Shown here piece by piece: positions 1 through 64,000 of a DNA stretch of 64,000 bases. Each line of letters opens with the position of its first letter. The first letter of the stretch is position 1. The translations under genes and the position numbers were made by a program. The stretch comes from Pontibacter qinzhouensis (GTDB lineage: Bacteria > Bacteroidota > Bacteroidia > Cytophagales > Hymenobacteraceae): assembly GCF_008017455.1 (NCBI RefSeq), contig NZ_VRTY01000020.1, positions 1 through 64,000 on the forward strand. Reading direction: 5' to 3'. Below the pieces are notes generated by a model. The model saw nothing but the letters and a program-made list of their open reading frames with translations. It did not search any database and had not been told where the DNA came from.

Positions 1-245
1 CAAAAGGATGGTGGCCGCTCCTCCACATCCCTATAAAATGGTTATTGCTTAAGTGCCTAATTCAATAAAAGAAATAGCCGTTGCATATAGGGATTTGTGC
101 CGCATTTTATTAGTTGATTTTAAGAGGTTTATGCCTATAATTTCTTTTGTTAAGAAACATGATAAGTGTCAGGTTTAGGCAGGTTAAATTAAAGTTTTTT
201 ATACCGAAAATAATATTATATTTACTTATAGAAATGGGGGTAGCT

Positions 246-929
246 ATGAAGTGGTCGTTTGTGATTCAACAGAAATTAAAGATAGCCGCACTGCTTGGCT
301 GTCTGATTGTGATGGTGCTGCTGGCAAACTTTATGTGGAACAGGCATATGGGCAGCATGAACAAGTCGTTTACCTCTATTTACAACGACAGGCTCATACC
401 TGCCACAGCCATCGTATACCTGACAGAGCACCTCTATACCAAGCGGTTGTTAATGGAGCGCTATCTGCTCATAACAGACGCTGAACCAGAGGCAGCACTC
501 ATAGAGCAAATGCAGTGGCGCAACCGCCAGGTCGACTCTCTGCTTCATCATTTCGAAAGCACCTACCTGGTTAAACAGGAATCGATCAGTTTGTCTGGTT
601 TTAAAAATAAGGTGGAGGAGTACGTGCAGATGGAGCATGCCATTCTGGCCCTCAGCCATAGACAAGGCAGAGCAGCCGGCATGCAACTGTTTGAGCAGGA
701 GGGGAAGGCTGTATTTGAGTGCACGATAAAACACCTGCACGAATTAACCAAAATTCAGTCAGACGTAGGCAAGGAGCTTGTGGGCGACTCGCAGCATATT
801 GTGTCCAGCACTAACATTTTGTCGAGCCTGGAGGTGGGGCTGGTCCTGGTCATAGGGCTAATCGTGCAGGTACTGATTGTTTCTTCCAGAATGGTGAACC
901 TGAAGAACAAGAACTTTAATCTGAACTGA
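246..929 (+). CDS. Membrane protein with MCP-type four-helix-bundle sensor domain
   Basis: The protein has a membrane segment near its start, a charged helical stretch of about 160 residues, and a second membrane segment near its end with a short cytoplasmic tail. This is the layout of the periplasmic four-helix-bundle ligand-binding domain of chemoreceptors. No HAMP, kinase or MCP signalling domain follows, so the protein senses without its own output domain, or acts through a partner. I chose the ATG at 246, preceded by a G-rich stretch, because the protein then begins MKWSF directly before the first membrane helix. Frame-compatible ATGs at 147 and 234 would only add an unlikely N-terminal extension. 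It stands alone. The family assignment is fair; the function is unknown. Confidence 0.7.
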   Translation: MKWSFVIQQKLKIAALLGCLIVMVLLANFMWNRHMGSMNKSFTSIYNDRLIPATAIVYLTEHLYTKRLLMERYLLITDAEPEAALIEQMQWRNRQVDSLLHHFESTYLVKQESISLSGFKNKVEEYVQMEHAILALSHRQGRAAGMQLFEQEGKAVFECTIKHLHELTKIQSDVGKELVGDSQHIVSSTNILSSLEVGLVLVIGLIVQVLIVSSRMVNLKNKNFNLN

Positions 930-958
930 TGAGGAGGTGCTGGTCTTTCTGTAAATCA

Positions 959-1015
959 AATTATTTGAATGAAAATAGCCTTCCAAAGCGAATTGGCCCT
1001 AAATTAGTCAAGGGT
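959..1015 (+). repeat. 57-bp intergenic repeat, copy 1
   Basis: Starts AATTATT and ends AAGGGT, with CCTTCCAAAG in the middle. It lies in a convergent gap and its AAGGGT end faces the GH28 gene, with the terminator hairpin between them. Confidence 0.85.
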
Positions 1016-1032
1016 AAATAGGCAGATAGTAC

Positions 1033-1079
1033 AAAAAAAGGTTCCTGCTTCAGTCTGATCTGAAGCAGGAACCTTTTTT
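1033..1079. terminator. Bidirectional intrinsic terminator
   Basis: A perfect stem of about 20 bp (arms 1033-1053 and 1060-1079) with a 6-nt loop is bordered by A-runs on one side and T-runs on the other. It lies between two convergent genes and can serve both. Confidence 0.9.
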
Positions 1080-1101
1080 ATAGATGTTTATCTCTAGAAA
1101 A

Positions 1102-2781
1102 TTATTCTTTTTGCCAGCTGGTGCTTTGCCAGCCTGTCGGCTTTTCCGGAGTGGTGTCTTTAAACCGGATATTTTCAGATAAATCGCCTTCTATTTTAGG
1201 AACAAGCTGGTTGCCTGGTACCTTAAACCGAACGTTTTCGAACAGGATGTTCCGCCCGTCCAGCACCTCGATCAGGGAGTCCTGGGCCTGCACCTCAATA
1301 TTCCGGAGGGTGATATCTTTGGCATCGCGGGCAATAAAGAGACCTTTAGAGGTAACTTGTGCATTCTCGATGAGCAGGTTCGTCATAGGGGTTTCGGGTA
1401 TGCCTTTTATTTTTACAAAGTAATCGGCTTTCTCCACGATAATGTCGCGGGCTGTAATGTTTTTATAGCTGGGCGTGAGGGCATTTATCTCGCGTGCCGG
1501 CATACGGTCGGCCAGTTCGCCTACGTAGGTTCGGCTGCCGAGCATATCCCAATGGAAGGCATCGTTCCGCAGGTTCATTCTGATGCGCTCGTAGTGCAGG
1601 TTGTCGCCGCCACCGCCTCTTGGCCTGCGCGTTTTAAACCGTATGCCCACGCCTGTATCGTCGAACACGCAATCGTGCACGTAGAGGTTCCTGATCATGC
1701 CGGCTGTTTCGCTGCCAGTTGTAATGCCGCCGTGGCCTTCGCGGGCGAGGCAGTAACGCACCACCACATTCTCGGTCGGTTTGTTCACACGCATACCATC
1801 TTCGGCCCTTCCTGCCTTCATGGTAAAGCAGTCGTCGCCGCAGCTCAGGGTGCAGTACTCAATCAGCACATTCCTCGACGACTCAATATCGATGCCATCG
1901 CCACGCGGTATGCCAACCGAGTTTACCGTTACACCTCTTATAATAACACCATCGCAATAAACAGGCACAATGTTCCAGAAAGGAGTGCGCTCCAGCGTAA
2001 TGCCTTCTATATACACGTTCTTGCAGTTAATAGGCGAGATAAACATCGGCAGGAAAATGAACTCGTCGTTGTAGCCTTCGTACACGCGCTCCGCAACCGG
2101 TTTGTCATGCGGCACCACTTTCTCGATCACGTCTACTTCCATCACCCGTTTCCGTAGCTCCGAGTCCAGTGCCGGGCCAACAAGTTTGCCTTTGCCGGTT
2201 ACGGCAATGTTTTCCTGGCCGTTGGCATAAATACAGGCTCCCAACGACATTACCTCTATGCCCTCGTTGCGGGTAAACACGGCTGGCCGGTAATCTCTTA
2301 TCTCACCACTGAAATGTAGTTCCGCACCTTCTTCGAGTAAAAGGTTCACGTTACTTTTCAGACTGATGCGGCCCGTTTTCCAGATACCTGCCGGAATGCG
2401 TGCCGTTCCTCCTCCTTTCTGGTGCACCTCGTCTATGGTTGCCTGAATCTCGGTGGTGGTGATTCGGTCTGTTTTTGCGCCGCGCTCGGTAATACTGATG
2501 CTTAGTTCAGGAAAGGTCGGCTTCTTGAATTGGGGCATATCGAAAGGTGCCGTAACCGGAGCAATAGTATCTGGCAGCATGGTAGCGCCAACCTGGTCTA
2601 TGGTGGGTACACGCTCTGCCCAGTTACCGGCAGCTGCCGACTTCTCGGCCTTCTCGGAGGTGCCCGAGCAGGCTGCCACCAGAGAACAAAGCACCAATAA
2701 AAGGAATTGCCTGAAGCCCGGCCAGGCGAAAGTAATAGTTGCAGGACGCTTACCTGCACCTGCGCTTTGTTCTTTTATCAT
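1102..2781 (-). CDS. GH28 polygalacturonase-type glycoside hydrolase, lipoprotein
   Basis: This is a right-handed beta-helix pectin hydrolase of family GH28, which cleaves galacturonan or rhamnogalacturonan linkages. A hydrophobic signal ends in a lipobox with Cys at about residue 38, so the enzyme is probably lipid-anchored. The family's catalytic motifs are present: GDGID near residue 294, GDD near 315, GHGG near 349 and an RFK motif near 381. At 559 residues it has only a short N-terminal addition to the core. It is a single-gene unit upstream of, and divergent from, susC/susD pair 1, consistent with a role in supplying oligosaccharides to that importer. Exact substrate (homogalacturonan or a rhamnogalacturonan) cannot be read from the sequence. 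Confidence 0.92.
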   Translation of the reverse strand: MIKEQSAGAGKRPATITFAWPGFRQFLLLVLCSLVAACSGTSEKAEKSAAAGNWAERVPTIDQVGATMLPDTIAPVTAPFDMPQFKKPTFPELSISITERGAKTDRITTTEIQATIDEVHQKGGGTARIPAGIWKTGRISLKSNVNLLLEEGAELHFSGEIRDYRPAVFTRNEGIEVMSLGACIYANGQENIAVTGKGKLVGPALDSELRKRVMEVDVIEKVVPHDKPVAERVYEGYNDEFIFLPMFISPINCKNVYIEGITLERTPFWNIVPVYCDGVIIRGVTVNSVGIPRGDGIDIESSRNVLIEYCTLSCGDDCFTMKAGRAEDGMRVNKPTENVVVRYCLAREGHGGITTGSETAGMIRNLYVHDCVFDDTGVGIRFKTRRPRGGGGDNLHYERIRMNLRNDAFHWDMLGSRTYVGELADRMPAREINALTPSYKNITARDIIVEKADYFVKIKGIPETPMTNLLIENAQVTSKGLFIARDAKDITLRNIEVQAQDSLIEVLDGRNILFENVRFKVPGNQLVPKIEGDLSENIRFKDTTPEKPTGWQSTSWQKE

Positions 2782-3248
2782 GATACAGAGAGAATATAAT
2801 AGCAGTTTAAATTAAGATGCTTTTGTAGTTATTGGCTTCGTGGAAGACTTGGCTTTTCTTAAGAACAAGAGTTTTTGAAAAGAAGCTATAAGTTGATGTT
2901 TTAGCTGCATTTCGGCAGGTGCCTTGCCTGTCGGGTAAGTGCCCTTTGCTGCCTGGCTAACCCTGCGAAAAATAATTTTAGTACACTTCCAGCAGCTTCA
3001 GACTTTTAAAATTTTACGGTATTAGCAGACCGGGTTCAGGTTTCGTTGTAAAACAGACACTTAATTTGGCAAACAGATATAAATTTAAGATTATTTTCGT
3101 TCTAAGTTTGTTTACTTACAAACATAATATTTATAAATAAATAAAAAAACAGGCAGGTTTTAGAAATATGTAATATATTTACTCTCAGAATCAGGCAAGG
3201 CAAATAGGCTTGTTTGAGTTCAGAATGCAGATTTTACTACAAAACGGG

Positions 3249-3262
3249 TGCTAACATTAGTT
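3249..3262. promoter_or_regulatory. Candidate operator dyad, site A (TGCTAACATTAGTT)
   Basis: Matches the AACTAA-CA-TTAGTT palindrome seen perfectly at 33209 except for the first two bases. It lies in the control region upstream of susC 1. The regulator is unknown. Confidence 0.4.
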
Positions 3263-3630
3263 AGTTAATAGAGCCTGAGTTCGCCGTTAGTGGAGTACAA
3301 ATGTTTTCAAGATGGTTGGTAGGCACAGGTATTGGTTTGTAAAGCGGCTACAGTCAGGTTATTTATTATCTGACGGTTTATCATAAATAAACGAAAGCAA
3401 AGAAGTTGCCATGTAGCTGGAGGCAGGGTTGTACAACTATTTTTTTGTTCTGTTTTTTATAACAAATGATAGTTTGACTTCTGATACTTAGGTATTTGCG
3501 GCCTTCGGAAGCCAGGTGTTACTATAGAGAGCCACATGTGGAGCAGGCAATAGAAGCGTGTGTTTAAACACGATAAAATATAGTTTGCTTCGGAAATAGG
3601 ATTTTGAGGAATTGATAAGGTGTGAATTTT

Positions 3631-3644
3631 AACAAACACTAGTT
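3631..3644. promoter_or_regulatory. Weak candidate operator dyad, site E (AACAAACACTAGTT)
   Basis: A weaker match to the same palindrome (11 of 14 bases), 268 bp before the susC 1 start codon. Supported only by similarity to the other sites. Confidence 0.25.
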
Positions 3645-3912
3645 TAAGAGTGCTGAAGGAGGTGATGTAGCTAGTAAAGATGGGTACGATGTGCAATTTA
3701 ACAGAAGGGTGAAATGGCAGAAGGATGCAACCAGGCATGCTGCTGTTGTTTTACCTTATAATAGTTTCAGGCAGTGTGGAGGAAGTAGTAACCAGGCTCG
3801 GGATAAACAACAGCAAGTGTAAAAAACTCTTAATTCTTACTCAGAGCAGCAGAAGAACAGAAACGATTAATTAATGACTACATACTATTCTATAACTTTT
3901 AACACATTCTAA

Positions 3913-6900
3913 ATGAAAAACTCAATATCAAAAGATTTGAGATTTATTCTCATACTTCCACTCTTCCTTTTGTGCGTCGTGGGGGCGTTTGCACAAGGCA
4001 TGGTGGTGCGAGGAACTGTAGTAGACGAATCTAATCAGGGTTTGCCGGGCGTAACCGTTCTCGTAAAAGGCACAACAACAGGGGCTGCCACTGGCCTCGA
4101 TGGCGAATTTACAATAAACGTACCAAGCGGAAATGCTGTTTTAGTAGTGTCTTATGTAGGTTTCCAGACGCAGGAAATTGCTGTAAACAATAGAGCCACT
4201 ATTAATATTACCATGGCAACAGACAGCAAAGTGCTAGACGAGGTGGTGGTTGTTGGGTATGGCACCGTGAAAAGAAGAGATTTGACAGGTTCTGTTTATT
4301 CTGTGAAATCAGATGAAATTGTACAGATTCCTACGCATAGCCCAATAGAAGCGATCCAGGGTAGAGTGCCTGGGGCTGACATTACCCGCGGTTCTGGTGC
4401 GCCAGGCTCAAACCCTACCATTACGCTGCGTGGTAACAGGTCTATTGCTGGCAGAGATGACTTAGCCTCCAGAAATGCGCCTCTATATATTATAGATGGT
4501 TTCCAGGGTGGAAATATAAACGACCTGAACCCAAACGACATCGAGTCGATTGAGGTGCTGAAAGATGCTTCTGCTACCGCCATTTATGGTGCTATGGGAG
4601 CAAATGGTGTTATTATTGTAACCACTAAAAAAGGCGCTGAAGGAAAAGCACGCGTTTCTTATGATGGCTACTATGGCGTAACGCAATACAATTTTCCGAA
4701 GTCCAGAACCGGGCAGGATTACATCCAGTTAAGAAGAGAGGCTGCTCGCACCATTGGTTTATGGAACAGCGAAGCCGATGATGCCAGAATTTTTGACGGA
4801 CCAGGAGAGTGGGATGCCGTGCAGGCCGGGCAGTGGGTAGACTGGCTGGATTTAGTGAAGGAGAACGGTACGCAGCAAAACCATGCTCTAACGGTAAGAG
4901 CCGGAACCGAGAAAACCAAAGTATTCGCTTCGGCAGGTTATTTCAGAGAAGAAGGTATGCTGCGAAACAGCGACTTTACCCGCTACAACCTCCGTTTAAA
5001 CTTAGACCAGCAGCTGAGTTCATGGGCTAAAGTAGGTGTTTTAAGCCAGGTAACGCAATCACAACAGAATCAGCGTAGAAACCCCTTGTCACAAGCCTTG
5101 ACTATTAGTCCACTTGGTGTGCCTTACAATGAAGATGGAAGTATTCGTCAGTTTCCATTACCGGATGGTACTACTATTAGCCCACTCGCCGACGAAAGAA
5201 CAGACTTTATCGCTCGTAACAACACGCTAAGAACAAGTGTTTTAGCAAATGCCTTTGTGGAGCTGACTCCTTTGAAAGGCCTTTCTTTCAGGTCTAGCTT
5301 TGGTACTAACATTGCCCTGAGCAGACAAGGTATTTTCGATGATGCTACTTCTATAAACCGGGCTAATACCAGAGTTTCTCAAGCCTCGTCTGAAACGCGT
5401 TATGGCAGAAACCTGAACTGGGACAACGTGCTGAGTTACACAAGAGACTTTGGTGGTCATAATGTTACCATTACAGGTATTACAAGTTATATCCAGTCCG
5501 ACGAAGACAGGCTGTTTGCCCAAGGACAGGGGCAGCTTGTAGCTTCGCAACTATACTATGGCTTAGATGCTACCAACACTGCTACTACGCGGCCTATTAG
5601 CTCTCCTTTTATTGGTTCAAAAAACCTGGCTTATGCCGGTCGTTTAAACTATAACTACAAAAGCCGCTACCTGTTAACCGTAACTGGCCGTTACGATGGT
5701 GCCTCCCGCCTGGCTCCTGGCAATAAATGGGACTTTTTCCCATCTGTAGCACTAGGCTGGAACATAAGCGAAGAGGCCTTTATGCAAGGTGTAGAGCAGG
5801 TAACCAACCTTAAACTACGTGCTAGCTACGGTGTTGCCGGTAACTACAGCATCAGCCCTTACGGAACACAAAGCCTACTGGTAGCCAACCAAAGGTATAT
5901 GGGCTTCGGAGAAATAGCAGCACCTGCCTATTATTTCAGCGAACTGGTAGGTAACCCGAACCTGGGTTGGGAAAAGTCGGCCACTACAAATTTTGGTTTT
6001 GACTTAGGCTTGTTCAATAACAGAATAGCTGCCATTGTGGATGTTTACGATACCAAAACAACCGATATCCTTTACCCAAGAACGCTGCCTACTTCTACAG
6101 GTGTAACACGTGTGAATGAGAACATAGCTGCTACCAGAAACAGAGGTATAGAGGTTGCGCTTACTACGCATAACATCCAGACCAACGACTTCTCCTGGTC
6201 TACTACTTTCTCCTTTACCAGGAACAAAGAAGAAATTACAGAGTTGATCGATGGAACAGATATTATCACCAATGAAACAACTTCCCTGTTAATTGGTCGC
6301 CCGGTTTCGTCTTTCTACACTTATAAACTCTTGGGCATCTGGCAGGCTAACGAGGCCGATGAAGCAGCCAGATACAGTGTTGGTAACTACCAGTTTCAGC
6401 CAGGAGACATTAAAGTGGCAGATTTGAACGGAGACTTCATTATTAATGCGGATGACCTCGGTTACATAGGTTCTACTGTTCCTCAGTGGTTAGGTGGTAT
6501 TCAGAACAACTTCAAGTACAAAGCTTTTGATCTTGGTGTTTACCTGTTTGCACGCTTTGGACAAACCATTAACGCAGAATTCCTAGGTCGCTTCAATCCA
6601 TCCGGAACAGGCAATGGTCCGGAGATTGCAAATTACTGGACACCAGAGAATCCTTCTAATGATTTTCCGCGCCCGAGAAGAGGATCAAGTTTAAATAACT
6701 ACGTGGGTTATACCGGTTATCAGGCACTGAATTTTGTAGATGGATCGTATTTCAAAATCAGGAACGTAACACTAGGGTATACTTTGCCTAAAACCATAAG
6801 CCAGCGGGTTAAGTTAGAAAACCTGCGTGTTTATGCCACGGCTTCTAATCCCTTAGTCGTTTCAAGGCACCATCTGCTAAGAAACTACGATCCTGAAGGA

Positions 6901-6963
6901 GGCGGTTCGGAGTCTAATCCATTGAGCAGACAGATTGTGTTTGGTGTTAATGTTGGTTTTTAG
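3913..6963 (+). CDS. SusC/RagA-type TonB-dependent outer-membrane transporter 1
   Basis: This protein imports oligosaccharides across the outer membrane with TonB energy. It starts with a signal peptide ending near AFAQG, followed by a carboxypeptidase-regulatory-like beta-sandwich (about residues 30-105) ending in the SusC-type sequence DEVVVVGYGT. The plug domain follows (about 115-230) and then a long beta-barrel ending in VGF, with an aromatic last residue as in outer-membrane proteins. At 1016 residues it has normal SusC length and lacks the N-terminal extension used for anti-sigma signalling. The partner susD starts 124 bp downstream. Neighbouring pectinolytic genes suggest a pectic oligosaccharide cargo. 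Confidence 0.95.
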   Translation: MKNSISKDLRFILILPLFLLCVVGAFAQGMVVRGTVVDESNQGLPGVTVLVKGTTTGAATGLDGEFTINVPSGNAVLVVSYVGFQTQEIAVNNRATINITMATDSKVLDEVVVVGYGTVKRRDLTGSVYSVKSDEIVQIPTHSPIEAIQGRVPGADITRGSGAPGSNPTITLRGNRSIAGRDDLASRNAPLYIIDGFQGGNINDLNPNDIESIEVLKDASATAIYGAMGANGVIIVTTKKGAEGKARVSYDGYYGVTQYNFPKSRTGQDYIQLRREAARTIGLWNSEADDARIFDGPGEWDAVQAGQWVDWLDLVKENGTQQNHALTVRAGTEKTKVFASAGYFREEGMLRNSDFTRYNLRLNLDQQLSSWAKVGVLSQVTQSQQNQRRNPLSQALTISPLGVPYNEDGSIRQFPLPDGTTISPLADERTDFIARNNTLRTSVLANAFVELTPLKGLSFRSSFGTNIALSRQGIFDDATSINRANTRVSQASSETRYGRNLNWDNVLSYTRDFGGHNVTITGITSYIQSDEDRLFAQGQGQLVASQLYYGLDATNTATTRPISSPFIGSKNLAYAGRLNYNYKSRYLLTVTGRYDGASRLAPGNKWDFFPSVALGWNISEEAFMQGVEQVTNLKLRASYGVAGNYSISPYGTQSLLVANQRYMGFGEIAAPAYYFSELVGNPNLGWEKSATTNFGFDLGLFNNRIAAIVDVYDTKTTDILYPRTLPTSTGVTRVNENIAATRNRGIEVALTTHNIQTNDFSWSTTFSFTRNKEEITELIDGTDIITNETTSLLIGRPVSSFYTYKLLGIWQANEADEAARYSVGNYQFQPGDIKVADLNGDFIINADDLGYIGSTVPQWLGGIQNNFKYKAFDLGVYLFARFGQTINAEFLGRFNPSGTGNGPEIANYWTPENPSNDFPRPRRGSSLNNYVGYTGYQALNFVDGSYFKIRNVTLGYTLPKTISQRVKLENLRVYATASNPLVVSRHHLLRNYDPEGGGSESNPLSRQIVFGVNVGF

Positions 6964-7087
6964 TGACTAGTCTGGTTAATCTGAATTTAAGCGGCAGAAA
7001 GCTTATATGTAATACTAATAAGCTTCTCCTGTTTAGAATGAAGGCAAATACAGTAGTTTCATTTTTAATAAAAGGATTTTCTTTAAG

Positions 7088-8815
7088 ATGATACAAATAA
7101 ATAAATTCAAGCTACTGCCCATTATGGCAGCGGCCTTTGTTGTGGGGCTTACATCTTGCGACCTGGATGAATATAACCCATCTGGCGCAACAGCAGACGA
7201 AATCTGGTCTACACCGGAAGGCTTTGTGACCAACGTGAATGCAGCCTATTCGGAGCAGCGCTCCTGGTACGGGAAAGAAGACGGCATTTTTATGTCGGAA
7301 ACCGGTACTGATTTGTGGTTTAACCGCGACAAAAACACCTACGCTGGTCAGTTAACACAGTATGCGGGCCTGAACAGTTTGCAAGGTAACCCAAACAGGG
7401 CAGCCTGGAACTTAGTGTGGCCGGCTATTAACCTCTGTAATGCTGGTATCAACAGAATTGAAGATGCCGGTTTTACAGACGAGGTGCAGAAAAACAGGCG
7501 TTTAGGTGAGCTTAAGTTTTTGAGAGCCTTCTATTACTGGCATGTGGTAGAAACCTGGGGTGGCGTAATGTTGCGTACCGAGGAAACCCAAGGCCCTTTG
7601 TTAACAGCAAGCAGAAGCCCTGTGGAGGCTTTCTATTCAATTATTATTGAAGACCTGCTGGAAGCAGAAAAGTTCCTGCCTGCGCAAAGTGGCTGGGGAA
7701 ATGAGTATAGCAGAGCCAGTAATAAATCAGCGAAAGGTTTGTTGGCACGAGCATACCTGACAAGGGCAGCTTATGCTACAGGTGGAGAAAAAGAGGAGTT
7801 CCTGAGGTTGGCAGCTGAAAAGGCGAAAGAAGTAATCGACAACAAAGCGGCACTTGAAGTTGACTTGTATGCAACTTATGCGGAAATGTGGGACCCAAGG
7901 AACAACAAGCGCAATAGAGAAGCATTGTACATAGTAAGTAATTCTGCTGAAAACCCAACACTCAATTACGATTTAAACGTTGGAAACAGGTTATATCAGT
8001 TTTGGCAAACTCGTTACAACGGGCTCCCGGGATTGGTGCAGGACCTCAACTATGGCTTCGAAGGTAACAGACGCTTGATGCCTACACTTGCTTTCCTGGA
8101 TATGTTTAACGAGGAGAACGACACCCGATATGAAGTATCTTTTCAGGAAGCTTGGATCGCAAATTCAAACTATACCTGGACAGCAGGCGACGCTGCCACA
8201 TATGATAAAGATCCGAGTATAGTTGGGCGGCAGATAAGAGCTGGCATCGATACAGCCCTCTATATCACTAAAAAGCAGCTGACAGGAGAAAGAAGAAAGC
8301 CGTTTGTAGCCCTTGACAGAGACAGTGTTTATTTGCCAAACAATTCCATCAGGAACGGTAACCTGTATGTGAACTTTAGAAAGTTCAGAGATCCGGACCG
8401 TGAATTTGCCAACACACAATCTGGTTTTAAAGATGTTATTGTGATGCGTCTGGCAGAAATGTATTTAATTGCAGCAGAAGCAGAATTCGGTTTAGGACGC
8501 CCTGACTTAGCAGCAAATTATATTAATGTATTACGTACCCGGGCTGCTAAACCGGATAAAGTGGCCGAGATGCAGGTAACCTCAGATATGATTACCTTAG
8601 ACTTTATTTTAGATGAGCGTGCCCGTGAGTTAGCTGGTGAACACCTGCGTTGGTTCGACCTGAAGCGTACCGGCAAACTGGTGGAGCGTGTAAGAAGGCT
8701 GAACCCAGACATTACCCAAATTCAGGATCATCATGTGCTTCGCCCAATCCGTCAGGAAGAGCTGAACGCGCTGTTAAATGGCGAAGAATTCGGTCAGAAC
8801 CCCGGCTATAATTAA
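7088..8815 (+). CDS. SusD/RagB-type surface glycan-binding lipoprotein 1
   Basis: This is the surface lipoprotein that caps the SusC barrel and captures oligosaccharides. The signal peptide ends in a lipobox, LTSC, with Cys at about residue 24. The helical TPR-like core typical of SusD follows, including ELKFLRAFYYW near residue 140 and the C-terminal RARELAGEHLRWFDLKR region, both characteristic of the family. At 575 residues the length is normal. It follows susC 1 in the same direction and a terminator hairpin lies just after it, so the two form one unit. Confidence 0.95.
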   Translation: MIQINKFKLLPIMAAAFVVGLTSCDLDEYNPSGATADEIWSTPEGFVTNVNAAYSEQRSWYGKEDGIFMSETGTDLWFNRDKNTYAGQLTQYAGLNSLQGNPNRAAWNLVWPAINLCNAGINRIEDAGFTDEVQKNRRLGELKFLRAFYYWHVVETWGGVMLRTEETQGPLLTASRSPVEAFYSIIIEDLLEAEKFLPAQSGWGNEYSRASNKSAKGLLARAYLTRAAYATGGEKEEFLRLAAEKAKEVIDNKAALEVDLYATYAEMWDPRNNKRNREALYIVSNSAENPTLNYDLNVGNRLYQFWQTRYNGLPGLVQDLNYGFEGNRRLMPTLAFLDMFNEENDTRYEVSFQEAWIANSNYTWTAGDAATYDKDPSIVGRQIRAGIDTALYITKKQLTGERRKPFVALDRDSVYLPNNSIRNGNLYVNFRKFRDPDREFANTQSGFKDVIVMRLAEMYLIAAEAEFGLGRPDLAANYINVLRTRAAKPDKVAEMQVTSDMITLDFILDERARELAGEHLRWFDLKRTGKLVERVRRLNPDITQIQDHHVLRPIRQEELNALLNGEEFGQNPGYN

Positions 8816-8836
8816 GATTTAATTTTTAGCTCGATT

Positions 8837-8873
8837 ACAAGAAAGGCACCTCATCGGGTGCCTTTCTTGTTTT
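8837..8873 (+). terminator. Intrinsic terminator after susD 1
   Basis: A perfect 14-bp stem (8837-8850 with 8857-8870) around a 6-nt loop is followed by a short T-run. It lies 21 bp past the susD stop codon. Confidence 0.85.
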
Positions 8874-8883
8874 AATGCTCACC

Positions 8884-8941
8884 AATTATTCTAATGAAAA
8901 TACCCTTCCGAAGGTAAAAAGACCATTAGGGTGCCAAGGGT
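8884..8941 (+). repeat. 57-bp intergenic repeat, copy 2
   Basis: 58 bp long, starts AATTATTCTAATG and ends AAGGGT. The AAGGGT end lies 5 bp from the stop codon of the minus-strand AraC gene, so in that transcript the element begins right after the stop. Confidence 0.85.
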
Positions 8942-8946
8942 TGCTG

Positions 8947-9825
8947 CTACACCACCTCCGCTTTCAGGTATTGCCGCTTGTACTCCAGTGGCGTGGTGCC
9001 CATAACTTTTTTAAAGTGGCGGTAAAAGTTCGATACATTGTTAAACCCACATGAAAAGCAGATTACTTCCGTCGACTGTTTATCCTCGATGAGGGCGCGG
9101 CAGGCATGGCTAATCCGGATCTCAGTCAGGAAATCGTTGTAGGTTTTTTTCGTCATGATCTTGAAGTAGCGGCAAAAGGAAGTAACGCTGAGGTTGGCGA
9201 TCGAGGCGATTTCTACAAGCGTAATGTCTTTGTCGAAGTTGGAGAGGGTGTAGGAGCAGACCTTGTTGAGCCGCTCTGTTTCCAGCTCGTTCGATTTGTA
9301 AAAAGCATGCGCTGATGTAATGTTATCTACTTCGTCGGTTTCGGCGAGTATGTTTAAAATAGAGAGCAGCACGATCAGGCGGTCCAGGTTTTTGGCCTCA
9401 ACGGCCTGGTGCATGAGTTTTGCCAGCTTTTCTTTGGCCTCTCCCTTTACGATCAGCCCTTTTTTAGCGCGTTCAAAAAGCTTCGGCAGCAGGTAGGCCT
9501 CCGGCAAATGTAAAATGTCGCGACCCAGGCAGTCGGGCAGAAACTGAATAACAATTGCCTCCACATCCAGCCCTGAGTTCTCCTGAAAATAGGCTTCGCG
9601 GCAGCGCCAGGTGTGGGGCAGGTTCTCGCCCAGCAAAACAATTTCGCCTGCTGAAAAATTATCGACCTGATCGCCTATAAAGCGCACACCTTCGCCTTTT
9701 ATAACATAATGCAGCTCCAGCTCCGGGTGGTAATGCCAAACGGTGCCAAAATTAGGTTGCTTATTGTGCCTGATGCTGAAAGAGCTTTGCAGCCCAACCG
9801 GTACTTTATGGAAATGAGGTTTCAT
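8947..9825 (-). CDS. AraC-family transcriptional regulator with cupin sensor domain
   Basis: The N-terminal half is a cupin-like beta-barrel with HYHPELELHYV, typical of sugar-sensing AraC regulators. The C-terminal 100 residues carry two helix-turn-helix motifs, including SVTSFCRYFKIMTKKTYNDF and the signature ending NVSNFYRHFKKVMGTTPLEYKR. I chose the ATG at 9825, giving MKPHFHKVP and 292 residues, because homologous sensors start close to this barrel; a further in-frame ATG at 9894 is possible. It lies between susC/D 1 and the divergent fucose isomerase operon and is a natural candidate to regulate one of them. Confidence 0.92.
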   Translation of the reverse strand: MKPHFHKVPVGLQSSFSIRHNKQPNFGTVWHYHPELELHYVIKGEGVRFIGDQVDNFSAGEIVLLGENLPHTWRCREAYFQENSGLDVEAIVIQFLPDCLGRDILHLPEAYLLPKLFERAKKGLIVKGEAKEKLAKLMHQAVEAKNLDRLIVLLSILNILAETDEVDNITSAHAFYKSNELETERLNKVCSYTLSNFDKDITLVEIASIANLSVTSFCRYFKIMTKKTYNDFLTEIRISHACRALIEDKQSTEVICFSCGFNNVSNFYRHFKKVMGTTPLEYKRQYLKAEVV

Positions 9826-10046
9826 GATAGGGTAATTTCTAGAACCGTGAAAATGCCTGGGGCTATAGCCTGCGACCTTAATCACGGTTTGCAATGGTTG
9901 ACTTGTTCAGGTTTAACAGAAGGAAAAATGTTAGAAAAGTAGATGTTAAAAGAAAGAGGCGCCAGCATTCCTGCTCCTGACTTTAATTCAGCGATTTCAG
10001 ACCATCTTATTTTAAAGTACAGAATTCTGCTTCCTACTGGATAACC

Positions 10047-10103
10047 AATTATTTAAATCAAAACCCCCTTCAGAAGGATTTTTATCAGAAACTCGTCAAG
10101 GGT
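10047..10103 (+). repeat. 57-bp intergenic repeat, copy 3
   Basis: 57 bp, AATTATTTAAATC to AAGGGT, with CCTTCAGAAGG in the middle. It lies between divergent genes; the AAGGGT end faces fucI. Confidence 0.8.
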
Positions 10104-10212
10104 CTGGCTTGCCTTTAGCCGGTAATAAACATCAGGTTAGTAAGCCGACTTTATTTTTTTATTTACCCAGCAAAAAGCGCCGCGACTAAGAACTCACCTC
10201 TCCTGCCAATGC

Positions 10213-10309
10213 GGTACTATGCCAGCTAGATTTTTTATACATATTTTGCTTTAGCTTCATTTAGCAGGAAATCAGGTTTAATGTTAGGCTGATTTCCTGC
10301 TATAGTACC
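10213..10309. promoter_or_regulatory. Nested palindrome upstream of fucI
   Basis: An outer pair GGTACTAT (10213-10220) and ATAGTACC (10302-10309) encloses a perfect 14-bp inner stem (10262-10275 with 10289-10302) around a 13-nt loop. There is no T-run, so it is not a standard terminator. It lies in the fucI control region, where it could be a regulatory structure or a degenerate repeat. Confidence 0.5.
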
Positions 10310-10636
10310 TGAAGCTGCTCAAAGCATGATTGTAAAGTGGTTTGGCACCGCAGGAAGCCTGAAGAGCTATATAGTATTCTGTAGTTTTATGCTAAGATAC
10401 TACAATTATTAGAAAATAAAGCATAGCATCGCCGCACTTAATTTAAGTAATTTTAACATATTGAATTTAGCAGACAATGGAAGAAATCTGCTGGCAAGGT
10501 TCACGCTTCAGAAGTAGCTAAACCAGCCACACTACGAAGGTTGCAGATGCTGTTTTACCAGGTGCTATTTTAGCTGCAAAATATAACAAACGTTAATTAA
10601 GTACGAATCAGGGGTAAAGGACGAGACTCCTGCATA

Positions 10637-12442
10637 GTGTTCCTAAAATCAAAAAACTACAAGCAAGTGAATAACAGATTAATTGGTTCAAGACCCAAAA
10701 TTGGCATTCGCCCAGTAATAGACGGCCGCTTAGGTGGTATTCGGGAGTCGTTGGAAGAAACAACCATGGGAATGGCCCAAAACGTGGCCCGCTTTTTCGA
10801 AGAAAACCTGCGCCACCCCGATGGTGCAGCAGTAGAGTGCGTAATTGCCGATAGCTGCATAGGTGGCGTGGCAGAGGCTGCCATGGCCGCCGATAAGTTC
10901 GAGAAAAGTGGCGTAGGCGTTTCGTTAACCGTTACGCCCTGCTGGTGTTACGGCACCGAAACCATCGATATGAACCCTTATACGCCGAAAGCAATCTGGG
11001 GCTTTAACGGAACAGAGCGTCCGGGTGCTGTTTACCTGGCTGCCGCGCTTGCCGGGCACAACCAAAAAGGTTTGCCTGCTTTTAGTATTTATGGGCAGGA
11101 TGTGCAGGATATAACCGATACCACCATTCCGGCCGATGTGCAGCACAAACTGCTGCGCTTTGCCAAGGCAGGTCTGGCTGTTGCTACCATGCGCGGCAAA
11201 TCCTACCTGTCTGTCGGTTCCGTATCTATGGGGATTGCAGGTTCTATTGTAGATGCCGGTTTCTTTGAAAGTTATCTGGGCATGCGCACCGAGTATGTAG
11301 ACTCTACCGAAGTATTGCGCCGCATAGAACGCAATATTTTTGACCAGGAAGAATTTGAGAAAGCCATTGCCTGGACCCGCGAGAACTGCAAAGAAGGCAC
11401 CGACTATAACCCGGATAACCTACGCCGTAGCCGCGAGCAGAAAGACGGCGACTGGGAATTTGTAGTGAAGATGACGCTCATAATCCGCGACCTGATGATC
11501 GGAAACCCGAAACTGAAAGAATTGGGATTTGGCGAGGAGGCACATGGGCACAATGCCATTGCTTCCGGTTTTCAGGGGCAGCGCCAGTGGACGGATCACC
11601 TGCCAAACGGCGATTTCTCAGAGGCCATCCTCAACTCATCTTTCGACTGGAACGGCATTCGCCAGGCCTTTATTGTAGCCACCGAAAACGACTCGTTGAA
11701 CGGCGTAGCCATGCTGTTCGGGCACCTGCTCACCGATACTGCCCAGATCTTTGCCGATGTGCGTACCTACTGGAGCCCCGAAGCCGTGAAAAGAACCACC
11801 GGTTACGAGCTGGAAGGAATCGCCAGCAACGGATTCCTGCACCTGATCAACTCCGGCTCCTGCACCCTCGATGGCACCGGCCAGCAAAGTCGCAACGGCG
11901 AACCTGCCATGAAGCCTTTCTGGGAGATTTCAGAAGAAGAAGCAAAAAAATGCCTTGATGCCACTACCTGGTACCCAGCTACATTAGAGTACTTCAGGGG
12001 AGGAGGCTACTCTTCTAACTTCCTGACCAAAGGTAAAATGCCCGTTACCATGTCGCGCGTGAACCTGATAAAAGGCCTTGGCCCGGTATTGCAAATTGCA
12101 GAAGGCTGGAGCATCGACCTGCCGGAGCACGTGCATCACCACATCGACCAGCGCACCGACAAGACCTGGCCAACCACCTGGTTTGTGCCAAATCTTACCG
12201 GCACAGGCGCTTTTAGAGATGTGTACTCTGTTATGAACAACTGGGGCTCCAACCACGGCGTGGTGAGCTACGGCCACGTAGGTGCAGACCTGATCACACT
12301 GGCTTCTATGCTGCGTATTCCGGTTTGCATGCACAATGTGCCCGAAGAAAAAATATTCAGGCCAAGCGCCTGGTCTGCTTTCGGTATGGATGCCGAAGGA
12401 GCCGACTACAGAGCCTGCCAGACGTACGGGACACTGTACTAA
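10637..12442 (+). CDS. fucI: L-fucose isomerase
   Basis: The enzyme interconverts L-fucose and L-fuculose (and D-arabinose and D-ribulose) using manganese. The sequence follows the Escherichia coli enzyme closely along its whole length: [12 protein letters not shown] near the start, [38 protein letters not shown] with the metal-binding Glu, and [16 protein letters not shown] at the end. No ATG lies before the conserved start. GTG at 10637 gives 601 residues and GTG at 10667 gives 591, nearer the usual length; either may be used. It heads an operon with a DapA-family aldolase, an SSS symporter and a GH127 enzyme. No fucK or fucA lies nearby, so the downstream route is unclear. Confidence 0.95.
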
Positions 12443-12453
12443 TTTTGAGTTTT

Positions 12454-12583
12454 GAATGAGTGGATGAGTAAATGTTTAAGTTGGGAATTTGAAGATTTGG
12501 ATATTTTAAAATCTTCAAATTCCCAAATCTTCAAATCAACCCTCTGCTTATTTACAATTAAAAATTCACTCATCCACTCATTC
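12454..12583. repeat. Large two-tier inverted repeat within the fucI operon
   Basis: An inner perfect 18-bp stem (12481-12498 with 12509-12526, 10-nt loop) is enclosed by outer arms 12454-12473 and 12564-12583 that match at 19 of 20 bases. The arms are built from GAATGAG/GATGAG-like units, and more TCACTCA units follow to 12624. It fills the 199-bp gap between fucI and the aldolase and has no T-run. Confidence 0.8.
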
Positions 12584-12641
12584 ACTCACTCAAAAGTAAT
12601 AATTCACTCAATCTCTCAATCACTCATTCAAAATTATAAAA

Positions 12642-13589
12642 ATGAAAACTGGAACATTGCCATCACCTTTACGCGGAATTATTCCTCCTTTGGTTACTCC
12701 TTTGCTGGATAACGACACGCTGGATGTAGAAGGGCTGGAACGGCTAATTGAACATATTCTGGCAGGTGGTGCGCATGGCTTGTTCGTGTTGGGTACTACC
12801 GGCGAAGCGCCAAACCTGAGCTATAACCTGCGCCATGAGCTGGTGCAGCGCACTTGTGCCCAGGTAGCAGGCCGTGTGCCGGTGCTGGTAGGTATCACCG
12901 ATACTGCGGTTTCTGAGAGTTTACGACTTGCCCAAACGGCTGCGGAGGCAGGTGCCGCCGCAGTAGTGTCTGCACCGCCTTATTACTATACGCCGAGCCA
13001 GGCAGAACTGGTAACGTACTACAACTACGTAGCTGATCGGGTAACATTGCCGTTGTTCCTGTACAACATGCCGTCGCATACCAAAGTATCGTTTGAGCCG
13101 GCTACGGTAAAGGCGCTCTCTGAGCACAAAAACATTGTAGGCTTAAAAGACAGCTCCGGCAACTCGGTTTATTTCCAGATGCTATGCAACATCATGCGCG
13201 ACCAGCCGGACTTCTCGCTGTTGGTAGGCCCTGAAGAAATTACCGCCGAGGTGGTGCTGATGGGTGGCCATGGTGGCGTGAACGGTGGTGCCAATATTTT
13301 CCCGCACCTCTACGTTGAGTTATACGAGGCTGCGCAGAACCAAAACTTCGAGCAAATCAGTATCTTGCAGCAACAAGTGCTCGATATCAGCTCGCGTTTA
13401 TATACGGTGAGCAAGTGCGGTACCAGTTATCTGAAAGGTGTAAAGGCTGCTCTCTCGGCGCTGGGTATCTGTAACGATTTTCTGGCTGAGCCGCACCAGC
13501 GTTTTCAGGGAGCCGAAAAGGAAAAGATTAAAAGTCATCTTGCAGAAATCAAAAGCAACATGCAGCGTGCAAACTCCGTCAGCCTATGA
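12642..13589 (+). CDS. DapA/NanA-family class I aldolase (dihydrodipicolinate synthase superfamily)
   Basis: This TIM-barrel aldolase forms a Schiff base between a lysine and pyruvate or a 2-keto acid. The motifs are GTTGEAPNLS near residue 47, the Tyr in LFLYNMPSH near 135 and the Schiff-base Lys in GLKDSSGN near 165. At 315 residues it is slightly longer than DapA. Its place between fucI and a symporter, overlapping the latter by 4 bp (ATGA), argues for sugar-acid breakdown, such as cleaving a 2-keto-3-deoxy acid, rather than lysine synthesis. The substrate cannot be told from sequence. Confidence 0.88.
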   Translation: MKTGTLPSPLRGIIPPLVTPLLDNDTLDVEGLERLIEHILAGGAHGLFVLGTTGEAPNLSYNLRHELVQRTCAQVAGRVPVLVGITDTAVSESLRLAQTAAEAGAAAVVSAPPYYYTPSQAELVTYYNYVADRVTLPLFLYNMPSHTKVSFEPATVKALSEHKNIVGLKDSSGNSVYFQMLCNIMRDQPDFSLLVGPEEITAEVVLMGGHGGVNGGANIFPHLYVELYEAAQNQNFEQISILQQQVLDISSRLYTVSKCGTSYLKGVKAALSALGICNDFLAEPHQRFQGAEKEKIKSHLAEIKSNMQRANSVSL

Positions 13590-15127
13590 ACTTACCGCTC
13601 TTAGATTTAATTATTTTTATTGTTTTCATAGCGGGAGTAGTAGTATACGGGTGTTCCTTTTACTTTCGTAATACTTCTCCTGAAGATTATACGACTGGTG
13701 GAGGCAAAATACCTGCCTGGGCAGTGGGAATGTCTATTTTTGCTACCTTCGTGAGTAGTATCAGCTTCCTGGCTCTGCCGGGTAATGCTTACCTAAGCAA
13801 CTGGAATGGCTTTGTGTTCAGCTTATCTATCCCGATTGCTTCTTTTATAGCCGTTAAGTTTTTTGTGCCGCTCTACCGGAGCATCAACAGCCCGTCGGCG
13901 TATTACTACCTCGAAACCCGTTTTGGTGCCTGGGCTCGTATCTATGCCTCTGTTTGCTACCTGCTCACCCAACTGGCGCGTATGGGGGCTATCATGTACC
14001 TGCTGGCGCTGCCTATGAACGCCCTTTTTGGCTGGAGCATTCCCCTTATTATTATTATTACGGGCGTTTGTGTGTTGTTGTACTCCATGATGGGTGGCAT
14101 TGAGGCCGTTATCTGGACCGACACCATTCAAGGGGGCCTCATGATAATTGGCGCCCTGGTATGCCTGGGCACCCTGATGTTTTCTATGCCGGAAGGCCCG
14201 GGTCAGCTTTTTGAGATCGCGGCAGCCCATGATAAGTTTAGCTTAGGAAGCTTTAGCGCAAGCGTTTCGGCCCCTACGTTCTGGGTAATCCTGGTGTACG
14301 GCCTGTTCATAAACCTGCAGAACTACGGTATAGACCAGAATTATGTGCAACGCTATATGACCGCCAAATCAGAGAAAGAAGCGATTAAGTCGGCCTGGTT
14401 AGGCAGTTTGTTGTATGTGCCTGTTTCGCTTGTGTTCTTTTTTATAGGTACGGCGCTGTTCGCTTACTACCAGGCACAGCCTCATCTGCTGCCCGATGCG
14501 CTTCAGGCTCCGGGCATGGCCGATAAGGTGTTTCCGCATTTTATTGTGCATGGCTTGCCTACGGGCGTTACAGGGCTTTTAATCGCTTCTATCTTTGCTG
14601 CCGGCATGAGTACGGTTTCTACCAGCATCAACAGTTCGGCCACAGTTATTCTAACAGATTATTATAAGCGTTTCTTCCGGAAAAACGCCAGTATGAAAGA
14701 ATCCATGCGGGTGCTGTACATCACTTCGCTTATCATGGGAATTTTAAGTATAGTAGTAGCGTTAGCTATGATGCGGGTAGAGAGTGCGCTTGATGCCTGG
14801 TGGGCGCTGGCCTCGATCTTTAGCGGTGGCATGCTGGGGCTGTTTCTGCTTGGTTTTGTTTCGCAGAAAGTCAGAAACTTCGATGCTGCTATGGGAGTAG
14901 TTGCCGGCATCCTGGTTATCTGCTGGATGAGTCTGTCTCCTATTTATTTTACGGATGGTGCCTGGATTAAATTCAGGAGTCCGTTTCATACCAACCTGGC
15001 CATTGTGTTAGGTACCACGGCCATTTTCATAGTAGGGTTTGTAGTTGCCGGAATTGTTAACCGTAACACAGGTAAAACGGCTCAAAAAGGAAAGCCGGCT
15101 CATCCAAAAGATAAAATAAAGCAATAG
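13586..15127 (+). CDS. Sodium:solute symporter (SSS family), sugar or sugar-acid type
   Basis: An inner-membrane secondary transporter with about 13 predicted membrane helices over 513 residues. SSS features include YTTGGGKIPAWAVGMSIFA near residue 36, GGIEAVIWTDTIQG near 170, and NYGIDQNYVQRYMTAKSEKEA near 250. The start codon overlaps the aldolase stop codon, which implies coupled translation. It probably imports a monosaccharide or uronate released by the surrounding enzymes and used by fucI or the aldolase. The C-terminal tail is lysine-rich and cytoplasmic. Confidence 0.92.
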   Translation: MNLPLLDLIIFIVFIAGVVVYGCSFYFRNTSPEDYTTGGGKIPAWAVGMSIFATFVSSISFLALPGNAYLSNWNGFVFSLSIPIASFIAVKFFVPLYRSINSPSAYYYLETRFGAWARIYASVCYLLTQLARMGAIMYLLALPMNALFGWSIPLIIIITGVCVLLYSMMGGIEAVIWTDTIQGGLMIIGALVCLGTLMFSMPEGPGQLFEIAAAHDKFSLGSFSASVSAPTFWVILVYGLFINLQNYGIDQNYVQRYMTAKSEKEAIKSAWLGSLLYVPVSLVFFFIGTALFAYYQAQPHLLPDALQAPGMADKVFPHFIVHGLPTGVTGLLIASIFAAGMSTVSTSINSSATVILTDYYKRFFRKNASMKESMRVLYITSLIMGILSIVVALAMMRVESALDAWWALASIFSGGMLGLFLLGFVSQKVRNFDAAMGVVAGILVICWMSLSPIYFTDGAWIKFRSPFHTNLAIVLGTTAIFIVGFVVAGIVNRNTGKTAQKGKPAHPKDKIKQ

Positions 15128-15210
15128 CTGATGCAGGAAAGCATAATTTTTGATACTGCATAACAACTGTTAGTTCGTGGGCTTATCAATAGTTTAAAAT
15201 TAAAAAATAT

Positions 15211-17256
15211 ATGAATAGGATATCGCAAACCTTTTGTGTCGCATTAGGATGCCTTTTATTGTCGGGCGCGCCTGCCCTGGCGCAGCAGAAAAGCCTGGTG
15301 AACACCACTGCCAGCTCTCATGCCAAATTAAGCGGAGTAGATATGAATGCCGTTACCTGGACACAGGGTTTCTGGGCCGACCGTTTCAAAATGGCGAAAG
15401 AAACAGCGGTGCCAAACATCTGGGGTATCTACAACAATCCGGAAGTATCGCACGCCTTCCGGAATTTCGAAATAGCCGCAGGCATGGCCGAGGGAGAGCA
15501 CAAAGGCCCTTCGTTTCACGACGGCGATTTTTACAAGGTGCTGGAGTCTATGGCGGCTACGTATGCCATCACCAAAGATCCAAAGATCGACCAGGAGATG
15601 GACCGTGCCATTGCCGTAATTGCAAAGGTGCAGCAGGAGGATGGTTACATCTACACGCCAGCCATCATTCAGAAAAACAAAAACAAAGGAGCCGGATCTG
15701 CCTTTCAGGACAAAGTGAACTTTGAGGCCTATAACCTGGGCCACCTCATGACGGCCGCCTGCGTGCATTACCGTGCCACCGGCAAAACCTCTTTGCTGAA
15801 CGTAGCCAAAAAAGCCACCGACTTTCTGTATAACTACTACAAGGCTGCTTCTCCGGAACTGTCGCGTAATGCAATTTGCCCGTCGCATTACATGGGTACG
15901 GTAGAAATGTACCGCACTACCAACGATCCGAAGTACCTGGAGCTGGCGCAGAACCTGATCAACATTCGCGGCACGACCGATGATGGCACCGACGATAACC
16001 AGGACCGCATTCCGTTTAGAGAGCAAACCAAAGCTATGGGCCATGCCGTAAGAGCAAGTTACCTGTATGCTGGCGTAGCCGATGTGTACGCCGAAACGGG
16101 TGATAAATCGTTGCTGTCGGTACTCGACCTGATGTGGGACGACGTGATGCACCGCAAAATGTACATTACTGGTGGTTTAGGCTCTCTTTATGATGGTACA
16201 TCGCCAGACGGTACATCTTACAACCCGAAAGATGTGCAGAAAATACACCAGGCTTTTGGCCGCGACTATCAGCTGCCAAACCATACGGCTCACAACGAAA
16301 CCTGCGCCAACATTGGCAACGTGCTCTGGAACTACCGCATGCTCAAAATATCTGGCGACGCCAAGTATGCCGATGTAATGGAGCTGGCGCTGTATAACAG
16401 CGTGTTGTCTGGCATCAGCCTGAAAGGAACAGAGTTTTTGTATACCAATCCGCTTGCACAGTCTGATGAGTTGCCGTTTAAGCAGCGTTGGTCTAAAGAC
16501 CGTGTCGATTATATTGGCCTGTCGAACTGCTGTCCTCCCAATGTGGTGCGCACGTTGGCAGAAGTTCACAACTATGCCTATAGCGTGTCTGATAAAGGCG
16601 TGTGGTTTAACCTGTATGGCGGCAGCAAACTAACTACAAAGCTGAAAAATGGCTCAGACGTGAAGCTGACACAGGAAACCAACTACCCGTGGGATGGCAA
16701 CATAAAAATTACGCTGGACCAGGTGCCTAAAAAGAAACAGGAGTTTTCTATGTTCTTACGCATACCGGGTTGGGCTGAGGGTGCCAAACTAATGGTAAAC
16801 GGAAAAGCACATAACGCCAAATTAACTGCCGGAGAGTATGCAGAAGTAAGCGGCAAGTGGGCAAAAGGCGACAAAATTGAACTGGTGCTGCCAATGGAGG
16901 CAAAACTGATCGAATCGAACCCACTCGTGGAAGAAACCCGCAACCAGGTAGCCGTAAAACGTGGTCCGGTAGTATACTGCCTAGAATCGGTAGACATGCC
17001 AAAAGACCAGTCTGTGTTTAATGTGACGCTACCTGCCGATATGAGTTTCACTCCTAAACTTCTCAAGATCGAAAACAGCGATATCATGAGTTTAGAAGGA
17101 AATGCCAAACTGATCAAGAATCGCAGCTGGGAAAAACAATTGTACCGCGAGGTAACCAAAGATAACCAGACAGTGCCGGTGCGACTGGTGCCATACTACG
17201 CCTGGGGCAACAGAGGCCATGGCGAAATGTCGGTATGGTTGCCGCTAAGCAGGTAA
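15211..17256 (+). CDS. GH127 beta-L-arabinofuranosidase-type hydrolase, secreted
   Basis: A signal peptide (about residues 1-24, ending ALAQQ) is followed by an (alpha/alpha)6-barrel of the former DUF1680 family. The metal-thiol active site of GH127 is intact: Glu363 and Cys365 in HNETCANIG, and Cys440-Cys441 in NCCPPNVVRTLAE, spaced as in the characterised enzyme HypBA1. Members remove beta-L-arabinofuranosyl groups from glycoproteins or pectic side chains, including rhamnogalacturonan-II. It is last in the fucI operon and a terminator-like hairpin follows. Exact linkage specificity is not visible. Confidence 0.92.
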   Translation: MNRISQTFCVALGCLLLSGAPALAQQKSLVNTTASSHAKLSGVDMNAVTWTQGFWADRFKMAKETAVPNIWGIYNNPEVSHAFRNFEIAAGMAEGEHKGPSFHDGDFYKVLESMAATYAITKDPKIDQEMDRAIAVIAKVQQEDGYIYTPAIIQKNKNKGAGSAFQDKVNFEAYNLGHLMTAACVHYRATGKTSLLNVAKKATDFLYNYYKAASPELSRNAICPSHYMGTVEMYRTTNDPKYLELAQNLINIRGTTDDGTDDNQDRIPFREQTKAMGHAVRASYLYAGVADVYAETGDKSLLSVLDLMWDDVMHRKMYITGGLGSLYDGTSPDGTSYNPKDVQKIHQAFGRDYQLPNHTAHNETCANIGNVLWNYRMLKISGDAKYADVMELALYNSVLSGISLKGTEFLYTNPLAQSDELPFKQRWSKDRVDYIGLSNCCPPNVVRTLAEVHNYAYSVSDKGVWFNLYGGSKLTTKLKNGSDVKLTQETNYPWDGNIKITLDQVPKKKQEFSMFLRIPGWAEGAKLMVNGKAHNAKLTAGEYAEVSGKWAKGDKIELVLPMEAKLIESNPLVEETRNQVAVKRGPVVYCLESVDMPKDQSVFNVTLPADMSFTPKLLKIENSDIMSLEGNAKLIKNRSWEKQLYREVTKDNQTVPVRLVPYYAWGNRGHGEMSVWLPLSR

Positions 17257-17307
17257 TTCAAAAAGCGCATAAAATACAGGACACAAGATCCAGGATTTTT
17301 TAAAGTC

Positions 17308-17356
17308 ATAATCAGGTTCGACTCCAATATACCGGAAGAGGACCTGATTATTTTTT
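17308..17356 (+). terminator. Probable terminator after GH127 gene
   Basis: A 10-bp stem (17308-17317 with 17342-17351) runs straight into TTTTTT. The loop is long (24 nt), so efficiency is uncertain. Confidence 0.65.
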
Positions 17357-17401
17357 AGCCCGAAGTGAAAACCGAACTTATGTACTACTAGGCGAACTTG
17401 A

Positions 17402-17458
17402 AATTATTCAGACGAAAATGGCCTTCCAAAGCTATTTTACTAAAAAACGGCTTAGGGT
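17402..17458 (+). repeat. 57-bp intergenic repeat, copy 4
   Basis: 57 bp, AATTATTCAGACG to TAGGGT (one change at the end). It lies upstream of the pectate lyase. With copy 5 in the opposite orientation it flanks that gene. Confidence 0.8.
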
Positions 17459-17554
17459 TACTCATCACTTTCAGATATTTTACCTGAACTTACCCTAATG
17501 AAGAACTACATGGTTCGAATCAAAAAACTCAGCCCGAACTCCGAAACAATAAAC

Positions 17555-18994
17555 ATGAAAGTTATTAATCTGAAAAACTACCTTCTGGCCGGAATCGCAG
17601 CCTTTACCATTCACGCAGCTAGCGCCCAGCAACTTGCATTTCCGGGAGCTGAAGGCTTCGGCAAGTATGCCACCGGAGGCAGAGGAGGCCAGGTAGTAGA
17701 AGTAACGAACCTGAACGACGACGGGCCTGGCAGTTTCCGGCAGGCTTTTAACGAATTTCCGGGCGAGCCTATTACCATTGTGTTTAAGGTAGGAGGTGTA
17801 ATTGAACTGCAATCTGAAATACGCGTAAAGCGCTCCAACATTACCGTAGCCGGCCAGACTGCCCCCGGCGACGGCACTATACTGAAAGGCCATTCTTTTT
17901 CGATAAATGGTGCCAGAGCCAAAAGCCAGGGCGGCAACCATGGCAACATTATAATCCGGCACCTGCGTTCGCGCCCCGGCCATGGAGCCGGCAAAGACGT
18001 GCTGTACGGCTTCAATATGGAAAATTGCCAGAACGTAATCATCGACCACTGCTCCTTCAGCTGGGCCAATGAAGAAGTCGCTGCTATGTACGATACCAAA
18101 AACACGACGGTACAATGGTCTATCGTAAGCGAAGGCCTGCACGACGCAGGCCATCATAAAGGTTTACGCTCGTATGGCGGTGTGTGGGGCGGCCAAAATG
18201 CCTCTTTTCACCATAACCTGATTGCCCACCTCTACAGCCGCACCATCCGGTTTAACGGAGCCAGGGCACACGATACGCTGGCTGTTGTCGATTACCGCAA
18301 CAATGTGGTCTACAATTGGGGAAACCAGAATGGCGCCTATGGAGGTGAGGTAGAAATACCCGGAGGCAAGTCGCAGATTAACATCGTAAACAACTTCTAT
18401 AAGCCCGGACCAGCTACTCCCGAAACCCTGAGATTTGTGCAGGCTTATTACACACCCGCCAAGGCAAAAGGAGTGGGAGAATGGTATGTAGCCGGTAACA
18501 TTATGGACGGAAACGCCGCCATGACTAAAGATAACTGGAAGGCTGTTGATATGGAAAGAGTGCCGGAAAACAGCAGAGCGCAGACTAAATCAGCTAAGCC
18601 ATTTCCGATAAGTGCGGCATTGCCGGAGCAGTCTGCTGCCAATGCTTACAAAGCTGTGCTGGCAGAAGCCGGTGCTACATTACCTGTGCGCGATGCCGTA
18701 GATAAGCGCGTGGTAGAAGAAACCCGCAAGAGCACAGCCAGCGGAACAGGAGCGCACGGCAAAGCCGGCATAATCGACTCTCCCGCACAAGTAGGAGGTT
18801 ACCCGACTTACAAAGCAGCTACAGCACCCATAGATACCGACAAAGACGGTATGCCCGATGAGTGGGAACGCAAGTACGGCCTCAACCCCAACGACCCCTC
18901 CGACAGAAACGGCGACCTGAACGGCAATGGCTACACCAACCTGGAAGAGTACCTAAATGGAACCGTACCAACGAAGCAAAAAGCCAAACGCTAG
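17555..18994 (+). CDS. PL1 pectate lyase, secreted, with C-terminal calcium-type repeat
   Basis: This enzyme cleaves polygalacturonate by beta-elimination. A signal peptide (ending ASAQQ) is followed by a parallel beta-helix with AFPGAEGFGKYATGGRGG and a later IIDHCSFSWANEE-type segment, typical of Bacteroidota PL1 lyases. The C-terminus carries an acidic DTDKDGMPDEWE motif and NPNDPSDRNGDLNGNGY, probably calcium-binding and common at the ends of such lyases. I chose the ATG at 17555, directly before the signal peptide; the in-frame ATG at 17498 would bury it. It is a single gene flanked by inverted 57-bp repeats. Confidence 0.92.
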   Translation: MKVINLKNYLLAGIAAFTIHAASAQQLAFPGAEGFGKYATGGRGGQVVEVTNLNDDGPGSFRQAFNEFPGEPITIVFKVGGVIELQSEIRVKRSNITVAGQTAPGDGTILKGHSFSINGARAKSQGGNHGNIIIRHLRSRPGHGAGKDVLYGFNMENCQNVIIDHCSFSWANEEVAAMYDTKNTTVQWSIVSEGLHDAGHHKGLRSYGGVWGGQNASFHHNLIAHLYSRTIRFNGARAHDTLAVVDYRNNVVYNWGNQNGAYGGEVEIPGGKSQINIVNNFYKPGPATPETLRFVQAYYTPAKAKGVGEWYVAGNIMDGNAAMTKDNWKAVDMERVPENSRAQTKSAKPFPISAALPEQSAANAYKAVLAEAGATLPVRDAVDKRVVEETRKSTASGTGAHGKAGIIDSPAQVGGYPTYKAATAPIDTDKDGMPDEWERKYGLNPNDPSDRNGDLNGNGYTNLEEYLNGTVPTKQKAKR

Positions 18995-19041
18995 TGAGGT
19001 ATTGTGACTAAAACAGTAATGATTTCGTAAAGAAGCAGATA

Positions 19042-19078
19042 CAAAAAGGCCAAGGGTTGTGTACCCTTGGCCTTTTTG
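19042..19078. terminator. Intrinsic terminator after pectate lyase
   Basis: A perfect 16-bp stem (19042-19057 with 19063-19078) around a 5-nt loop, with A-run and T-run sides. The right arm contains ACCCTTGG, which is also the end of 57-bp repeat copy 5. Confidence 0.9.
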
Positions 19079-19119
19079 CCTTTAATTTCCTTTGGAAGGG
19101 CAATTTCTTTAGAATAATT
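19063..19119 (-). repeat. 57-bp intergenic repeat, copy 5
   Basis: 57 bp, read on the minus strand from AATTATTCTAAAG to AAGGGT. Its AAGGGT end forms part of the right arm of the pectate lyase terminator. Confidence 0.8.
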
Positions 19120-19158
19120 TGATTGAAAAACAATTTGAGTCTATTTCTCCTCATGGTC

Positions 19159-19226
19159 CTCGCAAGTTGAAAACTTCCACTATTATTTCCACAAGTTACG
19201 GCTGCGCCTAAACTTGCGGTAGAAAT
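19159..19226. repeat. Double-palindrome repeat, copy 1 (CAAGTT type)
   Basis: An AAGTT-GAA-AACTT palindrome is followed after 10 bp by a hairpin with arms around ACGGCTGCGCCTAA (19189-19219). The same two-part layout and loop recur at 49862-49930. Confidence 0.7.
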
Positions 19227-19307
19227 ATTACTCGGTGGTGCAGCATGAATGATACTAACTCAAATAGCTTACTCACTCAATCAACAAAATAAGACTTAAC
19301 GAAACGA

Positions 19308-20576
19308 TCAACGTTTACGGACTCCAAAATGCTTGTCGGCAAAATTCAGGTACTGCATCCAGTCGAACTCTGTTACATCGTGTTTGCCGGTGCGGATGTG
19401 GTAACCGATGCGGCCCTGAACAGACTGATTGAGTGGCGGGAAATCTGCTGCAGGCAAGCCTTCTGTGCCTAGAAAACGGTACACCGGATCAGCGGCTTTT
19501 GCTGCCAGAAATTCCCCGTAAGGGTCTGCTCCTCTGTCTTCCTCGGCACTGGCAATATAAAGTGGGCGAGGCGCTATAAGAGCCATTACCATGTGCTGGT
19601 CGAAGGGAAGAGCCTCTTCGTTTTTGTTGTACTTCTTAAAATTGGCAGCAAACCAATGCGGGTTGCCCCGAGTCAGCCGCTCCACATCTTCGCCATATTT
19701 TCTTTTAGACAAGGCCGCACCGCCGCCACCAGATTCGTTGCTGATGACCATGGCAAAACGCTCGTCGCGGGCTCCCGCCCACAAAGCAGCTTTACCCATT
19801 CTGGAGAAGCCGAAGAGCATCACCTTTTTCCCATCTACCTGCCGGTCTGTTTCCAGGTAATCGAGGGTACGGCTCAGGCCCCAGGCCCAGGCCGACATGG
19901 TGCTGAAATTATCGCCCCGATTTTGCAGCTCCGGGTACAGCGCGTGCACACCATTCTGAAAATTATCGTGTTTGTCAGGATCTATGTCATTGGCAAAAAC
20001 TGTGGCTACACCGTAACCTCGTTCCAAAATCAGTTCAATAGGCCAGCGGCTGGCCGTAGCTCCTCTCGATTTTTCGGTAGATATGTTGTTCACTACACCG
20101 GCACCGCCACCCCACACCCAGTTTGGCGATAGCTTTATGGCCGTATCGGTGTGCACCGCATGGTTTCCCTGGAAGTTGAGGCCCAGAAAAACCGGCACTT
20201 TTCCCTTCACCTGGTTGGGTAGGTATAGCAGGATATCCATTTTCGGACCATCTTGTCTGCCGGTGAAGTAAACTGTAATTTGTTTACGGGTTGCCTTGCC
20301 GTTAAGTGCTTGCGCATCCTGCTCAAAAACCTGAAATGTCATGTGTTCTGGCTTGCCGGGGGAGCGACCATACATCTCTTGTTCAAAAAGTTCAAGTATT
20401 TCAGCGCGTCGCTTTTTCTTCCATTGCCTCGTGTTTTTTACCTTGGTGCCATCCTCAAACACCAATGGATCGGGTAAAGCGTAAGGCTGCACCTTCTCCT
20501 CATCGAAGTTCTGAGCAGATGCAGGCAGTAAGGCGAGTACCGCTAACAGCAAAAGGAGAAGCTTTTTGTATGGCAT
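19308..20576 (-). CDS. CE15-type glucuronoyl esterase (alpha/beta hydrolase), secreted
   Basis: Enzymes of this family cleave esters of glucuronic or galacturonic acid in plant cell walls. A signal peptide (ending PASAQ) leads into an alpha/beta-hydrolase with the CE15 nucleophile motif GFSRMGK, the acid-region sequence SNESGGGGAA and a late His in the KHDVTEFDW segment. At 422 residues the length is typical. It converges with the pectate lyase, and ribB lies upstream on the same strand. It could instead act on pectin methyl esters; family placement is firmer than substrate. Confidence 0.85.
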   Translation of the reverse strand: MPYKKLLLLLLAVLALLPASAQNFDEEKVQPYALPDPLVFEDGTKVKNTRQWKKKRRAEILELFEQEMYGRSPGKPEHMTFQVFEQDAQALNGKATRKQITVYFTGRQDGPKMDILLYLPNQVKGKVPVFLGLNFQGNHAVHTDTAIKLSPNWVWGGGAGVVNNISTEKSRGATASRWPIELILERGYGVATVFANDIDPDKHDNFQNGVHALYPELQNRGDNFSTMSAWAWGLSRTLDYLETDRQVDGKKVMLFGFSRMGKAALWAGARDERFAMVISNESGGGGAALSKRKYGEDVERLTRGNPHWFAANFKKYNKNEEALPFDQHMVMALIAPRPLYIASAEEDRGADPYGEFLAAKAADPVYRFLGTEGLPAADFPPLNQSVQGRIGYHIRTGKHDVTEFDWMQYLNFADKHFGVRKR

Positions 20577-20602
20577 TAGAAAAGATTTGTGGATGGTACA
20601 AA

Positions 20603-20703
20603 CCTCATAGCGTCTTCCAGACCTGTGAGTGTTTCGATTGCGCAGTGCTCCATTTTTCTATGCAACCCCAGACATTCACAGGTCTGGAAGACACTGTGAG
20701 GTC
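20603..20703. repeat. Long inverted repeat, ACCTCAYAG family, copy 1
   Basis: Two 31-bp arms (20603-20633 and 20673-20703) are complementary at 28 of 31 positions, with a 39-bp spacer. A related element lies at 38372-38477. The left arm lies just upstream of the CE15 gene and the right arm abuts the ribB stop. Confidence 0.8.
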
Positions 20704-20708
20704 AGGTA

Positions 20709-21362
20709 CTACGCCAGCCCCTCATGTTTTTTCCGGTAGTCGATCAGGTCTTTGATGCTTACTAGTTTTAGGTTCAGCTTGTCTGCAATTTGGCGGAGTT
20801 CCGGCAGGCGGGCCATGGAGCCATCCTGGCTGAGTACTTCTACCAGCACACCAGAAGGTTTGAAACCTGCCAGACGAGCAAAATCTACGGTAGCCTCCGT
20901 ATGTCCGGGACGAGCCAACACACCGCCATTCCGGCTTTTGAGCGGAAAAATATGGCCTGGCGAACCGAGTTCTTCGGGCTTTGTGTTTGGGTCGATTAAC
21001 GCTTTAATCGTTTTGGAGCGATCTGAAGCGGAAATGCCGGTGGTACAGCCATGACCAATGAGGTCAACGGAAATGGTAAAGGCTGTTTCGTGCGAGGAAG
21101 TGTTGTTTTCGACCATCATCGGCAGTTCCAGCTTCTGGCAACGCTCTTCCGTTAGCGAAACACATATTAAACCACGGCCTTCTCTGGCCATAAAATTTAC
21201 GAGCGATGGCGTAATGCACTCCGAGGCGCAAATCATGTCGCCTTCATTCTCACGATCTTCGTCGTCTACTACAATTACTATTTTGCCGTCACGGATGTCG
21301 GCTATGGCTTCTTCAATGGTGTTCAATACAATTTGTCCAGTCTCTGGTTTATCCTGACCCAT
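20709..21362 (-). CDS. ribB: 3,4-dihydroxy-2-butanone-4-phosphate synthase
   Basis: The enzyme converts ribulose 5-phosphate to dihydroxybutanone phosphate and formate for riboflavin synthesis. The signature [16 protein letters not shown] lies near the start, with [12 protein letters not shown] and the closing [13 protein letters not shown] region. It is the stand-alone synthase of 217 residues without a GTP cyclohydrolase II half. I chose the ATG at 21362 (MGQDKPE); a longer frame from 21443 adds an unlike N-terminus. No FMN riboswitch is seen upstream. Placement among sugar genes looks incidental. Confidence 0.93.
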
Positions 21363-21649
21363 TTTATAGGATTTTATGTCATACAAATTTACGCTTGCAC
21401 CGCTAGCTGGCGCACAATTGTAAATGTAAAACAAAATCAGCATCCTGCCACAATTTTGTAGTGTAGAGGTGCTGTTGGAGGAGCAGGTCTATATCCTAAT
21501 CATTTCCGCAGTAGCTAATTTCTGAAAATGTATTGCGGCAGGCGGCTACGAAGGTAACACATCTGCCAGGTGCACCCATTGACGATTTTTTGTGAAGGAA
21601 GGGGCCCTCGAAAAAGAGCGTTCAGCGAGTTCAAAATCGTCTTGATTTT

Positions 21650-21685
21650 ACTTGTTCTTTTTGAATCAAGACAAAAAGAACAAGT
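21650..21685. repeat. Hairpin repeat (ACTTGTTCTTTTTG)
   Basis: Perfect 14-bp arms 21650-21663 and 21672-21685 enclose an 8-nt loop. The TCTTGATT before it and AATCAAGA in the loop could pair instead, giving two alternative folds. Confidence 0.7.
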
Positions 21686-21784
21686 AAACAGGCAATGCAA
21701 CAGCTTCACACCGCTGTCAGAGCAGCAAAAGGAGCTATGGGAACTTAGACTAAACACTACCATTCGCGATTGCTTTCGGATCTC

Positions 21785-21810
21785 GCCCACAAGATCTTTC
21801 CAGGATGACA
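21785..21810 (+). repeat. GCCCACAAGATC...GGATGACA repeat, copy 1
   Basis: Shares GCCCACAAGATC and, a few bases later, AGGATGACA with 38622-38648. A short dispersed intergenic repeat of unknown role. Confidence 0.55.
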
Positions 21811-21882
21811 AAGTTGATAGGAGATAAGGCTTAACGAAAATCAGAAGAGGATAGTAGCGATTCTGGTTTAACAAACAGCAGC

Positions 21883-21940
21883 AATTATTCTAATGAAAAT
21901 GGCCTTCCAAAGGTAATTTTACCTCCGGAAGGCCAAGGGT
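21883..21940 (+). repeat. 57-bp intergenic repeat, copy 6
   Basis: 58 bp, AATTATTCTAATG to AAGGGT. This copy folds best: GGCCTTCC at 21901 pairs with GGAAGGCC at 21927, with a further 4-5 bp stem inside. The AAGGGT end lies 22 bp beyond the FGGY kinase stop. Confidence 0.85.
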
Positions 21941-21962
21941 AATTAAGGGCTACACCGACAAC

Positions 21963-23474
21963 TTAAACAGACAACTCCGCTTTAACAGGTACAGAACTGC
22001 CTACCGCTACTTGCCAGCCTTCATAATCACTTTTCACCTGCTCTGTCTGCTCACCAGGGCGTGTTACCACTTTGTCCTGGTTCAGGGTTTTCAAGTGATC
22101 GATGTCTTTATAAACGCCTGCTTTCAGGCCTGCCAGGTAGGCAGCACCCAGGGCAGAGATATCGGGCATGCGTTGTACGGCTACCGGTTTTTCGAGGAGG
22201 TCGGAGAGGAACTGCAGCACGAACTTGTTGGAGGTGAGGCCACCGTTTACATTCAGCTCCTGCAGCGCGATGCCAGTGTCCTGCTCCATCGCCGTAATCA
22301 CATCTTTTATCTGGTACGGAATCGACTCCAGTGCCGCCCGTACAAGATGGTTTTTGTTACAGCCAAAGGTAAGGCCGGTTATAGAAGCTTTGCGGCTCAT
22401 GTCCCAGTGCGGGGCTCCCAATCCGCTGAAGGCAGGCACCAGGTAAACGCCATTATTGTCGGCTACGGCACGCGCCATAGCTTCTGTTTCTTTGCTGTCG
22501 GATATCAGGCCGATTTCATTTTTTAGCCATTCAATGGTGGCACCACAAGTTACGATCACACCTTCCAGGGCATAATCTACACGCTCTTCGGTACTCCAGC
22601 AAATAGTCGTGACCATGCCTGTTTCGGAGCCCTGCGCTTTTTCGCCGATGTTCATAATAATAGAAGAACCTGTACCCATAGTAGCTTTTGCCGTACCCGG
22701 TGAAAAGCAACCTTCGCCAAAAGCAGCTGCATGCGAATCGCCGATCATGCTCGTAATCTGAATCGGTTGCGGAAACAGCCCGTTAAAATCTGATGCAGCA
22801 AAAAGATACGACGATGGCTTTGGCTCCGGCAGGTTCAGGTGCGACAGGTTGAAAACCTCTAGCAGTTCCTGGTCCCACTTCAGCTCCGCTAAATTAAAAA
22901 ACAGCGTGCGCGAGGCATTGGTATAGTCGGTGAAGTAGCTTTGGCCGTTGGTAAGTTTGTAGAGCAGCCAGGTGTCTATTGTCCCGAAATAGGCTTTGCC
23001 AGTGTCTACGGCTTCTCGTACGTTTGCTTCGTTTTCGTAAAGCCAGATCAGCTTGGAACCTGAAAAATAGGGATCTATAAGGAGGCCGGTTTTGGCTTTA
23101 ATCAGTGGTTCCAGTTGCTCTTCCTTTAGCCGCTCGCAAACAGCAACCGAGCGCTTGCACTGCCACACCACCGCATTGTAAAGAGGTTTCCCAGCCTCAT
23201 CCCACACCACAAAGGTTTCGCGCTGGTTCGATATGCCGCAGGCTTGTATGCTGCTCAACTCACCGCCGGATGCTGTAAAGTCCTGCAGGCACTTCTCCAC
23301 AGAGGCTAGCACGTTGCGGTAAATCTCCTGCGGGTCCTGCTCCACAAAGGCACCTTTATACTTAGATGCCAATGGCTCCGATGCTCTGGCTACAGCTGTT
23401 CCTGCTTCGTCGAAAATAATGGTTTTGGTGCTACTGGTGCCCTGGTCTACAGCCAGGATATATTTCTTATTCAT
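21963..23474 (-). CDS. FGGY-family carbohydrate kinase (glycerol-kinase-like)
   Basis: This ATP-dependent kinase has the two-domain actin-like fold of FGGY sugar kinases. The N-terminus has AVDQGTSSTKTIIFD, followed by GISNQRETFVVWD near residue 84; the C-terminal domain has VNGGLTSNKFVLQFLSDLL and DISALGAAYLAGL. It looks like glycerol kinase overall, but the usual GDQQAAL is replaced by GDSHAAAFG, so the substrate may be a keto-sugar. It lies last in the importer operon next to a DeoR-led isomerase and transketolase set. I infer phosphorylation of the pentulose or branched ketose made by the isomerase at 30339. Glycerol is the alternative. Confidence 0.85.
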   Translation of the reverse strand: MNKKYILAVDQGTSSTKTIIFDEAGTAVARASEPLASKYKGAFVEQDPQEIYRNVLASVEKCLQDFTASGGELSSIQACGISNQRETFVVWDEAGKPLYNAVVWQCKRSVAVCERLKEEQLEPLIKAKTGLLIDPYFSGSKLIWLYENEANVREAVDTGKAYFGTIDTWLLYKLTNGQSYFTDYTNASRTLFFNLAELKWDQELLEVFNLSHLNLPEPKPSSYLFAASDFNGLFPQPIQITSMIGDSHAAAFGEGCFSPGTAKATMGTGSSIIMNIGEKAQGSETGMVTTICWSTEERVDYALEGVIVTCGATIEWLKNEIGLISDSKETEAMARAVADNNGVYLVPAFSGLGAPHWDMSRKASITGLTFGCNKNHLVRAALESIPYQIKDVITAMEQDTGIALQELNVNGGLTSNKFVLQFLSDLLEKPVAVQRMPDISALGAAYLAGLKAGVYKDIDHLKTLNQDKVVTRPGEQTEQVKSDYEGWQVAVGSSVPVKAELSV

Positions 23475-23591
23475 AATGATTCTGTGAGAGGACGGAATTT
23501 AAAAGAATTATGTTAGAAAGCAGACACACATGTTATGGATTGCCATACAGGTATTTATCATCAGAATAGTCCTGATACTTGCGTCCTGTTT

Positions 23592-24632
23592 TTATTCTCC
23601 TTTTGAATTTGCTTTATCAATAATAACTGCCAGGAGTATGACAAAGCCTTTTACTACCTGCTGCCAGAACGGCGACACATCGAGCAATACCAGGCCGTTG
23701 TTCAGCACCCCGATAATAATAGCACCGAGTACCGTACCCATAATCGTGCCTCTGCCACCCGAAAGCGAAGTGCCACCAATTACCACCGCTGCAATGGCAT
23801 CCAGCTCGTAGCTCATACCGGCGTTTGGTTGCGCTGAATCGAGTCGGGAAGTAACAATTAAGCCGCCAATGGCAGCCAGGCCACCTGCAATAGAGTAAAC
23901 AATTATTTTAATTCGGTTTATGTTGATGCCAGAGAGTCGGGCGGCACTTTCATTACCGCCAATGGCGTAGATGTAGCGACCCAGCCTTGTTTTTTTTGTA
24001 ACGATAACAGCTGCCAGCACAATAATACCAGAGATCCAGACAGGAAGCGGAATACCTAAAAACCAGCCGGTGCCGAGGTACGAGAAGGTTTCGCCGAGGT
24101 TGGAGATCGGGAAGCCTTCGGTCCAGAGCATGGTGAGGCCGCGCGCAATCGTGAGCATAGCCAGTGTAGCTACAAAGGGAGGAACTTTAAATTTGGTGAT
24201 CGTCCAGCCGTTAAAAGCGCCCAGGGCAGTACCCGTGAGCATGCCTGCCAGTATGGCTCCCAAAACAGTAAACCCGATAAACATATCAAGTGCCGGAATC
24301 TCCAGTCCAAATTTGAGCAGACCCGCTGTAATAGCACCGCAAAGTGCCAGAATAGAGCCCACCGACAAATCGATGCCAGCCGTGAGTACGACCAGCGTCA
24401 TGCCCACCGAAATGCAGATGTTCACGGAGATCTGCCGCATTACGTTCCAGCCGTTGGCTACAGTAAAAAACTTATCTGACAGCAGCCCGATAACCAGGCA
24501 CAGCATAAACAGTGCGATCAGCGACTGAAACTTGACCAGGTGTTGCTTGTACTGGGTTGCGCCTGCCGGGGCTTTTGTAGAGGAAGTACCTTTTTTCTCC
24601 TTCTTCTCTTCCATATATACTTCTGGGCTCAT
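23592..24632 (-). CDS. RbsC-type sugar ABC transporter permease
   Basis: An inner-membrane permease of the ribose/xylose/galactose class, with about nine membrane helices. The family motif GIDLSVGSILAL lies near residue 98 and AVVIGGTSLSGGRG near 275. A charged cytoplasmic N-terminal stretch of about 35 residues precedes the first helix, longer than in RbsC; ATG at 24614 would shorten it by six residues. It lies 10 bp after the ATPase gene, so the two are co-transcribed. Confidence 0.93.
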   Translation of the reverse strand: MSPEVYMEEKKEKKGTSSTKAPAGATQYKQHLVKFQSLIALFMLCLVIGLLSDKFFTVANGWNVMRQISVNICISVGMTLVVLTAGIDLSVGSILALCGAITAGLLKFGLEIPALDMFIGFTVLGAILAGMLTGTALGAFNGWTITKFKVPPFVATLAMLTIARGLTMLWTEGFPISNLGETFSYLGTGWFLGIPLPVWISGIIVLAAVIVTKKTRLGRYIYAIGGNESAARLSGININRIKIIVYSIAGGLAAIGGLIVTSRLDSAQPNAGMSYELDAIAAVVIGGTSLSGGRGTIMGTVLGAIIIGVLNNGLVLLDVSPFWQQVVKGFVILLAVIIDKANSKGE

Positions 24633-24642
24633 AAGGGCTTTG

Positions 24643-26148
24643 TTAAATAGTTTTTGGAATAGCCGCTTTCAGGATGCTGTCTTCGGTGGCTTCATCTACA
24701 GGCAATTCGGCTGTCAGGCAACCTTCTGCCATCACCAGTATGCGATCGGAGAGGGCCAGTATTTCGGGCAGCTCCGACGATACCACAATAATGCCTAAAC
24801 CGGCATCGGCCAGGGCTTGTATTAGTTTATAGATTTCGTTTTTGGCGTTAATGTCGATACCGCGGGTAGGTTCATCGAGGAGCAGCACCTTGGGTTTGGT
24901 AGCGAGCCATTTGGCAATCACGATTTTCTGTTGGTTACCGCCGCTCAGGTTCTTGGCAGCCTGTGCACTAGACGAGGTTTTAATGCGAAGTTCCTCAATG
25001 TACTTGTCGGCCAGGTTGCATTCTTTGCTGTCGTTGAGCATGCCCATGTCTTCCATGCTCTCGAGCGTGGTCAGGCAGATGTTTGTTTTTACATCCAGCC
25101 CCAGCACCAGGCCATCTTTTTTGCGGTCTTCGGGCACCAGCGCTATCCCGGATTTAATGGCGTAGGCCGGCGATTTAAAGTGCACTTCCTGCTGCTCCAC
25201 ACACATGCGGCCGCTTATTTGCTTGCCGTGTAGCCCAAAAATAGTTTCCAGCAGTTCTGTTCTACCAGCGCCCATCAACCCAAAAATACCCACAATCTCG
25301 CCTCGGCCCAGGCTAAACGATACATTCTTGAGCAGGTTCTCCTGTGGTCTGGTGGGGTGTTTCAGGCAGAGATCCTCTACTTTCAGCACCTCCTGCTTCT
25401 GCTTGCAGCAAGGGGTTTTGCGCATGAGGGTAATGCCACGGCCCACCATTTTCTGAATAATCCGGTCGTGGGTCATGCCGGCCATGTCGCCCGACTCTAT
25501 GGTTTTGCCATCGCGGAGCACAATGTAGCGGTCGGCAATTTTAAAGAGTTCGTCCAGCTTATGCGAAATGTAGACAATGGCTTTGTTTTCGCGTCGCAGG
25601 TCGTTAATGATCTCAAACAGCACTTCCACTTCACTCTCACTGATGGCGGAAGTCGGTTCGTCCATAATAATAACTTCGGAGTCGAGGAGCAGGGCTTTGG
25701 CAATTTCTACTACCTGCTGTTGCCCCACCTTCAGCTCATGTACCAGCGTGTCGGGTGCTACATCGAGCTTTAGTTTGCGGAGCAGCTTTTCGGTTTGATG
25801 GCGCATGGCTTTAGCATCGAGGGTGCCCCAGGCTGTCTCCAGTTCGCGGCCCAGAAAAATATTTTCGGTAATGCTGAGATAAGGGATCAGGTTAAGCTCC
25901 TGGTGAATGATAGCAATGCCAGACTCCTGCGCCTCGCGTGGATTGGAGAAGCTGACGGTGTTGCCTTTGTACACGATGCGGCCTTCGTAATCGGGGTAAA
26001 CGCCAGAAAGTATTTTCATGAGCGTAGACTTACCGGCACCGTTCTCGCCTATAATTGCGGTTACTTTTCCGAAATGAAGCTCCATGTTCACTTGGTCCAG
26101 TGCCACCACACCGGAAAAGCGTTTCGTTATGTTTTCTGCAACTAGCAC
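24643..26148 (-). CDS. RbsA-type sugar ABC transporter ATPase (two nucleotide-binding domains)
   Basis: The protein powers sugar import and carries two fused ABC domains. The first has GENGAGKST, a degenerate signature VGQQQVVEIAKAL and IIMDEPTSAI. The second has the atypical Walker A GLMGAGRTE, the canonical signature LSGGNQQKI and LLLDEPTRGID, which is the normal asymmetric RbsA pattern. I chose GTG at 26148, giving 501 residues, the same as the E. coli protein; the frame is open to 26274, but that stretch does not resemble the family. The permease follows directly. Confidence 0.92.
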   Translation of the reverse strand: MLVAENITKRFSGVVALDQVNMELHFGKVTAIIGENGAGKSTLMKILSGVYPDYEGRIVYKGNTVSFSNPREAQESGIAIIHQELNLIPYLSITENIFLGRELETAWGTLDAKAMRHQTEKLLRKLKLDVAPDTLVHELKVGQQQVVEIAKALLLDSEVIIMDEPTSAISESEVEVLFEIINDLRRENKAIVYISHKLDELFKIADRYIVLRDGKTIESGDMAGMTHDRIIQKMVGRGITLMRKTPCCKQKQEVLKVEDLCLKHPTRPQENLLKNVSFSLGRGEIVGIFGLMGAGRTELLETIFGLHGKQISGRMCVEQQEVHFKSPAYAIKSGIALVPEDRKKDGLVLGLDVKTNICLTTLESMEDMGMLNDSKECNLADKYIEELRIKTSSSAQAAKNLSGGNQQKIVIAKWLATKPKVLLLDEPTRGIDINAKNEIYKLIQALADAGLGIIVVSSELPEILALSDRILVMAEGCLTAELPVDEATEDSILKAAIPKTI

Positions 26149-26305
26149 AATGTAGGTTGGTTTTTTAATAAGACATAAGACACAGGATTTTTTTGAAGCT
26201 GGAAGTTCTGTAAGCATGAAATGTCTGTTTTCTATTTCAGAAAGAAGCTTGAGAAATCCCGGCAGAATTGGCATGAGCGGGACGACTGAGCCAGCCGGAT
26301 AATTT

Positions 26306-26950
26306 CTAATTTGGCGAAGCGCCCACCAGTTCCAGCGAAACCGGCATCACCTCTATCTCGTCGAGGCGAAGGTGCTCCTGGTTCAGTTCGATCGCGCCCA
26401 CAAACTGCACCTGCTGCCCTTTCTTAGCATTAGCTTTGAAAGGCGGCACCACCTCCGTTCTGATTTTTTTGTTTAGCTCTTCCGACACACTGTTCAGGTG
26501 CATTGTGCTGGTAAAGTCGGTTAAGTCGATCAGGCCCTGCGCGTCTCGTACGGCATTGCCATACACAAACTCGGTTTCAATTTTAACGGGTTGCTGCCCC
26601 TCTTCTGACGTTGCCACAACTGTTACTGTATTTTCGCCTACCGCTGTTATTTCACCTTCTCCTTTAACCAGAAAGTACCGGATATTTCCGATGCCGAGCG
26701 CGTGGGAGTGGCTGGTGAAAGCCGCTGCTTTGTCGGCTTTTAGCAGCGAGATAAGGGCGTTTATTTCTACTGCCTGGTTTAAGCCGGGCGTGAGTTTGGT
26801 GTTCCAGAATTTATTGGCATAGGTAGCGGCATCGAACTGATCTGATGCCGGGGATGCTTTTACTTCGCTCAGGCTTTTGAAGTAGACGGAGTTATAGGCC
26901 AGCACCAGCGCTACCAGCAGCATAATGCCGTATTTAATGCTCTTCTTCAT
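26306..26950 (-). CDS. DUF2291-family membrane-anchored periplasmic protein
   Basis: One N-terminal membrane segment (about residues 8-25) is followed by a roughly 185-residue periplasmic domain of the DUF2291 family, usually encoded with RbsABC-type importers. It has no lipobox, so it appears anchored by an uncleaved helix. It lies 7 bp after the binding-protein gene and before the ATPase, so it probably works with this importer. Its biochemical role is unknown to me. Confidence 0.82.
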   Translation of the reverse strand: MKKSIKYGIMLLVALVLAYNSVYFKSLSEVKASPASDQFDAATYANKFWNTKLTPGLNQAVEINALISLLKADKAAAFTSHSHALGIGNIRYFLVKGEGEITAVGENTVTVVATSEEGQQPVKIETEFVYGNAVRDAQGLIDLTDFTSTMHLNSVSEELNKKIRTEVVPPFKANAKKGQQVQFVGAIELNQEHLRLDEIEVMPVSLELVGASPN

Positions 26951-26957
26951 CTTCTTT

Positions 26958-27905
26958 TTATTTTGTAGCCAGGTAATCTTTCACGTTGTCCTGTTTCACG
27001 AGCTCCACGGCCACCGGCATTTTCTGTGGAAAATCGCGTTTGCCTTTAAAATACTCATCGGCATAGGTCGCGGCCGTCTGCGCCATTACCACCGGGTATT
27101 GCATACCGGTAGCCGCTATTTTACCATCGTTTATAGATTTAATTACATCGTCGGCACCATCAAACCCGAACACCTGTACCCTGTCGGCTATGCCTGCTGC
27201 CACTACCGCCTGGTACGCGCCCATGGCCATGGCATCGTTTCCGCAAAACACAGCATCAATGTCGGGGTGAGCCTGCAGCACCGACTCCAGCACCTCCATG
27301 GCTTTGTTCCTGTCGAAATCTGCGCTTTGCTGAGCCACCATTTTCAGGTCTGGGTAATTGTCGACCACGCTATGGAAACCTTTGGAGCGGCTCCAGGTAT
27401 TGTTGTCGCCAACCAGGCCCAGGATTTCTACATACTTGCCTTTTTTGTTCATTTTCTGCACAAAGTATTTGCCCATAGCCACGCAACCGGAGTAGCTGTC
27501 GGAGAGAATTTGGGAGGTGGCGGCTTCGGTGGAGTTTACTTCACGGTCCATGCAAAATACGGGTACGTCGGCAGCTTTGGCCTTCATCACATTCGAGACG
27601 GAACCGTCGGCATCGGTGGGGTTAAAAAGAATGGCATCGTAACCGGAGGCAATGGCGTTTTCGAAATGGTCTGCCTCTAGTGCCGTGTTGTTCTGCGAAT
27701 CGAAGATTTTGGCTTCGTAGCCTAGTTCTCTTGCCTGGGCTGCCGCGCTTTCGCCGAGTACCACAAACCAGGGGTTGTTGAGTGTTGAAATAATAACGGC
27801 CACTTTTTTGGGCTCGTCTGCATCGGCTTTGCCGGAGCAGCCTGCCAGCAGCAGCACTCCGAACAGTAGGAGCAACACCGGTATTTTAGTTAAGTATCTT
27901 GCCAT
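26958..27905 (-). CDS. RbsB-type sugar-binding lipoprotein of ABC importer
   Basis: This periplasmic binding protein of the ribose class has a signal ending in lipobox LLAGC, so it is lipid-anchored to the membrane. VAVIISTLNNPWFVVLGE opens the first lobe; DAILFNPTDADGS and AVFCGNDAMAMGAYQAV are typical of pentose and hexose binders. I chose the ATG at 27905, directly before the signal; a longer frame to 27965 exists. It is first in an operon of binding protein, DUF2291, ATPase, permease and kinase. A dyad like those upstream of susC 2 lies about 90 bp before it. Confidence 0.92.
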   Translation of the reverse strand: MARYLTKIPVLLLLFGVLLLAGCSGKADADEPKKVAVIISTLNNPWFVVLGESAAAQARELGYEAKIFDSQNNTALEADHFENAIASGYDAILFNPTDADGSVSNVMKAKAADVPVFCMDREVNSTEAATSQILSDSYSGCVAMGKYFVQKMNKKGKYVEILGLVGDNNTWSRSKGFHSVVDNYPDLKMVAQQSADFDRNKAMEVLESVLQAHPDIDAVFCGNDAMAMGAYQAVVAAGIADRVQVFGFDGADDVIKSINDGKIAATGMQYPVVMAQTAATYADEYFKGKRDFPQKMPVAVELVKQDNVKDYLATK

Positions 27906-27991
27906 AGCGAAATTTCTGGTTTTTTGGCTCCTCGTGATTTTTGCCCTCTTTTTTATCTTCAACAAGTAAGGGTATTGTGTTAGTGGCTTTG

Positions 27992-28005
27992 AACTAACAT
28001 TTGTT
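27992..28005. promoter_or_regulatory. Candidate operator dyad, site D (AACTAACATTTGTT)
   Basis: One base differs from the perfect AACTAACATTAGTT palindrome at 33209. It lies 87 bp before the sugar-binding protein start. An additional half-site TGTTAGT lies at 27978-27984. Confidence 0.45.
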
Positions 28006-28250
28006 TAAAATAAAGCATAAAAAAGAAGCTTTCAAATATTTACATATAAATAAAGATTTTATTTTTAAATAATGAAGGTTTGTGAAGTATTCTCATGCAG
28101 GTTGTGCGGTGACTGTAGGCATGAATAATTATTCTTCTGCTTCCTTCCTGATTTTAATTCTGTAGGTTTATGTGGGCCAGGGGCAAAAAGTTTAAGTTCG
28201 CATAGTTGCTGTTCTCTCATTGACTGCATTAGCAAATTCCAATTTGCTTA

Positions 28251-28307
28251 AATTATTCTAATGATTTTGCCCTTCCAGAGGCTTTTTGGGGTAAGGCAAT
28301 TAAGGGT
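28251..28307 (+). repeat. 57-bp intergenic repeat, copy 7
   Basis: 57 bp, AATTATTCTAATG to AAGGGT. It is in tandem with copy 8, 101 bp apart, in the same orientation. Confidence 0.85.
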
Positions 28308-28352
28308 AAAAATCATTCTTTCAGATACCCATTTAAAGCATATCCCAAACAA

Positions 28353-28408
28353 CCATTTAACAATTAAACCATTAAGCAATTAACAGTCAGTAATCAACAA
28401 CCAAATCA
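28353..28408 (+). repeat. A-rich CCATTTAACAATTAA tract joined to repeat copy 8
   Basis: Low-complexity tract of CATTTAACAATTAA- and ATCAACAACCA-like units ending exactly where the 57-bp repeat begins. Similar tracts precede copies 11 and 17, and copy 16 on the other strand. Confidence 0.55.
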
Positions 28409-28465
28409 AATTATTCCAATGAAAACGCCCTTCCAAAGGCAAAAGCCTGTAAAATTGTCAAGGGT
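28409..28465 (+). repeat. 57-bp intergenic repeat, copy 8 (overlaps a stop codon)
   Basis: 57 bp, AATTATTCCAATG to AAGGGT. The minus-strand transketolase ends in AACCCTTGA, so its stop codon TGA lies inside the conserved end motif of the element. Confidence 0.85.
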
Positions 28466-29426
28466 TCAGGAGGGTAAGAGCCGCTTCTGCTAAGCCACTT
28501 TCCGATAAACCGTAATGGTTGAAGATGTCGTTCTGGGAGCCGGTAACGGTGTACTCATCCGGAATACCCATAATTTTGAAAGCATTGCGGTGGCCGCTTT
28601 GGAACAGGAAAGAAGCGCAGGCCTCGCCCAGACCCCCGTACACACTGTGCTCCTCAACAGTTATGATCGGCTTACCAGCTGCGGCAACTTTTTCGAGTAG
28701 CCCCGTGTCGAGTGGTTTAATGGTGTGCATGCTGATGACGGTGGCACTAATGCCCTGCTCTTTCTCTAGTTTAGCAGCAGCCTGTAAGGCAGGGTACACG
28801 GTTTCGCCGGTTGCCACAAACGTAAGGTCGTCGCCTTCTCTTACAACGCGTCCTTTGCCGAACTCAAACGTGCTTTCGCTGTCGGGCTGAAGCAGAGGCA
28901 TTTGTTTTTTTCCGAACCGGATGTAAAAGGGCTGTTCCAAGGCAGCGGCCTGTGCAATGGCTTGCTCGGTCTCGAAGTTATCGGCAGGGGCTACAATGGT
29001 AATGTTGTTGATGGCGCGGAGTACGGCATAATCGTGGAGGCTGTGGTGGGTGGTGCCCAGGGCTCCGTAGCTAACGCCGGCGCTAATACCAATAAGCTTT
29101 ACGGGGTTGTCGGAATAAGCGACATCGTTCTTGATCTGCTCCAGTGCGCGTGCCGTTAAAAAACAAGCCGGTGAAACGGCAAACACTTTTTTGCCGGCCG
29201 AAGCCAGGCCTGCCGCCACACCTACCAGGTTTTGTTCGGCAATGCCTATTTCCACGATCTGCTTCGGGAATTTCTGCCCGAACGGCACAAGCTTTCCGGA
29301 CCCGCGCGAGTCGCTGGTAACGGCTATAATGTCTCTGTCGGTCGCAGCCAGTTCCTGAAGGGTACTCGAAAATACTTCGAGGTTTGCTTTGCCGGTTTCT
29401 ATTTCCTTTTCTATGATAGCACCCAC
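28458..29426 (-). CDS. Transketolase C-terminal subunit (pyrimidine-binding and C-terminal domains)
   Basis: This half of a two-subunit thiamine-diphosphate transketolase carries the pyrimidine-binding domain (IVEIGIAEQNLVGVAAGLASAGKKVF, with the conserved Glu) and the C-terminal domain (PIITVEEHSVYGGLGEA). At 322 residues it matches C-terminal subunits elsewhere. It starts 51 bp after the N-terminal subunit. Its stop codon overlaps repeat copy 8. In a DeoR-led operon it is more likely catabolic than the housekeeping enzyme, perhaps acting on a ketose phosphate such as apulose 4-phosphate; that is inference. Confidence 0.9.
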   Translation of the reverse strand: MGAIIEKEIETGKANLEVFSSTLQELAATDRDIIAVTSDSRGSGKLVPFGQKFPKQIVEIGIAEQNLVGVAAGLASAGKKVFAVSPACFLTARALEQIKNDVAYSDNPVKLIGISAGVSYGALGTTHHSLHDYAVLRAINNITIVAPADNFETEQAIAQAAALEQPFYIRFGKKQMPLLQPDSESTFEFGKGRVVREGDDLTFVATGETVYPALQAAAKLEKEQGISATVISMHTIKPLDTGLLEKVAAAGKPIITVEEHSVYGGLGEACASFLFQSGHRNAFKIMGIPDEYTVTGSQNDIFNHYGLSESGLAEAALTLLNP

Positions 29427-29477
29427 AGTTTATCTGATTTTGTGATGAAAAATTACTTTTAATTAAATCTCGCTTGC

Positions 29478-30311
29478 TTAAAGAGTCGCCATAACAGCAT
29501 CGAGTTCTTCTATGGCTTCGTGGTATTGCGCCTCGCTTGGCACACCGTGGTGCCACTTCAGCACGTTTTCCATGTAGCTCACACCTTTGCCTTTTATGGT
29601 ATGCGCAATTATGAGACTTGGCTTGTTCGGTTCAAAAGGCATGGCATCAAAGGCTTCTTTCAGAGCGGCAACGTCGTGGCCATCTACATGGCGCACAGCC
29701 CAGCCAAAACTCTCGAATTTATCGTCGATGGGGTTGGTATCACACACTTCTTTGGTAGAAGCAGTTATCTGCAGTTTGTTATGGTCTATAATGGCGCAGA
29801 GGTTGTCGAGCTTGTAATGTGAGGCAGTAAGCGCCGCTTCCCAGTTAGAGCCTTCGGGCAGTTCGCCATCGCCGAGCAGCGTAAACACACGGTAATCGCG
29901 TTCATCCATTTTAGCAGCCAGTGCAGTGCCTACGCTCAGCGGCAAACCGTGGCCCAACGCCCCTGTGTTCTGCTCCACGCCATTTACTTTGCGGGTAGGG
30001 TGCCCAATGTAGTGCGACTTGTACTGGCACAGCGTCTCCAGGTCCGACTCCGGGAAAAAGCCTTTATCGGCGAGTACCACAAACAGTGCCTCCACAGTGT
30101 GGCCTTTGCTCTGGATGTACCGGTCGCGGTCCGGCGAAGTAAAATTCTCCGGACTTACATTTAAAGTGTAATTGTACAGAACATTCAGGATGTCGATACA
30201 GGAGAGGCTCCCGCCGGTATGGCCTGCTTTGGCACCATAAATATACTTGAGTATGTTTTTCCGGTATAAGACGGATTTTTGCTGTAGCTCTAGCGCTGTC
30301 ATTTGCTTCAA
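29478..30311 (-). CDS. Transketolase N-terminal subunit (diphosphate-binding domain)
   Basis: This is the thiamine-diphosphate-binding half. The cofactor motif runs from GDGELPEGSNWEAAL to IIDHNKLQ (about residues 145-180), and the substrate-side His lies in KAGHTGGSLS near residue 30. At 277 residues it ends where a fused transketolase would enter the pyrimidine domain, so it needs the downstream subunit. It lies 27 bp after the isomerase gene. Split transketolases are common in Bacteroidota, so the split alone says nothing about substrate. Confidence 0.92.
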   Translation of the reverse strand: MKQMTALELQQKSVLYRKNILKYIYGAKAGHTGGSLSCIDILNVLYNYTLNVSPENFTSPDRDRYIQSKGHTVEALFVVLADKGFFPESDLETLCQYKSHYIGHPTRKVNGVEQNTGALGHGLPLSVGTALAAKMDERDYRVFTLLGDGELPEGSNWEAALTASHYKLDNLCAIIDHNKLQITASTKEVCDTNPIDDKFESFGWAVRHVDGHDVAALKEAFDAMPFEPNKPSLIIAHTIKGKGVSYMENVLKWHHGVPSEAQYHEAIEELDAVMATL

Positions 30312-30338
30312 ATTTTAGAGGTTAAACCTGCTGGCTTC

Positions 30339-31760
30339 TTATCCTTCGTGGTGGTAAACTTCCCAGCCCATGTAGTTGCCAAGGGCTTCTTTTAGAATAC
30401 CGGCTGTTTTGGAGGCATTCATGACCACGTGGTGCTCAAAGCCGTTTTTGCAAACGTACTGCATGAGCCCCTGCAGGTTATTTATTTTGGCTACAGCTCT
30501 GTTGCCGAAGGTGTTCAGGGCATCGTCTGTCAGTTCGCCTTCGCCGATGTACACTTTTATAATGCCTTTGGGGTCGTCGGTGCTGATGCGGCCATAGGTA
30601 AGCGGCATGGCAGGAGTGCGGCCATCGAGGGCACCGAAGGTGTTCTCTTCGCCTACAGTAGTGCCCAGAATAGGAGCCGTGCTCATTTTAATGTCTGGCA
30701 GAAAAGATTTGGCCCAGTTGCCGCAATGGAACAGCACGCATTTCTCTTCGTCGCTGGCGTAGTTGTTGTTCCAGTCTACGAGGGCGCTTGGCGAGCCGGA
30801 AGCCAGTTGCATGGCATACATGCTCAGGGTGCCGGTTACATCTACTTCGCAAGCGCTTGGCAGCATGTTCTCGCTCATCATGCTCATGCTGGTGCACACG
30901 TTGCAGCCGTAGTTTTGCTGAATCGAGGTCCAGCATTGTATGGCGGTGGCATCGAGGGCGTTTACTTCCATGAACTGGTTCAGCACCACATCGAGCTTGG
31001 CAATCTGGATCAATACATCTTCCGGGGTAAGGCCAGTGGGGGTGTAGGCTTTAATTTTTTCCAGGCGATCGAGTACTGCCGAATCGTCTTTCGTAAGTCT
31101 TTCAGCATTACCCAGGATTTCTGAAAGGTCTACAGTTGTAACGGATATGCCATTTCGCTGCAATATTTTTTCGCTGTAGCGTACGGTGTTAAAACCTCCT
31201 GGTCTGGCGCCTACTGCCCCGATTCTTACATTACGCAAGCCTCTTACTACACGGCAAACTGCCATAAAGTCGTTCAGGTCGGCTATAAAGCTTGGGTCGG
31301 AGGGGTGCACCACGTGTTTGGTGGTAGTGGTGTATTTAATGCCGTATTGGTAAAGGTTGTTGCAAACCGATATTTTGCCGCACCAGGAGTCTCTTCTGCG
31401 GGCTACGTCCAGCTTCTCCAGGTCATCGGGGTAGGCCTGTACCAGTACGGGTACATCCAGCTTGGCTAATTTAAGCGTTTCGGCCACGCCTCTTTCGTCG
31501 CCGAAGTTTGGCAACAGCACCAGCACACCCACAATTTCATCTCTATGCTTTTTAAAAAGTTCAGCACACTTCATGGCATCCTGAAACGTTTCCACACCGC
31601 CCAGTTTGGTATCTTCCGGGTCGAGCAGTACCGGGCGTATGTTCTGGTCTTCCAGTACACTTAAAATCTCAATGCGGGCATCTGCTACCAGAGAATCGGG
31701 GAAGAAATTTCGGTTGCCAATTATAACTCCTAAAGTGAGTTGCTGTTTTACGTTTTGCAT
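30339..31760 (-). CDS. FucI/AraA-fold sugar isomerase, substrate unknown
   Basis: The 473-residue protein has the L-fucose/L-arabinose isomerase fold: a Rossmann-like N-terminal half (LGVIIGNRNFF; VGVLVLLPNFGDERG) and a C-terminal half with metal-ligand candidates in SACEVDVTG, FHCGNWA and HHVVMN. It is clearly shorter than, and unlike, the fucI product at 10637, so it is not a duplicate. Its ATG overlaps the DeoR stop codon by one base, and transketolase subunits follow. I infer that it converts an aldose to the ketose phosphorylated by the FGGY kinase. L-arabinose, D-arabinose and D-apiose are candidates. Confidence 0.8.
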   Translation of the reverse strand: MQNVKQQLTLGVIIGNRNFFPDSLVADARIEILSVLEDQNIRPVLLDPEDTKLGGVETFQDAMKCAELFKKHRDEIVGVLVLLPNFGDERGVAETLKLAKLDVPVLVQAYPDDLEKLDVARRRDSWCGKISVCNNLYQYGIKYTTTTKHVVHPSDPSFIADLNDFMAVCRVVRGLRNVRIGAVGARPGGFNTVRYSEKILQRNGISVTTVDLSEILGNAERLTKDDSAVLDRLEKIKAYTPTGLTPEDVLIQIAKLDVVLNQFMEVNALDATAIQCWTSIQQNYGCNVCTSMSMMSENMLPSACEVDVTGTLSMYAMQLASGSPSALVDWNNNYASDEEKCVLFHCGNWAKSFLPDIKMSTAPILGTTVGEENTFGALDGRTPAMPLTYGRISTDDPKGIIKVYIGEGELTDDALNTFGNRAVAKINNLQGLMQYVCKNGFEHHVVMNASKTAGILKEALGNYMGWEVYHHEG

Positions 31761-32524
31761 TAGCTTGCTATTATTAATTCAATTTCGTTGTCATGAAAAA
31801 CCTTCTGGTGCTTATCGGCAATACCTGCATCGGTAATAATATAATCGATAAGCGAGAGGGCACCCAGGCTGGCAAAGGCACTTTTGCCGATTTTAGTCGA
31901 GTCGGCTACCAGATAGGTTGTTTCGGCAGCATCTATCATGGCTTTTTTAACTACAATGTCGCTGATGCTGGGGTAGGTGAGACCCGACTTTAGCGAAAGG
32001 CCGGCCGTTGCCAGAAACAGCTTCTGCACGTTAATGCCCTTAAAGAAATCGGCTGCTTTCTGGCCTGTCAGCGAAAGGGTAGGGGGCTTAAATTCCCCGC
32101 CTGTCATAATCACTTCTATGCCTGGTTCTGCTCCCAGCATCAGGGCTATGTTCAGGGCGTTGGTAATTACGGTCAGGTTTTTAAAGCCTCTTAGTTTTTT
32201 GGCGATTTCGGTGGTGGTAGAGCCAGAGTCTAATATTATAGTGTCGCCGCTCTCTATGTATTCCAGGCATTTTTGGGCGATCAGCTCTTTCTTGTCCATG
32301 TTCTCTTTGTTGGCGAGCGCGACCTCCCTTACCTGGTCCTCCACGTTCTTCAGGAATGCCCCGCCATGCTCCCGCACTAACAGCCCGTCTTTATCTAATT
32401 TCTCCAGATCCTGGCGTATGGTCACTTCTGTAACTTTAAAGAGTTTTGCCAGATCAATTACCTTAGCCGAACCGTCTTCTTTTAATAATTCCAGAATTTT
32501 TTCCCTTCGCTGATTAGCCATCAT
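31760..32524 (-). CDS. DeoR/GlpR-family transcriptional repressor
   Basis: An N-terminal DeoR helix-turn-helix (about residues 5-57, KVIDLAKLFKVTEVTIRQDLEKLD) is followed by a sugar-phosphate-binding domain with DTIILDSGSTTTEIAKKL and the late VADSTKIGKSAF motif. Members usually release DNA when a sugar phosphate accumulates, so the inducer should be an intermediate of the linked pathway. At 254 residues the length is typical. It leads the isomerase and transketolase operon with a 1-bp stop/start overlap. Two direct repeats at 32543 and 32583 upstream of its start are its likely operators. Confidence 0.93.
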   Translation of the reverse strand: MMANQRREKILELLKEDGSAKVIDLAKLFKVTEVTIRQDLEKLDKDGLLVREHGGAFLKNVEDQVREVALANKENMDKKELIAQKCLEYIESGDTIILDSGSTTTEIAKKLRGFKNLTVITNALNIALMLGAEPGIEVIMTGGEFKPPTLSLTGQKAADFFKGINVQKLFLATAGLSLKSGLTYPSISDIVVKKAMIDAAETTYLVADSTKIGKSAFASLGALSLIDYIITDAGIADKHQKVFHDNEIELIIAS

Positions 32525-32542
32525 AGCTTCGTATGTTTATAG

Positions 32543-32598
32543 TACTACATAGTTTCCGCTAAATTTAATCATAAAAGCGTTCTACTGCATAGTTTCGG
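32543..32598. promoter_or_regulatory. Tandem direct repeats, candidate DeoR operators
   Basis: TACTACATAGTTTCCG (32543-32558) and TACTGCATAGTTTCGG (32583-32598) agree at 14 of 16 bases and start exactly 40 bp apart, about four helical turns, on one DNA face. They lie 19-74 bp before the DeoR gene start, where an autoregulating repressor would bind. Confidence 0.6.
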
Positions 32599-33031
32599 TT
32601 CGGAAGGCGTAATTTATAAAATAATCCGAATACTTTGTTTTATTTTTTATTTTCTTCGTTTTGTTCTTTAATATGAGTAGGTATAAAGTATATCTGATAG
32701 ATGAACAATGCTTTAGAGAAAATAATTTCCGGTATTTTTTCTTTTGTTTTCTTTTATTTTTGCTATACTTGTATTAAATATCTTAAACAAGTAGTATAAC
32801 TTGTATTTACTCACAAGTGCCCCGCAACTATTACCTTCTTTTAGCGGGGAGCAGCAACAGCATCGGCAATTGTAGCCTGGTAGCATACATTTAAAATTGA
32901 TCTGTAATCTTTAGGAATAATTAAACTGATTGCAGCTGAAATAAGAGGAGCCGGTAACTCATAAGCGGTTTACGTGATAGGGGTTGCTAATAAAGCCTAA
33001 GCAAAAAATAGCGGAAAAATCTTTGGGAGAA

Positions 33032-33050
33032 CATTTTCATTTGAATAATT
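33032..33050 (-). repeat. Truncated 57-bp repeat (copy 10)
   Basis: Only the AATTATTCAAATG...AAAATG end is recognisable on the minus strand; the AAGGGT end is lost or diverged. Confidence 0.5.
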
Positions 33051-33208
33051 GAAATGCACATAGCCAATAAGTTTTTCTGCTGCACAAACAGCAGTTCAGG
33101 GTTAACTTATTTTACCTGAAGCTATACCACTTCCGGCAGGAGCTATAAAGACTTGCCCGCTTCACTTAGAGCACTAGCAGCAAGCGCTGTTTTTTATTTA
33201 AAAACAAT

Positions 33209-33222
33209 AACTAACATTAGTT
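33209..33222. promoter_or_regulatory. Candidate operator dyad, site B (AACTAACATTAGTT)
   Basis: Perfect palindrome of 6-bp arms around CA, 335 bp before the susC 2 start. Near copies lie upstream of susC 1, the sugar-binding protein gene and the second symporter. Confidence 0.5.
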
Positions 33223-33322
33223 TGATAAAAGTCTATAAGTTGTTGTTAGTATGGGCTCTGCAAAAGATTTGGGAAAAAAGGTGAAGTGGGAAGAAACCGT
33301 TTGCCATAAAAAAGACAAGTAG

Positions 33323-33379
33323 ACCCTTGGCGGAATTTAAGCCGGATTCCTTTGGAAGGCCATTTTTATTAGGATAATT
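33323..33379 (-). repeat. 57-bp intergenic repeat, copy 9
   Basis: 57 bp on the minus strand, AATTATCCTAATA to AAGGGT, with CCTTCCAAAGG. GGAAT and ATTCC in the variable half can pair. It lies upstream of susC 2. Confidence 0.85.
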
Positions 33380-33556
33380 GAAAACTGATACTGTAATAAT
33401 TTCTGATATATGTTACAAAATCTACTTTCCTGACTAACTGACTTTACCTGCGGCCACCTGTTTTAAATGCCACTTAAACCTGACAGAACCGGGGGCTTAT
33501 TTATTCTGCTGCTATCACATAACATTATCCTTTACGCTCATTATAATGTATATGCC

Positions 33557-36500
33557 ATGAACAAAAAGATGTACTATTTAAAAAATCTGCTTTTCCCTTG
33601 CTTGCTGCTTGGTTCAGCGCATACCGGCTTTAGTTCTACCGCCGGTTTTGCCGCTACCTCGCAGGAGAGCCTGCTTTTTAACTCTGTTTCAAAGACAGGT
33701 ACAACTACCGGAAATGCACTTAACATAGGGTATACGATGCCTGAGGCGCAACAGGGAGTAACTGTGTCGGGGCGTGTGCTGGACGAGAACGGATCAGGTT
33801 TGCCAGGCGTTACCGTGATGCTTAAAAGTACAATTACCGGCACCTCAACAGACATAGATGGCAATTATAGCCTTGCTGCGCCAGGAGGTAAAGGAACACT
33901 GGTGGTTTCGTTTGTAGGCTACCAGACGCAGGAAATAGACATTAACAACCGTGCTTCCATCAATATTTCGCTGGCACCAGACGCTAAGGCACTCGATGAA
34001 GTAGTGGTAGTAGGCTACGGCACGCAAAGCCAGCGTAATATAACCGGAGCCGTGCAGACAGTTAAAGCCCAGGAGTTCGCCGATATGCCGGTGCCGCAGG
34101 TAGCGCAGAAGCTACAGGGCCGGTTAGCGGGTGTGCAGATCCTGCAAACAACCGGCCGCCCCGGCGAAGGCATGAGCGTGCGGGTACGAGGACAAGCTTC
34201 CGCAACGGCAGGCAACCAGCCGCTCTACGTGGTAGATGGTTTCCCGATCAGTGGCGACATCAGCACCCTGAACCCGGATGAGATAGAGACGATAAGTGTA
34301 TTGAAAGATGCTGCCTCTACCTCCATGTATGGCTCCAGGGCCAGCAACGGCGTTGTAATTGTAACGACCAAACGCGCTAAGTCAGGTCAGACATCGGTAG
34401 GTGTTAACTCGTTTTACGGGGTGCAGGCCATACCATCCAGGGGAGTACCGGAGGTGATGAATGCCCGCGAATTTGCCCAGTTTATGCAGGATGTGTACAC
34501 CGAGAATAACCGCACGGTGCCGGAAATTTACCAGAACCCCAGCCAGTACGGCGAAGGCACCGACTGGTATGGTTTGCTGACCCGAACTGCTCCCATACAA
34601 AACCACAGTGTAACCTTTAATGCAGGTGGCGAGAAATTCAGTACTTCGGCTGTGTTAGGTTATTTCGACCAGCAAGGCGTTATCCTGAACACAGGCTTCA
34701 AGCGTTTTTCAGCCAGGCTTAATTCGGAGTACCGTTTCAACGACAAGGTGCGAGTGGGTGTAAACATTGCACCAAGCATTTCTAATACCAGCGGCCGGCC
34801 AACCGATGGCGGACCATTCACTAACACGGGCGGCATGCTGACCAGCGCCCTACTAGCCTCTCCGCTGGCACCGGCCGTGAACCCTGATGGCAGTCTGCCC
34901 ATTACCGCCATGACACCGGGCATGCTTAATGTGCCGAACTGGTACCGGGTAGCACTTGAGGCCGATGGGACCAATCGCGTTAACCGCCTTTTGTCGAATG
35001 CTTTTCTGGAGTATGAAGTGGCAAAAGGCCTTGTGCTGAAAACATCGTTGAACGGCGAACTGGGGCAGACGTTTTTCAAAAACTTTGTGCCTTCTACTTC
35101 CGGTAACGTAAACCAGGCGCTGCCGCGTGCTTCAGGCGATCTCACCCTGAATAACAACCAGTTCTATACCTGGTTATCAGAAAACACAGCCACTTACCAG
35201 AAAGAGGTTGGCGATCATTTCTTTGAAGGACTGGTAGGTTACACAGGTCAGAAATTCAGGAACGATATCAGTAATGTGGTAGCTACCAACTTTGCCAACG
35301 ACCGGGTGCGCACCCTGAGTGCCGCCACCACCTTTGCACCTACCAGTGCCGTAGAAGAGTGGACGCTATTATCGTACCTGGCCCGCCTTACCTACAACTA
35401 CAAAGGCAAATACTTGTTCACCGCCTCTGTGCGCCGCGATGGTTCTTCCCGATTTGGAACCGACAACAAATGGGGTAATTTCCCTTCTGTTTCTGCCGGC
35501 TGGGTGGTGTCTGACGAAAACTTTATGCAGGGCATAGGAGCTGTTTCGTTCCTGAAACTACGCACCAGCTACGGCATAACAGGCAACAACAACATCGGTA
35601 ATTACCCAAGCTTTGCCCAAGTAAACTCAATTAACAGTGGCGCTTCAAATAACTATGTATTTAATAACACGCTGGCACCAGGTAACAATGTAGTGTCACT
35701 TGGAAATACTACGTTAGGTTGGGAGCGAACCGTCCAATTCGATATAGGCTTCGACCTGGGCTTGTTAAACGACCGCCTGTTCTTGGGCTACGACTACTAC
35801 ACCAAAAATACGGATGGCCTATTGTTTCAGGTGCCGGTGCCTGTACATACAGGCTTCCCGAACTTTTATGCCAACATAGGCGAGTTCAAATTCTGGGGGC
35901 ATGAGTTCACCCTTACCTCGCGCAACACAGTAGGCACTTTTAAGTGGACCACTGATTTCAATATCTCCTTTAACCGCAACAAAGTTATGCAACTGGGTAC
36001 AGCCAATGCGGCGTTGGGTGGAGGTACCAACCGCAACATTACCATGGTGGGGCAGCCAATCGGTATGCTCTGGGGCTACGTGGCAGATGGCGTGTACATG
36101 AACCAGGCTGATTTCGACAACTCGCCTAAATTCCAGACCTCTACCGTAGGTGCTGTAAAAATGAGAGATGTTGACGGCGATGGTGTGATTACAGTGGATG
36201 ACAGAACCATTATCGGCAACCCGAACCCCGACTTCATCTTTGGCATGACCAACACCTTTGGCTGGAAGAACTTCGACTTGTCTATTGTTGCTTCCGGCTC
36301 TTATGGCAACGACATCATGAACACCTCCTTGGAGTACATCAATAATCTGGATGGCGTGTTTAACGTGACAAAGGCCGTAGCTAACCGCTGGAAGTCTGAG
36401 CAGGACCCAGGAGATGGCGTGCATCCGCGTGTACTGGCAGGTACTACAGGTCTTTTCAGAAATGCTAACTCCCTATGGGTAACAGATGGCAGTTTTCTGA

Positions 36501-36727
36501 CGGTGAAGAACATTTCGCTAGGTTACAACCTGCCGCAGAACCTGATTAAGCATGTGCGTAGCCTGCGCGTGTATGGCAGCATACAGCAAGCCCTGGTAAT
36601 TACCCGCTACGAAGGCTCTAACCCGGAGGTAAACTCCGGTGGGGAAAACCCATTGGCACAAGGCCTGGACCTGGGCGCTTACCCGGTGCCAAGAACCTTT
36701 ACCCTGGGCCTGAATGTAGGTTTCTAG
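33557..36727 (+). CDS. SusC/RagA-type TonB-dependent outer-membrane transporter 2
   Basis: This second SusC-type importer has a signal region, a stretch of about 45 low-complexity residues, the carboxypeptidase-regulatory-like domain (VSGRVLDENGSGLPGVTV) ending DEVVVVGYGT, a plug with the ALYVVDGF-type segment LYVVDGFPISGD, and a long barrel ending NVGF. I chose the ATG at 33557, directly before the signal; the frame is open to 33467, but that stretch is not signal-like. It has 1056 residues and differs clearly from the first SusC, so it probably carries another glycan. SusD 2 follows 123 bp downstream. Confidence 0.95.
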   Translation: MNKKMYYLKNLLFPCLLLGSAHTGFSSTAGFAATSQESLLFNSVSKTGTTTGNALNIGYTMPEAQQGVTVSGRVLDENGSGLPGVTVMLKSTITGTSTDIDGNYSLAAPGGKGTLVVSFVGYQTQEIDINNRASINISLAPDAKALDEVVVVGYGTQSQRNITGAVQTVKAQEFADMPVPQVAQKLQGRLAGVQILQTTGRPGEGMSVRVRGQASATAGNQPLYVVDGFPISGDISTLNPDEIETISVLKDAASTSMYGSRASNGVVIVTTKRAKSGQTSVGVNSFYGVQAIPSRGVPEVMNAREFAQFMQDVYTENNRTVPEIYQNPSQYGEGTDWYGLLTRTAPIQNHSVTFNAGGEKFSTSAVLGYFDQQGVILNTGFKRFSARLNSEYRFNDKVRVGVNIAPSISNTSGRPTDGGPFTNTGGMLTSALLASPLAPAVNPDGSLPITAMTPGMLNVPNWYRVALEADGTNRVNRLLSNAFLEYEVAKGLVLKTSLNGELGQTFFKNFVPSTSGNVNQALPRASGDLTLNNNQFYTWLSENTATYQKEVGDHFFEGLVGYTGQKFRNDISNVVATNFANDRVRTLSAATTFAPTSAVEEWTLLSYLARLTYNYKGKYLFTASVRRDGSSRFGTDNKWGNFPSVSAGWVVSDENFMQGIGAVSFLKLRTSYGITGNNNIGNYPSFAQVNSINSGASNNYVFNNTLAPGNNVVSLGNTTLGWERTVQFDIGFDLGLLNDRLFLGYDYYTKNTDGLLFQVPVPVHTGFPNFYANIGEFKFWGHEFTLTSRNTVGTFKWTTDFNISFNRNKVMQLGTANAALGGGTNRNITMVGQPIGMLWGYVADGVYMNQADFDNSPKFQTSTVGAVKMRDVDGDGVITVDDRTIIGNPNPDFIFGMTNTFGWKNFDLSIVASGSYGNDIMNTSLEYINNLDGVFNVTKAVANRWKSEQDPGDGVHPRVLAGTTGLFRNANSLWVTDGSFLTVKNISLGYNLPQNLIKHVRSLRVYGSIQQALVITRYEGSNPEVNSGGENPLAQGLDLGAYPVPRTFTLGLNVGF

Positions 36728-36850
36728 CCTCAGATGCTGCAATAGCTAAAAACATGTAAAATCTTTTCCGGTGCCCACTTCTGCCCCAGGCCATGCTGCC
36801 GTTGTTGCGAATTAGTAGGGAATTGGCCGGAAAGTTAAAATTCAAAAAAG

Positions 36851-38350
36851 ATGAAACTAAAGATCATAACAATAGGGTTGCTGCTCTCCCTGGGGGCTTG
36901 TAAAGAAGACTTCCTGGAAGTATCGCCCGAAAATTTTATTAGCTCCAACAATTATTTCCAGACAGAGGCAGACTTTACGCAGGCGGTAAATGCTACCTAT
37001 GCACCGCTCCGTATTGTGTATGGCGGTGCCTACATTATGGGCGAAATGCGATCTGATAACACGCATTATATTTTTAACAACTCAAACCGCGGGAACCTGG
37101 TGCGCGAAGAAATAGCCGATTTTATGGATAACCCGACGGCGGCACCGGTGCAGGAAAAATGGATGGGCAACTACCGCATTATCTCATATGCTAACCAGGT
37201 GCTTTCGCGCATAGATGCTGCCACATTTGCCGATAACGTAAAGGGAAACCTGAAAGGGCAGGTGCTGTTTCTAAGAGCCTTAGCCTATTTCGACCTGGTG
37301 CAGTATTTTGGAGATGTGCCGCTGCTGCTGGAGCCTACTTTCGGAGCCGCCGACGAGATACTGAACGTGCACTCCACCCGCACCCGCACCCCTAAGGCAG
37401 AAGTATATGCCCAGATTATAAAAGATGCCACTGATGCAGCTGCCCTGTTACCGGCAAAAGATCAACAGGAAAGAGGACGTGCCACTTCAGGCGCAGCCAA
37501 AACCCTGTTAGGCAATGTGTATGTGGTGCAGAAGCAATGGGCCCAGGCCGAAACAGTCCTGAAAGAAGTGGTGACCTCAGGCAAATACTCTTTACTCACC
37601 GACTATGCCGCTTTTTTCGATCCTGCCAATAAAAATAATGTGGAGTCGGTGTTTGAGGTGCAGTACCTGCAAGGCAACTTAGGCTTGCAAAGCAACTTTG
37701 CCTATGTGTTTATGCCAAACCTTGCGAACTTAACGCCTATCGTTGGCTTCGTGTTTAACAACCAAAACACGGGTGGCTGGAACATCCCGACCGATAACCT
37801 GATAGCCGCTTACGAACCAGGGGATACCCGAAAGGCCGCCTCTATTGCCGAAGGCTATATTGCAGCCGACGGAAACTTTGTAGCACAGCCTTATGTGAAG
37901 AAGTACCTGCATTTGCCACTCCCGCAGCCAAATGGCTCCAACCCGAACACCAACGAAAACTGGCCTGTTTATCGCTATTCGGAGGTGTTGTTGCTGCTGG
38001 CGGAGGCACTGAACGAACAAGGCAAAGGAGTAGAAGCGCTCCCATACCTGAACCAGGTCCGCGATCGGGCATTTGGGGCAGGCGTGTCGCCGGTAACCGT
38101 TACAGGGCAGGAGGCGCTGCGGACAGCCATTATGCAGGAGAGAAGGGTAGAGCTGGCATTCGAGAATAAACGCTGGCTCGACCTGGTACGCACCGACAAA
38201 GCTCTGGAGGTAATGACAGCCTATGGAGCCGCTTTAAAAGCAAGTGGAAAATATCCGAACCTGCTGCCTGGCTCCTATAACGTTACTGCCAATAAACTAC
38301 TGTTCCCGGTGCCATTTACAGAGGTGCTGGTAAATCCGAACCTGCAGTAA
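36851..38350 (+). CDS. SusD/RagB-type surface glycan-binding lipoprotein 2
   Basis: This is the partner lipoprotein for SusC 2. The signal peptide ends in lipobox LGAC with Cys at about residue 17. FLRALAYFDLVQYFGDVPLL near residue 140 and the C-terminal ERRVELAFENKRWLDLVRT are hallmark SusD segments. At 499 residues the length is normal. It is the second gene of the pair and converges with the GH106 gene; no classical terminator was found directly after it, but a long inverted repeat begins 21 bp later. Confidence 0.95.
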   Translation: MKLKIITIGLLLSLGACKEDFLEVSPENFISSNNYFQTEADFTQAVNATYAPLRIVYGGAYIMGEMRSDNTHYIFNNSNRGNLVREEIADFMDNPTAAPVQEKWMGNYRIISYANQVLSRIDAATFADNVKGNLKGQVLFLRALAYFDLVQYFGDVPLLLEPTFGAADEILNVHSTRTRTPKAEVYAQIIKDATDAAALLPAKDQQERGRATSGAAKTLLGNVYVVQKQWAQAETVLKEVVTSGKYSLLTDYAAFFDPANKNNVESVFEVQYLQGNLGLQSNFAYVFMPNLANLTPIVGFVFNNQNTGGWNIPTDNLIAAYEPGDTRKAASIAEGYIAADGNFVAQPYVKKYLHLPLPQPNGSNPNTNENWPVYRYSEVLLLLAEALNEQGKGVEALPYLNQVRDRAFGAGVSPVTVTGQEALRTAIMQERRVELAFENKRWLDLVRTDKALEVMTAYGAALKASGKYPNLLPGSYNVTANKLLFPVPFTEVLVNPNLQ

Positions 38351-38371
38351 GTTTTACAGTCTCACTCCAAG

Positions 38372-38477
38372 ACCTCACAGCGTCCTCCAGACCTGTGAGT
38401 GTCTAAGGTGAAGCAGACAAGCTTATAAAAAACTTTTCCCAAACAAAACACTCTCAGGTCTGAAGGCGCTGCGAGGT
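38372..38477. repeat. Long inverted repeat, ACCTCAYAG family, copy 2
   Basis: Arms 38372-38402 and 38448-38477 are imperfectly complementary, and the left arm closely matches that of the element at 20603. The spacers differ in sequence, as expected if only the arms are conserved. Confidence 0.75.
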
Positions 38478-38494
38478 TTACAGCTATCAAAATC

Positions 38495-38535
38495 AATTTA
38501 TTCTAATGAAAAAGGCCTTCCGTAGGCATTTTTAG
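38495..38535 (+). repeat. Partial 57-bp repeat (copy 11a)
   Basis: AATTTATTCTAATG then GGCCTTCCGTAGGC matches the conserved first half; the AAGGGT end is missing and TTAGATG low-complexity sequence takes over. Confidence 0.6.
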
Positions 38536-38621
38536 ATGTTAGATACTGGATTATAGATGTTAGATTTTTGTCTGAATCAGGATTTACAGGATAATCTCAG
38601 CTTTTTATATATGTGCTTCTT

Positions 38622-38648
38622 GCCCACAAGATCCTGTGAGGATGACAG
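38622..38648 (+). repeat. GCCCACAAGATC...GGATGACA repeat, copy 2
   Basis: Pairs with 21785-21810; both have GCCCACAAGATC followed a few bases later by AGGATGACA. Confidence 0.55.
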
Positions 38649-38691
38649 AAAAAATAATATCAAATTAACAATTCAGCAACCAACAACCAGC

Positions 38692-38748
38692 AATTATTCT
38701 AATGAAAATGCCCTTCCGAAGGCTTTTGCAGAGAAAAGTGCCAAGGGT
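38692..38748 (+). repeat. 57-bp intergenic repeat, copy 11
   Basis: 57 bp, AATTATTCTAATG to AAGGGT, preceded by a CAACAACCAG tract. GGC-TTTT and AAAA-G-TGCC in the variable half can pair with a small bulge. It faces the 3' end of the GH106 gene. Confidence 0.85.
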
Positions 38749-38770
38749 AGGGTATAGACCAAAATAGCAA

Positions 38771-38814
38771 AAAGGCTCCTGTTTAGCTGCGTATGCAACT
38801 GAACGGGAGCCTTT
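38771..38814. terminator. Intrinsic terminator after GH106 gene
   Basis: A stem of about 13 bp starting AAAGGCTCC (38771) and closing GGAGCCTTT (38814), with A-run and T-rich flanks, 20 bp beyond the GH106 stop. Confidence 0.8.
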
Positions 38815-38834
38815 ACTTTCGTATCGAAAATGAT

Positions 38835-41800
38835 TTACAGAGCCTTTGCGGTTTGGAGGGTAACCGGGCCAAGCAATCCTGCTTCGAGCAGTGGTTTACC
38901 TTCCAGGCGGTAAGGAGCAAGGGTCCAGGTGAGGCGTTCGTTCTCGGGCAAACCATGGTCGCCAATCAGGCGGTTTGCCCAGGTGTTTGTAACTTCTATC
39001 TCCAATTCGTTCTTACCTGCTTTTATGGCTTCTGTTATCTCTACCCGGTATGGAGCGGTCCAGGCGATGCCGCAGGGAGTGCCGTTTACTTTTACCTCGG
39101 CTATATTAGCCACGTTGCCCAGGTCCAGCCACACGCGTGTGGTTTTGTCGGCGGGTGCCTTGCTCTCGAAGGTTTTGGAGTAAATGGCAGTACCAGAGTA
39201 ATGCTTTACACCGAAGCTGGATTGTTTGCTCCAGTCAGCTAACTGGCTCATGGCTACTGGTTCTTTCGGACCGCCAAAAGCAGGATCGAATTGTACCTGC
39301 CAGCTACCTTCCAGCGTCTGCAAAGGCTGCGGAGCTATCCAATTGTTGCCTTCTTCCGATTTTTTATCCGATACCTTATGTTGCAGCACCACAAATATTG
39401 ACCCGTTGGCCTCCAGTTGCAGCGGCAGCACCGTGCGGTTGTTTTCGATGCGCCAGTTGGCAGCTCTGCGTACTTCGCCTGTTACGGCATCGTACAGCTC
39501 CGGCTCCCGGCCCGCCACCCGCAACGATAGTTCCAGGGTACGCTGCTTTTCCTGCTGGTTCGAGATAAAATAAAGATCGAAGTCAGGGGAGGAGCGGTGG
39601 GTCCAGGCAATGTCGAGGGCTCGTTGGTTGCTACCTGTTTCAGTTGCGACAACATCACGTTCCAGGCCCAGTGCATCAAATGAGGCACCTTGGTAAGGAC
39701 CTTTCAGCAGCTTGCCTTTTCCTAGGCTCTGAATGGATGCGCTGGCGCCGGCAGCAGTGCTGGCTTCGGCTGGACCTGAGCCCCAAAGTTCTGAAACTAG
39801 TTTTTGCAATTTTGCATCGTTTGTCTGCGCATTGTGAAGACTGGGGGAGCGGTCGGGGCGGTCGGTTAGCAGTACGGTTGCGCCTGCTTTTACAAACTCC
39901 AGCAGCTTTTCTGCTACCTCCGGCGACATGGTATCGCTGTTCGGAGCCATAGGCCGCGCTCCCGGAATAACCAAAAGTGCATAGCTGGCACCACCTGGCA
40001 ATACGATGCGGCCATTCTCCACTTTTGCGAGGCGCAGCAATGCGTCGCGGTTAATAGAGTCGTAGGCATAGCCGCGAAGTGGGTCTACCCAATTCTCCGG
40101 ATCGGCCATGTTGGCGGTGTGGGTAACACCATCGGGCATCTGGCGCAAAGGTATTTCGGTGCTGGCCAGGCGTTCTTTCTCTTGCTGCACCAATTCTTTC
40201 CCAAATATTCCGGGTAGGGTAGATACTAACCTGTCTGGCAACACAGCCCTTCTGGGAATATCTTCGCCGGTAAACACTGCAATATCAGCCACAAAATTTC
40301 CTTGTTGCAACAGGGCCTGGCAACGTTGTGCATAAGTTACCCAGGCGCGGCCCGGTTTCCACCAGGTTTGGTCACGCTGGAAGTGAATGCCCACACCGTC
40401 CAGGGTCATACCGGGTTTGCGGTCGAGCCAGGGGTTGTGTGTGAAAACGTGGTACACATAGCGGTTAAATCCGAGAGCATAGTTGCGGTCGCCTAATGTT
40501 TTAAATAAAGCCGGGTGCTCGTCCCAGGCCATACGGAGCTGCGTGAAACACTCGGCCTGTACAATTGGCTTACCATACACGTGTGCGCCTGAGATGGCAT
40601 CGAGCACATCGTTTGGTTTGTCGTGTGTGGGGCTGCGGAACCAGAATTCGCCCATCGGTATATCTACCGTGCTGTAATGCAGCATGCCGTCGCTGGTCAT
40701 GGTCGGAGACACGCACTCGGCAGTAAACTTCAGGCCATGTTCGCGCACTCTGGTCATGAGGGTGCCATAAAACATATCGTTTACCAGCTCAGCAATCGTC
40801 TGGCGAACATCATGCAGAAAACGCTCCGACACATCGGCGCTCTGTACCGGAATACCGGCGTATAGCGGCAGGTAAGGCATCAGGTCGTAGCCCCGGCGCT
40901 TGCGGAACTCTTCCCTGAAAACCGGCGACCAGTTCTGGCTGCCGCACTCCCAGCTGTCTATGTAGAAAAGCTTCAGTACTTTGGCTGTCAGTTCCGGACC
41001 GGCCTGCTTTATCGCTTCGCCAAACCAGCCATCGAACTGCAGGTTTATGGCTTCGGGGTTAAACTTGTCGCACTCCAGGCCTGTGCCTGCGCCACCTGTG
41101 GCGTTGGTGTGGCCGGTGGAGGTGAGGCCCATCCGCAGAATGGTCCACTTGCCTTTCGGGGCATTCCAGTTCAGGTTGCCGTTGGCATCCAGGTGTTTCG
41201 TAATGTTTATTATCTTATCAGCTGGCACGCAAAGTTCATCTGGCACCTGTGCGGCAGTGGTGCGGGGGCTGATCCGCCATACTTCGCCTGTTTTGCCTTC
41301 GTACTGATGAATGCGTGGGGTGCCGGAAAGCTCAATACCGGCAACTTTCAGGTTCGGGCTCCATTTGGCTGAGTCCACATCTTCTGCTCCGGGTTCAGAA
41401 CCAGCTTTGTCGTATACAAACCGGAAGTAGCGGGCAGTGGTAGGCTCGATCACGTGCGTGTTGTTGGCATCGGTATCCTGCCAGCCGTGGCGTGGTGGCT
41501 TCAGTCTCCCAATCGAGCGGAAAGTCTTGCCATCGTCGCTAACCTCTAGCAGCAGTCGCTGCGCCTGAAAATTATTGCCATTGGTGCGGATAACGATAGA
41601 GCGGCAGGTAAAGGGGGTATCGAACGCGTACTGAATCCAGCAGGACTCCTTGCTCGAAAAGTTCTCTTTGTTGCCCTCTCTTACCAAAAACTGAGGAGCA
41701 GGTGCATCTGGTTTGTTAGAAGTAACTTTAGGTGCTACTGTTCGTGTAGATATATCCGCTTGGTCCGGAGTAGGATAGGCCAGCACAGCTATATCGCGGT

Positions 41801-42371
41801 AGTAGTTTTCTTTGGTGGGCGGCTGTGGTAGTTTGCCTGTAAAACGGCGGCCACCTTGGGTATGGGTTTCGGACCATACTACTTTTTGCATCGACAGGGC
41901 CGGTGTAATCCAGGGGCCGCCTGCCAGCGCAAAGCCATCGCTGGCGTGAATGGCCATCTCCAGGTCCAGTCGGCCTGCTTCGCTCAGGGCGTGGTTTACC
42001 ATTTGCCACCATTCCGGCGACAGCTGTTCTACCGGATTTGGCGTAAGGGGCGGATCTGTTTTGCCTTTGATCGCCACTATGTAGGCACCGCCTATGCCAG
42101 CTTCTTTCATGGCTTCCAGGTCGGCAGTTATGCCTTCTTTTGAGGAGCTGGCATGCATCCAGTACCAGAGTACCCGGGGTTTAGCCGCAGCCGGTGGCGA
42201 CTGAAAGGCGGCACTCAGGGCACTTGCCGGAACCATGCTCGACCAGCCGGACGCCTGCCTGCTGCACGATGACAGCAGACCAGACAATGGTATGCCCGTA
42301 GCAGAAAGCGCTAAACCAGCTGCGCCTGTTTTCTTTAAAAATTCTCTTCTATTCCACTTCGGATTCATCAT
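38835..42371 (-). CDS. GH106 alpha-L-rhamnosidase-type hydrolase, Tat-exported lipoprotein
   Basis: This large (1178-residue) enzyme matches family GH106, whose members remove alpha-L-rhamnose from rhamnogalacturonans and RG-II. The N-terminus has a twin-arginine signal (NRREFLKKTG) running into a lipobox-like LLSSC, implying folded export and lipid anchoring. The catalytic region opens with RVLWYWMHASSSKEGITADLE, typical of the family; a C-terminal jelly-roll region (residues about 1040-1170, with YSKTFESKAPADKTTRVWLD and EIEVTNTWANRLIGD) looks like a carbohydrate-binding fold. It converges with susC/D 2 and lies beside a symporter, which suggests one pectic system. Confidence 0.88.
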   Translation of the reverse strand: MMNPKWNRREFLKKTGAAGLALSATGIPLSGLLSSCSRQASGWSSMVPASALSAAFQSPPAAAKPRVLWYWMHASSSKEGITADLEAMKEAGIGGAYIVAIKGKTDPPLTPNPVEQLSPEWWQMVNHALSEAGRLDLEMAIHASDGFALAGGPWITPALSMQKVVWSETHTQGGRRFTGKLPQPPTKENYYRDIAVLAYPTPDQADISTRTVAPKVTSNKPDAPAPQFLVREGNKENFSSKESCWIQYAFDTPFTCRSIVIRTNGNNFQAQRLLLEVSDDGKTFRSIGRLKPPRHGWQDTDANNTHVIEPTTARYFRFVYDKAGSEPGAEDVDSAKWSPNLKVAGIELSGTPRIHQYEGKTGEVWRISPRTTAAQVPDELCVPADKIINITKHLDANGNLNWNAPKGKWTILRMGLTSTGHTNATGGAGTGLECDKFNPEAINLQFDGWFGEAIKQAGPELTAKVLKLFYIDSWECGSQNWSPVFREEFRKRRGYDLMPYLPLYAGIPVQSADVSERFLHDVRQTIAELVNDMFYGTLMTRVREHGLKFTAECVSPTMTSDGMLHYSTVDIPMGEFWFRSPTHDKPNDVLDAISGAHVYGKPIVQAECFTQLRMAWDEHPALFKTLGDRNYALGFNRYVYHVFTHNPWLDRKPGMTLDGVGIHFQRDQTWWKPGRAWVTYAQRCQALLQQGNFVADIAVFTGEDIPRRAVLPDRLVSTLPGIFGKELVQQEKERLASTEIPLRQMPDGVTHTANMADPENWVDPLRGYAYDSINRDALLRLAKVENGRIVLPGGASYALLVIPGARPMAPNSDTMSPEVAEKLLEFVKAGATVLLTDRPDRSPSLHNAQTNDAKLQKLVSELWGSGPAEASTAAGASASIQSLGKGKLLKGPYQGASFDALGLERDVVATETGSNQRALDIAWTHRSSPDFDLYFISNQQEKQRTLELSLRVAGREPELYDAVTGEVRRAANWRIENNRTVLPLQLEANGSIFVVLQHKVSDKKSEEGNNWIAPQPLQTLEGSWQVQFDPAFGGPKEPVAMSQLADWSKQSSFGVKHYSGTAIYSKTFESKAPADKTTRVWLDLGNVANIAEVKVNGTPCGIAWTAPYRVEITEAIKAGKNELEIEVTNTWANRLIGDHGLPENERLTWTLAPYRLEGKPLLEAGLLGPVTLQTAKAL

Positions 42372-42961
42372 CAGGATGGATGAGATTTAATTAGTTAATG
42401 TAAACTGATTTTGAAATTCAAACCAAAATATGCTCTGGTGCATGAAATTAAAGGATAATGAGCGGACCCTTGGCAATATTTTAACAAAAACCTTTTCGAA
42501 GGGTATTTTCATTAGAATAATTTGAGTGTATAACCTTTAATAAGGCTCCTTGAAACAGGTTTCCAAATTCTTAGCGGCGGTTTTATCCAATGCCTTTGGG
42601 TTTTCATGTTTCATTGCTAGGGCTCCGAGCGCTCAAGGCCGCGGGGCCTCTTTCTTGGGCATCACGCTGCTGCATCTTTACTGCCCGCAAGCGGGCTGCC
42701 GCTCCCGCGACACCGGAAACCTGCAAAGGCGCTCAACCCAAGAACTGGGTTAGAATCGGTAGCCATGCTTATTGTTGTGCTTTGCCTTTAGCAAACCAGG
42801 AATATGTCATATACTACAATACTTCTGCCTCAAATAGCCATTCTCTGCCTGGAATTAGGCAGTGCACTGAATTGATTTTTAGAGCAGGCTTTAAATTTTT
42901 AAGAGCATCCTTCTGCTATCATTTCTAATTTTGAATTTCTAATTTTTAATTTTGCTCAGCA
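42372..42961. other. Intergenic region with 57-bp repeat and a GC-rich island
   Basis: No gene is seen. It holds repeat copy 12 and, from about 42600 to 42760, a GC-rich stretch unlike its surroundings (GCTCCGAGCGCTCAAGGCC; CCCGCAAGCGGGC palindrome). Short frames over the island look repeat-derived. The end is low-complexity TTTCTAATTTT. Confidence 0.55.
42466..42522 (-). repeat. 57-bp intergenic repeat, copy 12
   Basis: 57 bp on the minus strand, AATTATTCTAATG to AAGGGT. It lies 95 bp upstream of the GH106 start, AAGGGT end toward the gene; with copy 11 it flanks GH106 in inverted orientation. Confidence 0.85.
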
Positions 42962-44548
42962 CTAATGCGTATACATTTCTTCGGCTGTCTTGCGGGCTTT
43001 CTTTTCTTTGCGGTGTGTTTCGAGCCAGCCACTGTATAGCAGGTTTTTATCGAGCACCGGTTTCGGGAAAAACAAGCTGGCCACATAACCTACAATTATA
43101 ACGATCAGGTGACTGTACACGCCCAGCATGTATTTGTGCTGCGTAAAGTTAAAGTCTCCAAGGTCGAGCAGCAACTTTTTGCCACTTCCAAAGTCGAAAG
43201 CAGTAGACGACAGAAAGGCATAGGTCGTAAACACGATGCAGGAGATGATGCCAATGTTAAGACCTTGCTTATTTGCACGGGCACTAAACAGCCCCAGCAG
43301 GAAGATACCGGCTATACCGCCTGAAAAAATCGAGTAAAGCGTAAACACAATGCCCAGCACACCTTCTTCACCAGCCGAAAGGTAAAGGCTGGCAATTAGT
43401 ATAGCACCTAAACCTGATCCTACTACAATCCATTTGCCTACTTTCAGGTATTCGGCATCGGGGCGGTTAGGTTTAAAGCGTTTGTAATAGTCGGCCACTC
43501 CCACCGCTGCCAGGCAGTTCAGGTCGGAGTCGAGGCTGGAGATAGCGGCTGCAATGAGGGCAGAAAGTATAAGCCCTGTTACACCAATAGGGAGCTGGGT
43601 GTTAATAAAGTACGGGAAAACCGCATCGGGGCGCATATCATCTGGCAAGGGGTTCTGCAGGTAAAACACGTATAGAGCAGTGCCAATAAACATAAACAGC
43701 GCCCACAGCGGAACTGTTAGCAACACACCCATCAACGAGGCCCGCACGGCCGCTTTGTCGGTTCGGGCGGTGAGGTAGCGCTGCACAATAGTCTGGTCGG
43801 TGCCGTATTTCTGGATGGCGTAAAACACCCCGTTCAGGGCCATAACTACGAAGGTAAGCTTCGTGAAATTCCACTCGTAAGGGCCAAAGCCGGTTTTACC
43901 ATTCTCTTCGGCAATTTGCCATACGGCAGCAGGGCCACCCTCCACAGAATACATAATAATAAAAAAGCACACGATGCCACCCGCAATCAGCATAAAACCT
44001 TGTATAACATCGAGCCAGATAACAGCTTCAATGCCACCTATCAAGGTAATGGCAATAATCAGCAGGCCGATAACCCAGATGGTGGCAAAGGTGTTAGCTC
44101 CCGTCATGTTGGCCAGCGCCAGGGCCAGCAGAAAGAAAACGGTGCCCATTTTAGAGAAGTGTGTCAGGATAAAGGCCAGCGAGCTGTAGAAACGGGCAAA
44201 AGCCCCAAAGCGCTTTTCAAAGTACTCGTAGGTGCTCAAGCCGATAACTTTGCGGTAGAGCGGCACTATAAACCAGACCATGCCCACCAGCACCAGCGGC
44301 ACCATAATGCCCTGCACCAGCAAAATCCAGTTCGATGAAAAGCCCTCGCCAGGGTAAGCCAGAAACGTAACGCTACTCACCAGCGTAGCCAGCATCGACA
44401 TGCCAATGGCCCAGGCAGGAATAGTGCCTCCGGCTGCAAAGTAACTATCGGTGGAATTCTGTTTATTTGCGAACCGCAAACCCATATAAAGCGATACCGC
44501 CAGCGAAATAAAAATGATGATGTAGTCTACAAGGTGCAATGTTTCCAT
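42962..44548 (-). CDS. Sodium:solute symporter (SSS family) 2
   Basis: An inner-membrane secondary transporter of 528 residues with about 13-14 helices. Motifs include STDSYFAAGGTIPAWAIGMS near residue 33, GGIEAVIWLDVIQG near 167 and YGTDQTIVQRYLTART near 245, much as in the symporter at 13586. It belongs to the sugar or sugar-acid branch of SSS. It lies downstream of GH106 on the same strand but is separated by 590 bp. A dyad at 44816 lies 268 bp before its start. Rhamnose, or a disaccharide from GH106 action, is a plausible cargo. Confidence 0.9.
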   Translation of the reverse strand: METLHLVDYIIIFISLAVSLYMGLRFANKQNSTDSYFAAGGTIPAWAIGMSMLATLVSSVTFLAYPGEGFSSNWILLVQGIMVPLVLVGMVWFIVPLYRKVIGLSTYEYFEKRFGAFARFYSSLAFILTHFSKMGTVFFLLALALANMTGANTFATIWVIGLLIIAITLIGGIEAVIWLDVIQGFMLIAGGIVCFFIIMYSVEGGPAAVWQIAEENGKTGFGPYEWNFTKLTFVVMALNGVFYAIQKYGTDQTIVQRYLTARTDKAAVRASLMGVLLTVPLWALFMFIGTALYVFYLQNPLPDDMRPDAVFPYFINTQLPIGVTGLILSALIAAAISSLDSDLNCLAAVGVADYYKRFKPNRPDAEYLKVGKWIVVGSGLGAILIASLYLSAGEEGVLGIVFTLYSIFSGGIAGIFLLGLFSARANKQGLNIGIISCIVFTTYAFLSSTAFDFGSGKKLLLDLGDFNFTQHKYMLGVYSHLIVIIVGYVASLFFPKPVLDKNLLYSGWLETHRKEKKARKTAEEMYTH

Positions 44549-44815
44549 ACCAATGGGAGTGTGCTTTATTTTAAAAATGAAGTGCTGTTTGCTCTTTTAT
44601 GCTGCTGTTCCATTTCGCCTCCTGTTGCTGCTGTTTATAGAGCAGGTACTTCCGGATCAACTTATTTCACTTTTCAACTGCCAAAGCTGCCGCTGTACTA
44701 AAAAGTGCCCTGCAAGGTTAATTCCGGGGTTTAGGAGGTGTTTTGTAGTTCAGGTTTGTCTTGTTATTATATGAATGGGTGATTTATATATAAATGTAAT
44801 AAAAGTTTAATTTAT

Positions 44816-44829
44816 AACTAACAATAGTT
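44816..44829. promoter_or_regulatory. Candidate operator dyad, site C (AACTAACAATAGTT)
   Basis: One base off the perfect AACTAACATTAGTT palindrome; upstream of the second symporter. Confidence 0.45.
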
Positions 44830-44939
44830 TTCTTTTTTTGATGATTAAATGTTGGTGCAGGGAAAGAGGCAAGGGAGGTGGTGGCAAGGAAGTGGCCATG
44901 GCCGGAGGTATCAGCAGGTGTGGTAAAGATCTGATTTGC

Positions 44940-45013
44940 CAGCTCCTTTCAGCAAGAATCCCCTGATCAAAAGATATACCTTTGGATCAGGGGATTCTTG
45001 CTGAAAGGAGCTG
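44940..45013. repeat. Perfect 29-bp palindrome with 16-nt loop
   Basis: Arms 44940-44968 and 44985-45013 are exactly complementary, with the loop 44969-44984. There is no proper T-run on either side, so a simple terminator is unlikely; a repeat unit or RNA-processing site is possible. Confidence 0.8.
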
Positions 45014-45026
45014 TAGTGTTATTTTA

Positions 45027-45084
45027 ACCCTTGAGGCTTCCAGAGCATAAAAACCTTCTGAAGGGCAAAATCATTAGAATAATT
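45027..45084 (-). repeat. 57-bp intergenic repeat, copy 13
   Basis: 58 bp on the minus strand, AATTATTCTAATG to AAGGGT, with CCTTCAGAAGG. It lies 33 bp beyond the redoxin stop, reading AATTATT first in that transcript. Confidence 0.85.
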
Positions 45085-45117
45085 CAGGTAAAAACATATA
45101 TAGCAGGCTTTTCGCTA

Positions 45118-45708
45118 TTAATACTTTTTAATCAAACAGCCGGTTGCGCGTCTTTCCAGCGAGGTAACAGTTTTGTTGCTCAATACTTCTTCAATTACGT
45201 TTTTCAGGAAAAAGTTTTTTACCTGGTCCGCTACCTGCGGGTTGTCATCTATGGCGCCTTTGTATTTGAGGGTAAACTGGCCATCGGTCTGGAGCAGCAC
45301 AAAGGCCTCCGGGGTTTTGGTGGCTCCGAACTTTCCACTCAGGCTTTGCTCCTGGTCGGCTAGGTACGGGAAACTGTAGTTTTTGGCAGCCAACTCTTGC
45401 AATGTTTCGCTAGCCTCGCCGGTACCCACACTCGGGTTCACAAACACGAACTGAATGCCTTTGCTGCCATACGTGCCGGCCAGGTTTACAAGTCGCTCTT
45501 CGTAGAGTTTTGAGTAAGGGCAATTATTGTTTGTAAACACCACCACCACTGCTCTTTTGCCAGCAAAGTCGGTTAACGACACCGTTTTGTTCTTGCCATC
45601 CTGCAGCGAAAAATTAGCCACCTTGTCGTTTAGTTTATAACTGCCTGACTGCGCAAAAACACTTCCGGCTAAAAGCAGGGCTACGGCAATAGAGGCTAAT
45701 TTTTTCAT
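45118..45708 (-). CDS. Secreted redoxin (AhpC/TSA thioredoxin-fold protein)
   Basis: A signal peptide (MKKLASIAV...FAQS) precedes a thioredoxin-fold domain with the redox motif NNNCPYSKLYEERL, in which one cysteine is followed by a serine rather than the usual second cysteine. A conserved late cysteine occurs in ATGCLIK at the end. This pattern is common in secreted Bacteroidota redoxins. I chose the ATG at 45708, directly before the signal. It lies 22 bp after the phosphopantetheinyl transferase gene. Redox partner and target are unknown. Confidence 0.85.
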   Translation of the reverse strand: MKKLASIAVALLLAGSVFAQSGSYKLNDKVANFSLQDGKNKTVSLTDFAGKRAVVVVFTNNNCPYSKLYEERLVNLAGTYGSKGIQFVFVNPSVGTGEASETLQELAAKNYSFPYLADQEQSLSGKFGATKTPEAFVLLQTDGQFTLKYKGAIDDNPQVADQVKNFFLKNVIEEVLSNKTVTSLERRATGCLIKKY

Positions 45709-45730
45709 GTGAAGTTTGTTTGGGTAGATT

Positions 45731-46372
45731 TTATACAATAGCGTTGTCTATGCAATACGTGAGAATATGGTTGTCAACGTTTTCGAAACATACCTCATAT
45801 GACCTGGAAAAGTTCGCTGTCTGAACAAGTCCCCGTAACGTGTTTTCGGTTTCGGAAGGAGCCAGCAGGATGTTTTCCTTAAATATAAGGTTTCTTTTGC
45901 TATACATCTTGTATAATGTTTCTTTCGCGCTCCAGTAGAGGCAGGTTTTTATGTCGTCGCCTGCCGTACAGGTTTTCTCGCTTTCGGCCAGGAACCTGTC
46001 TGCCACCCGGAGTGCCTTTTGGCTTACCAGTTCAATATCTATGCCAACCTGATGATCTGCTGAAACTATAACGGCAGCCAGTTGGGGAGAGTGGGTAATA
46101 GATAGTTGGATATCGCTTTGCTCAAAATAAGGCTTTCCGTGTTCGTTGCGGCACAGCACCAGTGGTACCTCTGTAAACTGCTGCAAAAGCGTGTAAGCCA
46201 GCATTCTGCTGGCCAGCCACTCCTGCTCGCGCTTTGGGTGCACCTTGCCTTGCAGAGCACTTAGATCTGCCTGTGGTGGCAAAGCAGCATAAAGTTCAGC
46301 AGCAGGCTCCTCTATTTGCCAGATGCCGATAAGGGTGCGCGGAGCGGGTTGCATGGTTTGGATGAGGGGCAT
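45731..46372 (-). CDS. 4'-phosphopantetheinyl transferase superfamily protein
   Basis: This enzyme transfers phosphopantetheine from CoA to a carrier protein. The magnesium-binding motif GIDIE (near residue 112) and the WSAKETLYK motif (near 150) are both intact. At 213 residues it is Sfp-like, with two pseudo-symmetric halves, rather than the short AcpS type. No polyketide or non-ribosomal peptide genes lie in the window, so its carrier must be elsewhere. Confidence 0.9.
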   Translation of the reverse strand: MPLIQTMQPAPRTLIGIWQIEEPAAELYAALPPQADLSALQGKVHPKREQEWLASRMLAYTLLQQFTEVPLVLCRNEHGKPYFEQSDIQLSITHSPQLAAVIVSADHQVGIDIELVSQKALRVADRFLAESEKTCTAGDDIKTCLYWSAKETLYKMYSKRNLIFKENILLAPSETENTLRGLVQTANFSRSYEVCFENVDNHILTYCIDNAIV

Positions 46373-46748
46373 AGGTTGGGCAGAATACCTGCCAAATTAG
46401 AAATTAAAAATTAGAAATTGATGCTCCTGAAGCACATGCACATTGGCAATTAACCACATGAAAAGTGGAGCAGAAGCAACAGAACCTGTTATAGACAGCG
46501 ACAGTACTTCCTGGAAAAAAAGTTTTACGAAAAATACAAAAGAAAAAAAGTCATATGTCTTGAGTCGTGATACTTGTATCCTGTTTCCTGGAGAGATACA
46601 AATTCAATTTCCGATAAGTTATGACGCAGTCTATAGTGCTTGCTTTTTAATTGTAAATTTAAAAAAAATTAAGCGCTTGTAAGGATATCGGGTTTACGAT
46701 ATAGCCGAAACTGAAGCAGGCACCATTATAAACGAAGAAACAGCTGGC
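46373..46748. other. Divergent intergenic region without repeat copy
   Basis: No gene is convincing; a 79-codon frame at 46443 lacks similarity and has a low-complexity end. It begins with AAATTAGAAATT low-complexity units and should hold promoters for both neighbours. No 57-bp repeat is found here. Confidence 0.5.
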
Positions 46749-47672
46749 ATGGCTACTACAATAGAAGTACAAAAACTACATACACTTACCGGTCACCGCG
46801 ACTGCATTTACACCCTGGAGCCTTCCGGCGAGAACCATGTTGTTTTCTCGGCGGGCGGAGACGGTATGGTGGCCGCCTGGAACCTGAACGATCCCGAAAA
46901 TGGAGAACTGATAGCGCGTGTTACAAGCTCAGTTTACGCGCTCAGTTACGTGCCTTTCCGTAACCTGCTGCTGATAGGGCAGAACAACGAAGGCCTGCAG
47001 GTGATCGACCTCCAGAACAAAGCTATTTTAAAATCGGTGTCGCTGCCGAAAGTGGCCATTTTCGATATTAAATACAGCGCTTTGCTGAACAAGGTGTATG
47101 TGGCGCAGGGCAATGGCGGGGTTTGTATTTTAGCAGCCGATACCTTTGAGCTGCAAACCATTACCCGCAGCACCGACCAAAGCGCCCGTTCGCTGGCCCT
47201 GAACTCGCACACCCAGGAACTGGCCGTTGGCTACAGCGACAACAGCATCCGCATATTCGATGCGGCCACCATGCAGCTGAAGCACGAGCTGAAAAACCAC
47301 ACGAACTCGGTGTTTACAGTGGCCTATTCTCCTGAAGGCGACCTGCTTATAACAGGTGGCCGCGACGCGCACCTGCGGGTGTGGGAGGTGCAGCAGGGCT
47401 ACAAAGAGCGCGGCTATACTATAGCCCACATGTATACCATCAACCATATTGCCTATAGCCCCGATGGCCGCCATTTTGCCACCTGCAGCATGGATAAGTC
47501 GATAAAGATCTGGGATGCCCGCACCTTTAAGTTACTGAAAGTGATCGATAAAGTCCGGAATGCGAGTCATGGCACTTCCGTGAATAAATTATTTTGGACG
47601 GCTCATCATAATCAGTTAGTTTCGTGTAGCGATGATCGCACCATATCGGTCTGGGACATTAAATTGAGTTGA
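46749..47672 (+). CDS. WD40-repeat beta-propeller protein
   Basis: A 307-residue cytoplasmic protein made of about seven WD40 blades. Clear units include HTLTGHRDCIYTLEPSG, DGMVAAWNL, SDNSIRIFDAATMQ, ITGGRDAHLRVWEV, CSMDKSIKIWDA and CSDDRTISVWDI. It has no signal peptide or catalytic motif, so it is probably a scaffold. It lies directly before a DivIVA-domain protein (2-bp gap) and folB, so the first two are co-expressed and may act together in cell organisation. Confidence 0.9.
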   Translation: MATTIEVQKLHTLTGHRDCIYTLEPSGENHVVFSAGGDGMVAAWNLNDPENGELIARVTSSVYALSYVPFRNLLLIGQNNEGLQVIDLQNKAILKSVSLPKVAIFDIKYSALLNKVYVAQGNGGVCILAADTFELQTITRSTDQSARSLALNSHTQELAVGYSDNSIRIFDAATMQLKHELKNHTNSVFTVAYSPEGDLLITGGRDAHLRVWEVQQGYKERGYTIAHMYTINHIAYSPDGRHFATCSMDKSIKIWDARTFKLLKVIDKVRNASHGTSVNKLFWTAHHNQLVSCSDDRTISVWDIKLS

Positions 47673-47674
47673 AT

Positions 47675-48631
47675 ATGAAGATTACACCGTTAGAAATCAG
47701 GCAAAAAACATTTGAGAAGGCTTTCAGGGGTTTAGACAAGGATGAGGTAAATGCTTTTTTGCTGACCTTGTCGCAACAATGGGAAAAATTATTGGATGAG
47801 AACAAAGATCTGCGCAATAAGCTGGACACTGCTCACCGCGAAACCCAAAAGCTGCGCGAGGTGGAGTCATCTCTCTATAAAACACTTAAAACAGCCGAAG
47901 ATACCGGCAACAGCATATTAGAGCAGGCTACCAAATCGGCTGAGCTGAAAGCCCGTGAGGCACAGCTGCAGTCGGATGAGCTGCTGAACAAGGCCCGCAA
48001 CGAGGCACGCGCCCTTTTAGAGGATGCCAACCAAAAAGCAGGCAAAGTGCTGACCGAGATGCAGCAGGAGGTTAAAGCCCTGGAGCAGGATTACCAGCGC
48101 CTCGAAAGCTACCTCGACAGCATGGTGCGCGACCTTAAGAACCTGGCAAACGATGCGTTAGAGAAAGTTGAGAAGACAAACGCAAAACCTAAAGCTAACA
48201 CATTGAGTATTCTTTCAAGAGCAGTAGACGTAAAAGTACACACACCAGAGCTGCTGCATAACCTGAAAGAAATGAAAATAACAAGCGAAGATTTATACCC
48301 GGTAGCTGCCACGCCAGTTGCCCTGCAGATTGTAAATGAGGTAGAACCCTTTGGCGATCCTGCACCAGACGTTACACAACCAATCCCTGAAATTCCGAAC
48401 CCGGTAACGCCGGTTCCAACCATACCGGGCCCGGAAATTGAGCAACCGGAGCCGGATTACCCAGGTCGCATCCCCGGCCCGGAAATAGAGCAGCCGATAC
48501 CGGATATTCAACCAATTAAACCTGATGAGCCTGAAATACAGCCGCCTATGACGGAGCCATCCAGAAGCTACAGTCAGCAGCAGCAACCAGTAAAACAAAC
48601 CGCAGGTTCTTTCTTCGACGAGCTAGGGTAG
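47675..48631 (+). CDS. DivIVA-domain coiled-coil protein with proline-rich tail
   Basis: Residues 1-60 match the DivIVA/GpsB lipid-binding domain (ITPLEIRQKTFEKAFRGLDKDEVNAFL), followed by a long coiled coil to about residue 170. The last 100 residues are acidic and proline-rich with a repeated IPGPEIEQP unit, ending in SFFDELG. DivIVA proteins gather at curved or dividing membranes and recruit partners. I chose the ATG at 47675; a TTG at 47669 overlaps the WD40 stop. The folB gene starts 9 bp after its stop. Confidence 0.88.
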   Translation: MKITPLEIRQKTFEKAFRGLDKDEVNAFLLTLSQQWEKLLDENKDLRNKLDTAHRETQKLREVESSLYKTLKTAEDTGNSILEQATKSAELKAREAQLQSDELLNKARNEARALLEDANQKAGKVLTEMQQEVKALEQDYQRLESYLDSMVRDLKNLANDALEKVEKTNAKPKANTLSILSRAVDVKVHTPELLHNLKEMKITSEDLYPVAATPVALQIVNEVEPFGDPAPDVTQPIPEIPNPVTPVPTIPGPEIEQPEPDYPGRIPGPEIEQPIPDIQPIKPDEPEIQPPMTEPSRSYSQQQQPVKQTAGSFFDELG

Positions 48632-48640
48632 CAGAATAGC

Positions 48641-48997
48641 ATGGGACAAATTGCGCTGGAAGGCCTGGAGTTTTTCGCATTTCATGGGTATTACGACGAG
48701 GAACAGAAAATCGGCAACAAATACGGCATAGACCTGTTTTTGAGCACCGACCTGCGCCGTGCTGCCGAGTCTGATGACCTGCACCAGACTGTGAATTACG
48801 AAACGCTTTATGCGCTGGTAGTAGAAGAGATGAAAGTGCCTGCCAGGCTGCTGGAGCACCTGGGCCACCGGATCATAGATAAGATTTATGAACGGTTTCC
48901 GTTTGTAGAGTCGGTAAAGGTGCAGGTTTATAAGTTTAACCCTCCGCTTGGCGGCATCTGCAAGTGGGCCAAGGTTACCCTGGAAGAGGCACGTTAA
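48641..48997 (+). CDS. folB: Dihydroneopterin aldolase
   Basis: The enzyme converts dihydroneopterin to hydroxymethyl-dihydropterin and glycolaldehyde in folate synthesis. The family features are LEFFAFHGYYDEEQKIGNKY with the active-site Glu, VNYETLYALV in the middle and a late VKVQVYKFNPP. At 118 residues it is full length. It closes the WD40-DivIVA-folB unit, whose other members have no known link to folate. Confidence 0.93.
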   Translation: MGQIALEGLEFFAFHGYYDEEQKIGNKYGIDLFLSTDLRRAAESDDLHQTVNYETLYALVVEEMKVPARLLEHLGHRIIDKIYERFPFVESVKVQVYKFNPPLGGICKWAKVTLEEAR

Positions 48998-49152
48998 AAA
49001 TTTAGAATATGATAACAGAAGCAGCTGGTTTTAAAGAAGTCAGCTGCTTTTGCTTTTGAAGGAAACAGTGTTGTTTTATGTATCTTTAATATGCAGGAAC
49101 TGCGTTCTTTCATTATTACGACTGCTTCATTTCATATTTACTTAAGAGACCT

Positions 49153-49530
49153 ATGGAAATTCCGAAAACACACCAGAACGTAATGCCTTACCTGATGCTG
49201 GCGGGGGCAAATAAATTTAAAGCTTTCGTAAGTGCCGTGTTTGGAGCTCAGGAAACCTACAGCGCCATGCGCGATGCAGACCATATTATGCATGCCGAAG
49301 TGCAGCTAAACGGCAGCACCATTATGTACTGCGATGCCACCGAGCAATGGAAGCCGCAAACAGCCAACCTGTTTGTGTACGTAGAAGATGCCAACCAAAC
49401 CTACCAGCTCGCCCTCGACAATGGCGCAAGTTCTGTAACAGAGCCAGCCGACCAGGAATACGGCCGAAGCTGCGGCGTAACCGACCCGACAGGCAATGTG
49501 TGGTGGATAACATCAGTGCTGAAAAAGTAA
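49153..49530 (+). CDS. VOC-superfamily (glyoxalase/PhnB-like) protein
   Basis: 125 residues with the paired beta-alpha-beta units of the vicinal oxygen chelate superfamily: VMPYLMLAGANKFKAFVSAVFGA at the start, HAEVQLNGSTIMYCD in the middle and the closing GVTDPTGNVWWI. The PhnB-like branch has many members of unknown function. The stop is followed after 6 bp by repeat copy 14. It is single and co-directional with folB, 155 bp apart. Confidence 0.85.
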   Translation: MEIPKTHQNVMPYLMLAGANKFKAFVSAVFGAQETYSAMRDADHIMHAEVQLNGSTIMYCDATEQWKPQTANLFVYVEDANQTYQLALDNGASSVTEPADQEYGRSCGVTDPTGNVWWITSVLKK

Positions 49531-49536
49531 CGATCG

Positions 49537-49593
49537 ACCCTTGGAGGAAAATGAGCAAAATACCTTCAGAAGGCTGTTTTCATTTGAATAATT
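49537..49593 (-). repeat. 57-bp intergenic repeat, copy 14
   Basis: 57 bp on the minus strand, AATTATTCAAATG to AAGGGT. Its ACCCTTGG end starts 6 bp after the VOC gene stop. Confidence 0.85.
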
Positions 49594-49708
49594 TGAGAAA
49601 GGCAGATGTGGTAAGTTGTTGATTTAATGATGTGGAAATTTGAAGATATTTGAGCTTTGCTTGATGGGAGAAAAGAGAATATAGCCAGAATTTGAAAAAA
49701 TCTCACTG

Positions 49709-49729
49709 CCGCGAGCTTTCAGCTCGTGG
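49709..49729. repeat. CCGCGAGCT palindrome
   Basis: CCGCGAGCT-TTC-AGCTCGTGG, a 9-bp near-perfect stem (one G:T pair), related by core to the element at 49893; an AACTTGCG unit follows 12-25 bp later. Confidence 0.6.
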
Positions 49730-49861
49730 TAGTACATGGGAGTTTTTAACTTGCGTAAACCACTACTTAAATCAAAGATCAACTCAAGGCTTTCCGCTAG
49801 TGCTAGGTTAATGTCATTTTCTGCTTAAACTAAAATGGAAAGTATCTACTAATGTCCTGCT

Positions 49862-49930
49862 TCCGGAAGTTAAAAACTTGCCTCATTTTGTACCGCGAGT
49901 TACGGCTACGCCTAAACTCGCGGCAGAAGT
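49862..49930. repeat. Double-palindrome repeat, copy 2 (CGCGAGTT type)
   Basis: GGAAGTT-AAAAACTTGCC is followed by a hairpin with CCGCGAGTT and AACTCGCGG arms (49893-49923) and loop ACGGCTACGCCTA. Loop and layout match 19159-19226; the arms differ in compensating fashion (CAAGTT/AACTTG there, CGAGTT/AACTCG here). Confidence 0.75.
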
Positions 49931-49959
49931 AACTAGTGCCTGAATATTCTCGACACTCA

Positions 49960-50017
49960 AATTATTTAAATACTTTTGCCCTTCCAAAGCCATTTTAACT
50001 GCAAACACCTCCAGGGC
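49960..50017 (+). repeat. 57-bp intergenic repeat, copy 15 (diverged end)
   Basis: 58 bp, AATTATTTAAATA to CAGGGC; the end motif has two changes. It lies 14 bp before the start codon of the 94-residue protein gene. Confidence 0.7.
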
Positions 50018-50031
50018 GTATAACCAATGCT

Positions 50032-50316
50032 ATGAACCTAACGACCTTCAAAGAAAGTCTTTCTGCTACAGCGCCACCTGCTGGTATATCGGTTTACCTG
50101 CAGGCGCTTTGGTTCGATGCCAAAGGCAACTGGGAAAAAGCACACGTGCTCGTCCAGGCCCTACCCGATAAAAATGCTGCCTGGATACACGCCTACCTGC
50201 ACCGCAAGGAAGGTGATGCCTGGAACGCTGACTACTGGTACCGGAGAGCCAGCAAAACCAGGCCTGCCGTTACGCTGGAAGAAGAGTGGGAGGGATTGCT
50301 AAAAGTGCTTTTATAG
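50032..50316 (+). CDS. Small conserved protein of unknown function
   Basis: A 94-residue soluble protein with WFDAKGNWEKAH, WIHAYLHRKEGDAWNADYWYRRA and a Trp-rich end. The spacing of Trp, His and Tyr and the helical character suggest a TPR-like fold. I recognise this type from other Bacteroidota genomes but cannot name a function. There is no signal peptide. It starts 14 bp after repeat copy 15, leaving almost no room for a separate promoter unless the repeat contributes to it. Confidence 0.75.
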   Translation: MNLTTFKESLSATAPPAGISVYLQALWFDAKGNWEKAHVLVQALPDKNAAWIHAYLHRKEGDAWNADYWYRRASKTRPAVTLEEEWEGLLKVLL

Positions 50317-50400
50317 ATAGTGAGTCAGCATGTTGCTATTTTTGCACTGATGTACTAGTTGCTTTGTCTCACAATTTACCACAACGATGGAAGATCCACA

Positions 50401-50850
50401 ATGACAGTTTCATTTGACCTGGATGGTACACTTATTCCGTTTCAAGAAGACGATTTTGCTACAGAAAAGAGAAATTTTTTTCAACGCCTGATAGGAATAG
50501 AACCGATTAGAATGGGAGCTACATTCTTATTTAAAGAATTGAATCGTAGAGGACACAAAGTCGGGATCTATACAACCTCCTATCGCAATATTACCTGGAT
50601 CAGGTTTCAACTTCTGACCTATGGCATCAGAACCGATTTTGTTATAAATGAAGCACTTAATCGTGCCAAATTACAGACTAAGAACCTTAGTTGCTCTAAA
50701 TATCCTCCAGCATTTAATATTGATCTACATATAGATGATGCAGCAGGTGTTGCGATAGAAGGAGAAAAACTTAATTTTAAAACCATTCTATTGTTGAAGA
50801 ATGATCTTGATTGGTTGGATAAAATAATAAATACATGTAATGATAACTAG
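50401..50850 (+). CDS. HAD-superfamily hydrolase-like protein
   Basis: 149 residues with the HAD nucleophile motif DLDGT (Asp6 and Asp8) at the start, a threonine/serine motif IYTTSYRN near residue 60, and a late acidic motif HIDDAAG near 116. This fits a small HAD phosphatase, close to the haloacid dehalogenase-like group. I chose the ATG at 50401, so the motif lies at the usual distance from the start. The codon use is visibly more AT-rich than in neighbours, hinting at recent transfer. Substrate unknown. Confidence 0.75.
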   Translation: MTVSFDLDGTLIPFQEDDFATEKRNFFQRLIGIEPIRMGATFLFKELNRRGHKVGIYTTSYRNITWIRFQLLTYGIRTDFVINEALNRAKLQTKNLSCSKYPPAFNIDLHIDDAAGVAIEGEKLNFKTILLLKNDLDWLDKIINTCNDN

Positions 50851-50939
50851 GTTGCTTCTGCAACTTAACCTTTTCTTAACAATAGACTTCTTGCATTGCC
50901 TGGCAACCATAAATTTCAGCATCGTATATTTAACCTCTG

Positions 50940-51428
50940 ATGAGAGAGGAAAAGAAAAACACCCCAAAGCAGGAAAAAAAAATTATCGGGAGGCGCGAAC
51001 GTGTGTCGTTTCCTGAGCTTGATCTGGCCGAGATTGAGGCTAAGATCGATACAGGTGCCTATACCTCGGCTATTCATTGCTCCGACATACACGAAGAAGT
51101 GCTGGTAGACGGTACCAAGGTCATAAGCCTGGACCTGCTGGACCCTTCGCACCCGCAATACAACCATCGTAGGTTAACATTTAAACACTATGCCTTCCGC
51201 GATATAAAAAGCTCGAATGGGGAGGTGCAGCAGCGGTATGTTATCCGTACCCGCATTAAGTTTTTCGATGAGGAAATTGAAGCAGAGTTTTCGCTCTCAG
51301 ATCGCAGCGACATGAAATACCCGGTGCTGATTGGCCGGACATTGTTGCGGGGCCGGTTTATTGTGGATGTTTCCCGTAAAAACGTCGGTAAAAAAACTAA
51401 CATCAAACAGAAAAAAAATCTTTTATGA
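50940..51428 (+). CDS. RimK-linked retropepsin-like putative ATP-dependent zinc protease
   Basis: A 162-residue protein of the family often annotated as ATP-dependent zinc protease and found next to rim[12 protein letters not shown] (residues 36-46) is a pepsin-like DTG motif and suggests an aspartic-protease fold; the zinc label in databases is older. The [20 protein letters not shown] segment closes the domain. Its stop overlaps the rimK start (ATGA), so translation is coupled. It probably acts on the peptide linkage made by the RimK-type ligase. Confidence 0.85.
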
Positions 51429-52333
51429 AAATAGCCATTCTCTCCCGCAACCCAAAGCTGTACTCTACCAAACGACTGGTAGAAGCAGCAGAGCAGCGGG
51501 GGCACGAGGCCGTAGTACTCGATCATTTGCGCTGCGACCTGATAGTGGAGCAAGGAAACCCGCACATCCTGTACAAAGGTGAGCGACTGACCGGCTTCGA
51601 TGCTGTAATTCCCCGAATAGGGGCTTCGGTTACTTTTTACGGAACAGCCGTAGTGCGCCAGTTCGAAATGATGAAAGTAAAAAGCATTGTAGGCTCCCAG
51701 TCCATTGTGCGTTCCCGCGATAAGCTGCGCAGCCTCCAGATTCTGGCACGTGCCGGGCTGGGCATGCCTAAAACAGCTTTTACGAACTACTCCAAAGAAA
51801 CCTCTGAATTGGTAAAAGAAGTAGGCGGAGCCCCGCTGGTGATTAAACTGCTGGAAGGTACGCAGGGCCTGGGCGTGGTGCTGGCCGAAACCAAGAAAGC
51901 CGCTGAGTCGGTAATAGAGGCTTTCCATAACCTAGAGGCGCGTATTATTGTACAGGAGTTTGTGGCAGAGGCAGGCGGAGCCGACATAAGGGCTTTTGTA
52001 GTAAATGGTGAGGTAGTAGGTGCCATGAAACGCCAGGGCAAAGAAGGTGAGTTTCGCTCTAACCTGCATCGTGGCGGCAAGGCAACGCTCATAAAACTAT
52101 CGCGCCAGGAAAAAGCCGCTGCTTTGCTAGCAGCTAAATCGCTCGGCCTGAACGTAGCCGGTGTAGACATGCTGCAGTCGAAACGCGGACCTCTTATTCT
52201 GGAAGTAAACTCTTCGCCAGGACTGGAAGGAATAGAGAAAGCCACACAAAAAGATATAGCCGGAAAAATAATAGAATTTACAGAAGAGCTTGTAAAACGG
52301 AAGCTCACCAAAAAGAAAGACGTAAGCGAGTAG
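51425..52333 (+). CDS. rimK: RimK-family ATP-grasp alpha-L-glutamate ligase
   Basis: This ATP-grasp ligase adds glutamate residues to the C-terminus of ribosomal protein S6 or to another acceptor. The family start is [18 protein letters not shown]; the ATP-grasp core has [19 protein letters not shown] and the metal region ends with [15 protein letters not shown]. At 302 residues it matches RimK length. It lies between the retropepsin-like protease and an AstE-type deacylase, one base from the latter. In such clusters the acceptor need not be S6. Confidence 0.9.
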
Positions 52334-52334
52334 C

Positions 52335-53276
52335 ATGCCAGAAACCATAACCATAAACGGGAGGTCAATAGACAGAGGTGAGAAAGTACTCACGAAACTA
52401 AATATTTCGAAGCTGCCGAGCGGCACCGTAATTGAAATACCAGTGTACGTGTTCCGGTCGGTGCACGATGGGCCGGTAGTACTGCTCATGGCCGGCATGC
52501 ACGGCGACGAGGTAAACGGCATCGAGATCATCAGGCGCATGCTGGGCAAAAAGATGCTGTACCCGCTCAGAGGCACTATAATCGCTGTGCCCATTCTCAA
52601 CATCTATGGTTTTCTGAACTTCTCGCGCGATGTGCCCGATGGCAAAGATGTGAACCGCAGCTTTCCGGGGCGTAATGAAGGCTCACTTGCCAGCCGGGTG
52701 GCTTACCGGTTTATGAAAGAAGTGATGCCTTACATCGATTACGGCATTGATTTTCATACGGGCGGATCGAGCCGATCTAACTACCCGCAAATTCGGTGCG
52801 TGCTCGATTATCCTAAAAACGTGGAGCTTTCGCAGGCATTTGGTGCTCCTTTTGTGCTCGATGCCAGTTTCCGGACCGGCTCGCTCCGGAAAGAAGCCTG
52901 GAAGCACGGCAAGACTATTCTGGTGTACGAGGCAGGTGAATCGTTGCGGTTTGATGAAGTGGGCATTTGCACTGGCATAGAAGGTACCTGCCGGTTTCTG
53001 CACCACCTGGGCATGATGGCAGGTGCTCCGGCAGCTGCGCAAGAACCAGTAGTCTGTCACAAAGATGTCTGGATACGGGCAAAGAATGCAGGGCTTTTCA
53101 GAAGTATTGTGAGGACAGGGGAGCAGGTGAAAAAGAACCAGTTATTAGGAACCATTACCGATCCGTATGGCGAAATGGAGGTGAAGATAATAGCTACTTC
53201 AGCAGGCTATATCATCGGACTGAACAACATGCCTGTAGTAAACCAGGGCGATGCACTGGTGCATATTGCTTTTTAA
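52335..53276 (+). CDS. Succinylglutamate desuccinylase/aspartoacylase-family zinc hydrolase
   Basis: An M14-like zinc carboxypeptidase-fold amidohydrolase. Zinc ligands are His56 and Glu59 in MHGDEVNG and a later His in DFHTGGSS near residue 140; the catalytic Glu is likely in VYEAGES near 200. The C-terminal 80 residues form a small beta domain (RAKNAGLFRSIVRTGEQVKK...). It starts one base after the rimK stop. No arginine-succinyltransferase genes are nearby, so it probably trims an acyl- or glutamyl-amide bond made by RimK rather than acting in arginine catabolism. Confidence 0.88.
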   Translation: MPETITINGRSIDRGEKVLTKLNISKLPSGTVIEIPVYVFRSVHDGPVVLLMAGMHGDEVNGIEIIRRMLGKKMLYPLRGTIIAVPILNIYGFLNFSRDVPDGKDVNRSFPGRNEGSLASRVAYRFMKEVMPYIDYGIDFHTGGSSRSNYPQIRCVLDYPKNVELSQAFGAPFVLDASFRTGSLRKEAWKHGKTILVYEAGESLRFDEVGICTGIEGTCRFLHHLGMMAGAPAAAQEPVVCHKDVWIRAKNAGLFRSIVRTGEQVKKNQLLGTITDPYGEMEVKIIATSAGYIIGLNNMPVVNQGDALVHIAF

Positions 53277-53509
53277 ATTAGAAGCTAGATTAGATTTTAG
53301 ATGCTAGAAATTTAAACTTGATGGCATTATTTGCGATTACTAATCTACCAACATTTGCTTGTAAACTTTGCAGTGAAAACTCAGTTTTAGGTGTAACAAT
53401 GGTCAGGCACAAAAAAGGAGAACTCCAATTAAAGAGTTCTCCTTTTTTGTGCCTGAAGCACCTTCATATTGCTGAAACAATCTAGTATCTAGTATCTAAA
53501 TTCTAGAAC
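53277..53509. repeat. TAGAT-unit low-complexity repeats flanking a terminator
   Basis: Short TTAGATGCTAGA-like units at 53277-53314 and their reverse-type ATCTAGTATC units at 53479-53509 flank the terminator. Similar units lie at 38536-38573 and 55151-55200; they appear to be a loose repeat class. Confidence 0.45.
53404..53455. terminator. Bidirectional intrinsic terminator
   Basis: A perfect 22-bp stem (53404-53425 with 53434-53455) around an 8-nt loop, with six A and six T bases in its arms, between convergent genes. Confidence 0.92.
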
Positions 53510-53997
53510 ACGTAACGCACGTGCAGGGCAGAATCCCAGAAGCCGCCACCGCTTGGTATGTTAATGTAAGGTTTAATGTCGGCACCTATGGTAAACGGAA
53601 TATCGCGGATATAATACTCAAGGCCCAAAATACCGTCAATACCTAAACCAAGAACATGGCGGTCGCCGTAGCGTCTGTGGCCACGGTCGTAGTAGTAAGC
53701 GCCTTCGTAGAAGCCAACGTGACCACCTAAGCCGTAGTACCATTGCAAGCCACTTACATTAAATGCCTGCGCATGTTTTTCGTACAGTAAGGTAAGGGTA
53801 GTGCCTCTGTGGCGAAAACGGGTGCTGATGATGCCCTCTAAAGCGGCATCGCTCTTAATAAAATGCTTAATGGTAAGTCCCGATGCCACACCACCCCGGA
53901 AACCGATACCGGTAGAATAGCCACTCTGAGCCTGTGCGCCCACTGCACACACGATTACGATCAGTAAAGTGAAAGTTAATCTGATAATTTTTTTCAT
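53503..53997 (-). CDS. Small outer-membrane beta-barrel-like protein of unknown function
   Basis: A signal peptide (ending AQAQS) is followed by alternating aromatic and hydrophobic strands and a final RYVF, the aromatic C-terminus of an outer-membrane barrel. Segments such as GIGFRGGVASGLTIKHFI and LQWYYGLGGHVGFYEGAYY look like barrel strands with a Tyr/His-rich loop. I chose the ATG at 53997, directly before the signal. With about 140 mature residues it would make an eight-stranded barrel. The methyltransferase gene lies 87 bp upstream. Confidence 0.7.
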   Translation of the reverse strand: MKKIIRLTFTLLIVIVCAVGAQAQSGYSTGIGFRGGVASGLTIKHFIKSDAALEGIISTRFRHRGTTLTLLYEKHAQAFNVSGLQWYYGLGGHVGFYEGAYYYDRGHRRYGDRHVLGLGIDGILGLEYYIRDIPFTIGADIKPYINIPSGGGFWDSALHVRYVF

Positions 53998-54084
53998 GGT
54001 TATGTAATAGTTTGTAATACCAGCGGCTCCCTTTGGGCCGTGAGGCTGCAAAGTTAAAAGTTCTAACGATGTAAAAACGTAAAA

Positions 54085-54882
54085 TTATTTCTTCATCTTC
54101 TTTTTATCGGCTGGCTTGTAGGTTTGCAGGTAAGCTGTTTTGGAAGTTCGCTTACCTATCAGTTTAAAAAAAGAAATAAATCCTTGATCATCAAGTTGTA
54201 AGGCTCTTGCAAATGGATCTGGTTTTTTTGCCTCTGTATAATCCCGGATGTACTCTTTGCGTACCAGGTCGGCCTCTGCCAATATGCAGGCTTCTTCTAT
54301 GTGTACCAAACCGGTTTTCTCCCACAGTTTCTGCCACCAGCCCACCGTATGAATAAAGTACCAATAGTTCTGATAATCCTTTTTCAAAAAGTCGGGTACC
54401 TGCTCCAGTGTCTCTATCTCTTTCGTGAAACAAACATCTACCAGGGCAATGTTGCCGTCTGGCTTCAGGAAACGGGCAATATAGGGCAGGTACTTTTCGT
54501 CGGTGCCGAAATAGGTGTAAGAGTCGATTACAATAATGGCATCAAAGTATTCATCGGCAAAGGGGAGGGCACGGGCATCGGCCTCTATCGGGATAACCTG
54601 CTGCTCGCACCCTTGCTGCATAATGCGCTCATAATTGGCACTGGCCGATATGGCTTCGTCTACGGCCCAAACTGTAACTCCAAACTCTTTGGCCAGAAAA
54701 ATAGAACTAATGGCTTTGCCACAGCCCAGATCCAGCACCCGCATGCCTGGTTTTAGCTGAAGCGACTTAGTAAGGCTCTCGAGGTTGAGGAGCACGTTTT
54801 CGCCCATCGAGTGTGTGCGGACCCAATCAGGGTCGTAGCGCGATGCTTTCGGAAACACATGTTGCAGCTGTTGTTCTTTCAT
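54085..54882 (-). CDS. Class I SAM-dependent methyltransferase
   Basis: A 265-residue methyltransferase with Rossmann motif I in MRVLDLGCGKAISSIFLAKEFG (near residue 48), motif II acidic end AVDEA, and FDAIIVIDSYTYFGTD as motif IV. The C-terminus is lysine-rich (KPADKKKMKK). Acceptor substrate is unknown; it resembles small-molecule enzymes. The unit starts 65 bp from repeat copy 16. Confidence 0.87.
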   Translation of the reverse strand: MKEQQLQHVFPKASRYDPDWVRTHSMGENVLLNLESLTKSLQLKPGMRVLDLGCGKAISSIFLAKEFGVTVWAVDEAISASANYERIMQQGCEQQVIPIEADARALPFADEYFDAIIVIDSYTYFGTDEKYLPYIARFLKPDGNIALVDVCFTKEIETLEQVPDFLKKDYQNYWYFIHTVGWWQKLWEKTGLVHIEEACILAEADLVRKEYIRDYTEAKKPDPFARALQLDDQGFISFFKLIGKRTSKTAYLQTYKPADKKKMKK

Positions 54883-55207
54883 GGTGGCGTTGTTTTAGAG
54901 TGCTTCAGCGGGAGTAGAGTAATGGGGAGGGTGCTGAACGTTGCATCACCCTTGACTCTTTTTTGCTCAAAAACCCTCGGAAGGCTGTTTTTGTTAGAAT
55001 AATTGCTGGATGTTAATTGCTGATTGTGAAATGGTTTAATGGTTGATGTGGAGATGGGAAGAGTTGAAAATCTGAAGATGGAGAAGATAATTTTTGATTG
55101 AGTGCATGAGTGTATAAGATCATGAAAACTATTTAACTCCTAAAGCTCTAAAATCTAATATCTAATATCTAATATCAAATATCAAAAATCTAGTAGCTAA
55201 CATCTTT
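54883..55207. other. Intergenic region with repeat copy 16 and low-complexity units
   Basis: No gene is seen. Repeat copy 16 is followed by the A-rich/T-rich tract (55005-55051) linked to several copies, and by TCTAATA tandem units at 55151-55200. Confidence 0.6.
54948..55004 (-). repeat. 57-bp intergenic repeat, copy 16
   Basis: 57 bp on the minus strand, AATTATTCTAACA to AAGGGT; 65 bp upstream of the methyltransferase start, AAGGGT end toward it. Preceded, on its own strand, by the CAATTAACATCCAGC tract. Confidence 0.85.
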
Positions 55208-55888
55208 CTAGGCTGGAGGGGCTACGTTTCCTAGTTCTTCTATGTCGTCTGAAGGGTAAATGTGTACGCCTTTTTTGTCTTGCGCGGCAGCGTGCAGCAT
55301 AGCTTTGGCCACAGTTTCGCCTTGAATAGGCTTGTATTTTTCGAGCGGGCCAATGAGCAGGTTGCTGAGGGGGCGCATGACTTTGCTGGCCAGTTCTTCG
55401 CCGGTACGCTGTTCTTCGCGTTCGCCTAACAACAACGAAGGCCTGAAAATATGTACTGAGTCGTAGCCCATACCCGAAACTTCTTTCTCCATTTTGCCTT
55501 TTACACGGTTATAGAAAAACAGCGAATTGGCATCGGCACCCATAGCCGATACCACCAGGAACTGCGAGGCAGCCTTACTAAGCGCAAGTTCTGCCAGCTG
55601 CACCACATACTGGTAATCTACTTTCTGAAAGGCATCTTTGGAGCCGGCCTTCCGGATGGTGGTGCCCAGGCAGCAGAACACATCGTCGGCCGCCAGATCT
55701 GATTTGTGTTTTTGTAACTGGTCGAAGTCAAGTACCTTCTGGTCCAGTTTAGGGTGGATAATAGGTAAATCGCGGCGGCCAACAGATATTACCTGGTCGT
55801 AACGGTCTGAATCGAGGAGCAGGTGCAGACAATGTCCGCCGACCAGCCCACTGGCACCGGCAATAAGTGCAGTTCTAGTTTTCTTCAT
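55208..55888 (-). CDS. NAD(P)-binding Rossmann-fold protein (TIP30/HTATIP2-like reductase)
   Basis: A 226-residue short-chain dehydrogenase-like protein with ALIAGASGLVGGHCLHLLL at the start as the nucleotide-binding loop, DDVFCCLGTTIRKAGSK near residue 67, and FLVVSAMGADANS with a following YNRVKGKME-type segment, all seen in the TIP30-like branch. Substrate unknown. It follows the CvfB-type gene on the same strand (99-bp gap) and could be co-transcribed. Confidence 0.85.
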   Translation of the reverse strand: MKKTRTALIAGASGLVGGHCLHLLLDSDRYDQVISVGRRDLPIIHPKLDQKVLDFDQLQKHKSDLAADDVFCCLGTTIRKAGSKDAFQKVDYQYVVQLAELALSKAASQFLVVSAMGADANSLFFYNRVKGKMEKEVSGMGYDSVHIFRPSLLLGEREEQRTGEELASKVMRPLSNLLIGPLEKYKPIQGETVAKAMLHAAAQDKKGVHIYPSDDIEELGNVAPPA

Positions 55889-55987
55889 AGCATACAGGCA
55901 GACTCTTAAAGCTGGCCTTACGCGATGTACCGTTTTACGGGCTTAAATGTTGTATTTAATTGAGCAAAAATCCAGAATAAGCAGTTT

Positions 55988-56824
55988 TTAAGGAACCAGC
56001 CTGATATGGTCGGCTGCCAGCACGACTCTGCCAGCTTTGTACAGGCTACCGATTGCGCGCTTAAAGTTTTTCTTGCTCATGCCGAGTAGCTCGTAAATTT
56101 CTTCGGGACTGCTTTTGTCGGTGAGGTAGAGCAGACCGTCGTGTTGCCGGAGCAGGTCCAGAATCTGTTCGGTTGCTTCGCCTACTTCGTTAAAGCCGCC
56201 TCCGCTGCGGCGCAGGGTCACGTCTATTTTATTGTCGGGCCTGATGGTTTTAACATAACCGGTAAGTTTATCGCCTGTCTCCACTTTCTGGAACACCTCG
56301 TTCTTAAATAAAATACCCATGTACTTATTGTCGATGAGCACTTTGTAGCCAATATCGGTAGAACCAATGACCATTAGCGGTACTTCCTGGTTTTCTTCCA
56401 GCTGAATGTCGTCGTTCTGCAGGTATTTGCCGAGCTTGGCGGTGGCTACTACGCGGTCGGAGGTTTCGTCTACGTAGAGGTATACACAGTATTTGCGGCC
56501 GGGCACCATTTTCTCTTTCTGGTTATGCAACGGCACGAGCAGGTCTTTTTCGAGGCCCCAGTCCAGGAAAGCACCAAAAGGTGTGCTGTCTTTTACGGTG
56601 AGGCAGGCAAACTCGCCCACGGTGGCATAAGGCGTGAGGTTGGTGGCAATTACGCGGTCTTCGGAGTCGCGGTACACAAATACCCGTATCATGTCGCCTA
56701 CCTGAGCGCCTTCTGGTATGTACTTGTTAGGCAGCAGAATGTCGCCATCTTCGGAGGTGAGGTACACGCCAAAATCTACGGTTCTACTAATCTCTAATGT
56801 ATTGTAATTGCCTAAGTCTACCAT
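55988..56824 (-). CDS. CvfB-family S1-like RNA-binding protein
   Basis: A 278-residue protein of the CvfB family, with three S1-like OB domains and a C-terminal winged helix (PEEIYELLGMSKKNFKRAIGSLYKAGRV). S1-like segments are FGVYLTSEDGDILLP, TPFGAFLDWGLEKDLLVP and MGILFKNEVF. It binds RNA and in Staphylococcus affects virulence; in this organism a translation or RNA-stability role is inferred. Length is normal. Confidence 0.88.
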   Translation of the reverse strand: MVDLGNYNTLEISRTVDFGVYLTSEDGDILLPNKYIPEGAQVGDMIRVFVYRDSEDRVIATNLTPYATVGEFACLTVKDSTPFGAFLDWGLEKDLLVPLHNQKEKMVPGRKYCVYLYVDETSDRVVATAKLGKYLQNDDIQLEENQEVPLMVIGSTDIGYKVLIDNKYMGILFKNEVFQKVETGDKLTGYVKTIRPDNKIDVTLRRSGGGFNEVGEATEQILDLLRQHDGLLYLTDKSSPEEIYELLGMSKKNFKRAIGSLYKAGRVVLAADHIRLVP

Positions 56825-57140
56825 GGTATGTGCGTTAATTTATGCTGCTGTTGTACAAAGCTACAGAAATAGCGGTTGGGGTAAAAGCAGAATCTGTTAT
56901 TGTTGGGACTGCGCCTGCTGGTGGCTACGGACCATTTTAAATATACGCAGGCAGAAAAGAAGCTTCATTAATTAAGAGTTAAAAGTTATGAGTTAAACTG
57001 CCTCTCGATCAAAACTGCCCATGGCAAAGGCAACAATTTAGCCATTTAACAATCAACAACTAACAGTTCACAACCAGCAATTATTCAAATGAAAACAGTC
57101 TCCAGAAGGATTTTAGCCTTCAAAATGCCAAGGGTATAAG
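56825..57140. other. Intergenic region with repeat copy 17 and A-rich tract
   Basis: No gene is seen. An AACAATCAACAACTAACAG tract (57032-57078) leads directly into repeat copy 17. Confidence 0.6.
57079..57135 (+). repeat. 57-bp intergenic repeat, copy 17
   Basis: 57 bp, AATTATTCAAATG to AAGGGT; GAAGG and CCTTC in the middle can form a 5-bp stem with a 7-nt loop. Its AAGGGT end lies 5 bp beyond the outer-membrane protein stop. Confidence 0.85.
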
Positions 57141-59039
57141 CTACTGAAACTCGGCTAAGCCGGGCTGAATAAAACGGAAGTCGGCGAAGTCGTAGAAAGG
57201 CCGGCTCGTCTGGTAAATCCTGACGTTGTTGAAATCCTGGAAAGGCGGTCCTTTAGGATAGTAGTTCAGCAGAATCTGGATGGTGCTGAAAGAGAGGTAC
57301 TCGTTTCGGAACCTGAACCCGATGCCAAAGCCAGTGTAAGGTTTGGTTTTTAACGGGGAGCTTTTGTTGCCGGTAGAGATCCAGGCTGCATCGGCAAAAG
57401 CCACTGTTGCCAGCCTAAAACCGAAGAGCGAGAAAGGCGTGTAGAGGTTCGCTTCGTAATTAATGGTCAGGCGTTTGCTGCCCCGCACAAAATCGGAGCG
57501 GAAGCCACGCAGCCCGCTTTCGTTATTAATGGTCAGGAGTTCTTCCGGAAAACGGTTTACGCCAAACGTGCCTCTGCCTAACACATAATGCCGGAGTTTC
57601 CAGTTGCCCCATTCCGACAGCTTTGTAAAATACATCGTTTCCAGATCCAGCACGCCCTGCTCCAGGTTCCTGTTCCGGATAAAAGAGCCATAGGCCGCGC
57701 GCCCAAAAAAATACCCAAAAGCCGGACTATATTTTGCAAAAGAACCTTCGGTGCTGAAATAGAAGCGATCTTGTAACCTGCCGTTTTCGTAGCCATAGGT
57801 AAACGAAAACAGGCTGCCGGCTGGCACGTCTTCGGTACGGCCAAAACCGAACAGGAACCGGTCTTTATAATAGCGCCTCACGCTATACCCTAAACTACCT
57901 AAAATTAACGTGTTGCTCTGGAAACTAGGCGATGGAGAGTAGCTGTAGTTGGTGTTGATAACGCGCATGGCTACAATGGTGCGTGCCCGTGGCTCAAAGC
58001 CCAGGTTATAGGTTTTAAACTTAAAGGCTCTGCCAATCCAGGCTTCGTGCCGCGTGTATTCTATATTGCTGAAATACGGAAGAGAATCTGCGGCTACCGG
58101 CGGGAGCAGGATCTGCTCATCGGCCCATTTAGTGCCCACCGCACCTGCATATTTTGTGTTAGTCGAGAAAAAGTCGCGCCGCAGGTAGGCACTTCGTTCT
58201 TTATAGAAGTTCTCGTTCGCATAAATCACATCGGCAGAAATATAAGAATTACCGATGTTCTCGATAGTATAGGCACTTGTGAACTCCCAGGGCCGGGGGC
58301 GCTCCATGTTAAACCTGTACGAAGTGCGCAACTGGTGGCCGAGCCCCAGAAAGTTAAGCTCCCGAACTGCTACCCGGCCAGCACCTGATGACGGTGAGTA
58401 GGAGCCGGAGCCGCCCAGGCTGAACACATCTTTTGTTATAATGTAAATATCTACGCTGTCTTCGGTGGAGGTGAACTCATTTACCATCACGCGTGCGTCG
58501 AGCAGGTAACTGGTTTGGCGGAGTAAACGCTCCGACTCTACAAGCGCCAGTGGCTCCAGGTACTCAAAGCTTTTAAATAATAGTTTGTTCCGGATGAGGC
58601 GTTGCCGGGTTTTCATGTGGAGCGAGTTGCCCGCTTTTTCCAGAATATTGACCGGCACCCTGGTGGTGTCGTGTATAGAGTAACCAAAGGCATTCAGGGT
58701 CTTTATCTCAATATGGCGCACTACTTTGTAGTTATGGCGCTCGTTTTCGCGTTCTATCAGTTCTGCATCCAAACCATACACTTCCTCGTCGCGCCGGTCG
58801 AACACCAGTACCGCTTTCAGCAACTTGCCCATAATGGTTTTCCGCTGCGATATCTGGCGAAGGTTGCTCATTACCCGCTCATCGAACTTTTGCCTGGTGG
58901 TGTCGGTCTGGGTAGTTTTTAAGCTGTCTTTTTTGCTGGTACCGGCTTCCTGTTGGGCATGGCATACGCTGGCGAGTAGCAACACGCTCAGGAGGCACAG
59001 TAAAGTGGTACGAGTAAAAAGGCAATGCAATAAGCGCAT
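57141..59039 (-). CDS. Omp85/surface-antigen-like outer-membrane protein
   Basis: A 632-residue protein with a signal peptide (ending VCHAQ), a soluble region of about 170 residues resembling POTRA-like folds (DRRDEEVYGLDAELIERENERHNY...), and a long beta-barrel. GLRGFRSDFVRGSKRL resembles the conserved VRGF loop of the Omp85 superfamily, and the barrel ends in an aromatic-rich strand. I chose the ATG at 59039, directly before the signal; the frame is open to 59270, but the extension is not protein-like. It is flanked by inverted copies 17 and 18. Possible roles are lipid or protein insertion. Confidence 0.75.
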   Translation of the reverse strand: MRLLHCLFTRTTLLCLLSVLLLASVCHAQQEAGTSKKDSLKTTQTDTTRQKFDERVMSNLRQISQRKTIMGKLLKAVLVFDRRDEEVYGLDAELIERENERHNYKVVRHIEIKTLNAFGYSIHDTTRVPVNILEKAGNSLHMKTRQRLIRNKLLFKSFEYLEPLALVESERLLRQTSYLLDARVMVNEFTSTEDSVDIYIITKDVFSLGGSGSYSPSSGAGRVAVRELNFLGLGHQLRTSYRFNMERPRPWEFTSAYTIENIGNSYISADVIYANENFYKERSAYLRRDFFSTNTKYAGAVGTKWADEQILLPPVAADSLPYFSNIEYTRHEAWIGRAFKFKTYNLGFEPRARTIVAMRVINTNYSYSPSPSFQSNTLILGSLGYSVRRYYKDRFLFGFGRTEDVPAGSLFSFTYGYENGRLQDRFYFSTEGSFAKYSPAFGYFFGRAAYGSFIRNRNLEQGVLDLETMYFTKLSEWGNWKLRHYVLGRGTFGVNRFPEELLTINNESGLRGFRSDFVRGSKRLTINYEANLYTPFSLFGFRLATVAFADAAWISTGNKSSPLKTKPYTGFGIGFRFRNEYLSFSTIQILLNYYPKGPPFQDFNNVRIYQTSRPFYDFADFRFIQPGLAEFQ

Positions 59040-59759
59040 GTAATGGTCAGTGGATATCCGGTTAGGGTTTAACCTCCCAATATAACGTATTCTTTCAGAT
59101 TTTATGTTACGTTTTTGATGAGTATTTGAGTAAGAATTTGTACAACTGGCACGGTTTAGGGTACGCTGGCAGGTTAACCAAATAAAAGCGTGGCGGAAGG
59201 AGTGACCAAGGAAAAGTATGAATGAGTGGATTGTGGTGCCAAATTGGGAAAAGTGAGACCATTCTAGCACGGGCTTTTCCTTTTTGTGCTACTGCCTGTA
59301 AGCTAAAAAGCAGTTGTAACCCATTCTGAGCCAATTACGAGCCGGTGAGTTGGCTAAACATTACGCTGCCATAGCTGTGGCACGATTTTGTAAATAGGTT
59401 CTTTGTCAATCTGGTACAAACTGGTGTGCTGCACAGGTTATTGGTGAAAGCTCTTTGAAATCTGTGAAGCCTAGTACCCTTGACCATTTTTAGGGAAGAT
59501 ATCTTCTGAAGGCTCATTTCATTTAAATAATTCAGCTTCGTTTTTATGCCTCAGGGAGAGTGCAGCAGGTAGCGTGCCTTAAGGCTAAAAGTGGGCATTA
59601 AATCAATTTTAGGCGAGATTATTGAATAATATGTTATGCTAATATTATTAGTTTAAGGTGCTTTGTGGAAAACAATGTGAATAACTTTTGCTAATTTTAA
59701 TAGTTTTAATTTTCTGCAACTGCTATCTTTAAAACATCAAAGACGGACATAAGCGCTAG
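59040..59759. other. Divergent intergenic region upstream of the radical SAM gene
   Basis: No gene is seen. It contains repeat copy 18 and is very AT-rich from 59600 to 59750. It should hold promoters of both flanking units. Confidence 0.55.
59476..59532 (-). repeat. 57-bp intergenic repeat, copy 18
   Basis: 57 bp on the minus strand, AATTATTTAAATG to AAGGGT; the variable half contains the palindrome GAAGATATCTTC. AAGGGT end faces the outer-membrane protein gene. Confidence 0.85.
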
Positions 59760-61025
59760 ATGGACAATAAGATAACTGATAAACTAAGAATATTAGCAGA
59801 TGCTGCCAAGTACGATGTTTCTTGTTCTTCGAGTGGAGGAAAACGGAAGAACGAGAACAAGGGGCTGGGAAATGCAGAGGGCATGGGCATCTGCCATAGT
59901 TATACCGAAGATGGTCGTTGTGTTTCGTTGTTAAAGATACTGCTGACGAATTTCTGCATCTTCGATTGCGCCTACTGTGTTACCCGGAAAAGCAACGATA
60001 TAAAACGGGCAGCTTTTACGGTTCAGGAAGTAGTAGACCTGACCATTAATTTTTACCGCCGCAATTACATAGAAGGGCTTTTCTTAAGCTCCGGCATTTT
60101 TAAAAATGCCGACTATACCATGGAGCGGCTGGTGCGGGTGGCCAAAAAGCTGCGGCAAGAAGAAAAGTTTAACGGTTACATTCATTTAAAGACAATACCA
60201 GGTGCCAGCGAAGAGCTTATAAAAGAAGCCGGCCTGTATGCCGACAGGTTAAGTGTGAATATTGAGCTGCCATCGGAGAAAAGTCTGAAGCAGTTGGCTC
60301 CGGAAAAGAATTACGCAGAGGTGCTGCAGCCGATGGGGGCTATCAGCAAGCAACTGGTGCTGGCAAAAGAAGAGCAGAAACTGTTTAAATCGGCTCCCGC
60401 GTTTGCTCCGGCCGGACAGAGCACACAGCTTATAGTAGGGGCCTCGGCTGAAGACGACCGGCAGATACTGCAGCTCTCGAACCAGCTATATAAAGGCTAC
60501 AACCTGAAACGGGTATATTATTCTGGCTACGTGCCTATTAGCACCGACATTCGGTTACCTATTATAACCGAGCCTCCCATTATCCGCGAAAACCGCATTT
60601 ACCAGGCCGACTGGCTCATGCGTTTTTATGGGTTCGATGTACAGGAGATTGTGGATGAGCAGCATCCAAACCTCGACCTCGATATAGATCCGAAACTGTC
60701 GTGGGCGTTGCGTAACAGGCATGCGTTTCCGGTGGAGTTGAACACAGCCGATTATGAGCTCATTTTGAGGGTGCCGGGCATAGGAGTGAAGTCGGCAAAG
60801 AAAATAGTGTCGGCAAGGCGGTTTGCGCCCCTGCAGTTCGATCACCTGCGCAAAATGGGCGTGGTGCTGAAGCGGGCCAAATATTTTGTTACCTGCCAGA
60901 CCAAAAGCCTGCAGCGCCAGGACTTTGACTCACACTACATTCGCCAGAAGATACTTTTTGGTGGTGGCTCCGTTAGGAGCGCCCTACTGACGCAGCAGCT
61001 CGACTTGTTTCAGCAGGCCAGTTAG
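59760..61025 (+). CDS. Putative DNA modification/repair radical SAM protein
   Basis: A 421-residue radical SAM protein of the group commonly paired with a DUF4130 partner and sometimes with a uracil-DNA glycosylase domain. Cluster cysteines are Cys66, Cys70 and Cys73 in NFCIFDCAYCVTRKSND. The N-terminal SCSSSGGKRKNE region and the C-terminal helix-hairpin-helix (ELILRVPGIGVKSAKKIVSARRF, near residue 330) suggest DNA binding. Substrate is not established; a DNA lesion is likely given the HhH and the partner. The partner gene starts 982 bp downstream, with repeat copy 19 between, an unusually wide gap. Confidence 0.87.
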   Translation: MDNKITDKLRILADAAKYDVSCSSSGGKRKNENKGLGNAEGMGICHSYTEDGRCVSLLKILLTNFCIFDCAYCVTRKSNDIKRAAFTVQEVVDLTINFYRRNYIEGLFLSSGIFKNADYTMERLVRVAKKLRQEEKFNGYIHLKTIPGASEELIKEAGLYADRLSVNIELPSEKSLKQLAPEKNYAEVLQPMGAISKQLVLAKEEQKLFKSAPAFAPAGQSTQLIVGASAEDDRQILQLSNQLYKGYNLKRVYYSGYVPISTDIRLPIITEPPIIRENRIYQADWLMRFYGFDVQEIVDEQHPNLDLDIDPKLSWALRNRHAFPVELNTADYELILRVPGIGVKSAKKIVSARRFAPLQFDHLRKMGVVLKRAKYFVTCQTKSLQRQDFDSHYIRQKILFGGGSVRSALLTQQLDLFQQAS

Positions 61026-61126
61026 AGTTGCCTCTATTTGCAAATAAGGCTTTAGCTGAAAAGAAAATGATTCATGGTACAAACAATTCAGACATTAAAA
61101 TTTGTAACACTCAAAAAGAAAAGATC

Positions 61127-61255
61127 ATGAGAAATAACACAAAAGTTGCCCGCATTACCTGCTACTGCAAACTCAACATGTTGGTTCCTCACCTGCAGCG
61201 CCTTACCTCCGGCTTGCAAACCGATTCTAAACAGCAAAAGGCCAAATCTAACTAA
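61127..61255 (+). CDS. Possible 42-residue basic peptide (hypothetical)
   Basis: A short frame with ATG preceded by AAAAGAAAAGATC, which could act as a weak ribosome-binding site. The product is basic, with CYC near residue 12 and a lysine-rich end. I recognise no family. It lies 101 bp after the radical SAM gene in the same direction. Low confidence; it may be chance. Confidence 0.3.
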   Translation: MRNNTKVARITCYCKLNMLVPHLQRLTSGLQTDSKQQKAKSN

Positions 61256-62007
61256 ATACCTCTACCATTACTATGGCTCCGTACGCACCTCATTAAGTTT
61301 GCAACTTGCAGTAAACGCACTTAAACAGCTCGCTTTTATAAGGTTTGTTCGGGCGCAGGAGGTTTTAAACCTATTACCGGTTCTTCCATTTTTACTTTTA
61401 CAACCTGCTCCAGCTTCACAAAGCTTTTTTAGTTACCAGATTTTAATCCGCCGAAATTCACCATGAAAGAAATACAACTTCAAGTGGTGAGACAAACATC
61501 TTCTGCCTGCTATTAAAGGGTAATGATGCCTTAAGAACGGAAGGTAAAGCCGTGGTTTTGAAAGGGAGGCAGTACCTGCAGAAAGTAGCAGGTTTATATT
61601 GGCACTAAAACTAAGCAGAGTAGCTTCACAGAAAGTGCATGGTTTTTGATACCCACTTTTGCTGTTAGGCGCTTAACCCTGAAACAAGCTTACTTTTAAT
61701 CTGGCAATATGTAAAAATGATACCCACATGGAGAAGACAAGATTTTTTCTGCGGAAGCTTTTAGGTTTACTTGCTATGCTGATGGCTTACCTAAAGTAGC
61801 CGCTGCTTTTAAATTATTTAAATGAATAAGCCCTTCCAACGCTAAAAAGGCTAAAATAGGTCAAGGGTAAAAGCTAGGCCCATCTCCACCGCCTGATCTG
61901 GCGCTAAAACATAAGCTACAGGTTCTGCTTGTAACTCTTCGGGATATTTGCCCGAAGGAGATAATTGGTGCGCACCAGAAGTGTGTGGCTGGCAAAATAC
62001 TATATTC
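61256..62007. other. Intergenic region between radical SAM gene and its DUF4130 partner
   Basis: No gene is clear; a 106-codon frame at 61146 overlaps the small-peptide frame and looks non-coding. It contains repeat copy 19. Confidence 0.5.
61812..61868 (+). repeat. 57-bp intergenic repeat, copy 19
   Basis: 57 bp, AATTATTTAAATG to AAGGGT; 139 bp before the DUF4130-type gene, AAGGGT end facing it. Confidence 0.85.
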
Positions 62008-62793
62008 ATGGTTCTATACACCTACGATGGCTCTTTTGAGGGTTTGCTGACTGTTGTGTTTGAAGCTTACGAGCGCAAGGCCTGGCCAGACAAAATTGAG
62101 CCGGAGCACCAGGCGCAGCCGTTGTTGCTAGGCCAGACAGTTGCCGTAACAACAGACGATGCCAAGGCGAACAGGGTGTGGCAAGGCTTGCAGCAGCGCC
62201 TCTCAGCCGGAGCATTGCGGTCTTTGTACCACACTTACCTGTGGGAGCAGCCAGGTTTCGAAATGCTGCTGTTTCACTATGTGCGCCTGGCCTTCAGTAG
62301 TCCCGAGAATATAGAAGGTAATTTTACGGCCGACTGTGTGCTGCAGGTGCAACAGGCAAGTAAGCAGGTTCATCGCGAAAAACACCGTATGGAGGCCTTT
62401 GTGCGCTTCCAAAAAACACAGGATGGACTATATTATGCAGCCATCTCCCCAGATTACAATGTGCTTCCGCTTATAATCGATCATTTTCAGAAACGCTACG
62501 CCGATCAGCGGTGGGTGCTATACGACCTCAACCGCCGCTACGGAACCTATTACGACCTGCAGACTGTTACCCTTGTAAGTTTAGAAAAAACAGACTTGCC
62601 TGTAAAGCAGCAAGGTGTGCTCCAGAAGTCTGCTTTTGATGCGGAAGAAGCCAAATATCAGGAACTCTGGCAGGTGTACTTCGATCATGTGAATATTCCG
62701 GAGCGTAAAAACCCGAAACTGCACCTGCGGCATGTGCCAAAACGCTATTGGAAATACCTCTCCGAAAAGCAGCCAAGGCAATTTAAAACTTAA
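62008..62793 (+). CDS. DUF4130-type DNA-metabolism protein (radical SAM partner)
   Basis: A 261-residue protein of the putative DNA-metabolism family associated with the radical SAM protein upstream. It starts MVLYTYDGSFEGLLTVVFEAY, the conserved opening, has MEAFVRFQKTQDGLYYAAISPDYNVLPLI in the middle and ends with NPKLHLRHVPKRYWKYLSEKQP. I chose the ATG at 62008; the frame runs to 61948, but the earlier part is unlike the family. Role is inferred from pairing: DNA lesion processing. Confidence 0.85.
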   Translation: MVLYTYDGSFEGLLTVVFEAYERKAWPDKIEPEHQAQPLLLGQTVAVTTDDAKANRVWQGLQQRLSAGALRSLYHTYLWEQPGFEMLLFHYVRLAFSSPENIEGNFTADCVLQVQQASKQVHREKHRMEAFVRFQKTQDGLYYAAISPDYNVLPLIIDHFQKRYADQRWVLYDLNRRYGTYYDLQTVTLVSLEKTDLPVKQQGVLQKSAFDAEEAKYQELWQVYFDHVNIPERKNPKLHLRHVPKRYWKYLSEKQPRQFKT

Positions 62794-62977
62794 CTTTAGT
62801 GACAGCAGGTGCGAGGTATGTGCCTGCTTACAGTTGTTCAGTAATAGCGCGAACCATAACCAAAGCTGTAGCAGATGCGTATAAAGCTATATATCTTTTT
62901 TTTAATTTAAGGCAGTAAGGCACCCATCTTATTTCGGATTGTTGCATTGCCTCCTGCTATAAACTTAATTTTTCACT

Positions 62978-63346
62978 ATGAATAACCGCGTACGAAAGAA
63001 ACTCATACAAGTAGCCCGTGGAAGAGCCCACCTGATGTCATTTCAAAATTTAGTAATAGAAGCCGAATTAGGCCTGAATCTGGAGAACTCCTACGAGAAG
63101 TGCCAGTTAAATGAGGTCATCGATGAGATTTCTGAGGAAGAATATGCAGCCGGAAGGCCCTTGTTAAGTGCTTTAGTACAAGTTAGAGGTAACCGTAACC
63201 AAGGCGACAGCTTTTTTAGGTTATGTGAAAGGCTAGGCCTCGGCGACTGGAAAGCTTTAAAAAAAGATCGTGAGTTCCTGGAGCAGCAGCGCGAAGCGTG
63301 CCGTGATTTCTGGCAGAACAACAATAATTTTTCTTCTTATCTATAA
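62978..63346 (+). CDS. Small conserved protein of unknown function
   Basis: A 122-residue, mainly helical, charged protein without signal peptide or membrane segment. The stretch EEYAAGRPLLSALVQVRGNRNQGDSFFRLCERLGLG (residues about 55-90) resembles a short domain I have seen in small uncharacterised bacterial proteins, but I cannot name it. No toxin or antitoxin partner is visible beside it. It lies 184 bp after the DUF4130 gene. A terminator hairpin follows at 63421. Confidence 0.6.
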   Translation: MNNRVRKKLIQVARGRAHLMSFQNLVIEAELGLNLENSYEKCQLNEVIDEISEEEYAAGRPLLSALVQVRGNRNQGDSFFRLCERLGLGDWKALKKDREFLEQQREACRDFWQNNNNFSSYL

Positions 63347-64000
63347 TATTGCTCAACTTGTAAGGCTGTAGTCGGTACTTTAAACTGTTCTACAGTATTT
63401 ACTCTGGTTTATAATTTCTTAAAGGCCAGTCTGTACACATGTGCGGGCTGGCCTTTTGCTGTTTATAATCGACTGCTTTGGGCACCACCTTTCCTGAGAA
63501 CCGAGTCCCAGAAGGTATTTCATTTTGATCAGGTTTACTTGCGCCGCCACACTGATATACACTTGTGTACAGTAAGAGAGCTATGCTGCCTTATATTGTG
63601 CTTGCATTTCTTTGCCTATTAAAATTAAGGAGCATATTGCTGCTAAAGCTGGGAAGGTATAAAGCTCAATTTTAAGCACTTGAAGAGTTGGATGAAGTAT
63701 GGTTTATTAAAGATAATCTGCTTTCTTATTGAATTATTCACATCCATTTCTACAGAATTTCTGTTCAAAATAATAGAAGCGTGTTTTATAATGTTCAGTT
63801 TCTGTGGGTTTAAGGAACACGAGAATTCGCTACGTGCGTAACTAATTTTTTGTTGGATATTTTATGAAAAAAATTTGCCTGATATTTAGAAAATTTAAGA
63901 AATTATATTTTAATTTATAAAATTATTTGATAGACGAGCTTTCTTTCAAGCCTTACTAAATAAAATACTGTTGCCCAGCTACTTAGTAATATCTAACTTA
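63347..64000. other. Window end, no gene seen
   Basis: AT-rich stretch with a terminator at its start and no open frame of note on either strand. It probably continues into the control region of a gene outside the window. Confidence 0.5.
63421..63458 (+). terminator. Intrinsic terminator after the 122-residue protein gene
   Basis: AAAGGCCAG (63421-63429) pairs with CTGGCCTTT (63448-63456), with one further base pair possible and a T at the end. 75 bp after the stop. Confidence 0.75.

Follow-up and report, generated by a model that had tools for sequence, protein, structure and literature searches.

Three kinds of described systems come close to the repeat family of Pontibacter qinzhouensis considered here. 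REPs and REPINs, with RAYT, are short, intergenic, present in many copies, enriched at gene 3' ends and kept vertically over long times, according to the portions of PMC8049555 and PMC3733652 that bear on these points, and the element resembles them in all these respects; the same portion of the former source, where REPIN populations are said to last millions of years, gives a minimum of 96 and a mean of 156 for the REPINs of E. coli, about a tenth of the copy number found here. Unlike them, the element is 57-58 bp long, asymmetric and without a supported hairpin, possesses A/T tracts, stops sharply on its far side, and shows no clear tie to RAYT. Uptake signals (USS of Pasteurellaceae, DUS of Neisseriaceae) share with it a copy number above 1,000 and, in the case of USS, a core accompanied by AT tracts, as set out in part of PMC7811141, along with sister-species dialects and occasional inverted pairs, as described in an extract of PMC3630211. 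The element differs from them in being much longer, rare in genes, devoid of a weak-match background there and carried by a Bacteroidota host. MITEs are likewise short non-autonomous repeats, and the element has a few inverted forms in P. beigongshangensis; unlike MITEs, its standard copies lack terminal inverted repeats (AATTATT and AAGGGT, which bound them, are not inverted versions of each other), no target duplication was found, and a partner transposon was not recognised in the part looked at.

The family was noticed in a window of 64 kb (the whole stretch of DNA analysed) from the draft assembly of P. qinzhouensis (220 contigs), in which a first-pass annotation had listed eighteen full copies and two partial ones. 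All eighteen (18/18) were recovered with starts within one base, 14 being 57 bp and 4 being 58 bp long, and every window copy scored at least 31 bits against a core matrix that was trained on copies it scores (bases 1-32 in 14 of the 18), the best of 20 mononucleotide shuffles reaching 16.7. The matrix scan places 57-bp elements on the plus strand at 959..1015, 10047..10103, 57079..57135 and 61812..61868 and on the minus strand at 42466..42522, 49537..49593, 54948..55004 and 59476..59532, and 58-bp elements at 8884..8941 (+), 21883..21940 (+) and 45027..45084 (-). As had been claimed, the element begins with AATTATT in 17 of the 18, the exception being AATTATC in the 57-bp copy at 33323..33379 (-, matrix scan), and ends with AAGGGT in 16, with TAGGGT in the 57-bp copy at 17402..17458 (+), whose syntenic gap on P. 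beigongshangensis contig C66 also has the element, and CAGGGC in the 58-bp copy at 49960..50017 (+, matrix scan). The AAAAAGGCCAAGGGT end of the 57-bp copy at 19063..19119 (-) is also one arm of a terminator-like hairpin. Two 57-bp plus-strand copies, at 28251..28307 and 28409..28465, are the first and second of a pair, and a third, at 38692..38748 (+), is the second in a pair as well. Both partial copies have lost the 3' end motif: the one at 32994..33050 (-, matrix scan) has an intact core of 35.6 bits, and the one at 38496..38527 (+) consists of a core only, of 36.3 bits, followed by a TAGATGTTAGA-type tail.

The element opens with a core of 32 bp, AATTATTYNAATGAAAANNSCCTTCCRAAGG, which contains a small dyad (positions 21-31). 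Two A/T tracts follow, at 33-36 and at 43-46, separated by one turn of the helix, and the element stops sharply with GYCAAGGGT at position 57 or 58. Column counts reveal constraint at 33-36, 43-46 and 49-57, contrary to the view that the last half is almost free. The sharp length peak that had been claimed holds in the sampled part of the genome: among 260 P. qinzhouensis copies 156 have the end motif at 57, 39 have it at 58, two at 51 and one at 68, and 62 lack it, no copy of the 260 being 56 bp long; an equally wide control span contains the motif four times. A slightly different rule gives 41 copies of 58 bp, their extra base being scattered across the full span from position 20 onward, with 3.5 of the 41 extra bases expected after position 50. 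The 3' end is the less well kept in P. qinzhouensis, as the motif is absent from 62-63 of the 260 copies (by two rules), with AAGG retained in 23 of 63. Sequence outside the ends, described at first as unconserved, is not wholly free: in 88 copies with the end motif, position -2 avoids A (3%) and position -1 avoids T (6%), and the same avoidance is seen in 132 copies of P. beigongshangensis. Left flanks of P. qinzhouensis copies are more alike than simulated (16.82 vs 15.65), and ten copies chosen among the longest matches have common sequence for about 55 bp leftward and 30 bp rightward. The motif contains 65.1 bits (somewhat inflated, the 156 copies used having been picked for the end motif), compared with 12.9 needed for 1,605 sites; at five times the requirement, several contacts or past copying are needed, and the excess fits copying descent or several readers better than one factor.

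A 30-bp core with at most 3 mismatches has 1,508 matches (757+751) in the 6.2-Mb genome of P. qinzhouensis, and the backwards pattern has 0; a slightly wider core pattern has 1,605 (reversed control 1), and the hundreds of copies that had been predicted are thus present, at more than 1,000. With the wider pattern P. beigongshangensis T6-1 has 1,737 matches, and 48 other Pontibacter genomes have 0-3 each, near their reversed control (0-2). When 147 relatives were searched with the core, bulk copies were found only in P. beigongshangensis (1,001), eight others having one match each. Spread into other Hymenobacteraceae, the family of Pontibacter, had also been expected; the range proved narrower than that, two species being involved among 148 genomes (50 of them Pontibacter). 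The detailed counts given below come from samples of 828 kb (13%) of P. qinzhouensis and 1,319 kb (about 23%) of P. beigongshangensis, with 260 and 434 copies respectively and 0 in the reversed control. An Rfam match, which would mark a structured RNA, was not obtained in the window (0 at gathering score). Plasmid records included none with 80% coverage, the 2,685 short matches (27 bp at 92.6% among those listed) being read as chance; viral contigs gave no exact match to the element, and the literature matches listed included no publication on this repeat family. High-copy families were sought in 40 or 80 kb of each of six other Pontibacter, and no 12-mer was present at five or more places, by a test that also missed the P. 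beigongshangensis family in 80 kb.

Genes were called with a simple custom script, on which overlap counts and gap classes depend. The claim that the family is nearly all intergenic agrees with a gene overlap in 7/260 copies of P. qinzhouensis and 15/434 of P. beigongshangensis. When only gaps measuring at least 100 bp are counted, a copy is present in 45/63 of the convergent (71%), 127/242 of the tandem and 24/72 of the divergent ones (33%) in P. qinzhouensis, and in 81/99, 183/407 and 36/114, respectively, in P. beigongshangensis. An intergenic position with convergent favoured over divergent gaps is what REPs and REPINs would show; their inverted units or single hairpin are not seen here as a rule (2/260 and 11/434 facing pairs, and no hairpin covariation), nor is the element common in genes with near variants, as would be expected of an uptake signal. 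Neighbouring copies less than 400 bp apart (mostly 100-250) have the same direction in 30/49 cases in P. qinzhouensis and 74/119 in P. beigongshangensis, and farther neighbours are randomly directed (92 same and 105 opposite; 162 and 143), a result unfavourable to polar guides like KOPS or Chi. Beside tandem genes, 70 copies are co-directional and 94 opposite in P. qinzhouensis (100 and 159 in P. beigongshangensis). A terminator-like site lies to the right of the element on the opposite strand in 9% and 8% of cases, against 4% of random positions, and the reverse complement of the element, with its small dyad and T run, is often found closely 3' of stop codons.

The two species carry the element in different dialects. 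Positions 23/28 are TA in 234 of the 260 P. qinzhouensis copies and CG in 301 of the 434 P. beigongshangensis copies, and in 14 orthologous pairs the letters typical of the species stand there in 12/14 and 11/14, respectively; mutation bias may explain part of this shift, given the higher G+C of P. beigongshangensis (0.494 vs 0.469). The AAGGGT end motif is present in 197/260 copies of the former species and 3/434 of the latter (10 and 0, respectively, in the orthologous pairs). The P. beigongshangensis tail is CTG-rich (mean 2.75 CTG at positions 31-70 vs 0.51 in P. qinzhouensis) and has no sharp end. A few P. qinzhouensis copies also have CTG-like tails. A related species, G028, shows 1,338 matches to a 24-base pattern and may have its own unrelated signal; in 13 syntenic gaps compared with G028 the element is found in 3 (one of which also contains the G028 repeat), and the G028 repeat in 3/13. 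By eye, and in the absence of a two-sided gap match, G028 repeats were seen in 4/6 regions showing G028 sequence.

In 28 syntenic gaps the element is present in both species in 16, in neither in 11 and in P. beigongshangensis alone in 1, and nine additional gaps, from two more stretches, give 3 with both, 5 with neither and 1 with P. qinzhouensis alone. Combined, the 37 syntenic gaps, each at least 100 bp long (19 both, 16 neither, 1+1 discordant), agree in 35/37 (Fisher p 2e-8), an agreement in part confounded by gap length, as both-slots among the 28 measure 186-1371 bp and neither-slots 117-1312 bp, mostly short. Orientation agrees in 25/26 gaps with one direction per side, some of these loci having been chosen for holding a copy; in loci so selected for a P. 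beigongshangensis copy, P. qinzhouensis has one in 11/14. Distances between the element and a neighbouring terminator in the species pair are 81/92 and 82/94 in two slots and 45/21 in a third. The window segment 46700-53300, which is not syntenic with P. beigongshangensis C66, matches all five relatives tested and so does not date a gain. Fourfold sites between the species are 54.7% identical (JC distance 0.70, 10,672 sites), where saturation would be 27%. Shared slots and orientation despite this divergence at fourfold sites argue that the copies are old and vertically inherited in both species.

Decay of the core is limited but not nil. Sixteen conserved core positions, picked from the same data used for matching, agree with the shared consensus at 96.6% and 94.9%, with about 0.72 estimated for neutral sites. 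At the free core positions, the 14 orthologous pairs show 52.9% identity where random pairs show 44.8% (SD 4.9%), so that these positions appear nearly forgotten since the split. Core scores are bimodal: 220/254 intergenic positions above 16 bits in P. qinzhouensis and 315/421 in P. beigongshangensis score at least 36 bits, leaving 34 and 106 weaker cores of 16-36 bits; at 8-16 bits there are 2 vs 2 in the control in either genome, and at 0-8 bits 16 vs 4 (P. qinzhouensis) and 18 vs 11 (P. beigongshangensis). Half copies are rare (3 and 0 beside the 260; 4 and 1 beside the 434). Nearest-neighbour identity over the 18-bp interior in P. qinzhouensis is 13.09 vs 13.05 simulated, so these interiors look like independent draws and recent copying seems to have been slight. 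Gene conversion would also have made the free positions alike, and is therefore probably not the main keeper of the copies.

The constraint acts on the DNA instead of on an RNA fold. The A/T tracts are A runs or T runs, with TA steps in 4/145, 10/121 and 20/105 where 14.5, 46.7 and 57.2 would be expected, and TA-poor A/T runs are the pattern expected of rigid A-tract DNA. Similar DNA shapes are reported for the H. influenzae uptake signal in a portion of PMC7811141. From its fixed length the element had been thought constrained by spacing or by folding; the sharp length peak bears out spacing, and a fold as the constraint is not supported, given absent covariation, folding scores near 0 and RNAalifold predictions without pairs. 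Among 156 copies of 57 bp, the column pairs above the null maximum are all at most two columns apart and none covaries as a base pair. A stem can be drawn between 21-24 and 28-31, for which pairing equals the column-composition expectation, with no compensated change in the 18 window copies and, in the 156 copies, every pair within 0.01 of expectation. Folding z relative to shuffles on the two strands is +0.20 and -0.05 in P. qinzhouensis and -0.21 and -0.28 in P. beigongshangensis (80 copies each, SE 0.11-0.17), and RNAalifold predicts no pair for the 18 window copies. Mutual information in P. beigongshangensis, judged from the top 40 pairs, links the columns of the CTG-rich tail (34-45) to one another at distances of up to 8 columns and with a period of 3 bases, which we read as the tail repeat and not as pairing.

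Some mobility of the copies seems likely. The closest pair of copies is 55/57 identical and 140 bp apart, and the next is 54/57 identical on separate contigs, the maximum of 55 comparing with 50.6 simulated; P. beigongshangensis cores are slightly more alike than simulated (30.36 vs 30.00, SD 0.08). Facing inverted pairs of 40-160 bp number 2/260 in P. qinzhouensis and 10-11/434 in P. beigongshangensis (11 spanning 52-158 bp), and the facing inverted forms of 52-73 bp in the latter hint at a REPIN- or MITE-like past. Outward core pairs 0.5-3.5 kb apart (20 in P. qinzhouensis, 36 in P. beigongshangensis) enclose, in the first 12 of each, genes of varied size, and no complete IS bounded by such ends was recognised in 828 kb of the 6.2 Mb, judged by spacing alone. 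A joined-flank search for empty sites, covering no more than 694 sampled copies, returned 7 matches belonging to 6 of them, and none was convincing as a target site duplication. Y1 transposases occur in 8/8 genomes tested, RAYTs being present also in genomes that lack the element. Ten of 11 Y1 hits were examined as RAYT loci (5/5 in P. qinzhouensis, 5/6 in P. beigongshangensis); 2/10 have the element at a distance of about 60 bp or less, which by our estimate density alone could give. One locus yielded no ORF and at another (L085) the frame chosen was apparently on the wrong strand; the flanks properly read, at the other 8 loci, hold mostly other palindromes. HU-family genes number 2 in all six genomes tested, a count uninformative on any reader.

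The reading that we put first, holding it about as probable as its alternatives taken together, is that of a vertically kept, REPIN-like population of double-stranded DNA sites read by a putative sequence-specific protein, with species dialects. A DNA-binding reader comes first because double-stranded features stand at fixed spacing, cores are kept individually and the species differ in step. The repeat would have spread in the common ancestor of P. qinzhouensis and P. beigongshangensis, probably by transposition as a miniature non-autonomous element, after which movement would mostly have stopped. Each copy would then have been held by selection, perhaps with a benefit to the host, or by a recognition-driven process, so that flanks and free positions drifted and the positions presumably contacted by the protein did not, and the two dialects would result from a change in the specificity of the recogniser between the species. 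A family of REPIN/RAYT or MITE type, still being slowly copied by a transposase whose needs account for the conserved parts and having no host function, is the alternative we would consider soonest, unlikely as it is. It fits the convergent preference (reported also for REPs in the excerpted PMC3733652), the duration given for REPIN populations in the part of PMC8049555 cited above, the 11 facing inverted pairs of P. beigongshangensis, the Y1 transposases in all eight genomes tested, and the few near-identical copies with a slight likeness excess in P. beigongshangensis; it is at odds with RAYT flanks and element-free RAYT genomes as described, with asymmetric standard copies, with the rarity of half copies and with presence agreement in 35/37 slots. 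Independent insertions after the split, into the same preferred slots and by two related elements with different tails, would explain why the tails are wholly different, why the slots are mostly longer gaps and why terminator distances agree only roughly; the common orientation speaks against this very improbable course, as does the fact that recent insertion would leave common interiors, which are absent in P. qinzhouensis, and the free core positions of the slot pairs are slightly above random.

Should the copies instead be kept by DNA uptake, a receptor in naturally competent Pontibacter would prefer element-bearing fragments, and transformation bias would both keep the copies and give the dialects. 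Intact cores, independent interiors and species-wide shifts all fit this, and a ComEC homologue was found in all six genomes tested (6/6), which says little as 10/14 control genomes match too. A length of 57 bp and 65 bits far exceed the uptake signals known to us, and we know of no report on competence in Pontibacter. The copy number is like that of the H. influenzae USS, with 1,465 cores and with rigid, slightly bent AT tracts beside the core in the section of PMC7811141 concerned, and DUS have dialects in sister species as well as inverted pairs according to part of PMC3630211; intragenic DUS, however, are common in that same part, whereas few copies here lie in genes, with no excess of weak matches there, and we regard maintenance by uptake as improbable. 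Least probable by our assessment, and very much so, is an RNA element (terminator, attenuator or 3'-end stabiliser). The proximity of the reverse complement to stop codons, its small dyad and T run, the abundance in convergent gaps and the terminator-like sites on the right would suit it; compensatory changes, however, do not exceed expectation in P. qinzhouensis, the folding z of either strand is close to 0, copies beside tandem genes have both orientations, and the tract at 43-46 takes A runs or T runs freely, which RNA pairing or a U-run would presumably forbid.

Most of the bacterial repeats known to us are recent and alike, or else old and in decay. The element is unusual in being positionally old with an intact core, in having free positions that are nearly unrelated, and in a thousand sites changed in step between species, a combination that calls for a trans-acting reader or a drive. 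The in-step change of the copies within each species suggests that some protein reads the element, and the maintenance of dispersed bacterial repeats thereby becomes a testable question. With a low probability, the family could be the first self-recognition ("dialect") signal in Bacteroidota, read by an uptake receptor or other self/non-self recogniser, with more than 1,000 ancestral sites rewritten in each species. If that reading is true and the G028 signal real, three relatives would carry three dialects, and neither signal would be found in the rest of the genus.

Directly upstream of many copies of the 57-58 bp intergenic element lies an A/C-rich stretch (AACAATTAACAATCAACAACCAGC), as at 38660-38691 in the window, and the mutual likeness of the left flanks was 16.82, higher than the simulated 15.65. 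Some copies are followed by a low-complexity tail (TAGATGTTAGACGCTAGATG, AAGACGCAGGACATAAGACG), found in both P. qinzhouensis and P. beigongshangensis, as is a TTTGTCTGAATCAGGATTTACAGGATT repeat; such tails or this repeat occur at 38520-38620 of the window and at position 467143 of P. beigongshangensis contig C1. A further repeat with arms resembling CTCACAGCGTCTTCCAGACCTGTGAGTGT is present in several gaps of these two genomes (20553-20709 and 38351-38480 in the window), and one P. beigongshangensis representative has a copy of the element within it.

A RAYT-like Y1 transposase gene is located about 7 kb past the window (contig C113 of P. qinzhouensis, 70736-70999), with its own palindromes close by. 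Distinct from the element is the CTGCACCTGCCACCAYAGCCTCTGCTSCT family, with a unit of about 30 bp, which gave 1,338 matches in a related Pontibacter species (G028) as against 0-9 per genome in the other 49 searched. A span of 100 kb there held 34 copies (examples in stretches L077-L081), and inverted pairs also occur.

In some P. beigongshangensis copies, an inverted-repeat element of about 200 bp with ends resembling CTCATCTTGTAGGG lies within the dyad of the core (C3 12845, C4 84107 and C2 24730, among others; stretches L150, L160 and L143). In some of six aligned copies CTCCGGAG or a near variant lies on both sides, as if this element had been inserted with target duplication. In P. qinzhouensis, ten aligned copies (contigs C112, C13, C1, C90, C24 and C57) form a subfamily sharing extended flanks, AAGTACATGCAAG...TTTCAGTGG on the left and CTACCC... 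on the right. The subfamily is perhaps a larger carrier element having its own ends.
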